Of a DNA stretch of 41,264 bases, positions 1 through 41,264 are shown piece by piece. The notes beneath the pieces were generated by a model. That model was not told where the DNA came from, ran no database searches, and saw nothing but the letters and a program-made list of their open reading frames with translations. The translations under genes were made by a program, and so were the position numbers. Within the stretch, counting starts at the first letter, position 1, and each line of letters opens with the position of its first letter. Origin of the DNA: Asaia bogorensis (GTDB taxonomy: Bacteria > Pseudomonadota > Alphaproteobacteria > Acetobacterales > Acetobacteraceae); assembly GCA_945897825.1 (NCBI GenBank), contig CAMDGX010000036.1:1-41264 (forward strand), given 5' to 3'.

Positions 1-1
1 G

Positions 2-199
2 GCCCGCGCGCTGAAAATGCCCTGCCGCCTCCTCGGCGTCGACCTCCCGGCCCTCCTCACCCAGGCCGGCCCGCCCCGGCCGCCGCGGCCCCGCGCGCCC
101 CGCCCAGCCCCGGCGCCGCGGGCGCCCCTGCCCCCCCTGCGCCCGCTCCAAGCCTATGTCCGCGCCGCCGTCCGCGCCTGGAAACCCCTCTACGGCTGA
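2..199 (+). CDS. 3' end of an unrecognised gene (partial)
   Basis: An open frame enters from the left edge and ends at a TGA at 197-199, giving about 65 C-terminal residues. Third codon positions are almost all G or C, as in the neighbouring genes, which supports real coding. The visible part begins ARALKMPCRLLGVDLPALL and continues as a Pro/Arg/Ala-rich, probably disordered stretch before a short tail ending in WKPLYG. I do not recognise the family. The internal ATG at 17 is probably not the start, because coding character continues to the window edge. Confidence 0.5.
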   Translation, partial: ARALKMPCRLLGVDLPALLTQAGPPRPPRPRAPRPAPAPRAPLPPLRPLQAYVRAAVRAWKPLYG

Positions 200-301
200 A
201 AACCCGACCCACGCCCTAATCGTTCCGTTATCAAAACTACCAGCTGCCCCCCTCGCCAATCGCCCCCGAATGCCGCATGTCGCTCCCACGGAGGACCCGA
301 C

Positions 302-1867
302 ATGACCGACATCCTCATCGCCCGCGGCGATGCCCCGTGCCTGCTCCACCTGCCCACCGCCAACCGCCACGGCCTCATCGCCGGCGCCACCGGCACCGGC
401 AAGACCATCACCCTGCAGGTGATGGCCGAGGCCTTCTCCGCCGCCGGCGTCCCCGTCGTCTGCGCCGACATCAAGGGCGACCTCTCCGGCCTCTCGATGC
501 CCGGCAAGCCCAGCCCCCGCCTCGAAGCCCGGGCCCAGCAACTCGGCATCGCCGATTTCGCCTACCGGGCCTCCCCGGCCGTCTTCTGGGATGTCTTCGG
601 CCATCAGGGCCACCCCATCCGCGCCACCGTCGCCGAAATGGGCCCCACCCTCCTGGCCCGGATGCTCGACCTCACCGAAGCCCAGGAAGGCGTCCTCAAC
701 ATCGCCTTCGCCCTCGCCGACGACGAAGGCCTCCTCCTGCTCGATTTCAAGGACCTCCGCGCCCTCCTCTCCCACGTCGCCGAACGCGCCAGCGAACTCG
801 GCACCGAATACGGCAACGTCTCCAAGGCCAGCGTCGGCACCATCCAGCGCAAGCTCCTGATGCTGGACCAGCAGGGCGGCGAAACCTTCTTCGGCGAACC
901 GGCCCTCGACCTCGCCGACCTGATGCTCCTGACCCCGGACGGCCGCGGCGCCATCAACGTCCTGGCGGCCGACAAGCTGATCCACTCACCCCGCCTCTAC
1001 GCCACCTTCCTCCTCTGGCTCCTCTCCGAGCTGTTCGAGGAACTCCCGGAAGTCGGCGACCTGGAGAAACCCAAGCTCGTCTTCTTCTTCGACGAAGCCC
1101 ACCTCCTCTTCCGCGACGCCCCCAAGGCGCTGGTCGAAAAGGTCGAACAGGTCGTCCGCCTCATCCGCAGCAAGGGCGTCGGCATCTACTTCGTGACGCA
1201 GAACCCCCTCGACCTCCCCCAAACCGTCCTCGCCCAGCTCGGCAACCGCGTCCAACACGCCCTGAGGGCCTTCACCCCGGCCGACCAAAAAGCCGTCAAG
1301 GCGGCCGCCGAGACCTTCCGCCCCAACCCCAGGCTCAACGTCACCCAGGCCATCACCGAGCTCGAAGTCGGCGAAGCCCTCGTCTCCCTGCTCGACGGCA
1401 AGGGCATCCCAGGCATCGTCCAACGCGCCAAGATCGCCCCCCCACGCGGCCGCATCGGCCCCATCACCAAGGAAGAACGGGCCGACCTCATCCAACGCTC
1501 CCCCCTGGCCGGCCGCTACGACACGCCATTGGATCGCGATTCCGCCTACGAGATGCTGAACGGGAGGGCCCACACCATCGCCGAGGCCACCCCCCACCCG
1601 GTCCAGGTCGATCCCTCCAACCCCTGGGGCACCATGTCATCCCCCTGGGGCGCCGCCACCGCCCCCCAACCCAGCCGCGCCGCCTACGATCCCCCGCCCC
1701 GTGCCCGTCGCAGGGCCGAGCCGGAAGCCCCGGCTGATCCGTTGATGTCCCTGCTGCTCGGCAACGGCCGCCGCGAGGGCGTCGCCGAAGCCTTCGCCAA
1801 ATCCGCCGCCCGCAGCCTCGGCGGCTCCGTCGTCCGCGGCCTGCTCGGCTCGATCCTCAAGCGCTGA
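302..1867 (+). CDS. HerA-like / DUF853 family ATPase (YjgR type)
   Basis: A 521-residue P-loop ATPase. The Walker A motif GATGTGKT is at residues 28-35, and the Walker B region reads KLVFFFDEAH in the middle of the protein. The N-terminus (LPTANRHGLIAGATGTGKT) and the later segment IYFVTQNPLDLP are typical of the DUF853/YjgR branch of HerA-FtsK-like ATPases. Members are cytosolic and their substrate is not well defined; a role in DNA or protein translocation is inferred from the fold only. The C-terminal 100 residues are Pro/Ala-rich, then end in a short helical tail. The start is chosen because GGAGGA lies eight bases upstream. The 102 bp before it (200-301) hold no gene. The last 11 bp overlap the convergent CoA-transferase gene. 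Confidence 0.9.
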   Translation: MTDILIARGDAPCLLHLPTANRHGLIAGATGTGKTITLQVMAEAFSAAGVPVVCADIKGDLSGLSMPGKPSPRLEARAQQLGIADFAYRASPAVFWDVFGHQGHPIRATVAEMGPTLLARMLDLTEAQEGVLNIAFALADDEGLLLLDFKDLRALLSHVAERASELGTEYGNVSKASVGTIQRKLLMLDQQGGETFFGEPALDLADLMLLTPDGRGAINVLAADKLIHSPRLYATFLLWLLSELFEELPEVGDLEKPKLVFFFDEAHLLFRDAPKALVEKVEQVVRLIRSKGVGIYFVTQNPLDLPQTVLAQLGNRVQHALRAFTPADQKAVKAAAETFRPNPRLNVTQAITELEVGEALVSLLDGKGIPGIVQRAKIAPPRGRIGPITKEERADLIQRSPLAGRYDTPLDRDSAYEMLNGRAHTIAEATPHPVQVDPSNPWGTMSSPWGAATAPQPSRAAYDPPPRARRRAEPEAPADPLMSLLLGNGRREGVAEAFAKSAARSLGGSVVRGLLGSILKR

Positions 1868-3065
1868 CGAGAACGCCCGCCCCGGCCAGGCCAGCAATCT
1901 CGGCGGCGGAGAAGCCGGCTTCGGCCAGCACCTCGCCATTGTGCTCCCCCACGCGCGGCGGCTGGCGGTGCAGTGTCGATCGGCCACGCTCGGCCCCGAA
2001 CTCCACCGGCAGGGAAGGGAGCCCGACCCTCACCCCGTTCTCGCCACCGATGCGGCTGACGAACACGTCGAGCAATCCGCCGGTGGCGAGCAGGTGGGCG
2101 TCCTCGAACAGGTCGCCCGGCTTGCCGACCGGCGCCCATGAGACGGCACAGCGTTCCAGCCGCGCGGCGACCTCCGCGGTGGGCAGCAGCGCCGTGACCT
2201 TCTTCAGCTCCGGAATCAGCCATTCGCGCTCGGTGACGCGCATGACGTTGGTGGCGAGGCGCGGATCGGCCGCCAGCGCCTGCAACCCGAACTCCTCGGT
2301 GAAGCGGCTCCATTGCTGGTCGCTGGTCACACCGATGAACAGCTGGCCATCGCTGGTCGGGAACACCTCGTAGATCGCCCACGCGCCGCGGCGCTCGGGC
2401 ATCGGCGGCATGTCCTCGCCGGTGATCGCGATGCCGGCCATGTGGCTGGCCATGAGGAAGGCGGCGCTCTCGAACAGGGCGCTGGAGACGCGCTGGCCCT
2501 TCCCGGTCACGTCCCGCTCGCGCAGGGCGGCCTGGACGGCGACGACGCCGAATACGGCGCCGAGGATGTCGATGATCGAGGCACCGGCGCGCAATGGCCG
2601 GCCATAGGGGCCGGTCATGTGGGCGAGGCCGACATGGAACTGCACCACCTCGTCCAGCGCCGGGCGGTGGGCGTAGGGGCCGGCGAGGTAGCCCTTGAGC
2701 GCCAGGTAGATCAGGCGCGGGTTGCGGGCGGCGAGCGCCTCGTAGCCGACGCCCAGCTTCTCCATCGTGCCAGGGCCGTAGTTCTCCAGCACGATGTCGG
2801 CGTGTTCGACCAGGCGGTGCACGGCGGCCTGGCCCTCGGGGCGCTTGAGGTCGATGGCGATGCCGCGCTTGTTGCGGTTGAACGCGGCGAAGAAGCCCGC
2901 GGCGAAGCCGCCGAGGCCGCGGGTGTGGTCGCCCTTTGGCGCGGGCTCCACCTTCACGACATCGGCGCCGAGATCGGCCAGCACCAGCCCGGCGGTGGGG
3001 CCCATGATGGTGTGGCTGAACTCCAGCACCCGAAGCCCCGCGAGCGGGGCGGCGGAAACGGTCAT
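1857..3065 (-). CDS. Class III (CaiB/BaiF) CoA-transferase
   Basis: A 402-residue protein of the class III CoA-transferase family, which moves CoA between carboxylic acids through a covalent aspartyl-CoA intermediate. The N-terminal block LAGLRVLEFSHTIMGPTAG, the following GADVVKVEP, and NRNKRGIAIDLKRPEG are family hallmarks. Its start codon overlaps the stop of the upstream lyase gene in an ATGA, so the two are probably translated together and act on the same acyl-CoA. A likely scheme is activation of a 3-hydroxy acid followed by cleavage, but the acid is not identifiable from sequence. The gene ends inside the 3' end of the convergent HerA-like gene. Confidence 0.9.
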   Translation of the reverse strand: MTVSAAPLAGLRVLEFSHTIMGPTAGLVLADLGADVVKVEPAPKGDHTRGLGGFAAGFFAAFNRNKRGIAIDLKRPEGQAAVHRLVEHADIVLENYGPGTMEKLGVGYEALAARNPRLIYLALKGYLAGPYAHRPALDEVVQFHVGLAHMTGPYGRPLRAGASIIDILGAVFGVVAVQAALRERDVTGKGQRVSSALFESAAFLMASHMAGIAITGEDMPPMPERRGAWAIYEVFPTSDGQLFIGVTSDQQWSRFTEEFGLQALAADPRLATNVMRVTEREWLIPELKKVTALLPTAEVAARLERCAVSWAPVGKPGDLFEDAHLLATGGLLDVFVSRIGGENGVRVGLPSLPVEFGAERGRSTLHRQPPRVGEHNGEVLAEAGFSAAEIAGLAGAGVLVSA

Positions 3066-4024
3066 TCGGCGGCCATGCGCCGGAAGGCGCCGAGGGAGCC
3101 GGCGTGGATCAGCTCGCTGGGCAGGACGTGGCCGACGATCTCCTCGGCCATGCGGCCGACTTCGATGAGCTTGTCCAGGTCGACGCCAGTGGCGATGCCC
3201 ATTTCCTCGCAGAGCAGGACGAGCTCCTCGGTGCAGATGTTGCCGGCGGCTCCCTTCTGGCCGGCGAAGGGGCAGCCGCCGAGGCCGCCGACGGTGCTGT
3301 CGAACTGGGACACGCCCATCTTGAGCGCGGCGTGGGCGTTGGCGACGGCCTGGCCGCGGGTGTCGTGCAGGTGCAGGCCGATGCGCATGTCCGGCCACTT
3401 GGCGCGGACGGTGCCGATGACGCGCTCGATGCGCGGCGGGATGGCCCAGCCCATGGTGTCGGCGAGCGAGAAGAACTCGATTTTCGCGCCCGCTTCCTCG
3501 GCGATCGCCATGCCGTCTTCGAGCGTCTTCACCACCTGCTCGGGCGAGATGTCGCCCTGGTAGTTGCAGCCGAAGGCGGCCATGACGCCGACGCGGGTGA
3601 CCTTGATGCCGTGGCTGAGATGCAGCGCCGTCTGCTTGCGCATGGCGGCGAGGTTTTCCTCATGGCTGCGGTTGAGGTTCTTGCGGGTAAAGCCCTCGCT
3701 GGCGGTGAGCGAGATGGAGCCGGTCATGGTCAGCTTCTCGCGGTAGGCGAGCGCGCGCTCCAGCCCGTTGGCGTTGAACCAGAGCGCGGTGTAGTCGACG
3801 CCGGGCTTCGGCTTGAAGCCCTCGACGACGGCCTCCGCATCGGCCCAGCCGGGGACCAGGCGGGTGTTGACGAAGGAGCAGGCCTGGATGTGGTGCAGGC
3901 CGGTTTCGGCCAGGGCCTCGATCAGCTTGATCTTGTCGGCGGTGGGGATCGGGCCGGGCTCGATCTGGAAGCCCTCGCGCGGGCCTTCCTCATGGATGGC
4001 GACAGTCTTGGGCAGGTCGGTCAT
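3062..4024 (-). CDS. Hydroxymethylglutaryl-CoA lyase family protein
   Basis: A 320-residue TIM-barrel lyase of the HMGL-like family, which cleaves 3-hydroxy-3-methylglutaryl-CoA-type substrates to acetyl-CoA (or another acyl-CoA) and a keto product. The metal-binding HLHDTRG and the catalytic-cysteine loop VGGLGGCPFAGQKGAAGN are present. The N-terminal motif reads EEGPREGFQIE, where classical HMG-CoA lyases have GPRDGLQNE, so the conserved Asp is a Glu here. The substrate may therefore differ from HMG-CoA. The start has an AGGGAG ribosome site a few bases upstream. The stop overlaps the CoA-transferase start by four bases. Leucine or branched dicarboxylate breakdown is possible; assignment to leucine catabolism is not certain. 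Confidence 0.85.
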   Translation of the reverse strand: MTDLPKTVAIHEEGPREGFQIEPGPIPTADKIKLIEALAETGLHHIQACSFVNTRLVPGWADAEAVVEGFKPKPGVDYTALWFNANGLERALAYREKLTMTGSISLTASEGFTRKNLNRSHEENLAAMRKQTALHLSHGIKVTRVGVMAAFGCNYQGDISPEQVVKTLEDGMAIAEEAGAKIEFFSLADTMGWAIPPRIERVIGTVRAKWPDMRIGLHLHDTRGQAVANAHAALKMGVSQFDSTVGGLGGCPFAGQKGAAGNICTEELVLLCEEMGIATGVDLDKLIEVGRMAEEIVGHVLPSELIHAGSLGAFRRMAAE

Positions 4025-4082
4025 GGCGGGCGCTCCCTCTCGTCGGAGGGACGATACCGGGTGCGGGGGGGCGCGCCAACAG

Positions 4083-4252
4083 GGAAGCAAGATTCTTCTT
4101 TTTCTGAAGAAAAAGAAGCAAAAAGACTTTCTTCCATTGGCGCGCGGAGGGGCGGTGTTATGCCTCCCCGGCGCCGGGCGGCGCTCCCGGCGCCATGGAT
4201 GAAGTTTTTTTGCTTCTTTTTGTTCACAAAAAGAAGGCCCTTCCTTCCTTTC
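4083..4252. repeat. AT-rich composite inverted repeat, copy 1
   Basis: Left arm at 4083-4138 and right arm at 4194-4252, separated by a GC-rich spacer. The left arm holds a 10-bp hairpin (CTTCTTTTTC, loop TGAA, GAAAAAGAAG) followed by CAAAAAGACTTT. The right arm is its reverse-complement counterpart, with stem CTTCTTTTTG, loop TTCA. The inner parts of the arms can also pair over more than 20 bp, and the spacer ends (CCATTGGCGC and GGCGCCATGG) extend the dyad. This copy lies between divergently oriented starts (the lyase and the GMC oxidoreductase), so here it cannot serve as a 3' end for either gene. Confidence 0.9.
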
Positions 4253-4297
4253 CGGCTTCCGCCCACATTTGCGCGCGTGGTCGGGAGGGGGTTCCGG

Positions 4298-5998
4298 ATG
4301 GACGAGATGTTCGACATTGCCATCGCTGGCGGCGGGTCGGCGGGGGCGGTGCTGGCGGCCCGGTTGACCGAGGTGGCGGGGTTGCGGGTGGCGCTGGTGG
4401 AGGCGGGGCCGGGGATCGATCCGGCGAATGTGCCGGCGGTTCTGGCGAGCCAGTATGCCGGGCGGGCGCAGTTCAATCCGGACTGGTTCTGGACCGAGCT
4501 GAAGGCGACGTTCGGGGAGCTGAAGTCGAACCAGCCGGGGGCGGCGCGGGGGTATGAACAGCCGCGGGTTCTGGGCGGCGGGTCGAGCGTGAATGGGATC
4601 GGGGCCAACCGGGGGCAGCCTTCGGACTATGACGAGTGGGCGGACCAGGGCGCGGCGGGGTGGGGGTGGAGCGAGGTGCTGCCGTATTTCCGCAAGCTGG
4701 AGCGGGAGCTGGTGCATGGCGGGGAGTTGCACGGCAAGGACGGGCCGCTGCCGATCCAGCATATTCCGCGCGGGGAGTGGACGGGGTTCACCAAGGCGGT
4801 GGCCGAGGCGGTGAAGCCGGAGGGGCTGGCGTTCGCCGAGGACCAGAACGGGGCGTGGCGGACGGGGATCATCCCGACCTCGATCAACGTGGACGAGCGC
4901 GGGCAGCGGGCGAGCACGGCGGTGGCGTATCTGACCGAGGCGGTGCGGCGGCGGCCGAATTTCTGCCTGTTGCCGATGACGCGGGTTTTGCGCGTGGTGG
5001 TTGAGGACGGGCGAGCGGTGGGGCTGCGCGTGCGCGACCAGGGAGAGGAGCGGGTGATCCGGGCGCGGCATGTGGTGGTGAGTGCCGGGGCGATCGGGTC
5101 GCCGGCGTTGCTGATGCGCAGCGGGATCGGGCCTGGGGGGCATTTGCGCGCGCGCGGGGTGGAGGTGGTGGCCGACCTGCCGGGGGTGGGGGAGAATCTG
5201 CAGGAGCATCCGGCGACGGGGGTTTCAGCGTTCCTGGCGCCGGGGGCGCGGGGGGCGGGGGGTGAGCGGTATCACTTGCAGACGCTGGTGCGGTGGTCTT
5301 CGGGGTTGGAAGGGACGCCGGAGGGGGACATGCACTGGGCGGTGTCGACGCGGAGCACCTGGCATGCGGTGGGCCGGCGGATCGGCGGGTTCTACGGGTG
5401 GGTGAACAAGAGCTATTCGCGCGGTCGGGTGCGGCTGGGGGAGGATATCGAGGCGGTGCCGGAGGTGGATTTCCGGATGCTGTCGGACCGGCGGGACCTG
5501 GTGCGGCTGATGCAGAGCTTCCGGATGAAGCTGCGGGTGCTGGAGCGGGCGCGCGCGGCGGGGGCGGTGCTGGAGATTTTTCCGAGTGGGTATTCGGAGC
5601 GGATCAAGGCGCTGGCGCGGCCGACTGCGCGCAACGGGCTGGTGATGGGGATCGCCGGGCCGATCATGGATGCGAGTGCTGCTCTGCGACGGCGGATGCT
5701 GGCGGTGGCGACCGAGAACGCGCCGGAGCCGGGGTTCCTGGCGGCGGATGACGATCGGCTGGAGGAGTATCTGCGGCGGGTGGTTGGGGGCGTGTGGCAC
5801 CCGTGCGGGACGTGCCGGATGGGCGCGGACGGCGATCCGATGGCGGTGGTTGACGCCACTGGTGCGGTGCGGGGGGTGGCGGGGCTTTCCGTGTGCGATG
5901 CCTCGGTGATGCCGACGATTCCGTGCGCGAATTTGAACGTGCCGGTGATCATGATCGCCGAGAAGATGGCGGATGGGTTGAAGGCGCGGGTGGGGTAG
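4298..5998 (+). CDS. GMC family FAD-dependent oxidoreductase
   Basis: A 566-residue glucose-methanol-choline oxidoreductase. The FAD-binding fold starts at once (IAGGGSAGAVLAARL, glycines at residues 11-16). It is followed by the GMC signature region VLGGGSSVNGIGANRG, the second signature SAGAIGSPALLMRSGIGP, and the C-terminal catalytic block VWHPCGTCRMG. Members oxidise alcohols such as choline, sugars or long-chain alcohols; the substrate cannot be told from sequence. The start at 4298 follows a GGGAGGGGG ribosome site. No signal peptide is visible, so a cytoplasmic enzyme is expected. The codons strongly prefer G at the third position. It converges on greB with a gap of only six bases. Confidence 0.92.
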   Translation: MDEMFDIAIAGGGSAGAVLAARLTEVAGLRVALVEAGPGIDPANVPAVLASQYAGRAQFNPDWFWTELKATFGELKSNQPGAARGYEQPRVLGGGSSVNGIGANRGQPSDYDEWADQGAAGWGWSEVLPYFRKLERELVHGGELHGKDGPLPIQHIPRGEWTGFTKAVAEAVKPEGLAFAEDQNGAWRTGIIPTSINVDERGQRASTAVAYLTEAVRRRPNFCLLPMTRVLRVVVEDGRAVGLRVRDQGEERVIRARHVVVSAGAIGSPALLMRSGIGPGGHLRARGVEVVADLPGVGENLQEHPATGVSAFLAPGARGAGGERYHLQTLVRWSSGLEGTPEGDMHWAVSTRSTWHAVGRRIGGFYGWVNKSYSRGRVRLGEDIEAVPEVDFRMLSDRRDLVRLMQSFRMKLRVLERARAAGAVLEIFPSGYSERIKALARPTARNGLVMGIAGPIMDASAALRRRMLAVATENAPEPGFLAADDDRLEEYLRRVVGGVWHPCGTCRMGADGDPMAVVDATGAVRGVAGLSVCDASVMPTIPCANLNVPVIMIAEKMADGLKARVG

Positions 5999-6004
5999 GG
6001 GCGG

Positions 6005-6532
6005 CTACGCGTTCGGGTAGCGAACCGCCAGGATCTCGATTTCCTCGGAGCCGGACGGGGTCATGAGGCGCACCGTGTCACCGGTCTTGGCGCGCATCAG
6101 GGCGCGGGCGATGGGGGAGGAGAGGCTGACTTCGCCGCGGCTGATCTCTGCCTCGTCGACGCCGAGGATGGTGACGGTGCGTTCGGTGTCGGCTTCGGTG
6201 ACGTAGGTGACGGTGGCGCCGAAGAAGATGCGGTCGCGCTGGGTCTGGGCGGCGGGGTCGACGACCTCGGCGATGGCCAGGCGCTTGCGCAGGAAGCGGA
6301 CGCGGCGGTCGATCTCGCGCAGGCGCTTCTTGCCGTACTGGTAGTCGCCGTTCTCGGAGCGGTCGCCGTTGCCGGCGGCCCAGGAGACGATCTCGACAAC
6401 GCGGGGGCGCTCCACCACCCACAGCGCGTGCAACTCCGCCTGCAGGCGGGCGTGGCCGGCGGGGGTCATGTAGTTCTTGGTGCCGGGCGGGGGCGGTGGG
6501 CCGTCGTCATCGTTGTCGACATCGTCATTCAT
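6005..6532 (-). CDS. greB: Transcription elongation factor GreB
   Basis: A 175-residue GreA/GreB-family protein that rescues backtracked RNA polymerase by stimulating transcript cleavage. The coiled-coil region carries GDRSENGDYQYGKKRLREID and RRVRFLRKRL, the pattern that separates GreB from GreA. The C-terminal FKBP-like domain follows (FFGATVTYVTEADTERTVTI and later SSPIARALMRAKTGDTV). The N-terminus has an acidic and polyproline leader (NDDVDNDDDGPPPPPG) of about 18 residues before the conserved NYMTPAGHARL, longer than in many GreB proteins. It diverges from the ABC exporter gene with 89 bp between the starts. Confidence 0.93.
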   Translation of the reverse strand: MNDDVDNDDDGPPPPPGTKNYMTPAGHARLQAELHALWVVERPRVVEIVSWAAGNGDRSENGDYQYGKKRLREIDRRVRFLRKRLAIAEVVDPAAQTQRDRIFFGATVTYVTEADTERTVTILGVDEAEISRGEVSLSSPIARALMRAKTGDTVRLMTPSGSEEIEILAVRYPNA

Positions 6533-6621
6533 GGCACGGACCCTGCCCCAGCGAAGGCGGCGGAAGCAACCCGGCCATGCGGGGCTGGACGGATGACGGG
6601 GGCAGCCGTTAGCGAGGGCGG

Positions 6622-8469
6622 ATGTTCCGTTTCTTTGAAAACCTGCTGCGCCCGACCGAGGTCTCGCCCTCCAGCCCTCCGTCGGCGGAGGGGGGGCGGC
6701 ATGGGTTGGTGCGGTTCTACCTCCACTTCATCCGCCAGGTGCGCGGGTTGCTGGTGGCGCTGTTCTTCGCCGGGCTGCTGGTGGCGCTGATGGACGTGAC
6801 CATCCCGGTGATGATCGGGCGGGTGGTGGAGCTGGTCGGGCGGGTGCCGCCGGAGGTGATCCTGCGCGACCACTGGCACGAGATGCTGGCGATGGCCGTG
6901 GTGATGCTGGTGCTGCGGCCGGCGGCGCTGCTGCTGCGGGTGCTGATGACCAACCAGGCGATCAATGCCGGGATGACCAACCTGATCCGCTGGCAGAACC
7001 ACTGGCATGTGGTGCGGCAGAGCTGGAGCTTCTTCCAGAACGACTTCGCCGGGCGGATAGCCAACCGGGTGATGCAGACCGGGCCGAGCCTGCGCGAGAG
7101 CGTGGTGAGCGCCACCAACGCGGTTTGGTACATCATCGTGTACGGCACCTCGGCGGTGGTGCTGCTGGCGAGCATCGACGGGCGGCTGGCGATGCCGATG
7201 CTGGCGTGGTTCTGCGCCTATGTGCTGATGCTGCGCTACTTCGTGCCGCGGATGCGCGACCGCAGCCGGGCGATGAGCGAGGTTCGCTCGGGGCTGACGG
7301 GGCGGATCGTCGACAGCTACACCAATATCCTGACGGTGAAGCTGTTCGCGCGCGCCCGCGACGAGGACGATTTCGTGCGCGAGGCGATCGACGAGCACAC
7401 GACGACGTTCCGCCGGCAGCTGCGGATGACGACGCGCTACATCCTGACGCTGAACCTGATCAACGCGTGCCTGATCGTCGGCACCGGGGCGATGGCGATC
7501 TGGCTGTGGCGGATGGGGGAGGTGAGCGTGGGCACGGTGGCGATGGCGCTGCCGCTGGCCTGGCAGATCTCCAACATGGCCGGCTGGGTGGGCGACAACG
7601 TGACGATGATCTTCGAGAACGTCGGCGTGGTGCAGGAGGGGATGCGCTCGATCGCGGTGCCGCGGCAGATGCCGGATGCGGCGGACGCGAAGGAGCTGGA
7701 GGTTTCGAAGGGGGAGATCCGGTTCGAGGGGGTGCGGTTCGGGTACGGCACGGCGCGTGGGGTGCTGCATGACCTCGACCTGCATATCCGGCCCGGGGAG
7801 CGGGTGGGGCTGGTGGGGCATTCCGGCGCGGGGAAGTCCACGCTGGTGAACCTGCTGCTGCATTTCCACGCCCCCGAGGCGGGGCGGATCACCATCGACG
7901 GGCAGGATATCGCGCGGGTGACGCAGGAGAGCCTGCGCACGCAGATCGCGATGGTGACGCAGGACACCTCGCTGCTGCACCGCTCGATCCGGCAGAACAT
8001 CGCCTATGGCCGGCCCTGGGCGAGCGAGGCGGAGATCCGCGCGGCGGCGGACCAGGCGGAGGCGACGGATTTCATCGAGCTGCTGGAGGACTGGAACGGG
8101 CGGCGCGGGTTCGATGCGCATGTGGGCGAACGCGGGGTGAAGCTTTCGGGCGGGCAGCGGCAGCGGGTGGCGATCGCGCGGGTGATCCTGAAGAACGCGC
8201 CGATCCTGGTGCTGGACGAGGCGACTTCGGCGCTCGATTCCGAGGTGGAGGCGGCGATCCAGGGACAACTTGAAACACTGATGCGGGGGCGGACGGTGAT
8301 CGCCATCGCGCACCGGCTTTCCACCATCGCGCGGATGGACCGGCTGGTGGTGATGGAGAACGGGCGGATCGTCGAGCAGGGCACGCATGCCGAGTTGCTG
8401 GCGGTGGGCGGGGCGTATTCGCGGATGTGGCTGCGGCAGTCGGGCGGGTTCGCGGAGGCGGCGGAGTAA
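6622..8469 (+). CDS. ABC transporter, fused permease and ATPase (exporter type)
   Basis: A 615-residue half-transporter with an N-terminal membrane domain and a C-terminal nucleotide-binding domain, which should work as a homodimer in the inner membrane. Hydrophobic segments lie near residues 40-60, 90-115, 170-215 and 280-330. In the ATPase, Walker A (GHSGAGKST) is near residue 400, the signature LSGGQRQR near 507, Walker B with D-loop (ILVLDEATSALDSE) near 528 and the H-loop (IAHRLST) near 562. The family exports lipids, drugs or peptides; substrate unknown. A GCGAGGGCGG stretch just upstream of the ATG may act as ribosome site. The stop codon TAA runs directly into repeat copy 2. Confidence 0.92.
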   Translation: MFRFFENLLRPTEVSPSSPPSAEGGRHGLVRFYLHFIRQVRGLLVALFFAGLLVALMDVTIPVMIGRVVELVGRVPPEVILRDHWHEMLAMAVVMLVLRPAALLLRVLMTNQAINAGMTNLIRWQNHWHVVRQSWSFFQNDFAGRIANRVMQTGPSLRESVVSATNAVWYIIVYGTSAVVLLASIDGRLAMPMLAWFCAYVLMLRYFVPRMRDRSRAMSEVRSGLTGRIVDSYTNILTVKLFARARDEDDFVREAIDEHTTTFRRQLRMTTRYILTLNLINACLIVGTGAMAIWLWRMGEVSVGTVAMALPLAWQISNMAGWVGDNVTMIFENVGVVQEGMRSIAVPRQMPDAADAKELEVSKGEIRFEGVRFGYGTARGVLHDLDLHIRPGERVGLVGHSGAGKSTLVNLLLHFHAPEAGRITIDGQDIARVTQESLRTQIAMVTQDTSLLHRSIRQNIAYGRPWASEAEIRAAADQAEATDFIELLEDWNGRRGFDAHVGERGVKLSGGQRQRVAIARVILKNAPILVLDEATSALDSEVEAAIQGQLETLMRGRTVIAIAHRLSTIARMDRLVVMENGRIVEQGTHAELLAVGGAYSRMWLRQSGGFAEAAE

Positions 8470-8586
8470 GGAAGCGGTTCTTTTCTGAAAAAATTTCTAT
8501 CCTTTTGCCTCGGGTTCGATCCGTTTGGCACCGGTGCCATGGATGAAGTTTTTTTGCTTCTTTTTGTTCACAAAAAGAAGACTCTA
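8470..8586. repeat. AT-rich composite inverted repeat, copy 2 (left arm decayed)
   Basis: The left arm at 8470-8507 starts with GGAAGC right after the TAA stop of the ABC gene. It keeps TTCTTTTC and TGAA but has lost the perfect stem. The right arm at 8538-8580 is intact: ATGGATGAAG, then a T-tract, then the hairpin CTTCTTTTTG, loop TTCA, CAAAAAGAAG. The centre is the perfect palindrome GGCACCGGTGCC at about 8527-8538. The convergent DUF374 gene ends inside the right-arm hairpin: its TGA stop (8568-8570 on the minus strand) lies in the loop. Confidence 0.85.
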
Positions 8587-9245
8587 GCCTTCTCTGCCGC
8601 TTCGCTGATCGCCGCCTCGATGGTTGGCAGGCTGTCTTCCCATCCTTCGCGCGGGACGCTGATCGGCGGGCCGACGACCAGGACGCCGCGGCCCCAGGGC
8701 AGGGGCAGCATCATCCGATCCCAGGTGGGCAGGTGCCAGGCGCGGCTGGTGCGGGCGGCGCAGGGGAGCACGGGGACGCCGGAGAGGGCGGCGAGCTGGG
8801 CCACGCCGGGGGCGGCGCAGCGCGGCGGGCCGCGCGGGCCGTCGGGGGTGAGGACGACGTGGCTGCCTTGGGCGAGCACATCGAGCAGGGCGCGGACGCT
8901 GGCGGCCCCGCCCTTGTCGCGGCCGTCGCGGGCGGTGGAGCCGTGCACGACCTCCAGGCCGAAGCTTCGCATGATGTCGCCGATGAAGCGGCCGTCGGCG
9001 TGGCGGCTGGCCAGGGCGTGCGCGCGCGCGCCGGGGCGACGGATGCGCAGCCAGAGGGCGGGCATGAGCGGCAGGCATTCGTGCCAGAGCGCGGCGACGG
9101 CGGGCTGGCCGGCGGCGTGGGGGGCGAGATGGGCCTCGCCTTCGAGCGTCCAGCGCGTGGTGCGCAGCGCGAACGCCAAGTAGCGGCCGAGCAGGGCGGC
9201 GAGCCATGCCTGGACGGCCGGGCGACGCAGGAACGACTTGAGCAT
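8568..9245 (-). CDS. Lysophospholipid acyltransferase-like protein, DUF374 family
   Basis: A 225-residue membrane-associated acyltransferase-like protein of the DUF374 family, thought to act on lipids such as lipid A or phospholipid precursors. The N-terminus (MLKSFLRRPAVQAWLAALL then LRTTRW) matches the usual family start. The core has ALWHECLPLMPAL, SRHADGRFIGDIMRSFGLE and VVLTPDGPRGPP, the last a strong family motif. The start at 9245 is chosen by family alignment; an in-frame ATG about 90 bp upstream is possible. The last codons (Val-Phe-Phe-Leu-stop) come from the right arm of repeat copy 2, so the natural C-terminus appears to have been replaced by repeat sequence. Confidence 0.85.
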   Translation of the reverse strand: MLKSFLRRPAVQAWLAALLGRYLAFALRTTRWTLEGEAHLAPHAAGQPAVAALWHECLPLMPALWLRIRRPGARAHALASRHADGRFIGDIMRSFGLEVVHGSTARDGRDKGGAASVRALLDVLAQGSHVVLTPDGPRGPPRCAAPGVAQLAALSGVPVLPCAARTSRAWHLPTWDRMMLPLPWGRGVLVVGPPISVPREGWEDSLPTIEAAISEAAEKARVFFL

Positions 9246-9369
9246 GGCGGTGGCGGGTAGCACGGGGCGGGGGATGGCGAAAGCGAGGGGGCGCTTGCGG
9301 TGCGGGGGCGATACGGCCGAATAATGCGCCATCGCCCCGCCTGGGGGGCGCAACGGAGCGGGCGGGCCG

Positions 9370-11955
9370 ATGGCGGGACGGACGATCAGCACCAGCAGCG
9401 TCGGCACGGTGCAACTGGGCGAGACGGACAACCCGCTGACCGTGACCGCCACGGGCACCATCGCCAGCACCAATGCCAATGCGCTGGAGACGGCGGGGAC
9501 GGCGGACTGGGTGATCGGCAATGCCGGCACGATCAGCGCCAGCGGCACGGCCGGCGTCGGCATCCAGCTGAACTCCGGCTTCGGCTCGGCCGGCGGGACG
9601 ATCACCAACGAGGCGACCGGGCGGATCGAGGGCGCCACCTACGCGATCTACAGCCTCAAGGCCTCCACCGTCAGCAACGCCGGCACCATCGTCAGCACCG
9701 GGGAGTCCAAGGGCGCCGGCGTGCTGATCGGCCCCGGCACGGTGACCAATGCGGGCCCGGCGGCGCTGATCAGCGGGCCGCGCTATGGCGTTTACTTCTA
9801 CGCCGGTGCCGGGCGGGTGACGAACACCGGCACGATCGGCAGCCCGAACGGCTTCGGCGTGTTCCTGTCCAAGGGCGGCGAGGTGGACAACCAGGCGGGC
9901 GGCCATCTGACGGCCGGGCTGGTCGGCGCGTATGTGCTGGGCACCGCCGACTCCTCGGTGGTCAACGCGGGCAGCATCTCGGGGCGGTTCGGAGTGCTGA
10001 GCACCAACCCCGCCTCGACAGTGACGAATGCCGGCAGCATCCAGGCGACGGGCAAATCCGGGCAGGGCAATTCGAACGAGTTGACCGGGTCGGGCGTGCA
10101 GATGCGCAACGGCGGCACGATCGTGAACGCGGCGGGCGGGGTGATCGACGGCTACTGGATCGGGGCGCAGATCGGCAGCTTCAACGGCGCCAACGCCAAT
10201 GGCGGCGCGGTGATCAATGCTGGCACGATCCTTGCCAACGATCCCGGCGTTTCGGGCGCGGCGGTGTGGTTCAAGGGCGACGGGCGGATCGAGAACGCGG
10301 CAACCGGCACGATCGGCGACGGGCCGTTCGGCATCGTGACCTACAACACCGTGTCGGTGGTGAACGCGGGCACGATTGGCGGCAACCGGGCGCTGCTGTT
10401 CGGCGGGCAGGGGCGGATCGACAACCTTGCCGGCGGCTCGATCGTCGGCACGGCGCGGGGTATCGAGATCGCCGGCACCACGACGATCGCCAATCGCGGC
10501 GTGATCGGCGGCGGGGCGTTTGCCGTGTTGAACACGGTGCAGGGCTCGGGCGACCGGATCGTCACCTATCCCGGCGCGTCGTTCCTGGGCACGGTGATGG
10601 GCGATGCGGATGGGGCGCCATCGCCGAACGGGGTGCTGCAACTGGCGGCCGGCGCCGGGACGGGGAGCGTGGTGGGGTTCGGCAGCCAGTATCTCGGCTT
10701 CGGCCGGGTGGAGGTGGATGCCGGGGCAAGCTGGTCGCTGGCCGGCACGGTGGGCAGCGGGCAGACGGTGGCGCTGGGCACGGGGGCCGTGCTGACGCTG
10801 GCCGATCCGGCGGCGATGGCCGGTGTGATCGCGGGGTTCGACGCGACGACGGGGCTGGTGCTGGGGGGCGTGACGGACGCGACGTCGGCGGTGCTGGACG
10901 ACGGCAACGTGCTGACGGTGTCGCGCGCGGGCGGCGCGCCGGTGGTGCTGCGGTTCGACCCCTTGCAGGCGTTCGGCCCGGGGGCGTTCGGGCTTTCGGC
11001 GCAGGGCGCGGGAACGGCGCTGGCGGCGCCGTGCTTCGCGATGGGGACGCGGATCGCCACCCCGGCCGGGGAGGTGGCTGTGGAGGCGTTGGCGGCGGGG
11101 ATGCCGGTTCTGCTGGCGCGGGGCGGCGTGGCGGAGGTGGTGTGGGTGGGGCACCGGAGGGTGGAGTGCCGGCGGCATCCGCGGCCGGAGGAGGTCTGGC
11201 CGGTGCGGGTGGCGGCGGGCGCGTTCGCGCGCGGGGTGCCGGGGCGCGACCTGTTGCTGAGTCCGGACCATGCGGTGTTCTGGGAGGGCGTGCTGATCCC
11301 GGTGCGCCACCTGGTGAACGGGCGGACAGTGCGCCAAGAGGCGGTGGATGCGGTGACGTATTTCCATGTCGAGCTGGCGGCGCACGACGTGCTGCTGGCC
11401 GAGGGGCTGGCGTGCGAAAGCTATCTCGACACCGGCAACCGGGCTGCCTTCGCCAATGGCGGGGCGGCGATGATGCTGCATCCGGATTTCGCGCGCGGGC
11501 GGTGGGCGGCTTCGGGCTGCGCGCCGCTGGTGGAGGCGGGGCCGGCGGTGGCGGCGGCGCGGTCACGGCTGTTGGCGCGGGCGGGGGCGATGGGGCTCCG
11601 GCGCGGGTCGGACGCGGGGCTGGTGGTGCGGGCGGATGGGGTGGCGCTGGCGGTGGCGGCCTCCGGCGCGCGGCGGGAGGTGGCGTTGCCGGAGGGGGTG
11701 CGGGCAGTGGCGCTCGAGTCGCGGTGCTGGGTGCCGGCGGAGATGGGCGGCAGCGAGGATGCGCGCCGGCTGGGCGTGGCGGTGGGGCGGGTGCGGCTGG
11801 ATGGGGAGGCGGCGCCGGATTCGTGCTTCGGAGCCGGGTGGCATGCCGCGGAAGGGGCGTTGCGCTGGAGCGACGGGTGCGGCTGGCTGCATCTGCGCGG
11901 GGCGCGGCGCTTGTCGTTCGAGTTGGCGACGGGCGGGGTGTATTGGGCAGCCTAG
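9370..11955 (+). CDS. Large beta-helix protein with C-terminal Hint_2 (hedgehog/intein-like) domain
   Basis: An 861-residue protein. Residues 1 to about 500 are low-complexity, Gly/Ala/Thr-rich and hold about eleven rungs of the type VSNAGTIVS, VTNTGTIGS, VVNAGSISG, VINAGTILA, VVNAGTIGG. This is the pattern of a right-handed beta-helix as in autotransporter passengers. A Hint domain begins at Cys555 (PCFAMGTRIATPAGEVAVEA) and has the second-block histidine in LLLSPDHAVF and the closing strand YFHVELAAHDVLLAEGLACE. Hint domains perform an N-S acyl shift that can cleave or transfer the N-terminal part. No Sec signal peptide and no C-terminal autotransporter barrel are seen. Surface or exported adhesin is an inference; the export route is unknown. 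About 160 residues follow the Hint domain. The TAG stop abuts repeat copy 3. Confidence 0.85.
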   Translation: MAGRTISTSSVGTVQLGETDNPLTVTATGTIASTNANALETAGTADWVIGNAGTISASGTAGVGIQLNSGFGSAGGTITNEATGRIEGATYAIYSLKASTVSNAGTIVSTGESKGAGVLIGPGTVTNAGPAALISGPRYGVYFYAGAGRVTNTGTIGSPNGFGVFLSKGGEVDNQAGGHLTAGLVGAYVLGTADSSVVNAGSISGRFGVLSTNPASTVTNAGSIQATGKSGQGNSNELTGSGVQMRNGGTIVNAAGGVIDGYWIGAQIGSFNGANANGGAVINAGTILANDPGVSGAAVWFKGDGRIENAATGTIGDGPFGIVTYNTVSVVNAGTIGGNRALLFGGQGRIDNLAGGSIVGTARGIEIAGTTTIANRGVIGGGAFAVLNTVQGSGDRIVTYPGASFLGTVMGDADGAPSPNGVLQLAAGAGTGSVVGFGSQYLGFGRVEVDAGASWSLAGTVGSGQTVALGTGAVLTLADPAAMAGVIAGFDATTGLVLGGVTDATSAVLDDGNVLTVSRAGGAPVVLRFDPLQAFGPGAFGLSAQGAGTALAAPCFAMGTRIATPAGEVAVEALAAGMPVLLARGGVAEVVWVGHRRVECRRHPRPEEVWPVRVAAGAFARGVPGRDLLLSPDHAVFWEGVLIPVRHLVNGRTVRQEAVDAVTYFHVELAAHDVLLAEGLACESYLDTGNRAAFANGGAAMMLHPDFARGRWAASGCAPLVEAGPAVAAARSRLLARAGAMGLRRGSDAGLVVRADGVALAVAASGARREVALPEGVRAVALESRCWVPAEMGGSEDARRLGVAVGRVRLDGEAAPDSCFGAGWHAAEGALRWSDGCGWLHLRGARRLSFELATGGVYWAA

Positions 11956-12092
11956 GAAGCATGTTCTTTTTTGAAAAAAAGAACCAAAAAACTTTTATCC
12001 ATTTGGGCGGCGTTTGACCTGCTGCCGGGGTGCCAAGGGATGAAAAGTCTTTTTGCTTCTTTTTCTTCAGAAAAAGAAGATCCTTTCTTTCT
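11956..12092. repeat. AT-rich composite inverted repeat, copy 3
   Basis: The left arm (11956-12003) follows the TAG stop of the Hint gene. Its stem GTTCTTTTT, loop TGAA, AAAAAGAAC has the outer pair switched from C-G to G-C relative to copy 1. The right arm (12039-12092) has CTTCTTTTTC, loop TTCA, GAAAAAGAAG and ends immediately before the ATG of the sulfotransferase gene. The two genes are codirectional, so any terminating or processing activity here would separate them. Confidence 0.9.
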
Positions 12093-13877
12093 ATGAGCTG
12101 CGCCTGCGGCAGCCTGCTGCGCCCGATGCGCTGCTGCGCCATGGACCTGGCGACGGCGAGCCTGCCCGGCTCGGCGTTGCTGCTGGCGCCGCAGATCCGC
12201 GCGGCGGAGGAGGCGCGGCAGGCGGGCGAGGCGGATCGGGCGACCGGGATCCTGTTGCAGGTGCTGGAGCTGGCGCCATGGGCGCCGGCGGCGTTGATGG
12301 TGCTGGCGCGCATCCACCAGCAGGCCGGGCGGCTGGGGGCGGCGGCGGTGCTGCTGGCGCGGGTGGTGGCGGTCGATCCTGCCAACCAAGAGGCGGTGCG
12401 CGAGGCGGCGCGGGTGGCGCTGAACCGGGGCGACATCGCGGGCGCGCTGGGCCATGCGCGCAATGCGGTGCGCGGCGATCCGCTGTCGGCGGATGCGCAT
12501 CACCTGCTGGGCCTGGCGCTGACCGAAGCGAACCGGGCGGTGGCGGGGGAGCATCACTACCGGCGGGCGCTGGAACTGGCGGGCCGGCGCGATGCGATCG
12601 TGCTGGCCAATCTGGCGTGGAACCTCAAGGCGCAGGGGCGGATCGTCGAGAGCCGGGCGCTGTATGCCGAGAGCCGGGCGGCCGCGCCCGATGTGCTGAC
12701 CACGCTGCTGGGCGAGGCGCGGATGGAGGAGGCGGCGGGCGCGCTGGACCGGGCGGCTGCGCTGCTGGACCAGGCGCGGGCGGTGGCGCCGGGTGCGCCG
12801 GGGGTGGATCTGGCACGCGCGGTGGTGGCGGCGCGGCAGGGGGCGCGGGAGCATGCGCTTTCGGTGCTCGACGGGATGGCGGAGACCGGCGCGCCGGCGG
12901 TGCTGATGGAGAAGGGGCGGCTGCTGGACCGCATGGGCCGGCCAAAGGCGGCCTTCGCGGCCTGGACGGAGGGCAAGCGGCGCCTGCGCGAGGCGACCGG
13001 GCAGGACTACGAGACGGCGGCGGCGGAGGCGCTGGCGGGGCGGCTGCGTGGGTTCTTCACGGCGGAGCGGCGGCGCCTGTTGCCGCGGGCGCCGGTGGCC
13101 GCCGGCGCGCAGCCGGTGTTCATTCTGGGCTTTCCGCGCTCCGGCACCACGCTGGTGGAGCAGATGCTGTCGGCGCATCCGGCGATCGCGGCCGGCGACG
13201 AGCTGCCGCTGGTGGGCGACCTGGCGGCGATGGTGCCGCGGGTGCTGTCGAGCTCGCTGCCCTATCCGGAGGCGCTGGCCGATCTGTGGATGGGCGACGA
13301 GGCGGATGGGTTGGAGACACTGCGCGACCATTATCTACGGCGGGTGCGGGGCATGGGGATCGTCGGGCCGGGTCAGGCTTGGTTCACCGACAAGATGCCG
13401 CTGAACGAATGGCACCTGGGGCTGCTCGGCATGGTGTTCCCGGCCAGCCCGATCATCCTGCTGGTGCGCCATCCGGCCGACGTGGTGCTGTCGGTGTTCG
13501 GCAACGAGCTGACGCATGGGTTCCACTGCGCCTATTCGCTGGAGGGGGCGGCGCGGCATTTCGCGCTGACGGCGGAGCTGGTGGCGCATTGCCGGGCGAC
13601 GCTGGCGCTGCGGCTGCTGCCGGTGCGCTACGAGGATCTGGTGGACGACCCGGAGGCGACCGTGCGGCGGATGCTGGATTTCATCGGCCTGCCGTTCGAC
13701 CCCGCCTGCGTGGCGCCGCACGAGAACGCGCGGTATGCGCGCACGGCGAGCTACGCGCAGGTGACGGAGAAGGTCTACGACCGCTCGCGCCTGCGCTGGC
13801 TGGCCTATCGCGAGCAGTTGGCCCCGGTGCTGCCGATCCTGGCGCCGGCGATCGCGCGGCTGGGCTACGACGCATGA
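12093..13877 (+). CDS. TPR-containing sulfotransferase family protein
   Basis: A 594-residue protein. Residues about 20-330 form alpha-helical TPR-like repeats (for example GILLQVLELAPWAPAALMVL and HHYRRALELAGRRDAIVLAN). The C-terminal part is a sulfotransferase: the 5'-phosphosulfate loop FILGFPRSGTTLVEQMLSAH near residue 345 and the 3'-phosphate motif LLVRHPADVVLSVFGNEL near residue 458 bind PAPS. The acceptor (peptide tyrosine, carbohydrate or lipid) is unknown. The start is uncertain: 12093 is chosen because codons from there on are fully GC at the third position, while the sequence just upstream is repeat; ATG at 12141 is an alternative. The stop overlaps the next start in ATGA. Confidence 0.88.
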   Translation: MSCACGSLLRPMRCCAMDLATASLPGSALLLAPQIRAAEEARQAGEADRATGILLQVLELAPWAPAALMVLARIHQQAGRLGAAAVLLARVVAVDPANQEAVREAARVALNRGDIAGALGHARNAVRGDPLSADAHHLLGLALTEANRAVAGEHHYRRALELAGRRDAIVLANLAWNLKAQGRIVESRALYAESRAAAPDVLTTLLGEARMEEAAGALDRAAALLDQARAVAPGAPGVDLARAVVAARQGAREHALSVLDGMAETGAPAVLMEKGRLLDRMGRPKAAFAAWTEGKRRLREATGQDYETAAAEALAGRLRGFFTAERRRLLPRAPVAAGAQPVFILGFPRSGTTLVEQMLSAHPAIAAGDELPLVGDLAAMVPRVLSSSLPYPEALADLWMGDEADGLETLRDHYLRRVRGMGIVGPGQAWFTDKMPLNEWHLGLLGMVFPASPIILLVRHPADVVLSVFGNELTHGFHCAYSLEGAARHFALTAELVAHCRATLALRLLPVRYEDLVDDPEATVRRMLDFIGLPFDPACVAPHENARYARTASYAQVTEKVYDRSRLRWLAYREQLAPVLPILAPAIARLGYDA

Positions 13878-15250
13878 ACGGGGATGCGGTCGGGCGGCTT
13901 CTGGCGGAGGCGAGTGCGGCCGAACAGGAGGGACGGGTCGGCGACGCGGCTTCGATCCTGGCGGAACTGGGCGCGGCGGCCGAGGAACGGCTGGACGGGC
14001 TGTTGCTCGCCGGCGTGGTCGCGGCGCAGCAGGGCGGGTTGGAGCGGGCCGCGAGGTTGTTGGCGCGGGCGGCGAAGCTGGGGGGGGATCCGGCGCTGCT
14101 GGCGCTGGTGCAGCGCAACCGCATCGAGATCCTGCGCCGGTTGCAGCGCCCGCGCGAGGCGGTGGCGGCGGGGCGGGCGGCGATGGCGCTCGCGCCCGAC
14201 GATCCCGTGGTGCTGAACAACCTGGCGCTGGCGCATTTCGCGGCGTTGGAGCTGGATGCGGCGCTCGCCTGCTACGACCGGGCGATCGCGCTGGACCCGC
14301 AGAACGCGGGGGCGCAGTTCGGGCGCGGCGAGGTGAAGCTGGCGATCGGCGACTATGCCGAGGGATGGAAGGGCTATGCATGGCGCTTCCGCCTGCCGGG
14401 CGTGCCGGCGCCGCTGCCGCCGGAGGTGCAGGGGCGGCGGCGGCAGTGGAAAGGCCGGGCCCTGGACGGAACGCTGCTGCTGGTGGCGGACCAGGGCTTC
14501 GGCGACGTGGTGCAGTTCGCCCGCTACATCCCCTGGGCGGCTTCGCGGTGCGGGCGGCTGGTGGTGGCGGCGAGCCCGGAGATGCGGCCGGTAATCGCGC
14601 AGTTTCCCGAGGTGGCGGCGCAGGTGGCGGAATGGGCGGCGCTGGAGCCGTTCCGGGCCTGGGCGGCGCTGTCGGACCTGCCGGCGCTGGCCGGGACGCG
14701 GGCGGAGAGCATTCCGGCGGGGATGGTGCCCTATCTCGCCGCCTTGCATGAGGACCGGCTGCGCTGGCGGGCGCGGCTCGACGAACTGGCGCCGCGCGGG
14801 AAGCGGCGGGTGGGGCTGGTGTGGGCGGGGCGGGCGAGCCATCCGCAGGATTTCGCACGCTCGGCGCCGCTGGCCGGGCTGGCGCCGCTGGGCGACGTGG
14901 CGGGGCTGTGCTGGGTCGCGTTGCAGCTGGGGGGCGCGGAGGCGGCGCTGGGGAGCAGTTTCTGGCGCGCGCCGGTAGTCAATCTCGGGCCGGAGATCGC
15001 GGGTTTCGCCGACACGATGGCGATCCTGGCGGAGCTGGACCTCGTGGTAACGGTGGACACCGCCGCAGCACACCTGGCCGGTGCCATGGGGCGGGCGTGC
15101 TGGCTGATGCTGCCGCGGCCGGCGGACTGGCGCTGGGGGCTGAACGGAACCGATACGCCCTGGTACCCGTCGCTGCGGCTGTTCCGCCAGCAACGGGCCG
15201 GCGATTGGAACGGCGTGGCGCGGGCGGTGGCGGCGGCGCTGGGCGCCTGA
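13874..15250 (+). CDS. TPR protein with C-terminal glycosyltransferase-like domain (GT9/GT41-like)
   Basis: A 458-residue protein. Residues 1 to about 165 hold TPR repeats (AARLLARAAKLGGDPALLAL, AVAAGRAAMALAPDDPVVLN, ALACYDRAIALDPQNAGAQF). The remainder resembles the glycosyltransferase domain often attached to TPRs in Proteobacteria, with TLLLVADQGFGDVVQFARYI, VGLVWAGRASHPQDFARS and DLVVTVDTAAAHLAGAMGR, the last being the nucleotide-sugar-binding DTG/A region of heptosyltransferase-like folds. It is translationally coupled to the TPR-sulfotransferase (ATGA overlap), which suggests that both modify one target, possibly the Hint protein upstream or a surface glycan. That target is inference only. 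It converges on gloB with a one-base gap. Confidence 0.87.
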   Translation: MNGDAVGRLLAEASAAEQEGRVGDAASILAELGAAAEERLDGLLLAGVVAAQQGGLERAARLLARAAKLGGDPALLALVQRNRIEILRRLQRPREAVAAGRAAMALAPDDPVVLNNLALAHFAALELDAALACYDRAIALDPQNAGAQFGRGEVKLAIGDYAEGWKGYAWRFRLPGVPAPLPPEVQGRRRQWKGRALDGTLLLVADQGFGDVVQFARYIPWAASRCGRLVVAASPEMRPVIAQFPEVAAQVAEWAALEPFRAWAALSDLPALAGTRAESIPAGMVPYLAALHEDRLRWRARLDELAPRGKRRVGLVWAGRASHPQDFARSAPLAGLAPLGDVAGLCWVALQLGGAEAALGSSFWRAPVVNLGPEIAGFADTMAILAELDLVVTVDTAAAHLAGAMGRACWLMLPRPADWRWGLNGTDTPWYPSLRLFRQQRAGDWNGVARAVAAALGA

Positions 15251-15251
15251 T

Positions 15252-15977
15252 CTACCGGAACGTGTCCTTGCGGCTGCGCAGGTCGGCGAGCATGGCGACG
15301 TCGGTGGCGCGCAGGAACGGGTTGCAGGCCAGTTCGTCGGACAGGAGGCTGGGCAGGGTGGGCATGTTCATGGCGCGCAGTTCCTTCACGCGCTCCGCGT
15401 AGGCCCGAAGGTCGGCGTTGTCAGGGTCCGCGTGCAGCGCGAAGCGGGCGTTGCTCTCGGTGTATTCGTGGCCGCAGCAGACCAGCGTGTCCGGCGGCAG
15501 GGCGGCGAAGCGGACGAGGCTCTTGTGCATCTCGGCGGCGGTGCCTTCGAGCAGGCGGCCGCAGCCGAGGCTGAACAGGGTGTCGCCGCACAGCAGCACG
15601 TTGCCGTCGGGGAAGAAGAAGCTGATATGGCCGCGGGTGTGGCCCGGGGTTTCGAACACGCGGGCGGTGGAGGCGCCGAGATCGACCTCGGAGCCTTCGG
15701 ACACCTCGCGGTCGAGCTTCGGCAGGCGGTGCGCGTCGGCCTTGGCACCGACGACGGGGGCCTTGTAGCGCGCGCGGATCGCGTCGGTGCCGGCGACGTG
15801 GTCGCCGTGGTGGTGGGTGAGCAGGATGAGGTCCAGCTTGCCGCCGGCCGCCTCGATCGCCTGGACGACCGGGTCCACCTCGGCGGGGTCGACGATGGCG
15901 GTGCAGCCGCTCTGCTCGTCGCGGAGCAGCCAAGCGTAGTTGTCCTGCAGGATGGGGATCGCTGTGACCTTGATCAT
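15252..15977 (-). CDS. gloB: Hydroxyacylglutathione hydrolase (glyoxalase II)
   Basis: A 241-residue metallo-beta-lactamase-fold enzyme that hydrolyses S-lactoylglutathione in methylglyoxal detoxification. The binuclear metal motif THHHGDH is at residues 54-60. It is followed by TPGHTRGHISFFF, LLCGDTLFSLGCGRLLEG and the glyoxalase II C-terminal GHEYTESNARFALHADPDN, whose residues contact glutathione. Length and motif order fit GloB. It is divergent from a methyltransferase gene, an arrangement common in Alphaproteobacteria, with a 74-bp shared upstream region. Confidence 0.95.
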   Translation of the reverse strand: MIKVTAIPILQDNYAWLLRDEQSGCTAIVDPAEVDPVVQAIEAAGGKLDLILLTHHHGDHVAGTDAIRARYKAPVVGAKADAHRLPKLDREVSEGSEVDLGASTARVFETPGHTRGHISFFFPDGNVLLCGDTLFSLGCGRLLEGTAAEMHKSLVRFAALPPDTLVCCGHEYTESNARFALHADPDNADLRAYAERVKELRAMNMPTLPSLLSDELACNPFLRATDVAMLADLRSRKDTFR

Positions 15978-16038
15978 GATGCGACGATAGCACCGCGTCG
16001 GCCTGCCGCAAACGTCGTTCGGCGGCTTCGGGCTCTGC

Positions 16039-16044
16039 TATAAG
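16039..16044 (+). promoter_or_regulatory. Possible -10 box (TATAAG) placed for a leaderless mRNA
   Basis: TATAAG lies seven bases before the ATG of the methyltransferase gene, and the short region between has no purine-rich ribosome site. If this is the -10 element, transcription would start at or next to the ATG. The -35 region (around GTTCGG at 16017-16022) is a poor match, so the call is weak. Confidence 0.3.
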
Positions 16045-16051
16045 GCCTGCC

Positions 16052-16762
16052 ATGGTGTCCGACGCGCATTTCGCGGCTGATTTCTACGCCACCCGGCGGG
16101 GCGCGCTGGCGGCCCATCTGGTGCGCGAGCGGCTGGCGCTGGTGTGGCCGCGCCTGCCGGGGCAGTCGGTGCTGGGCGTCGGCTTCGCCGCACCCTATCT
16201 GCGGCTGTGGCGCGAGCAGGCGGCGCGGTGCATCGCCCTGACGCCGGCGCAGGTGGGTGCCGCGCGCTGGCCGGTCGGCAGCGCCAACCTCTCCTGCACG
16301 GCGGAGGAGGATGCGCTGCCGTTCCCGGATCTGTGCTTCGACCGCGTGTTGCTGGTGCACGGGCTGGAGGCGGCGGAGAACGCGCGACGATTGCTGCGCG
16401 AGGTGTGGCGGGTGCTGAAGGATGACGGGCGGCTGCTGGTGGTGGCGCCGAACCGCAGCGGGATGTGGGCGCATCTGGAGAGCACGCCGTTCGGGCATGG
16501 CACGCCCTATTCGCCGGGGCAGGTGGGCCGGCTGATGGCGGCCTCCATGTTCCGGGTGGAGCGGCGGGACGTGGCGCTGTTCCTGCCGCCGACCAACCTG
16601 CGGCTGGTGCAACGCGGCGCGCGGCTGTGGGAGCGGACCGGGCGACGCTTCCTGCCGCGCTTCGCGGGGGTGACGATCACCGAGGCGGTGAAGGACATGT
16701 ATGCCGCCCTGCCGGCCGACGGGGTGGCGCGGCGGCGGATGGTCCTGGCGGAGGCGGCATGA
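16052..16762 (+). CDS. Class I SAM-dependent methyltransferase
   Basis: A 236-residue methyltransferase of the Methyltransf_11 type. The SAM-binding motif I is VLGVGFAAPYLRLWRE, the acidic motif region continues to EEDALPFPDLCFDRVLLVHG, and the later strand is VWRVLKDDGRLLVVAPNRSG. This is the family usually found beside gloB in Alphaproteobacteria; its substrate is not established. The stop codon overlaps the start of the lipoprotein gene (ATGA). No ribosome site is evident in front of the ATG. Confidence 0.88.
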   Translation: MVSDAHFAADFYATRRGALAAHLVRERLALVWPRLPGQSVLGVGFAAPYLRLWREQAARCIALTPAQVGAARWPVGSANLSCTAEEDALPFPDLCFDRVLLVHGLEAAENARRLLREVWRVLKDDGRLLVVAPNRSGMWAHLESTPFGHGTPYSPGQVGRLMAASMFRVERRDVALFLPPTNLRLVQRGARLWERTGRRFLPRFAGVTITEAVKDMYAALPADGVARRRMVLAEAA

Positions 16763-17097
16763 GGCCGGCATTGGCGATCCTGGCGGTGCTGTTGCTGGCC
16801 GGCTGCGCCGAGCGCTGGGCCAAGCCGGGCGCCGGGGAGCCAGAGTTCCGCACGATGGCCGCGCAATGCGACGCCTATGCCGGCGAGCGCTGGCCGCCGC
16901 GGCTGCGCGAGGAGCTGGTCGCGCCGGCGCGCTGGGTGCCGCCCATGCGCAGCTGCGATTCGCGCGGGCGATGCAGCTGGTATGGCGGCTGGTGGGAGCC
17001 GCCGCAAACGATCGTGGTCGACGATCATGCGGGGCCGCGGCGGCAGGAGCGACGGGCCTGCTACGTCGCCAACGGCTGGACGCCGGTGGAGGACTGA
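16759..17097 (+). CDS. Small predicted lipoprotein
   Basis: A 112-residue protein with a lipoprotein signal peptide: a short positive N-terminus, the hydrophobic run ALAILAVLLLAGC, and the lipobox LAGC with Cys16. The mature part is rich in Trp, Arg and Pro and has four more cysteines (for example MRSCDSRGRCSWYGGWWEPP and RRACYVANGW), which could form disulfides in the periplasm. I do not recognise the family. It overlaps the methyltransferase stop by four bases, so the two are cotranslated. Confidence 0.8.
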   Translation: MRPALAILAVLLLAGCAERWAKPGAGEPEFRTMAAQCDAYAGERWPPRLREELVAPARWVPPMRSCDSRGRCSWYGGWWEPPQTIVVDDHAGPRRQERRACYVANGWTPVED

Positions 17098-17112
17098 CGG
17101 TTGTGCGCGGTG

Positions 17113-17141
17113 TTGAACGATACGATCCCGTCGCCTAGCCT
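17113..17141 (+). promoter_or_regulatory. Candidate promoter of the acyl-CoA synthetase gene
   Basis: TTGAAC at 17113-17118 and TAGCCT at 17136-17141 are separated by 17 bp and lie about 35 bp before the GGGAGGGGGG ribosome site and ATG at 17176. The match is moderate (4 of 6 and 3 of 6 to the consensus boxes). Confidence 0.35.
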
Positions 17142-17175
17142 TGCCGCAACGAGAAGCGATCGGGAGGGGGGCGCC

Positions 17176-18723
17176 ATGCAGCTGATCCAGGGGCTGAACC
17201 GTGCGGTGACGATCAACCCGGGCGGGACTGCGACGATCTTTCGTGCGCGGCGATTCACCTGGGGCGCGGTGGGCGAGCGCATCGCGCGGCTGGCCGGCGG
17301 GCTGGCGCGGCTGGGGGTCGCACACGGCGAGCGGGTGGCGATCCTGGCGCTGAACAGCGACCGCTACTGGGAGGCGATGTACGCGATCCCCGGCCTCGGC
17401 GCGATCATGGTGCCGCTGAACACGCGCCTCGCGCCGCCGGAGATCGCCTTCATGCTGGCCGACAGCGGGGCGCGGGTGCTGCTGGTGGACGATGCCTTCG
17501 CGGCGATGCCAGAGCGGCTGGCCGGGCAGATGGGGGCGGTGGCGCATGTGGTGCACATCGGCGAGGCCGCGACACCTTCGGGGATGATCGCCTGGGAGTC
17601 GCTGCTGGACGGGCGGCCGGACGGGTTCGGCACGGCGGGCGGCGATGACGTGGCCGGGATCTTCTACACCGGCGGCACCACCGGGCGCTCCAAGGGGGTG
17701 ATGCTGTCGCACCGCAACCTTGTGTCGAACGCGGCGATGGTGATCCCGGCGATGGGCTACCGGCACGACAGCGTCTACATCCATGCCGGTCCGATGTTCC
17801 ACCTGGCCGACGGGGCGAGCACCTTCGCGGTGACGATGGTGGCCGGCACGCATGTGTTCATCCCGCGCTTCGACCCCGGCGACATGCTGGCGGAAATCGC
17901 GAAGCACCGAGTGACGAACGCGCTGCTGGTGCCGACCATGATCAACGCGACGGCGAACTTCCCCGAAATCGGCAAGCACGACGTCTCCAGCCTGCGCACG
18001 ATCCCCTACGGCGCCTCGCCGATGCCCGATGCGGTGCTGCAGCGCGCCAAGCAGACGATGCCGACGGTGCGCTGGCTGCATGTGTACGGCATGAGCGAGG
18101 CCTCGCCGATCGTCACCGCCATGGACATCGACCAGAAGGAGCCCGAGGGGCGGCGGGCGCAAAGCTGCGGGCGGCCGGCGGTGCTGGTGGATGTGCGCAT
18201 CGCCGACGAGAACGACGCGGAGGTGCCGCGCGGCACGGTGGGCGAGGTGCAGGTGCGCGGCCCGAACATCATGCTCGGCTACTGGAACCTGCCGGATGCG
18301 ACGGCCAATGCGCTGCGCGGCGGCTGGTACCACAGCGGCGACGGCGGCGTAATGGACGAGGACGGCTACGTCTATATCGTCGATCGGCTGAAGGACATGA
18401 TCATCAGCGGCGGCGAGAACATCTATTCCGCCGAGGTCGAAAGCGCGATCTCGACGCTGGACGGGGTGGCGGAAGTGGCGGTGATCGGCATTCCCGACGA
18501 CAAATGGGGCGAGACCGTCCATGCCGTCGTGGTGCCGCGCGCCGGGCGGGAGATCTCCGTCGACGCCGTGGTCGCGCACTGCCGGGAGATGATCGCCGGC
18601 TACAAGGTGCCGCGCAGCGTGGAGATCCGGGCGGAAGGCCTGCCGCTGTCCGGGGCGGGGAAGGTGCTGAAGACGGTGCTGCGGGAGCCGTTCTGGGCGG
18701 GGCGGACAAAGCAGGTGAGCTGA
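17176..18723 (+). CDS. AMP-dependent acyl-CoA synthetase
   Basis: A 515-residue ANL-superfamily ligase that activates a carboxylic acid to acyl-AMP and then acyl-CoA. The core motifs are present in order: FYTGGTTGRSKGVMLSH (P-loop A3), the A5 motif YGMSEASP, the hinge DRLKDMIISGGENIYSAEVE and the C-terminal lysine motif PLSGAGKVLKTVLRE. The fatty-acid or aromatic-acid specificity cannot be told. The start is chosen for the strong GGGAGGGGGG just upstream; an upstream in-frame ATG lacks such a site. The TGA stop runs into repeat copy 4. Confidence 0.92.
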   Translation: MQLIQGLNRAVTINPGGTATIFRARRFTWGAVGERIARLAGGLARLGVAHGERVAILALNSDRYWEAMYAIPGLGAIMVPLNTRLAPPEIAFMLADSGARVLLVDDAFAAMPERLAGQMGAVAHVVHIGEAATPSGMIAWESLLDGRPDGFGTAGGDDVAGIFYTGGTTGRSKGVMLSHRNLVSNAAMVIPAMGYRHDSVYIHAGPMFHLADGASTFAVTMVAGTHVFIPRFDPGDMLAEIAKHRVTNALLVPTMINATANFPEIGKHDVSSLRTIPYGASPMPDAVLQRAKQTMPTVRWLHVYGMSEASPIVTAMDIDQKEPEGRRAQSCGRPAVLVDVRIADENDAEVPRGTVGEVQVRGPNIMLGYWNLPDATANALRGGWYHSGDGGVMDEDGYVYIVDRLKDMIISGGENIYSAEVESAISTLDGVAEVAVIGIPDDKWGETVHAVVVPRAGREISVDAVVAHCREMIAGYKVPRSVEIRAEGLPLSGAGKVLKTVLREPFWAGRTKQVS

Positions 18724-18853
18724 AGGAAGAGTCTTCTTTTTTCTGAAGAAAAAAGACTTTTTTCCATTTGCACCGTGACAGGGAGTTCATCTCCCCAGCC
18801 AATGGATAAAAGTTTTTTGGTTCTTTTTTCCAAAAAAGAACCGCTTCCTTGCT
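18724..18853. repeat. AT-rich composite inverted repeat, copy 4
   Basis: The left arm (18724-18769) has lost about ten bases of the segment that elsewhere reads GAAGCAAAAA, but keeps the loop TGAA. The right arm (18802-18850) has stem GGTTCTTTTT, loop TCCA, AAAAAGAACC. It ends three bases before the TAA stop of convergent priA. The start of the spacer (TCCATTTGCACCGTG) is identical to copy 9, more than 22 kb away. Confidence 0.88.
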
Positions 18854-21091
18854 TTAGAGAAAACTCACTGGATCGATATCGACCTCCACCTTCACCCCCC
18901 TTCCTGTCGGCACCCCGGCCAACCATTCGCGGATCAACGGCTGCACGGCCACGTCCCGCCGCGCCTTGAGCAGCAGACGGCGGCGGTGGCGGCCGCGCAG
19001 GATGGCCAGCGGCGCCGGGGCGGGGCCGAGGACGGTAATGCCGTCGCCGATGGGGGCCGCGCGGCCGAGGTCGCGGGCGGCGAGGTCGGCGGCTTCGGAT
19101 GTGTCGGCGCTGACGATGAGGGCAGCGAGGCGGCCATAGGGCGGCCAGTGGCCGGGGCGGCGTTCGGCGGATTCGTTTTCGCGGAAGGTTTCGAGGTCGC
19201 CGGAGAGCAGGGCCTGCATGACCTTGTGCTCGGGGCTGAAGGTTTGCAGCAGGACGCGACCGGGGGATTCGGCGCGGCCGGCGCGGCCGGCGACCTGATG
19301 GAGGAGCTGCACGGTGCGTTCGGCGGCGCGCAGGTCCCCGCCGCCCAGGCCCAAATCCGCATCGACCGCGCCGACCAGGGTGAGGTGGGGGAAGTGCCAG
19401 CCCTTGGCGACGATCTGGGTGCCGATGATGAGGTCCACCTGGCGGTCCTCGATGGCCTGGGCGGCGTCGGCGGCGGATTGCGGGCCGGTGAGCGTGTCGC
19501 TGGCCATGACCAGGATGCGCGCATCGGGAAAGGTCGCGCGCGCCTCCTCCGTGATGCGCTCCACGCCGGGGCCGACCGGGGTGAGGCTGTGCTGCGCCTT
19601 GCACTCCGGGCATTCCTCGGGGATCGGGATGGTGTGGCCGCAATGGTGGCATTGCAGGATGCGCCGCGCGCGGTGCTCCACCAGCCAGGCGGTGCAGTTG
19701 GGGCATTGCATGCGGTGGCCGCAGGTGCGGCAGAGGGTGAGCGGGGCGTAGCCGCGGCGGTTGAGGAACAGCATCGCCTGCTCGCCCCGGGCGAAGGTGG
19801 CGTTGATGGCCTCGATCAGCGGCGGGGCGAGGAACTTCCCGCGTTCGGGCGGGGTCTGGCGCAGGTCGATCAGCTCGACATGCGGCAGGGTGGCGCCGCC
19901 GAAGCGGTCCGGCAGGTGCAGGCGGCGGTAGCGGCCGGCCTCGGCGTTGGAGATGGTCTCCAGGCTGGGTGTCGCGGACACCAGCACGGCAGGCGCGCCG
20001 CAGAGCCGGGCGCGGACCACGGCCATGTCGCGGGCGTGGTAGACGACGCCGTCCTCCTGCTTGAAGGCGGTCTCGTGCTCCTCGTCGATGATGACCAGGC
20101 CCAGGTCGGGGAAGGGCAGGAACAGGGCGGAGCGGGCGCCGACAACGACCGGGGCCGTGGCCTGGGCGACCTCGCGCCAGGTGATCCGGCGGGTGCGGCT
20201 GGAGAGGTCGGAGTGCCACACCGCCGGGGCCACGCCGAAGCGGCGCTCGAAGCGGGAGAGCCACTGGGACGACAGCGCGATCTCCGGCAGCAGGATCAGC
20301 GCCTGGCGGCCCTGGCGCAGGCACTCGGCGATCGCCTCCAGGTAGATCTCGGTCTTGCCGGAGCCGGTGACCCCGTCGAGCAGCGTGACGGAGAAGGCGC
20401 AGGCGGCGACGGCGGCGCGGAGATCGGCGGCGGCTGCCTCCTGGTCCTCGGAGAGGGTTGGGCGGGGGTGGTCGGGATCCGGCTGGCGGAACGGCGGCAC
20501 AACGGGGAGCGTCACCGGCGCGATCAGCCCGGCATCGGCCATGCCGCGCAGCAAGGTGGAGGAGACGGCGGCCTCCTTCGTCAGGGCGGGGCCGGGGAGG
20601 CGGCGGTCGCCAAGGATCTCCAGCACGCGCTTGCGCGGCTCGGTCAGGCGCGCCTCGGGCAGCGGCTCGGCGCGCTGCCATCCGACCGGCGGCGGGTCCG
20701 CCTGCGGGTTCGGCACGCGCAGCGCCATCGCCAGCACCTCGCCGGGTGGGGAGACGGTGTAGGCGGCGATCCAGTCCACCAGTTGGCGCAGGTCGGCGCG
20801 CATCGGCGGCGTGTCCATCAGGGCGGATATCGGGCGCAGGCGGTTGCCGCCGATGGTGCCCTCGGGCGGGCCGTCCCACACCACGCCGACCTCGACGCGG
20901 CGGTTGAGCGGCACCATCACCACATCACCCGGGGCAACCGTCATTCCGGGCGGCACGCGGTAGTCGAACGGGCCGGCGAAGGGGTAGGGCAGCAGCACGG
21001 GCACGACCTCGCCGAGGGCTGCCGGCAGCAGCTCCGCCTCCGTCGTCGCCAGGGCGCCTGGCGCCCGCCGCTTCCTGTTCCGCTCCGCCAT
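18854..21091 (-). CDS. priA: Primosomal protein N' (replication restart helicase PriA)
   Basis: A 745-residue PriA. The N-terminal 3'-DNA-binding domain ([19 protein letters not shown]) is followed by a superfamily 2 helicase with Walker [10 protein letters not shown] near residues 238-246 and the DEEH box in [15 protein letters not shown]. The zinc-binding insertion [13 protein letters not shown] and [17 protein letters not shown] sits between the helicase lobes, and the final lobe has [18 protein letters not shown]. It reloads DnaB at stalled forks. It is divergent from the aldolase gene with 41 bp between the starts. Confidence 0.96.
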
Positions 21092-21132
21092 CCGCTATAC
21101 CCTACCGCCAGTCCCCAGTTCGGAAGACCGCC

Positions 21133-21789
21133 ATGAAATTCTTTGTCGATACCGCCGACACGGCCGAGATCACCTCCCTCGCCGCCTCCGGCCTGCTGGA
21201 CGGGGTTACCACCAACCCGTCGCTGATCGCCAAGTCCGGGCGCAAGATCCTCGACGTGGTGGCCGAGATCTGCGCCATCGTCGAGGGGCCGGTCAGCGCG
21301 GAGGTCGCCGCGACCGACTATGACGGCATGATGCGCGAGGCTGCCGTGCTGAAGAAGATCGCGGCCAACGTGACCGTGAAGCTGCCGCTGACTCCGGACG
21401 GGCTGCGCGCCTGCAAGGCGCTGACCGGCGAGGGGGTGAAGACGAACGTGACCCTGTGCTTCTCCGCGGCGCAGGCATTGCTGGCGGCCAAGGCCGGGGC
21501 GACCTTCGTGAGCCCCTTCGTCGGCCGGCTGGACGATATCGGCCAGGACGGCATGGCGCTGATCGCCGACATCATGGCGATCTACCGGAACTATAGCTCT
21601 ATTAAGACTGAAGTCCTGGTGGCAAGTATCCGCCACCCCATCCATCTGGTCGAGTCGGCCAAGCTTGGCGCGCATGTCGCCACCCTGCCGCCGAACGTGC
21701 TGCGCCAGCTCTACGGCCATCCGCTGACCGACAAGGGCCTCGCCGCATTCCTGGCGGACTGGGCCAAGACCGGCCAGACGATCGCGTAG
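21133..21789 (+). CDS. fsa: Transaldolase / fructose-6-phosphate aldolase family protein
   Basis: A 218-residue TIM-barrel class I aldolase of the small transaldolase (TalC/FSA) group. It starts [13 protein letters not shown], has [14 protein letters not shown], and has the Schiff-base lysine Lys83 in [13 protein letters not shown], then [15 protein letters not shown] and [20 protein letters not shown]. The function is either transaldolase in the pentose phosphate pathway or fructose-6-phosphate aldolase; short members annotated either way cannot be separated with confidence by eye. A GGAAG ribosome site precedes the ATG. Confidence 0.9.
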
Positions 21790-21799
21790 GCGGGATGCC

Positions 21800-21850
21800 A
21801 GAAAGATGAAGGTTTTTCGGTTCTTTTTTCCAAAAAAGAGCCGCTTCCTG
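21800..21850. repeat. AT-rich repeat, right arm only (copy 5)
   Basis: A solitary right arm: GATGAAGG, a T-tract, then stem GGTTCTTTTT, loop TCCA, AAAAAGAGCC. The one change in the 3' strand (A to G) still allows a T-G wobble pair. It lies between the aldolase stop and the DUF484 start and ends two bases before the ATG. No left arm is present, only eight bases after the TAG. Confidence 0.85.
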
Positions 21851-21852
21851 CC

Positions 21853-22473
21853 ATGACCCACGAGGACGACGTCGCCGCCTTCCTGCGCGCCCACCCGGAG
21901 TTCCTGGCCCAGCGCCCGGAGCTGTACCGCGCCCTGGAACCTCCGGCGCGGGTGCATGGCGAGCGCCTGGCCGACCACATGGCGGCGATGCTGATGGCTG
22001 AGCGCGCCCATGCCGGCGCGATGGCGGAACGCGCCGACGGCGTGCTCGCGGCCGGGCGCGCGGCGGCCGGGATGGCCGGGCGGGTGCAGGAGGCGGTGCT
22101 GGCCCTGATCCGCGCCGAGGACGTGGCGGAGTGCATCGCGGCGGAGTGGCCGGCGCTGCTGGCGGTGGATGCAGCGAGCCTGTGCCTGGAGGGAAGCGCC
22201 CCCCCCGGCGCGCGCCGGCTGGCGCCTGGGCAGGTGGTCCGTCTGCTCGGCCACCGGGGCGTGGTGTTGCGCCCAGGCGGCGAGGATGCCGCGGCGCTGC
22301 ATGGCGAGGCGTCGAGGCTGGCGCGGCACGAGGCGCTGCTGCGCCTGCCGGGTGAAGGGGCGCCGGGCCTGGTGGCGCTGGCGGCGCGCGATGCCGGGCC
22401 GCTCGATCCGGCGCAGGGCCTCGGGCCGCTGGCCTTCCTGGCGCGGGCGGCGGCGGCCGCCCTGGGGCGATGA
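21853..22473 (+). CDS. DUF484 family protein
   Basis: A 206-residue protein of the DUF484 family, a GAF-like cytosolic protein of unknown role commonly encoded next to xerC in Proteobacteria. The family start VAAFLRAHPEFLAQRPELY is clear, and the middle is helical and alanine-rich. The stop overlaps the xerC start in ATGA, supporting a shared mRNA. The ATG lies directly after a repeat arm and lacks a clear ribosome site. Confidence 0.87.
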   Translation: MTHEDDVAAFLRAHPEFLAQRPELYRALEPPARVHGERLADHMAAMLMAERAHAGAMAERADGVLAAGRAAAGMAGRVQEAVLALIRAEDVAECIAAEWPALLAVDAASLCLEGSAPPGARRLAPGQVVRLLGHRGVVLRPGGEDAAALHGEASRLARHEALLRLPGEGAPGLVALAARDAGPLDPAQGLGPLAFLARAAAAALGR

Positions 22474-23384
22474 CGGCGGAGGAAGGGCGGCAGGGCTTCC
22501 TGGCGTGGCTCGCGCACGAGCGGCGGAGTTCGCCGCTGACTCTGGAGGCCTATGGGCGGGATGTCGGCGCGTTCCTGAGTTTCCTGGCCGGGCATCTGGG
22601 GGAGCCGCCGGACCTGGCGGCGCTGGCCGCGCTGCGGGCGGCGGATTTCCGTGCGTGGCTGGCGTGGGAGGCCGGGCGCGGCGCGGGGGCAAGCACGCGG
22701 GCGCGGCACCTGGCGGCGGTGCGCAGCTTCTTCCGCTTCCTGGCGCGGCGGCATGGCGTGGCGAACGCCCAGGTGGCGCTGCTGGCCACGCCCCGGGCCA
22801 AGCCGCCGCTGCCGCATGCGCTGACCCCGCAGGAGGCGCTGGCGGTGGCCGAGGATATCGGCGAGGCGACCGACACCGCCTTCACCCAGTCACGCGACAC
22901 CGCCCTGTTCAGCCTGCTCTACGGCAGCGGCCTGCGCATTGCCGAGGCCTTGGCGCTGGATGTCGGGCAGGCCCCGCGCGAGGGCGCGACCGACATGCTG
23001 CGCGTGGTGGGCAAGGGCGCCAAGCCGCGCATCGTGCCGGTGCTGCCGGCGGTGCGGGCGGCGATCGCGGCGTGGCTGCGCCACCACCCGGCGGCCGGAG
23101 ACCCTGCGGCGCCGCTGTTCGTGGGGGTGCGCGGCGAACGACTCAACCCCGGCGTGGCGCAGCGGACCCTGCGCGTGTTCCGCCAGCAGAACGGGCTGCC
23201 CGAGCACGCCACGCCGCACGCGCTGCGGCATTCCTTCGCCACGCACCTGCTGGCGGAAGGCGCCGACCTGCGCACGATCCAGGACCTGCTGGGCCACGCC
23301 AGCCTGTCGACCACGCAGCGCTACACGGCGGTCGAGACGGCGCAGTTGATGAATGTCTGGCGGAAGGCGCACCCGCGGGGGTAG
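22470..23384 (+). CDS. xerC: Tyrosine recombinase XerC
   Basis: A 304-residue tyrosine recombinase. It has the N-terminal SAM-like core-binding domain (FLAWLAHERRSSPLTLEAYG) and the catalytic residues in order: Arg in YGSGLRIAEALAL, Lys in VVGKGAKPRIVPVLP, His/Arg in PHALRHSFATHLL, His in LLGHASLSTTQRYT and the Tyr nucleophile of that last motif. Length and the DUF484 partner fit XerC, which resolves chromosome dimers at dif with XerD. No dif-like site was seen nearby. Its TAG stop abuts repeat copy 6. Confidence 0.95.
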   Translation: MTAEEGRQGFLAWLAHERRSSPLTLEAYGRDVGAFLSFLAGHLGEPPDLAALAALRAADFRAWLAWEAGRGAGASTRARHLAAVRSFFRFLARRHGVANAQVALLATPRAKPPLPHALTPQEALAVAEDIGEATDTAFTQSRDTALFSLLYGSGLRIAEALALDVGQAPREGATDMLRVVGKGAKPRIVPVLPAVRAAIAAWLRHHPAAGDPAAPLFVGVRGERLNPGVAQRTLRVFRQQNGLPEHATPHALRHSFATHLLAEGADLRTIQDLLGHASLSTTQRYTAVETAQLMNVWRKAHPRG

Positions 23385-23515
23385 GAAGAATGTTCTTTTT
23401 TGAAAAAAAGAACCAAAAAACTTTTCTCCCCAATCTAATGGCCACCAGCGGGCCTAAATGAAGAAAAGTCTTTTTGCTTCTTTTTCTTCAGAAAAAGAAG
23501 ATCCTTCCTTCCTGC
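23385..23515. repeat. AT-rich composite inverted repeat, copy 6
   Basis: The left arm (23385-23430) has GTTCTTTTT, loop TGAA, AAAAAGAAC. The right arm (23459-23514) has CTTCTTTTTC, loop TTCA, GAAAAAGAAG. The combination matches copy 3 arm for arm. The spacer is short (about 28 bp) and lacks the palindromic centre. The convergent DUF2029 gene reads through the whole right arm before stopping at 23454. Confidence 0.9.
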
Positions 23516-24638
23516 TCCTCCACCACGCCAGCGCCAGCAGCCCCAGCAGGCTCGCCCCCGTCATCCAGTAGAGCCGGCTGGTCATCACCGCGGCGAGCGG
23601 GAACAGCAGGCCGGCGGCCAGGATCGCCGCCTCCGGCCACGCCAGCTTTCGGCCGCGCGCCAGGATCAATGCCGCCGCCGCGAGCATCGGCAGGTCGTAG
23701 AGGAAGGCGTACGGCGTGGCGACATAGCCGGCCACGATCAACAGCGCGATGCGTGCTGGCGTGACACCGCGGCGGAACTCGGTCCAGACCATGGCGGTCA
23801 TGGCGGCGGCCAGCGCCCATTGCACGCCATAGGCGAGGCCGCGCGGCAGGCCCGCCAGGGTGAGGTTCGCGGCGATCGTGGCCTTGCGGTAGTCACTGAC
23901 CCAGCCGTCGATGGCGCCGGCATGGCCCGTGACGCTCGTCAGGAACAGCGGCCAGGTCTCCCATCCGAACGCCAGCGCGGACGCGGCAAAAAGGGCGGCC
24001 AGGGTGCCTGCGGCGGTAGCCAGCGCCCGCCATTGGCCGGCGGCCAGCAGGGCGACGGGGATCAGCAGGCCGAGCTGCGGCTTGATCGTGGCGAGCCCCA
24101 GCAGCACCCCTCCCAAGACCTGGCGCTGCGGCAGCAGGCGCAGCCCGCCGAGGATGAGCGCGGAGGTCAGGAACCCGTTCTGCCCATAGGCGAAGGCCAC
24201 AATGCTGGCCGGCGCGAAGGCCAGCAATGCCACCTCCCACGGTCGCCGCAGCCCCGCCGCGACCAGGAACAGCGCCAGCGTCGCCCCGCTCCACAGCGGC
24301 CACACCCAGTGCGGATCGAGCCAGCCCAGCGGCGACACTGCGAACAGGTAGTGCGGCGGATAGGGATAGGGAAAGGTGCGGTTCAGCGGCGGATAGAGCC
24401 CGCGCTGGAAGGCATACAGCGCATCCGCGTCATACAGCCCCGCCGCCGGCAGCTCCATGGCAAAGCGGGCGAAGCTCCACTGCGCGCTGCTGTCGTTGAA
24501 GAACAGCAGCCCGGCCCGGACCGCCGGCGCGATGCGCACGCCGAGCCACGCGGCCAGCACCAGCCCGGCGCAGGCCACGCCCAGCCCGGCGGCCAGGCGC
24601 CAGCGGCCGCGCGCCGGCAATGTGGCGGAAAATGCCAT
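23454..24638 (-). CDS. DUF2029 family membrane protein (GT87-like mannosyltransferase)
   Basis: A 394-residue polytopic membrane protein with about ten hydrophobic segments. The family signature regions are GLYDADALYAFQRGLYPPL, FPYPYPPHYLFAVSPLGWL and LLGLATIKPQLGLLIPVALL, as in DUF2029/GT87 polyprenyl-phosphate-dependent glycosyltransferases that act on the periplasmic side. Substrate unknown. The start at 24638 has a strong GGAGGAAGGG site. The last 19 or so residues (RKEGSSFSEEKEAKRLFFI) are encoded by repeat copy 6, so the original end of the gene is lost and a charged tail has been added. Confidence 0.82.
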   Translation of the reverse strand: MAFSATLPARGRWRLAAGLGVACAGLVLAAWLGVRIAPAVRAGLLFFNDSSAQWSFARFAMELPAAGLYDADALYAFQRGLYPPLNRTFPYPYPPHYLFAVSPLGWLDPHWVWPLWSGATLALFLVAAGLRRPWEVALLAFAPASIVAFAYGQNGFLTSALILGGLRLLPQRQVLGGVLLGLATIKPQLGLLIPVALLAAGQWRALATAAGTLAALFAASALAFGWETWPLFLTSVTGHAGAIDGWVSDYRKATIAANLTLAGLPRGLAYGVQWALAAAMTAMVWTEFRRGVTPARIALLIVAGYVATPYAFLYDLPMLAAAALILARGRKLAWPEAAILAAGLLFPLAAVMTSRLYWMTGASLLGLLALAWWRSRKEGSSFSEEKEAKRLFFI

Positions 24639-24733
24639 CGCCCTTCCTCCCATATCGGCACACGGGCGGGAAGCCGGTCTGGCGGGATGCGCGGCGCGGC
24701 GCGATACTGTCGCCAGCACGCCGGGAGGACGCC

Positions 24734-25951
24734 ATGGAGTTCACCATATCCGCCGACATCGAGGCCAAGCGGCTGGCGATTCGGAGATTCGTCGACGAGC
24801 GCCTGATCCCGCTGGAGCGCGACCGGTCCAGCTACGACGCGCATGAGAACATCCAGCACGGCCTGCTGGCCGAGCTGCGCCAGGAAACCCGCGCGATGGG
24901 CGTATGGGCGCTGCAATCGCCCAAGGCCCGTGGCGGCGGCGGCATGAAGATGGCCGAGCAGGCCGTGCTCTACGAGGAGATGAACCGCTCCATCTTCGGC
25001 CCGGTCTGCTTCAACTGCGCCGCCCCTGATGACGGCAACATGCGTGTGATGGCGCAGGTCGCCACCAAGGCGCAGCAGGATTGGTGGCTGCAGCCGGTGA
25101 TCGACGGCAAGATGAACTCCAGCTTCATCATGACCGAACCGATGGACGAGGACGGCCGCGGCTGCGGCTCCGACCCCTCGCTGACCAACACCGAGGCCGT
25201 GCGCACCAACACCGGCTGGAAGGTCAACGGCCGCAAGTGGTTCATCACCGGCGCGGAAACCGCCGAGCATTTCATCCTGATCGCACGCACTTCGGCCGAC
25301 GAGCGCAAAGGGCTGACCAGCTTCCTGTTCCACCGCGACCAGCCCGGCTGGCGGATCATCCGGCGCATCGAGATCATGGGGCCGGAGGAGCATGGCGGGC
25401 ACTGCGAGATCGAGTTCGACGGGCTGGAGATCCCCGACGAGAATCGCCTCATGGAGGTCGGCGACGGCCTCAAGCTCACCCAGATCCGCCTCGGCCCCGC
25501 CCGCCTCACCCACTGCATGCGCTGGACTGGCCTCGCCCGCCGCTGCCTGGAAATCGCCATGGAGTATGTCCAACAGCGCCGCAGCTTCGGCGGGCGGCTG
25601 ATCGACCATGAAAGCGTCCAGACCCTCATCGGCCAGGCCGCCATGGAAATCGAGATCGGCCGCATGCTCACCATGAAGGCCGCCTGGCTGCTCGACCAGG
25701 GCGACTTCGCGCGCAAGGAAGTCTCGATGGCCAAGATCGTCGTCGCCGACGCCCTGCACAAGGCCGCCGACACCGCGCTCCAGCTGCTCGGCGCGCGCGG
25801 CTATTCCAAGGACACGCCGGTGGAGTGGATCTACCGCTACGCGCGCCAGGCACGGCTGGTCGACGGCGCCAGCGAGGTGCACCGCATGGTGCTGTCCAAC
25901 TTCATGACCCGCGAGGGCGGCGATTTCTGGAAGTGGCGCGCGGAAGGCTGA
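24734..25951 (+). CDS. Acyl-CoA dehydrogenase family protein
   Basis: A 405-residue flavoprotein of the acyl-CoA dehydrogenase family, which introduces a 2,3 double bond into acyl-CoA. The FAD/substrate loop reads SSFIMTEPMDEDGRG, followed by WKVNGRKWFITGAETAEHFI, and the C-terminal domain has RRSFGGRLIDHESVQTLIG and LQLLGARGYSKDTPVEWIYR. The chain length preference is not clear. A GGGAGGA site precedes the ATG. It diverges from the DUF2029 gene and converges on recR with a three-base gap. Confidence 0.92.
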   Translation: MEFTISADIEAKRLAIRRFVDERLIPLERDRSSYDAHENIQHGLLAELRQETRAMGVWALQSPKARGGGGMKMAEQAVLYEEMNRSIFGPVCFNCAAPDDGNMRVMAQVATKAQQDWWLQPVIDGKMNSSFIMTEPMDEDGRGCGSDPSLTNTEAVRTNTGWKVNGRKWFITGAETAEHFILIARTSADERKGLTSFLFHRDQPGWRIIRRIEIMGPEEHGGHCEIEFDGLEIPDENRLMEVGDGLKLTQIRLGPARLTHCMRWTGLARRCLEIAMEYVQQRRSFGGRLIDHESVQTLIGQAAMEIEIGRMLTMKAAWLLDQGDFARKEVSMAKIVVADALHKAADTALQLLGARGYSKDTPVEWIYRYARQARLVDGASEVHRMVLSNFMTREGGDFWKWRAEG

Positions 25952-25954
25952 GCG

Positions 25955-26548
25955 CTACACCGCCCGCCGTGCCCGCACGGCGGCGGCCAGCGTGCCGTCG
26001 TCGAGCACATCGAGCGCCCCGCCCATCGGCACGCCCTGCGCCACGCGCGTGACGGCAACGCCGGTGGGCTTCAGCCGCTCGGTCAGCCAGTGGCTGGTGG
26101 TCGCGCCATCCACCGTGGCACCGAGGGCGAGGATCACCTCATGGATGCCGCCGGCCTCGACGCGGGCGAGCAGCGAGGCAATGTTCAGGTCGTCCGGCCC
26201 GGTGCCGGCCAGCGGCGAGAGGGTGCCGCCGAGCACATGGTAGGTGCCGCGATGCACATGCGCGCGCTCCAGCGCCCAGAGGTCGCCCACTCCCTCCACC
26301 ACGCACACCACGCCGCGGTCGCGATGCGGGTCGGCGCACACATGGCACGGGTCGGTGCTGTCGAGATTGCCGCAGACCGTGCAGGAGCGAACGGTGCGCG
26401 CGGCCTCGGTCAACGCGTGGGCCAGGGGGATCAGCCTTGTCTGCGGCTCCTGCAACAGGCGTAGCGCGGTGCGTCGCGCGCTGCGCGGGCCCAAGCCGGG
26501 AAGCCGGGCCAGCAGCGCGATCAGGCGCTCGATCTCGGGGCCACCCAT
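25955..26548 (-). CDS. recR: Recombination mediator protein RecR
   Basis: A 197-residue RecR, which helps RecA load at gaps in the RecF pathway. It has the helix-hairpin-helix LLARLPGLGPRSARRTALRL, the C4 zinc finger CTVCGNLDSTDPCHVC, and a Toprim domain (VCVVEGVGDLWALERAHVHR and YHVLGGTLSPLAGTGPDDLN). The start is placed at MGGPEIERLI by family alignment. No ribosome site precedes it, because the sequence upstream is the pyrimidine-rich edge of repeat copy 7. An in-frame ATG inside the repeat (start MDESLFASF) would add about 22 residues. Confidence 0.93.
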   Translation of the reverse strand: MGGPEIERLIALLARLPGLGPRSARRTALRLLQEPQTRLIPLAHALTEAARTVRSCTVCGNLDSTDPCHVCADPHRDRGVVCVVEGVGDLWALERAHVHRGTYHVLGGTLSPLAGTGPDDLNIASLLARVEAGGIHEVILALGATVDGATTSHWLTERLKPTGVAVTRVAQGVPMGGALDVLDDGTLAAAVRARRAV

Positions 26549-26559
26549 CAGGGCGCGAA

Positions 26560-26696
26560 GGAAGGAAGAATCTTCTTTTTCTGAAGAAAAAGAAGCAAAA
26601 AGACTTTCATCCATGGCGCCGTGGCCTGAACGCACAGCGTTATGGGGGCGAAAGTTTTTTGGTTCTTTTTTTCAAAAAAGAACATGCTTGCCTTCT
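26560..26696. repeat. AT-rich composite inverted repeat, copy 7, inside the dnaX-ybaB-recR operon
   Basis: The left arm (26563-26614) has CTTCTTTTTC, loop TGAA, GAAAAAGAAG. The right arm (26650-26694) has GTTCTTTTT, loop TTCA, AAAAAGAAC. It lies between the ybaB stop (TAG, three bases inside its right edge region) and the recR start, both on the minus strand. It therefore separates recR from a gene group that is normally contiguous. Confidence 0.9.
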
Positions 26697-27020
26697 CTAG
26701 AACGGCAGCTTCATTCCGGGCGGAATCGGCAAGCCGGCGGTCAGCTTCTGCATCTCTTCCTGCCCGAAGGTCTCCGCCTTGCGCTTGGCATCGCCATGGG
26801 CGGCAACGATCAGGTCCTGGAGCATCTCGGCATCGCCATCGGTGACCAGCTTGGGGTCGATGCGGATGCCGCGCATCTCGCCCTTGCCGTTGAGCGTGAC
26901 GCTGACCATGCCGGCCCCGGCGCTGCCTTCAACCTCCATGCCGGCCAGCTTGGCCTGCATCTCCTCCATCTTCTGCTGCATCTGCGAAGCCTGCTTGAGC
27001 ATGCCGGCAAGGTTCTTCAT
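26697..27020 (-). CDS. YbaB/EbfC family nucleoid-associated protein
   Basis: A 107-residue DNA-binding protein of the YbaB/EbfC family. It shows the usual N-terminus ([20 protein letters not shown]), a central strand region ([20 protein letters not shown]), and a C-terminal helix ending in [15 protein letters not shown]. It forms dimers that coat DNA. Its start codon overlaps the dnaX stop in ATGA. Position between dnaX and recR is the standard bacterial arrangement. Confidence 0.95.
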
Positions 27021-28909
27021 GGGGGTGGCTCCCAGCTATCGAAGGGGTCGTCGTCCGACGAGGCGGCGCCGTCGTCATCCAGCGGCGCGAATTCGAGGTC
27101 ACCATCCGGCGCCGGATCCGCGAGCAGGCTGGCCGGCTCGGTGGTGAGGCCATAGGCGTCGGCACGGGCATCATGCACCGCCTCGATCCGCGCGCCCGGA
27201 AAGGCGGCCATGATCGCCTGCACCAGCGGGTGCTCGGCGGCGGTGGTGCGGCGGGCGGCATCGGCGGCCACACCCTGTTCGGCCAGTGTCGGCTCGCCCT
27301 GGGCGGCGGACAGGGCGATGGTCCAGCGGGTGCCCGTCGCCTCCTGCAACACGGCCGAAAGCCGGGCGGCCAGGTCGCGCGGCGCCTCCGGCTGCGGGCG
27401 CAGCTCGATCACCGGCGAGGCGAAGCGCACCAGATGCACCGAATGGACAAGATGCGCGTGCAGCGAGGGTTCCCGCCGCTCGGCCACCAGGGCGGCCACC
27501 TCGCGGAAGCTCGACAGGCGCGGGCCGGGCGCCGGCGCGGCCATGGTGGCCGGGGCGCCGTTGGCCACCGCCCTTGAGCCGCCACCCATACCCCCGCCCG
27601 CTCCGTTCCCGCCGCCGCCGTTCCCCCCGGGCGCGGGTGTGCCACCCCCCTCGGTCAGGCGCCGCACAAGGTCGCCGGGCGTCGGCAGGTCCGCGACATG
27701 GCACAGCCGGATCAACACCATCTCGGCCGCCGCCTTGCGGTCCGGCGCGGCCTCCACCTCCGCGATGCCCTTCAGCAGCATCTGCCAGGCACGGCCAAGC
27801 ACCGGGATGGACAGGCGCTCCGCCAGGGCCACGCCGCGGGTGCGCTCGGCCTCCGGCAGGTCGTTGGACGTGCGGAGCGCCGGCACCGCCCGCAACCGCG
27901 TGAGGGTATGCACCAGTTCCAACACGTCCTGCAGCATCACGCCGAGATCCGCGCCGCGAGCATGGGCGCGGTCGGTGATCTCCATCGCGGTGGCCGGCTT
28001 GCCCGCCATGACCGCCTCGAACAGGTCGAACATGGCGGTGCGGTCCGACAGGCCGAGCATGTCGGCCACCTGGGCGCTGGTGATGGCCGCGCCGGACTCG
28101 GTCTGCGCGATCGCCTGGTCGAGCAGCGAAAGGCCGTCGCGCACCGAGCCGTCGGCGGCGCGGGCGATCAGGGTCAGCGCCTCCTCCTCGATGCGCGCGC
28201 CTTCCTTGTCGCAGATGCGGCCAAAGTGGCTGGCGAGCTCGCCGGTGGCGATGCGCCGCAGGTCGAAGCGCTGGCAGCGCGACAGCACCGTCACCGGCAC
28301 CTTGCGGATCTCGGTCGTGGCGAACACGAACTTCACATGCGGCGGCGGCTCCTCCAGCGTCTTGAGCAGCGCGTTGAACGCGTTGCGCGACAGCATGTGG
28401 ACCTCGTCGATCACGAACACCTTGGCGCGCGCCTGCATCGGCCGGAACCGCGTCGCCTCGATGATCTCGCGCACATCCTCCACGCCGGTGCGGCTGGCGG
28501 CGTCCATCTCCACCACATCCGGGTGGCGATCGGCCAGGATCGCGGTGCAGTTGGCGCACACGCCGCAGGGGTCCGCCGTCGGCCCGCCCTGGCCGTCCGC
28601 GCCGATGCAGTTCAGCGCCCGCGCGATGATGCGCGCCGTCGTCGTCTTGCCGACGCCGCGCACGCCGGTGAGCATGAAGGCATGCGCCACGCGCCCGAGG
28701 GCGAAGGCGTTGCGCAACGTGCGCACCATCGCCTCCTGGCCAATCAGGTCGTCGAAGACGGTCGGGCGATACTTGCGCGCCAGCACGCGATAGGCGGGGG
28801 CGGCCAGCGCGGGGGCGGGGGCCGGGGGCGCCGCATCGCCGAACAGGCCGGCGCCTTCGGGCTCCGGCGTCGGCAGCTTGTCGTCGTCGTCCTGGAACAA
28901 GCCCGACAT
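27017..28909 (-). CDS. dnaX: DNA polymerase III subunits gamma/tau
   Basis: A 630-residue clamp-loader ATPase. After a 40-residue acidic, proline-rich leader the AAA+ module begins at [20 protein letters not shown]. It carries Walker [13 protein letters not shown], the zinc-binding cysteines around DPCGVCANC, Walker [12 protein letters not shown] and the arginine-finger region [12 protein letters not shown] Gly-rich linker ([17 protein letters not shown]) separates it from the tau-type C-terminus. The start at 28909 is the first ATG after the SRP RNA gene. Runs of six Gs in the linker do not lead to a prompt stop in another frame, so no gamma-type frameshift is called. Confidence 0.95.
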
Positions 28910-28943
28910 GCGCGGCGCCGATTGGAAATGATGGGGGAGCAGG

Positions 28944-29048
28944 AGGTGGGAGGCCGAACGAACAACCCGGGCGTAAACTCGTTGCGGCTGCTTCCTTCCG
29001 GACCTGACCGGGTTGGCGAGGCGCCCGTCCGCCGCCGACCTCCCGCCC
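28944..29048 (-). ncRNA. ffs: Bacterial signal recognition particle RNA (4.5S, small type)
   Basis: Read on the minus strand, the region holds the SRP RNA apical signature GGTCAGGTCCGGAAGGAAGC followed by AGCC, which forms the symmetric and asymmetric internal loops and the GGAA tetraloop that bind Ffh. Flanking segments pair: the 5' GGGAGG near 29045 with the 3' CCTCCC near 28950, and the GC-rich segments between. The length of about 100 nt fits the small SRP RNA. Exact ends are estimated from the pairing. It lies about 35 bp upstream of dnaX on the same strand, the usual alphaproteobacterial place. Confidence 0.92.
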
Positions 29049-29144
29049 CTCATATCGTGCATCAGGGCCGGGCTGGCAAGGCGAAACGGCCGCGGTTGCC
29101 GCTGCGCCGGCCCCATGGCAGGGTCGCGCCACGCTCCCCGAGGA

Positions 29145-30092
29145 ATGATCCGCGTGCCCCTGATCCTTGCCAGCCGCCCCAACGCCTATTCCGGCAGCCC
29201 GCTGGACCGCGCCGCGCACCACCGCGACGACCCGGCCTGGATCGAGGCGGCCCTGGCCTCCGACCTGGCCCTGTTCACCCCGGTGTGGCGCGCGCGCAGC
29301 CTGATGCGCGGCGTGGAGGAAGGCCGGCCGGAAGCGGTGTTCCTCACCGGCCCGGCAGCCGCGGCGATGCTGGTGCGCGGCTGGCCCGATGGCGGCATCT
29401 GGGCCTTCCTCGGCATGCAGGGCCCCAACCCGCTGTTCGCCCTGGACATCAGCCCGGAGAACGACCCCCTGCCGCTGCTGCCGCCCGAAATGGGTCAGTT
29501 CACCGACCTGCGCACCGTCGCCGGCCTGCTGCCCGGCAACGACGCCTCCATCCTCGCCCACGCCCGCGGCCTGATGCACTGGCGCACCAAGCACCGCTTC
29601 TGCGGCGTCTGCGGCACCGCCTGCCGGCCCAAATCCGCCGGCCACGCCATGGTATGCCCGGCCTGCAACGCCTCGCACTTCCCCCGCACCGACCCCGCTG
29701 TGATCATGCTGGTGCACCGCGGCGACCGCGCCCTGCTCGGCCACTCCCGCCGCTTCCCCAACTCCACCATGTATTCCACCCTTGCCGGCTTCGTGGAGCC
29801 GGGCGAAACCCTGGAGGAGGCGGTGGCCCGCGAGGTATTCGAGGAAGCCGGGGTGCGAGTGGCCAACGTGCAATACCACTCCAGCCAACCCTGGCCCTTC
29901 CCCGCCTCGATCATGCTCGGCTTCTACGCCGAAGGGCTGACCGAGGAGATCACCATCGACCCGGAAGAAATCGCCGACGCCCGCTGGTTCTCCCGCGACG
30001 ACATGCGCCGGCACCGCGACCTCGGCTTCCAGCTGCCGCGCGCGGATTCGATCGCGCGGCGGCTGATCGAGGATTGGCTCGCGGCGGAGTAG
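29145..30092 (+). CDS. nudC: NADH pyrophosphatase (NAD-capped RNA decapping hydrolase) NudC
   Basis: A 315-residue Nudix hydrolase that splits NADH and removes NAD caps from RNA. The zinc-ribbon CGVCGTACRP with MVCPACNASHFPR is followed by the Nudix box GFVEPGETLEEAVAREVFEE ending AGV, and by the NADH-specific motif SQPWPFPAS. The N-terminal domain is the usual variable part. GAGGA just before the ATG is the likely ribosome site. The gene is divergent from ffs/dnaX; the TAG stop abuts repeat copy 8. Confidence 0.95.
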   Translation: MIRVPLILASRPNAYSGSPLDRAAHHRDDPAWIEAALASDLALFTPVWRARSLMRGVEEGRPEAVFLTGPAAAAMLVRGWPDGGIWAFLGMQGPNPLFALDISPENDPLPLLPPEMGQFTDLRTVAGLLPGNDASILAHARGLMHWRTKHRFCGVCGTACRPKSAGHAMVCPACNASHFPRTDPAVIMLVHRGDRALLGHSRRFPNSTMYSTLAGFVEPGETLEEAVAREVFEEAGVRVANVQYHSSQPWPFPASIMLGFYAEGLTEEITIDPEEIADARWFSRDDMRRHRDLGFQLPRADSIARRLIEDWLAAE

Positions 30093-30227
30093 GAAGGAAG
30101 AGTCTTCTTTTTGTGAACAAAAAGAAGCAAAAAAACTTCTTCCATTGCGCCGAGCCAGACGGCCAGCGCCGATGCAAGAGTTGAAAGTTTTTTGCTTCTT
30201 TTTTTCAAAAAAGAAGCGCTTTCTTTC
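30093..30227. repeat. AT-rich composite inverted repeat, copy 8
   Basis: It begins right after the nudC stop. The left arm has CTTCTTTTTG, loop TGAA, CAAAAAGAAG, so its inner pair is G-C where copies 1, 7 and 9 have C-G. The right arm has CTTCTTTTT, loop TTCA, AAAAAGAAG, with a T-A inner pair. The right edge meets the TAA stop of the convergent DUF1178 gene. It fills the whole gap between the two genes. Confidence 0.9.
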
Positions 30228-30683
30228 TTACCCGTCCGCCCGCGGCACCCACGGTATCCGCGAGAACGCCACCCCTTCCTCCGCCAGCGCCTCCGCCTCG
30301 TCCGGCGCGGTCTCGCCGTAGATGGGGCGCGGTTCGGCGATGCCGGTGTGGATCTTGCGCGCTTCCTCGGCGAAATCGGCGCCGACGTAGTCGCAGTTCT
30401 TCTCCACCTCCGCGCGCAGCTTCTGCAGCATGGCACGGACATGGTCCGGGATCTGCTGCCCGGCGACGGCCGGGGCGGGGGACGGCGCAGGCGGCGGCGG
30501 GTCGGCGGTGATCCGCCCCTTGCGCGGCACGTTGGGGGCCATGAGCGCGCGATCCACCGTCGTGCTGCCGCAATGCGGGCACTCCAGGAGCTTGCGCTTC
30601 GCCTGCTGCTCAAAGCTGGCCGAGCTGTTGAACCAGCTGTCGAACTCGTGGCCGTCGTCGCAACGCAGGGTGTAGTGGATCAT
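30228..30683 (-). CDS. DUF1178 family protein
   Basis: A 151-residue protein of the DUF1178 family, function unknown. The N-terminus MIHYTLRCDDGHEFDSWF and the pair of cysteines in LLECPHCGSTTVDRALMAP suggest a small metal-binding domain. A Pro-rich linker follows, then a conserved C-terminal helix region (LRAEVEKNCDYVGADFAEEA and IYGETAPDEAEAL). The start at the conserved MIHYTL is preferred to an in-frame ATG five codons upstream. Confidence 0.87.
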   Translation of the reverse strand: MIHYTLRCDDGHEFDSWFNSSASFEQQAKRKLLECPHCGSTTVDRALMAPNVPRKGRITADPPPPAPSPAPAVAGQQIPDHVRAMLQKLRAEVEKNCDYVGADFAEEARKIHTGIAEPRPIYGETAPDEAEALAEEGVAFSRIPWVPRADG

Positions 30684-30759
30684 CCGGTGGTCCGGCACAG
30701 AAGTGGCACTGCGGGAAAGATGGAACCTGTTGGCACTCGCGGCAAGAGGCTGCCAGCCA

Positions 30760-31731
30760 TCAAGCCTCGTCGTCCGACAGCCGCGCCTCGGTGATCAGGT
30801 CGATCCCGCCGCGCATCGCTAACCACCGCGCCTCGTCCACCCCCGGCAGCATGTGCCGAACCGCCTCGAACGGCGTATCGGCCAGCGCGCGCCGGTTCTC
30901 GGCCAGCAGGTCGGCGATGTCGGCACGGGGCGCGCGCCGGGCGGCCATCGCGCCGAACCAGGCGCGCAACGCCACGGGTGCCACGCCGTCCTGGCGCAAC
31001 GCGTGCAGCGACTGCCCCAGCAGGCGCCGCTTGCCTTCGTCGCGCGGGGCCGGCAGGTGGGTCAGCACGCGCGCGGCCGGGTCGGCGCCCAGGGCGGAGA
31101 GCAGGTCGAGATGCACCGCCGTCACGGCGGCCAGCTCCGCGCCGCTGACGATATGGGTGGCGCCCAGCGCGGCATCGTCGGCGGCGAGCGCCAGGGCGGG
31201 ATCGATCAGGCCGGATTCGTCGCGCAGGATGGGGTCGGACAGGCTCGGCAGGGCGAATTCCATCCGCCCTTCGCGTGTGTCGGGCCAGGCGCGGACGCCG
31301 TCGGTGAGGCGGAAGCGCCAGTGCGGCACCTTGCCGCCGGCCTCCGCGGCCGCGCGCTGCGCCGGGGTGAGCTTCAGCATGGCGCGGTCGTAGCGGGGGA
31401 TCCGGCCCTGGCGGCGTTGGCGCTCTGCCTTGGCGCGCAACTCGTCGGGGTGCTCGAAGCAGGGATAAAGCCGGCCGCTCGCCTCAAGCCGCGCAGCGGC
31501 GGCGGCATAGCGGTCGGCGTGGTCGGCGCGGCGGAAGGCCTCGTCCCAGTCGAGCCCGAGCCAGGCCAGATCGGCCAGCGGATCGCCCTGGCGCGCCGGC
31601 GCGCTGTCGTCCAGCGCCAGCACGAACCGCCCGCCCAGCCGCCGCGCCTCAACCCAGGCGGCATGCAGAATGCGGGCGCGGCCGAGCGGCAGCGCGCCGG
31701 CGGCGGGCAGTGCGGCGAGAAGCAGCGTCAC
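30760..31731 (-). CDS. Degenerate glutamyl-tRNA synthetase-like protein (catalytic domain only)
   Basis: A 323-residue protein aligned along the GluRS/GluQ catalytic fold: GGRFVLALDD, LAWLGLDWDEAFRRADHADR, GRLYPCFEHPDELRAKAERQ, RIPRYDRAMLKLTPAQRAAA, ATHIVSGAEL. It lacks the anticodon-binding domain. The signature motifs are eroded: the HIGH position reads LPLG, the IEDTD segment reads LDDSA, RGED reads SGAE, and KMSKR reads GKRRL. Aminoacylation is therefore doubtful. The start is a GTG overlapping the preceding stop (GTGA). It may be a tRNA- or nucleotide-binding pseudoenzyme, or a relic; the strong GC third positions argue that it is still under coding selection. Confidence 0.8.
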   Translation of the reverse strand: MTLLLAALPAAGALPLGRARILHAAWVEARRLGGRFVLALDDSAPARQGDPLADLAWLGLDWDEAFRRADHADRYAAAAARLEASGRLYPCFEHPDELRAKAERQRRQGRIPRYDRAMLKLTPAQRAAAEAGGKVPHWRFRLTDGVRAWPDTREGRMEFALPSLSDPILRDESGLIDPALALAADDAALGATHIVSGAELAAVTAVHLDLLSALGADPAARVLTHLPAPRDEGKRRLLGQSLHALRQDGVAPVALRAWFGAMAARRAPRADIADLLAENRRALADTPFEAVRHMLPGVDEARWLAMRGGIDLITEARLSDDEA

Positions 31732-32114
31732 GCGTCGTCTTCGCCGTCGTCGTCGTCGCGACGGGGGTCGAGGGCCCGCCAGTCGCGATCCTCGTCCCCG
31801 GCGGGATGGTCGGCAAAGTCGGACAATTCGGTGCCGGATTGCCAGCCGGCCTCGCCGGCATCGACCACCTCGGCATTCTCGCCATAGGCGAACCAGGCGG
31901 CGAGCACGTCGCGTGCCGGCAGTCCGGGCGCGCGGCACAACTCCACCGAATCGCGCACGTAGCGCCGCGCGAAGGCGTTGGCATGCATCAGCGTGGGGAA
32001 GCCGGCGATCTCCTCCACCACGTTGTCGCTGCTGTCGGCCGACAGGTCGAGGATGCGCACGCGCCAGCCGCCCTGTGGCGCGAAAACGTCGGCGACGTCG
32101 ATCTCGCGGGTCAT
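31728..32114 (-). CDS. Acidic protein of unknown function between nadE and the GluRS-like gene
   Basis: A 128-residue protein with an ordered first part (WRVRILDLSADSSDNVVEEI, then HANAFARRYVRDSVELCRAP) and a strongly acidic C-terminal tail ending DDDDGEDDA. I do not recognise a named family. Its start overlaps the nadE stop and its stop overlaps the GTG of the next gene, each by four bases, so all three should be translated from one mRNA. Confidence 0.8.
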   Translation of the reverse strand: MTREIDVADVFAPQGGWRVRILDLSADSSDNVVEEIAGFPTLMHANAFARRYVRDSVELCRAPGLPARDVLAAWFAYGENAEVVDAGEAGWQSGTELSDFADHPAGDEDRDWRALDPRRDDDDGEDDA

Positions 32115-33775
32115 GCGATCAAATTCGTGAAACCGTTGGTGATCGGATAGCGCCGATCCCGCCCGAACGCCCGCGCCGTGATCTTCACCCCCGGCGGTGC
32201 CTGGCGACGCTTGTATTCGGCGCGGTCGAGCAGCTTCCACACCCGCAGCACCGTCGCCCGGTCATGCCCCTCGGCCACCAGCGCATCCACGCTCTGCTCG
32301 CCCTCGACGAGCCCTTCCAGGATGGCGTCCAGCACCTCGTAGGGCGGCAGGCTGTCCTGGTCGGTCTGGTTCGGCCGCAGCTCCGCACTCGGCGGCTTGG
32401 TAATCACCCGCTCCGGCATCACCGCCCCCTCGGGGCCGAGCGCGCCCTTCGGCCGGGTCCCGTTGCGCCAGCGGCACAGCTCGAACACCGTCGTCTTGTA
32501 AACGTCCTTCAGCACCGAGTAGCCGCCGCACATGTCGCCATACAGCGTGGCGTAGCCCACCGACATCTCGCTCTTGTTGCCTGTGGTCAGCACCATGTGG
32601 CCGAGCTTGTTGGAGATCGCCATCAGGATCAGCCCGCGCGAGCGCGACTGGATGTTCTCCTCGGTGATATCGGCCTGCCGCCCGGCGAACACCGGCGCCA
32701 GCACGCCCTCGAACGCCGCCATCGCCGGCTCGATCGACAGGCTGTCGCAGGCAATCCCCAGCAATCGCGCGCATTCCGCCGCGTCGTCCAGGCTGTCCTG
32801 GCTGGTGTAGGGGCTCGGCATCATGAAGGTGCGCACCATCTCCGGCCCCAGCGCATCCACCGCCACCGCCGCCGAGATCGCCGAATCGATGCCGCCCGAC
32901 AGCCCCAGGATCACCCCCGGGAAGCGGTTCTTCAGCACATAGTCGCGCAGGCCAAGCATCATGCTGCGGTAGATGGATTCCAGCCGCCCCGGTTCCGGCG
33001 CCAACGCCTGCGGCGTGCATACCAACTGGTCGCCCACCCGCGTCCATTCGGTCAGCGTGACGGCTTCCTCGAAATGCGGCATCTGCACCGCCAGCGACCG
33101 GTCGGCGTTCAGCACGAAGCTCGCCCCCTCGAACACCAGCTCGTCCTGCCCACACACCTGGGCGCAAAACACGAAGGGCAGCCCGGTTTCCACCACCCGG
33201 TTCACCGCCAGCGCGATGCGCTTCTCGTGCTTGTCCACCTCATAGGGGCTGCCGTTCACCGACAGCAGGATCTCGGCCCCGCTCTCGGCCAGCGTCTCGG
33301 CGCAGGCCGGGAACCACCAGTCCTCGCAGATCAGCAGCCCGATGCGAAAGCCGCGGAACGGCACCGGCCCCGGCGCCGGCCCTTGGTCGAACACCCGCTT
33401 GTCGTCGAATACGCCGTAGTTCGGCAGCTCGTGCTTGGCCCGCCGCGCCACCACGCGCCCGCCATCCAGCAGGAACGCGCCGTTGTACAGCTTGTCGCCA
33501 TCGGCCCAGGGCCCGCCCACGATCAGCCCCGGCCCGCCATCGGCGGTATCGGCGGCCAGCTTCTGCAACACCTCCTCACACGCCGCGACGAAGGCGGGCT
33601 TCAGCACCAAATCCTCGGCGGGATAGCCGGCGATCGAGAATTCGGGCGTGACGACAAGATCCGCCCCCAGCCGCGCCGCCTCGGCACGCGCGCGGCGGAT
33701 ATTGGCCAGGTTGTGCACCACCTGGCCTTCGTGCGGGTTCAGCTGGGCAAGTGCGATGCGAAGCGTGTCGGACAT
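32111..33775 (-). CDS. nadE: Glutamine-dependent NAD(+) synthetase
   Basis: A 554-residue two-domain enzyme that makes NAD from deamido-NAD using glutamine. The N-terminal nitrilase-type amidase has the catalytic Glu45 (VVTPEFSIAGYPAEDL), the Lys in RRAKHELPNYGVFDD and the Cys in LLICEDWWFP. The C-terminal synthetase has the PP-loop LGLSGGIDSAISAAVAVDAL, QSRSRGLILMAISNK, and LTTGNKSEMSVGYATLYGDM. Length fits bacterial glutamine-dependent NadE. It heads the three-gene coupled group. Confidence 0.96.
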   Translation of the reverse strand: MSDTLRIALAQLNPHEGQVVHNLANIRRARAEAARLGADLVVTPEFSIAGYPAEDLVLKPAFVAACEEVLQKLAADTADGGPGLIVGGPWADGDKLYNGAFLLDGGRVVARRAKHELPNYGVFDDKRVFDQGPAPGPVPFRGFRIGLLICEDWWFPACAETLAESGAEILLSVNGSPYEVDKHEKRIALAVNRVVETGLPFVFCAQVCGQDELVFEGASFVLNADRSLAVQMPHFEEAVTLTEWTRVGDQLVCTPQALAPEPGRLESIYRSMMLGLRDYVLKNRFPGVILGLSGGIDSAISAAVAVDALGPEMVRTFMMPSPYTSQDSLDDAAECARLLGIACDSLSIEPAMAAFEGVLAPVFAGRQADITEENIQSRSRGLILMAISNKLGHMVLTTGNKSEMSVGYATLYGDMCGGYSVLKDVYKTTVFELCRWRNGTRPKGALGPEGAVMPERVITKPPSAELRPNQTDQDSLPPYEVLDAILEGLVEGEQSVDALVAEGHDRATVLRVWKLLDRAEYKRRQAPPGVKITARAFGRDRRYPITNGFTNLIA

Positions 33776-33857
33776 GCGCGCACGCTAGAGGCAGTGGGCC
33801 GGGGGTTCAACTCGCCGAGGTCAACTCGCCGGGCCGAACCCTGGGCCCATCCGCCCG

Positions 33858-34355
33858 TCAGGCCGTGGCCGGCGGGGTGGCGCCGCCCTGCTGGCGGCGG
33901 TTCTGCCACAGCGCCAGGAAGTCGATCGGCTGCACCAGCACCGGCGGGAAGCCGCCGTCGCGGGTGATGTCGGCCAGGATGTTGCGCGCGAACGGGAACA
34001 GGATGCGCGGGCACTCCACCAGCAGCACCGGCTCCACCGTCTCGGCCGGCAGGCCGTTCAGCGTGAACACCCCGGCATAGGCCAGCTCGGCCAGGAACAC
34101 CCGGCTCTCGCCAGCCGCGGCGTTCGGATCATGCGCCTCGGCGCGGATCTGCAGCGTCACCTCGAACACCTCCTGCCCCTCCGTCACCCGGCGGGCCTGG
34201 ACGTCGAGGTTGATGTCCACGCGCGGCGCCGCGCGCAGCGTGGTGAAGATCGCCGGCGCACCGGGAACCTCGAACGACAGGTCCTTGATGTACTGGATGT
34301 TCACCACCAGCGGGGGAACCTGCTGGGCGCCGTTGGCGGCCTTGGTGTCCGACAT
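33858..34355 (-). CDS. secB: Protein-export chaperone SecB
   Basis: A 165-residue SecB, a tetrameric cytosolic chaperone that holds preproteins for SecA. It shows VNIQYIKDLSFEVPGAPAIF, DINLDVQARRV, FEVTLQIRAEA, FLAELAYAGVFTLNGLP, VECPRILFPFARNILADITR and GGFPPVLVQPIDFLALW, all conserved. The start at 34355 is preferred because GGAGAAG lies a few bases upstream, overlapping an alternative in-frame ATG at 34367. The 82 bp between it and nadE hold no gene. Confidence 0.96.
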   Translation of the reverse strand: MSDTKAANGAQQVPPLVVNIQYIKDLSFEVPGAPAIFTTLRAAPRVDINLDVQARRVTEGQEVFEVTLQIRAEAHDPNAAAGESRVFLAELAYAGVFTLNGLPAETVEPVLLVECPRILFPFARNILADITRDGGFPPVLVQPIDFLALWQNRRQQGGATPPATA

Positions 34356-34458
34356 GATCTTCTCCATGAACGAGCGATGGCCCGGGACCGAGCGATGGCG
34401 CGGGCGGTAGCACAGCGACGCGCCCGGCGGAAGGCGCGCCCCCGCTACACTGGTCCTG

Positions 34459-35358
34459 CTACACCGCCAGCCGCTTCTCCACCTCGGCCGGCGACATGCG
34501 CACCAGCTTCTCGTAGTCGCCCAGCAGCGTCTCGGTGATCTGCCCCGGCGTGAACATCGTCCCTGCGATCTCGCGCACCGGCGTCACCTCCGCGCCGGTG
34601 CCCACGATCATCACCTCGCTGGCGCGCCCGATCTCCTCCGGCATGATGGTGCGCTCCACCACCTTGATCTGGTTCACCCGCGCCAGCGCCATGACGGTGC
34701 GCCGCGTGATGCCGTCCAGGAAGCAGTCGGGCGTGGGCGTGTGCAGCTCGCCGTCGAACACGAAGAACACGTTCGCGCCCGTCGCCTCCGACACATGCCC
34801 GCGCCAGTCCAGCATCAGCGCGTCCTGGAACCCCTTGGCCTCGGCGGCGTGCTTGGACAGCGTGCCGATCATGTACAGCCCCGCCGCCTTGGATGCCGTC
34901 GGCGCCGTCGCCGGGTGCGGGCGGCGCCACTCCGCCATGTCGAGCCGGATGCCGGCCATGCGGTTCGCGAACATCGCCGGCCAGGCCCAGGTGGCAATCG
35001 CCACATGGATCTTCGAGTTCTGCGCCGCCACCGCCATCATCTCGGACCCGCGCCACGCCACCGGGCGCACATAGGCATCCGTCTGCCCATTGGCCGCCAG
35101 CACCTGCTGGCACGCCGCGTCGATCTCGTCGGCCGTCCACGGGATCTCGAAGCCCAGCAGCCGCGCGGAATTGTGAAACCGCTCCGTGTGCTCACGCAGC
35201 TTGAAGATGTTCCCGGCATATGCCCTCTCGCCTTCGAACACCCCGCTGGCGTAGTGAAGGCCGTGCGACAGCACGTGCAGCTTGGCGTCGCGCCACGGCA
35301 CCAGGGCACCGTCGTACCAGATGAAGCCATCCCGGTCGTCGAAAGGAACCAGCGCCAT
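34459..35358 (-). CDS. ilvE: Branched-chain amino acid aminotransferase
   Basis: A 299-residue fold-type IV PLP aminotransferase for the last step of valine, leucine and isoleucine synthesis. It begins DDRDGFIWYDGALVPWRDAK, followed by LSHGLHYASGVFEGERAY. The PLP lysine is in ASKAAGLYMIG, and EATGANVFFVFDG with DGITRRTVMALAR complete the cofactor site. A GGGAGAG site supports the start at 35358 rather than the in-frame ATG at 35376. It is divergent from the marR-type gene and shares its upstream region. Confidence 0.93.
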   Translation of the reverse strand: MALVPFDDRDGFIWYDGALVPWRDAKLHVLSHGLHYASGVFEGERAYAGNIFKLREHTERFHNSARLLGFEIPWTADEIDAACQQVLAANGQTDAYVRPVAWRGSEMMAVAAQNSKIHVAIATWAWPAMFANRMAGIRLDMAEWRRPHPATAPTASKAAGLYMIGTLSKHAAEAKGFQDALMLDWRGHVSEATGANVFFVFDGELHTPTPDCFLDGITRRTVMALARVNQIKVVERTIMPEEIGRASEVMIVGTGAEVTPVREIAGTMFTPGQITETLLGDYEKLVRMSPAEVEKRLAV

Positions 35359-35376
35359 GGACCCGCTCTCCCGCAA

Positions 35377-35432
35377 GATTGTTGCTCTATGGGCGCCGAC
35401 GCTATAATCCTCGACTACCTACGTCAACAATC
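35377..35432. promoter_or_regulatory. Symmetric divergent promoter/operator region between ilvE and the MarR gene
   Basis: A perfect 8-bp inverted repeat, GATTGTTG at 35377-35384 and CAACAATC at 35425-35432, is centred almost exactly on TATAAT at 35403-35408. On the plus strand, TTGTTG (35379-35384), an 18-bp spacer and TATAAT make a good promoter for the MarR gene. On the minus strand, TTGACG (35422-35427), 17 bp and TAGCGT could serve ilvE. The symmetric arms would place a dimeric regulator over both -35 regions; MarR autoregulation is inference. Confidence 0.5.
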
Positions 35433-35441
35433 CTGCCGTAA

Positions 35442-36026
35442 ATGCGAGGTATGCCAGATATGCCCGACGTGAAGGGCGAGCTGCGCCCCGATGGTCGCTC
35501 TCCCGAGGGCCGGCCGCCCGAGTCCCGGGTGTCCGAGAACCGGGCCACGCCCGCCGCCGGCGCCAACCTGCTGTTCCTGCGCGAGGAGGAATTGCGCGCC
35601 GCCCAGGACCTGCTGTTCTTCGCCTACCGCGACTTCACCCGCGCCGCCGACGAGGTGCTCGAAGGCCTCGGCATGGGCCGCGCCCACCACCGCGCGCTGC
35701 ACTACATCGGCCGCAACCCGAGCATCCCCGTCTCCGACCTGCTCGCCATCCTGCGCATCACCAAGCAGAGCCTCGCCCGCGTGCTGAACATGCTGGTGGA
35801 GGATGGCTACGTCACCCAGCAGCAGGGCCAGGTCGACCGCCGCCAGCGCCTGCTGACCCTCACCGACAAGGGCGAGGCCCTGGAGCGCCAGCTCTTCGAC
35901 CGCCAGCGCGAGCGCCTCGCCGGCGCCTACCGCGAGGCCGGCGCCGGCGCCGTCGACGGCTTCCGCCGTGTCATGCGCGGCATCATGGACGACGACGCCC
36001 GCGCCTATCTCGACCGGAGAGGCTGA
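35442..36026 (+). CDS. MarR family transcriptional regulator (PetP-like)
   Basis: A 194-residue winged-helix regulator. The first 40 residues are polar and probably disordered. The DNA-binding part runs through LGMGRAHHRALHYIGRNPSI, VSDLLAILRITKQSLARVLN and EDGYVTQQQGQVDRRQRLLT, the last being the wing. The arrangement MarR gene, then OmpR-type regulator gene, resembles petP-petR of Rhodobacter, where PetP is MarR-like. Three in-frame ATGs lie close together (35442, 35451, 35460); the first is listed, the choice is uncertain. The next gene starts one base after its stop. Confidence 0.87.
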   Translation: MRGMPDMPDVKGELRPDGRSPEGRPPESRVSENRATPAAGANLLFLREEELRAAQDLLFFAYRDFTRAADEVLEGLGMGRAHHRALHYIGRNPSIPVSDLLAILRITKQSLARVLNMLVEDGYVTQQQGQVDRRQRLLTLTDKGEALERQLFDRQRERLAGAYREAGAGAVDGFRRVMRGIMDDDARAYLDRRG

Positions 36027-36027
36027 C

Positions 36028-36729
36028 ATGCCGGAGGAAGCCCTCGTCCTGGTGGTCGACGACGACGCCCGCCTGCGCGCCCTGCTCTCGCGCTACCTCC
36101 AGGAAAACGGCTTCCGCGTCAGCACTGCCGAGAGCGCCGCCGAAGCGCGCGACCGGCTGGAATTCCTCCAACCCGACCTCATCGTCATGGACGTGATGAT
36201 GCCCGGCGAAACCGGCCTCGAGCTCACCGAGGCGCATCGCCGCGACAACGCCGTCACCCCGATCCTGCTCCTCACCGCCCGCGGCGCCCCCGAAGACCGC
36301 ATTGCCGGCTTCGAGGCCGGGGCCGACGACTACCTGCCCAAGCCTTTCGACCCGCGCGAGCTGGTCCTGCGCATCCGCGCCCTGCTGCGCCGCGCCGCCC
36401 CCCCTGCCCCGCCGCCCGAGGCGCCGACCGGCCCGCTCGCCCTCGGCCCGCTGCATTTCGACCGCGCCCGCGGCGAGCTGCGCGGCCCCGCCGGCCAGGT
36501 CCGGCTGACCGGCGGCGAAGTTGCCCTGCTCGCCGCCCTGGCCGCCCGCCCCAACGAGGTCCTCACCCGCGAGGACATCGCCGCCGCCCTGGAAATGGAC
36601 GAGGCCGGTGAACGCGCCATCGACGTCCAGGTCACCCGCCTGCGCCGCAAGATCGAGGCCGATCCGCGCGAGCCGCGCTTCCTGCACACCGTGCGCGGCC
36701 GCGGCTACATCCTCAAGCCGGGCTACTGA
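36028..36729 (+). CDS. OmpR-family response regulator (PetR-like)
   Basis: A 233-residue two-domain response regulator. The receiver domain has the acidic pair in VVDDDARLRAL, phospho-acceptor Asp55 in DLIVMDVMMPG, Thr83 in ILLLTARGAP and Lys105 in YLPKPFDPREL. The C-terminal winged helix (LTGGEVALLAALAARPNEVL, RAIDVQVTRLRRKIE, LHTVRGRGYILKPGY) is of OmpR type. It is encoded between a MarR gene and its likely sensor kinase, with gaps of one base on each side, so the three form one operon. Target genes are unknown. Confidence 0.93.
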   Translation: MPEEALVLVVDDDARLRALLSRYLQENGFRVSTAESAAEARDRLEFLQPDLIVMDVMMPGETGLELTEAHRRDNAVTPILLLTARGAPEDRIAGFEAGADDYLPKPFDPRELVLRIRALLRRAAPPAPPPEAPTGPLALGPLHFDRARGELRGPAGQVRLTGGEVALLAALAARPNEVLTREDIAAALEMDEAGERAIDVQVTRLRRKIEADPREPRFLHTVRGRGYILKPGY

Positions 36730-36730
36730 G

Positions 36731-38065
36731 ATGGCCGCGCGCTGGGCATGGCCGGCCTGGCTCGCCGCGCCCCTGAAGCGGCTGATGCCGCGCGGCCTGC
36801 TCGGCCGCAGCCTGCTGATCGTCCTGGTGCCGCTGGTCGTCGTCCAGGCCGTGGCGCTGCAGGTGTTCTACGGCACCCACATGTCCATCGTCTCCCGCCG
36901 CCTCGCCGCCGCCATCGCCGGCGAGATCGCGGTCGTTCTCGACGCGCTGGAACGCGCCCCCCACGACCAGAACCACATCCTGGCCCTGGCGCAGGAGCGC
37001 CTGGAACTGCCCATGCGCATCATCCCCGGCGCGCTGGAGCCGGAGCACGGCCGCCCGCCGCCCCTGGAGCTGCTCGAACGCAGCCTGGTCACGGCGCTGG
37101 ACGAACGCCTGCGCCGCCCCGCCGCGCTGGACTGGCAGTCCGACGCCAACGCCGTCATCGTCCGCATCCAGCTCGACGGCGCGCTGCTGGAGGTGGACGC
37201 CCCGCGCAAGCGCCTGTTCGCCGGCACGCTCTACCTCTTCGTGCTCTGGCTGGTCGGCTCCGCCCTGCTGCTCTTCGCCATCGCGGCCCTGTTCATGCGC
37301 AACCAGGTCCGCAGCATCCGCCGCCTCGCCTCCGCCATGGACGCCTTCGGCCGCGGCCACGACACCGCCGCCCTGCGCCCCACCGGCGCCACCGAGATCC
37401 GCCAGGCCGCGTCCGCCTTCAACGAGATGCAGGCCCGCGTCCGCCGCTTCCTCGCCCAGCGCACCCAGATGCTCGCAGGCGTCAGCCACGACCTGCGCAC
37501 CCCCCTCACCCGCCTGCGCCTCGGCCTGGCCATGATGAAGGTCGACGACGCCCACCGCGACGACCTCGCCGACCTCACCGCCGACCTCGAGGAGATGGAC
37601 CGCATGATCGGCGGCTACCTCGCCTTCGCCCGCGGCGTCGGCGAGGAGAAGGCGGAGCCCACCGAACTCGGCCCCCTGCTCGACGACGTCGCCCGCCACG
37701 CGCGGCGCGCCGGCGCGGACATCACCGTGGACCGCCCCGACGACGTCGCCCTGATGCTGCGCGCCGACGCCTTCCGCCGCGCCATCACCAACCTGGTCGA
37801 CAACGCCCGCCGCCACGCCCGCCGCGTCGCCATCGCCGCCCACGCCACCCAAGGCGCCATCGCCGTCACCATCGACGATGACGGCCCCGGCATCCCGCCC
37901 GACCGCCGCGCCGACGCCTTCCGCCCCTTCGAAGCCGGCCGCGACGGCGGCACCGGCCTGGGCCTCACCATCGCGCTCGACGTCATCCGCGCCCATGGCG
38001 GCGACATCGCTCTCGAGGATTCCCCCCTCGGCGGCCTGCGCGTGCGGGTCACCGTGCCGACCTAA
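36731..38065 (+). CDS. Sensor histidine kinase (EnvZ-like)
   Basis: A 444-residue inner-membrane kinase. Two transmembrane segments (SLLIVLVPLVVVQAVALQVF near residues 28-47 and FVLWLVGSALLLFAIAALFM near 175-195) flank a periplasmic domain of about 125 residues. A HAMP region follows, then the dimerisation helix with phospho-accepting His253 in GVSHDLRTPLTRLRLGL. The ATP-binding domain shows the N box (NLVDNARRHARRV), G1 (DDDGPGIPP) and G2 (GGTGLGLTIALDVI). The periplasmic domain resembles that of EnvZ-type osmosensors, though the signal cannot be told. It pairs with the response regulator directly upstream. Confidence 0.92.
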   Translation: MAARWAWPAWLAAPLKRLMPRGLLGRSLLIVLVPLVVVQAVALQVFYGTHMSIVSRRLAAAIAGEIAVVLDALERAPHDQNHILALAQERLELPMRIIPGALEPEHGRPPPLELLERSLVTALDERLRRPAALDWQSDANAVIVRIQLDGALLEVDAPRKRLFAGTLYLFVLWLVGSALLLFAIAALFMRNQVRSIRRLASAMDAFGRGHDTAALRPTGATEIRQAASAFNEMQARVRRFLAQRTQMLAGVSHDLRTPLTRLRLGLAMMKVDDAHRDDLADLTADLEEMDRMIGGYLAFARGVGEEKAEPTELGPLLDDVARHARRAGADITVDRPDDVALMLRADAFRRAITNLVDNARRHARRVAIAAHATQGAIAVTIDDDGPGIPPDRRADAFRPFEAGRDGGTGLGLTIALDVIRAHGGDIALEDSPLGGLRVRVTVPT

Positions 38066-38109
38066 ACAGCCCATTCCAAGTCTGAAGTAATTTGGACCAG
38101 TAACAGAAA

Positions 38110-38266
38110 GCAAGGCCAGGGCTCTGCCGTCGCGACGCGAAGTCGCGACGCGGAGGACCCGCAAAGGGCCCGCGGCCCTTTGATCCCAATTAAAGGTCCA
38201 GGGGCTTGGCCCGTCGCGCGAAAGCGCGCGCCGGACCAGGCGGGTCTGGGCAGAGCCCAGCCTTGC
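38110..38266. repeat. GC-rich multi-hairpin repeat between the kinase and LhgO-like genes
   Basis: Outer arms GCAAGGCCAGGGCTCTGCC (38110-38128) and GGCAGAGCCCAGCCTTGC (38249-38266) are near-perfect inverted repeats. Inside are GTCGCGAC twice (around 38129-38148), the hairpin AAAGGGCC-CGC-GGCCCTTT (38163-38181) and CGCGC-GAAA-GCGCG around 38215-38228, which has a GNRA-type loop. The 234-bp gap between the convergent genes holds nothing else. It resembles REP-type palindromes and differs from the AT-rich elements in this window. Confidence 0.75.
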
Positions 38267-38299
38267 CTTCCTTCTCTGAGTCGAAGTCACCGAGATCAA

Positions 38300-39403
38300 T
38301 TACTGACCCGCCAACTCCGCCACATGGTCGGCCAGCGCGATCGCCGCCGTCAGCCCCGGGGATTCGATGCCGAACAGGTTGATCAGGTGCGCAATCCCGT
38401 GCGTCTCGCGCCCCTGCACCACGAAATCCTGCCCCGGCGCCCCCTTCGGCACGATCTTCGGCCGGATCCCGGCATAGCCCGGCTGGATCTGCCCGTCCTT
38501 CAGCGCCGGCCAATAGCGCCGCACCGCATCGTAGAAACTGTCCGCCCGCCGCGGATCGACCACGTATTCGATCGCGTCGATCCACTCCACGTCGGGCCCG
38601 AACCGCGCCTGCCCGCCGAGGTCGATGGTGATGTGCACCCCAAGCCCCCCCGGCACCGGCACCGGATAGATCAACCGCGAGAACGGCGACTTGCCGACCA
38701 GCGTGAAGTAGTTCCCCTTCGCATAGTATTCCTGCGGGATCAGCTGCCGCGGCATCCCCTCGATCCGCCGCGCCAGCGGGCACGCATGCAGCCCAGCCGA
38801 ATTCACCACCAGCCGCGCCCGCAGCGTCATCGGGTCGGCACCACCCACGTCCAGTTCCACCCCCCCGTCCACCACGCGCCCGCCCGCCACCGGCGAGTGG
38901 AACACGAACATGGCGCCCGCATGCTCCGCGTCGCCCTGCAGCGCCAGCATGTAGCCATGGCTGTCGATCACCCCCGTCGTCGGCGAGAACAGCGCCCCGG
39001 TGCAGGCCAGGTTCGGCTCCATGGCGATCGCCTCGGCGGCGGTCAGGAACCGCATCCCCTCCACCCCGTTCGCCTCCGCGCGCGCCTTGATGCCCGCCAG
39101 CATCTCCGTCTCGGCGTCGCTCGTCGCCACGATCAGCTTGCCGCAATTGGCATAGGGCACGCCCCGCTCGTCGCAGTAGCGATACAGCTTGCGCCGCCCC
39201 TCCACGCAGAACCGCGCCATCAGCGAGCCCTTGGGATAGTAGATCCCGGCATGGATCACCTCGCTGTTGCGCGAGGACGTCTCGGTCCCGATGCCCTCCG
39301 CCGCGTCCAGCACGATCACCTCGCGCCCGGCCAGCGCCAGCGCCCGCGCCACCGCGATGCCCACCACGCCCGCGCCCACCACCACAACGTCCACGTCTTC
39401 CAT
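38300..39403 (-). CDS. FAD-dependent oxidoreductase, L-2-hydroxyglutarate oxidase (LhgO) type
   Basis: A 367-residue DAO-family flavoprotein. The FAD fold starts [19 protein letters not shown], and the LhgO-type signature [20 protein letters not shown] follows at once; [19 protein letters not shown] and [13 protein letters not shown] complete the pattern. Such enzymes oxidise L-2-hydroxyglutarate to 2-oxoglutarate at the membrane, but relatives use other 2-hydroxy acids, so no symbol is assigned. A GGAGGAGGG site supports the start. It is divergent from the solute-binding protein gene with 127 bp between starts and no other gene there. Confidence 0.87.
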
Positions 39404-39530
39404 CCGGCCCTCCTCCACCGCCGCCACCCAAGCCGCAGCCGCGCCGTCACGCAAGGGGGCGGCACAGCATGGTTGCCCGCGCCCTCCCGCCGCCCTACAT
39501 CCCGCGCGAGATCAAACAGGAGGCTCCACG

Positions 39531-41117
39531 ATGAAGCGGCGTCAGGTTCTCGGCGGATTTGCGGCAACAAGCGCGGCGCTGGCCGTCCCCAACATCGTCC
39601 AGGCGCAGAACCGGCGCGTGCTGAAATTCGTCCCCGACGCCGACCTCGCCATCATCGACCCGGTCATCACCACCAGCTACCAAACCCGCGACCACGGCTT
39701 CATGGTGTTCGACAGCCTGTACGGCCAGGACGACCAGTACCGCATCCGCCCGCAGATGGCCGAGGGCCACGTGGTCGAGGACGACGGCAAAACCTGGAAG
39801 ATCACCCTGCGCGACGGCCTGAAGTTCCACGACGGCGAGCGCGTCACGGCGAAGGACTGCGTCGCCTCCATCCAGCGCTGGGGCAAGCGCGACAGCTTCG
39901 GCCAGGCCCTGATGGCCAACACCCACGAGCTCGACGCGCCCGACGACAAGACCATCCGCTTCCGCCTCAAAAGCCCCTTCCCGCTGCTGCTCGACGCGCT
40001 GGGCCACTACTCGCCCAACATGCTCGCCATCATGCCCGCCCGCCTCGCCGAGACCGACGCCGCCCGCCAGCTCACCGAAATGGTCGGCAGCGGCCCGTTC
40101 CGCTTCAAGGCCGACGAGCGCGTCCCCGGCAGCCGCGTGGTCTATGAGAAGTTCGCCGACTACGTGCCCCGCAACGAGCCCGCCGAGCGCACCGCCGGCG
40201 GCAAGGTCGTGCATTTCGACCGCATCGAATGGACCATCATCCCCGACGTCTCGGCCGTCGCCAACGGGCTGACCCAGGGCGAGATCGACTGGTGGGCCAC
40301 CCCCGCCGCCGACCTGCGCCCCATCCTCGCCCGCTCGCGCAACGTGAAGCTGTTCACCATGGTCCCCACCGGCACCATCGCGACCATGCGCTTCAACCAG
40401 CTCCAGCCGCCCTTCGACAATCCGGCCATCCGCCGCGCCATCGTACAGGCCGTCACCCAGTCCGACTACATGATCGCCATCCAGGGTGAGGACAAACAGC
40501 TCTGGCGCGACGGCGTCGGCTATTTCTGCCCCGACACCCCGATGGACAACCGCGCCGGCATGGAGAACCTCACCAGCCCGCGCAACCTGGAGAACGTCAA
40601 GCGCCTGCTCGCCGAGGCCGGCTACAAGGGCGAGAAAGTCGTCCTCCTCGCCCCGCAGGACATCCCCTCCACCAAGGCGATCGCCGAGGTCAGCTTCGAC
40701 CTGTTCAAGCGCATCGGCCTGAACGTGGAGGCCCAGGCGATGGACTGGGCCACCGTCGTCCAGCGCCGCACCAAGCAGGAGCCGGTCGACCAGGGCGGCT
40801 GGAGCGTCTTCCACACCTCCTGGGGCGGCGTCGACCAGTTCAACCCGGCCGTGCACGCCTTCCTGCGCGGCAACGGCAAGGCCGGCATCATGGGCTGGCC
40901 GCAAAGCCCGACCATCGAGGCCCTGCGCGCCGAATGGTTCCTCGCGCCGGACCTCGCCGCCCAGAAGAAGGTCTGCGAAACCATGCAGCTCCAGGCCTTC
41001 CGCGACGTGCCCTACATCCCCCTCGGCCAGGTCCGCAGCCAGAGCGCCCACCGCGCCAACCTCGAAGGCGTGCTCACCGGCCTGCCGGTGTTCTGGAACG
41101 TCAAGCGCAGCGCCTGA
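39531..41117 (+). CDS. ABC transporter substrate-binding protein, family 5 (peptide/nickel type), Tat-exported
   Basis: A 528-residue periplasmic binding protein. The N-terminus KRRQVLGGFAATSAALAVPN has a twin-arginine pattern, with probable cleavage after VQA near residue 25. The SBP_bac_5 fold is seen in YQTRDHGFMVFDSLYG, KTWKITLRDGLKFHDGERVT, VGSGPFRFKADERVPGSR and FDNPAIRRAIVQAVTQSDYM. It would bind a peptide or similar ligand for an ABC importer, but no permease or ATPase gene is visible here, and the next gene seems to be on the other strand. CAGGAGG precedes the ATG. The TGA stop lies directly before repeat copy 9. Confidence 0.92.
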   Translation: MKRRQVLGGFAATSAALAVPNIVQAQNRRVLKFVPDADLAIIDPVITTSYQTRDHGFMVFDSLYGQDDQYRIRPQMAEGHVVEDDGKTWKITLRDGLKFHDGERVTAKDCVASIQRWGKRDSFGQALMANTHELDAPDDKTIRFRLKSPFPLLLDALGHYSPNMLAIMPARLAETDAARQLTEMVGSGPFRFKADERVPGSRVVYEKFADYVPRNEPAERTAGGKVVHFDRIEWTIIPDVSAVANGLTQGEIDWWATPAADLRPILARSRNVKLFTMVPTGTIATMRFNQLQPPFDNPAIRRAIVQAVTQSDYMIAIQGEDKQLWRDGVGYFCPDTPMDNRAGMENLTSPRNLENVKRLLAEAGYKGEKVVLLAPQDIPSTKAIAEVSFDLFKRIGLNVEAQAMDWATVVQRRTKQEPVDQGGWSVFHTSWGGVDQFNPAVHAFLRGNGKAGIMGWPQSPTIEALRAEWFLAPDLAAQKKVCETMQLQAFRDVPYIPLGQVRSQSAHRANLEGVLTGLPVFWNVKRSA

Positions 41118-41254
41118 AGCAGGACTCTTCTTTTTCTGAAGAAAAAGAAGCAAAAAGACTTTTCGTCCATTTGCACCGTGGCTTCACGTTAGAGCCCGGT
41201 GCAAATGGACAAAGTTTTTTGGTTCTTTTTTTCAAAAAAGAACCGCTTCCTTTC
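41118..41254. repeat. AT-rich composite inverted repeat, copy 9 (most complete)
   Basis: The left arm has CTTCTTTTTC, loop TGAA, GAAAAAGAAG, then CAAAAAGACTTT. The right arm has GGTTCTTTTT, loop TTCA, AAAAAGAACC. Here the spacer is also a dyad: GTCCATTTGCACCG on the left and CGGTGCAAATGGAC on the right, around a small centre. The element therefore reads as one continuous inverted repeat from stop codon to the right edge. This copy is the best guide to the ancestral form. Confidence 0.92.
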
Positions 41255-41264
41255 TCACCGCCCC
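41255..41264 (-). CDS. Possible 3' end of a convergent gene beyond the right edge
   Basis: On the minus strand a TGA occurs at 41255-41257, right at the border of repeat copy 9, preceded by the codons GGG and CGG. In most other intact copies both outer edges meet stop codons, so this may be the end of the next gene. Only two codons are visible. Confidence 0.25.

Follow-up and report, generated by a model that had tools for sequence, protein, structure and literature searches.

The AT-rich inverted repeats scattered over the stretch of Asaia bogorensis DNA analysed here (contig CAMDGX010000036.1, 41,264 nucleotides, called the window) are, on balance, best explained as copies of a dispersed, non-autonomous mobile palindrome of the Acetobacteraceae, which is MITE/BIME-like, lands on stop codons and keeps its arms after insertion, probably with a two-way role at mRNA 3' ends. 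The element sits mostly at gene ends, and its own edge gives the stop signal of the gene. It looks like spreading DNA that has been turned into punctuation between genes.

The element is about 115-170 bp long with its tails and reads tail, arm hairpin, A-tract with ACTTT, variable self-complementary centre, mirror arm and tail. The arms are near-invariant, AT-rich hairpins placed head to head around the centre, each carrying A and T tracts of near-fixed length that recur along it, and the centre stem stands between A6 and U5-6, whichever way it is read. The nine AT-rich sites listed in an earlier note on this DNA are all present: in the window, whose GC content is 70.6%, every 60-mer below 42% GC overlaps a site or ends at most 4 nt from one, an independent repeat search also picked up the direct and inverted repeats shared across sites, and the hairpin pattern CTTCTTTTTN6AAAAAGAAG matches 8 times, compared with an average of 0.00 over 100 shuffles. 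In addition, the genome as a whole has 675 arm hairpins and a reversed-pattern control gave 0, so that chance or base composition as the source of the repeat is ruled out by the GC scan, the shuffles and this control. The count of eight two-armed copies and one single arm has to be corrected to seven two-armed copies and two single arms (at 8531 and 21797). The proposed arm order of edge, hairpin, A-tract ending in ACTTT, TCCAT, spacer and mirror image applies to most full copies, with TCCAT altered in some. An element usually has two types of arms, one with GGTTC (G type) and the other with GCTTC (C type); among 58 two-armed copies 46 were G/C, 11 C/C, 1 C/variant and none G/G, although simple arithmetic gives about 9 G/G copies if arms mixed freely. 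The earlier note described the second arm as the mirror image of the first, but because the arms are of two different types in 46 of the 58 copies they are not true mirror images. Neighbouring arms at most 160 nt apart faced inward in 94 cases, outward in 4 and in the same direction in 1. A density of one copy per 4-5 kb is right for the window (one per 4.6 kb), but the 840 kb sampled were sparser, with 66 elements or about one per 12.7 kb (in this set, 2 of 126 arms were dropped at the flank check).

Genes were called with a purpose-made gene finder, for which the only checks were Pfam matches and two plasmid stretches annotated at NCBI. The first element (4083..4250), with both arms of C type, is flanked by two divergent genes, one HMGL-like (3062-4024, minus strand) and one for a GMC oxidoreductase (4298-5998, plus strand), and is one of only 3 divergent copies among the 54 two-armed copies classified. 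A single C-type arm in R orientation (8531..8590, plus strand) follows an ABC-transporter gene (6622-8469, plus strand), with its hairpin 88 nt past the stop. The G/C element at 11953..12093 separates tandem genes, its edge being the TAG stop of a Hint-domain gene (9370-11955), and the orthologous junction is empty in G251, G171 and G244. The two-armed copy at 18721..18857 has a deletion in its left arm and lies between convergent genes, an AMP-binding gene, whose TGA stop overlaps the edge, and priA. A single decayed G-type arm (21797..21853, plus strand) has a transaldolase-family gene on one side and a DUF484 gene on the other, and the orthologous site carries two-armed copies in G171 and G119 and none in G033, G244, G251 and G249. 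The G/C element at 23381..23513 lies at the TAG stop of an xerC-like integrase gene; the ORF of the facing GT87 gene (23454-24620, minus strand) reads through the right arm, and these two genes overlap by 38 nt at empty orthologous sites (G251, G212). The G/C element at 26559..26696 lies between ybaB/ebfC (26697..27020, minus strand, Pfam YbaB_DNA_bd), whose TAG stop adjoins the element edge, and recR downstream (25955..26548, minus strand, Pfam RecR domains). The gap between these genes is 6-7 nt in the empty stretches L059 and L062, and a further 13 relatives, more distant but also with recR downstream of ybaB, lack the element as well. At 30090..30232 a copy with two C-type arms fills the gap between convergent stops, TAG on the left and TAA on the right, and a G/C copy at 41115..41259, at the contig end, is found at the TGA stop of a solute-binding-protein gene.

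The sites had been called intergenic, a description that needs qualification, since most arms that point at the 3' end of a gene overlap its stop codon with their edge and, at 23381-23513, an ORF runs through an arm. In 73 of the 81 arms pointing at a gene 3' end, a stop codon lies 3-18 nt outside the hairpin, within the purine-rich tip of the element (75 arms if 2 into which an ORF reads are included). The stops at these 73 near arms are TAG 33, TAA 31 and TGA 9, compared with TGA 452, TAG 203 and TAA 68 in all genes (p ~1e-20). The tail length varies, with the stop 3-18 nt from the hairpin, which is odd for a fixed transposon end and counts against a mobile palindrome. The 54 classified two-armed copies comprise 24 convergent, 27 tandem and 3 divergent placements, with a convergent enrichment of p=8e-8; 4 of the 66 elements had no context class, a neighbouring gene being missing at the end of the stretch. 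Both stops are within 0-20 nt in 19 of the 24 convergent copies, and the upstream stop is within this distance in 23 of the 27 tandem copies. No bias of arm type relative to transcription was seen (12 vs 9).

Orthologous junctions are filled or empty between sister genomes, with the ancestral C-termini kept (AHPRG*, LPF*). At one such site (L026:7302-7444) the stop is TGA in G171, a sister without the element, and TAG (1), TAA (3) and TGA (1) in the five filled genomes, where it is read into the element tip. The 83 orthologous junctions, among those listed, count some sites from several starting loci, so these counts are not independent. The element is short and non-coding, is scattered as a unit in many copies, and is present or absent at orthologous sites, as MITEs are. 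These features, together with a patchy copy number that varies within genera, support the possibility of a non-autonomous mobile element raised in the earlier note. A clear target-site duplication was not found at 35 distal edges; TA occurs near the tip at 13 of 35 and further out at 5 of 35, some distal edges keep TGA, and the sister genomes are too diverged.

Further copies were searched for with the arm pattern instead of the covariance model proposed earlier, and the motif proved plentiful both in this genome and in related Acetobacteraceae. The arm pattern matched in 86 of 249 genomes of the family, with up to 1210 matches in one, and none of 285 other genomes of the class had more than 4; high copy numbers were therefore seen only in Acetobacteraceae among the genomes searched. 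Two NCBI-annotated plasmids of Pseudoroseomonas cervicalis carry the same build with the edge stops TAG, TAG and TAA, and neither of the copies examined has an annotated feature beneath the match. By eye the arms on these plasmids are the same or have one loop difference, and arms in further genera are nearly the same. The preference for 3' ends weakens outside the genus: in a sample of 13 genomes, 4 of which had no arm in the stretch examined, 25 arms faced the 3' end of a gene and 19 the 5' end.

A mobile element without a gene of its own would be moved by an enzyme supplied in trans, and no such enzyme was found among the candidates below. The paired inverted palindromes recall the REP/BIME family moved by RAYT (Y1) transposases, and in GTAG-tagged REPs, too, the repeat ends are reported to be able to provide adjacent ORFs with stop codons (PMC3733652, available part). 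GTAA or GTAG is found at 40 of 73 near arms, and Y1 matches are commoner in copy-rich genomes with at least 10 arm matches (13/56) than in the others (14/193, p=0.002). Membership of this family is nevertheless highly improbable: there is no fixed tag, since GTAG occurs at 18 of 73 near arms and 2 of 75 have CGTC within their first 24 nt, and the own genome has no Y1/RAYT match at E<=1e-3. PF01797 had no match in 4 of the 6 copy-rich same-genus genomes searched, the own genome included. Among 12 Y1-matching stretches from other genomes, 11 had no arms and the remaining one (L161) had arms at least 0.9 kb away, so that a RAYT/REPtron mobiliser was set aside, no Y1 gene being flanked by arms. 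Two of the 12 Y1 matches lie inside a large, unrelated-looking ORF.

Insertion at TA by an IS630-type enzyme was attractive because the adjoining stops are mostly TAA or TAG. It was rejected on the grounds that TA is missing from most distal edges and that TGA is a frequent ending of empty sites. No parent IS630 with matching ends was found; the own genome has one PF01710 and two PF13358 matches, and the three IS630-type loci (L136, L137, L138) carry no arms. No autonomous relative with the same ends was found in the 2.79 Mb examined, a small part of the element-bearing genomes. Four widely spaced L...R arm pairs at 300-3000 nt were recovered, and a Pfam search of six of the seven ORFs in three of them (leaving out the second ORF of L192 and the single ORF of the fourth pair, L193) found no transposase. 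These six ORFs encode a zincin, an HTH/cupin protein, a HAD hydrolase, DUF779, FIST and a 333-aa protein without a Pfam match, and an autonomous copy carrying its gene between the arms was rejected on these six.

The arm sequence is conserved far beyond what pairing or a hairpin alone needs, as judged from sequence comparison: identity at orthologous sites is 2000/2028 (98.6%) in the arms and 901/1128 (79.9%) in the centres, with 565/653 in the tails and 1638/1823 in the flanks, in pairs that are not independent and with one set of 3 pairs counted twice. Part of this arm conservation could be gene conversion among hundreds of copies, which weakens it as evidence for the mobile palindrome. Arms that stay fixed while the centre drifts, with near-fixed A/T tracts and a likeness by eye on the Pseudoroseomonas plasmids and in further genera, might instead form pairs of binding sites for a protein that recognises a specific DNA or RNA sequence, such as a nucleoid protein or an RNA chaperone, the centre only setting spacing and cruciform geometry. 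This explanation leaves the placement at stop codons and the rebuilt stop unaccounted for, and is very unlikely by itself. In the mobile palindrome, too, the arms would probably be recognised by sequence, by the mobiliser or a host protein.

The two halves of the centre pair better with each other (-16.76 kcal/mol) than with swapped halves (-14.42 kcal/mol; 0 of 5000 permutations, in 51 of 58 two-armed copies, 7 with too-short centres being left out). No covariation was found between the outer tails (own -7.40, swapped -7.90, 1 copy left out). In an RNAalifold alignment of 38 of the 46 G/C copies, those with a spacer of 60-76 nt, only the two arm hairpins appeared, and 2 of 20 pairs had double changes. 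The idea that the two arms can pair with each other is borne out by prediction, since the lowest-energy RNA fold is one long end-to-end hairpin of -41 to -72 kcal/mol with z of -2.8 to -11 (6 folds of 5 copies, one on both strands).

The placement fits the suggestion in the earlier note of a 3'-end processing or termination device, but copies in operon-like tandem pairs disfavour an efficient terminator. One could suppose a dedicated bidirectional intrinsic terminator, with A-tract, long stem and U-tract both ways, kept for ending transcription of both neighbours. The enrichment between convergent genes and at 3' ends, the depletion in divergent gaps and the covarying centre stem between A6 and U5-6 agree with it, and a GC-hairpin plus T-run is rare at element-free 3' ends (9/164 convergent with 1.2 in shuffles, 3/104 tandem of at least 100 nt with 0.8, and 4/356 tandem below 100 nt with 5.6). 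However, a strong terminator is unlikely because the next gene starts at most 40 nt from the distal hairpin in 17 of 27 tandem copies; at ybaB-recR in L056, L057, L058 and L061 the distance from tail to start codon is only 0-3 nt. A scan for sigma-70-type promoters alone found no promoter-like site in positions 1-40000 of the window, which also speaks against termination there and led to a promoter inside the element being discarded. Moreover, only 5 of the 14 arms in 1-40000 fit the terminator pattern of the scan, its sites were no commoner than in shuffles (8 vs 8.1, 7 vs 7.8), and neither the patchy presence nor an arm conservation beyond hairpin needs is expected of a terminator. The element is not required in convergent gaps, because 82 of 110 lack it. 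Taken as a whole, the dedicated terminator is unlikely.

Under the preferred reading of a mobile palindrome, the insertion would enter a gene at its stop codon and the purine-rich tip would rebuild the codon (as T plus AA/AG or as TG plus A); as far as proteins are concerned, the host would then pay little or no price. In the mRNA, the hairpin of the proximal arm would start mostly 3-14 nt past the stop and the whole element could fold into a long 3' hairpin, which would shield the 3' ends of mRNAs or trim them, and would curb read-through coming from either side. The retained arms are probably a two-way mRNA 3'-end element, and this would act as a two-way gene-end element and not as an all-or-none terminator. 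A bolder version, which is quite unlikely, holds that a stop-codon-targeting, stop-rewriting mobile element of one family has been co-opted as genome-wide gene-end punctuation, that a dedicated protein reads the arms, and that the ribosome terminating on the element's stop picks between arm and end-to-end hairpins and thereby sets the 3'-end fate of the transcript. If the preferred reading is right, this is an unusually clean case of mobile DNA avoiding harm by landing on stops with replacement, a conspicuous AT-rich repeat gains an explanation, and one bacterial family has hundreds of near-identical gene-end hairpins, whose filled and empty orthologues are a natural experiment on the effect of a 3' hairpin near the stop on translation, mRNA ends and read-through. 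For E. coli, an effect on translation is reported for REPs that lie at most 15 nt from a stop (PMC12306157, available part).

The statement that no named element has this design agrees with the literature as far as searched, where no sequence match was found, and with Rfam 15, where only the SRP RNA scored above gathering in the window; the best sub-threshold hit on one copy was a plastid psbA 3' UTR family (27.8 bits vs 55.8 needed). REP/BIME elements are also short palindromes, often paired, but the present element is AT-rich in a 70% GC genome, with heterotypic arms, no fixed GTAG/CGTC tag and no RAYT found alongside, and CGTC repeats are reported missing from Acetobacteraceae in the available part of PMC3733652. 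Short dispersed elements also include RUP (107 bp), Correia (107 and 155 bp) and ERIC, which reaches 711 copies in Photorhabdus and whose Yersinia copies at gene 3' ends affect transcripts (available parts of PMC10969869 and PMC2229807). The present element is set apart from these TA-target MITEs by its position at stop codons and the internal hairpins of its arms; TA is not consistently duplicated, and a related IS630 was not found. Among the elements in the available part of PMC10969869, SPRITE (pneumococcal rho-independent terminator-like element) is a small mobile element proposed as a terminator, and QMITE2 is a MITE of Coxiella mainly in 3' untranslated regions; their hosts are different, that text mentions no rebuilt stop for them, and they are set apart by description, not sequence. 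The earlier note left unnamed some cousins of this design, such as the GTAG REPs and CIR of Caulobacter, which has two inverted-repeat arms, a linker and an exposed GANTC (PMC2229807, available part). CIR is likewise alphaproteobacterial with two arms joined by a linker, a likeness of description and not of sequence, whereas here 28 of the 75 C arms have GANTC at their foot and none of the 49 G arms has it within the first 12 nt, unlike the exposed GANTC of CIR. When a GANTC/CcrM link was examined, other palindromes beside GANTC were also found to be enriched in the element.

The window (41,264 bases, 70.6% GC, on contig C36 of the 208-contig, 4.93-Mb assembly) holds nine AT-rich sites, of which seven are two-armed (at 4083, 11953, 18721, 23381, 26559, 30090 and 41115, with bases missing from the left arm of the 18721 element) and two have a single arm (8531 and 21797). 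Read outward along an arm, the unit runs from ATGGA through AAAGT(C/T)TTTTTG to a hairpin and a tail of CTTN repeats, and the hairpin is of two kinds, CTTCTTTTT-loop-AAAAAGAAG or GTTCTTTTTT-loop-AAAAAAGAAC; arms are called G or C here after their GGTTC or GCTTC type. The arm hairpin pattern has 675 matches in the whole genome and none when reversed as a control. Of 75 C-type arms, 28 carry GANTC at their foot (for example, at window 26559-26615), and all four bases occur at its third position (A9, T8, C6, G5); an ORF with a RAMA domain, as found in CcrM, is present on contig C115. Because the element is rich in other palindromic words as well, nothing is concluded from GANTC here.

Together with the window, 40 other stretches of this genome (about 800 kb), in which genes were called by a purpose-written codon-based finder, gave 126 arms forming 66 elements, 58 of them two-armed with inward-facing arms and 8 single. 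The two-armed copies comprise 46 G/C, 11 C/C and one C/variant pairs and no G/G pair, where random combination of arms predicts about 9 by simple arithmetic; copies thus spread as units. When a whole copy including its centre was used in BLAST, the matches listed elsewhere in the genome showed, for the most part, 84-88% identity along about 139 bp. The left halves of the centre share a mean identity of 45% between copies, and yet, in the 51 of 58 two-armed copies tested, a half pairs better with its own partner (-16.76 kcal/mol) than with a swapped one (-14.42 kcal/mol), a value reached in 0 of 5000 permutations. The own right half is the best partner for only 3 of the 51 left halves, so the fit is a shift of the mean and not a lock and key, and the outer tails paired no better with their own partner tails in the same swap test. 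The lowest-energy RNA fold is a single end-to-end hairpin (6 folds, 5 copies). Each arm hairpin is kept as well, because its foot pair is exchanged in matched fashion between the types (G-C in one, C-G in the other) and so is the loop-closing pair (C-G, G-C or U-A).

The most distinctive property of the element is its placement at stop codons. Among 124 arms, 81 point toward a gene 3' end and 35 toward a 5' end; no gene lies near the other 8. The stop lies 3-14 nt from the hairpin in 70 of the 81 and 3-18 nt in 73 (the near arms); the ORF reads into the arm in 2 and the stop is farther off in 6. These 73 stops are TAG 33, TAA 31 and TGA 9, against TGA 452, TAG 203 and TAA 68 for all genes (Fisher p about 1e-20), and they are formed by the purine-rich tip of the element, as T + AAGGAAG, T + AGGAAG or TG + AAGCAAG. 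The gene context of 54 two-armed copies is convergent in 24, tandem in 27 and divergent in 3; all gaps in the sample number 110, 492 and 116, respectively, so that the element is enriched in convergent (p=8e-8) and depleted in divergent gaps (p=0.03). Both stops lie at 0-20 nt in 19 of the 24 convergent copies, the upstream stop does so in 23 of the 27 tandem copies, and the median length of element-free convergent gaps is 29.5 nt (n=82). A G precedes the stop in 44/73 near arms and 154/642 element-free genes (840-kb sample); the excess is smaller among TAA and TAG stops alone (40/64 vs 88/202, p=0.01) and therefore follows partly from the stop-codon bias. The ORF of a GT87 gene (window 23454-24620, minus strand) crosses the right arm of an element and ends in its spacer, so insertion has altered its C-terminus.

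Outside the genus, arms occur in the sampled stretches of 9 of 13 genomes, and 12 two-armed copies comprise 9 G/C, 2 C/C and one C/variant. The bias toward 3' ends is weaker there than in the own genome (25 arms vs 19 toward 5' ends), and a stop lies within 20 nt of 16 of the 25 (TAA 9, TGA 4, TAG 3), with 0 of 4 arms in one genome, G153. On two Pseudoroseomonas plasmids, the three facing gene ends annotated by NCBI are TAG, TAG and TAA at the element's edges, in agreement with the placement in the own genome.

Orthologous junctions with and without the element are seen at ybaB-recR, which in the window belongs to dnaX-ybaB-recR downstream of a small bacterial SRP RNA gene (28946-29043, minus strand). 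This junction is filled in the window and in four related stretches (L056, L057, L058 and L061), whereas its gap is 6-7 nt when empty (L059, L062); L060 has lost one arm, L063 holds a longer, different copy, and L068 and L069 have another gene at this position. A further 13 relatives, more remote and with ybaB likewise preceding recR, lack the element. Additional filled and empty junctions were found among sister genomes, and insertion is placed at the ancestral stop because the protein ends are unchanged (AHPRG*, LPF*). At L026:7302-7444 the gene ends in TGA in the empty sister, and in five filled genomes in TAG (one), TAA (three) or TGA (one), followed directly by the element tip. An apparent original TGA still stands at five distal edges, four of them TGATG stop-start overlaps. 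No clear target duplication emerges at the element edges. Near the tip, TA is present at 13 of 35 distal edges, compared with 5 of 35 for a stretch of the same length farther away, which is too rare for TA to be a clean target but too frequent to mean nothing. In L144, L145 and L146, a 196-nt gap between transaldolase-family and DUF484 genes is filled by another sequence, with many CACAGAG/CTCTGTG inverted repeats, where other sister genomes hold the AT-rich element.

Between sister genomes, orthologous copies are identical at 2000/2028 positions in arms, 901/1128 in the centre (with many gaps), 565/653 in tails and 1638/1823 in flanks (30 nt per side), the pairs counted not being independent. 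These counts indicate that the arms are better conserved than neighbouring gene ends, in sequence beyond pairing. Gene conversion among copies is an alternative account; at one convergent site the centre is wholly different in two sister genomes, which fits exchange or re-insertion.

As to function, the centre is preceded by A6 and followed by U5-6 in both reading directions and thus resembles, in sequence, a bidirectional terminator; terminators of other kinds are scarce at 3' ends in this genome. Both points would suit a strong terminator, but in 17 of 27 tandem copies, including ybaB-recR, the distal hairpin lies at most 40 nt from the next start, and sigma-70-type promoter-like sites were not found in window 1-40000, so this reading is disfavoured. 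We favour a leaky two-way 3'-end element carried by a mobile unit. Translation effects are reported in PMC12306157 for E. coli REPs at most 15 nt from a stop codon, and most 3'-facing arms here likewise lie within that distance.

The searches gave no mobilising enzyme: there is no Y1 (RAYT transposase domain) match in the own genome at E<=1e-3, the 12 Y1-matching stretches fetched from other genomes are not flanked by arms, three IS630-type loci lack arms, and the ORFs searched between widely spaced arms include no transposase. Y1 matches are commoner in copy-rich genomes (at least 10 arm matches) than in others (13/56 vs 14/193, p=0.002). In two other genomes a Y1-like domain lies in frame within a large ORF (L166 of G062, 1434-3767; L167 of G137, 379-3951) whose start resembles an adenine-specific DNA methylase.

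Elements of this general kind, MITEs and short dispersed palindromes, are already known, and the RIME of Rhizobiales, with two palindromes, is a cousin. Lichenicola cladoniae belongs to the Acetobacteraceae. For this species 1,369 REPs are reported in PMC12306157, as counted by the tool of that paper. The combination of invariant heterotypic AT-rich arms, covarying centre and rebuilt stop codon was not found described in the literature searched, which excludes most subscription papers and includes parts of PMC3733652, PMC2680597, PMC10969869, PMC12306157 and PMC2229807.

Within the family sample, at least one hairpin match occurs in 86 of 249 genomes (maximum 1210) and at least 10 in 56 (by our count), and the reversed control gave one match each in 5. 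Matches occur in 62 of the 200 genomes of an order-level sample, all from the same family, and the 285 genomes outside the family in a class-wide sample (289, 4 from the family) have 0-4 each, which is the control level. A search of 72,556 plasmid records gave two with a match, each from Pseudoroseomonas cervicalis. The nearest relatives found by RecR are for the most part MAGs of Acetobacteraceae or Rhodospirillales, with sources including Lake Pavin and a pond. Copy number is uneven inside genera: 14, 476 and 1210 in one, and 264, 234, 2 and 2 in another.
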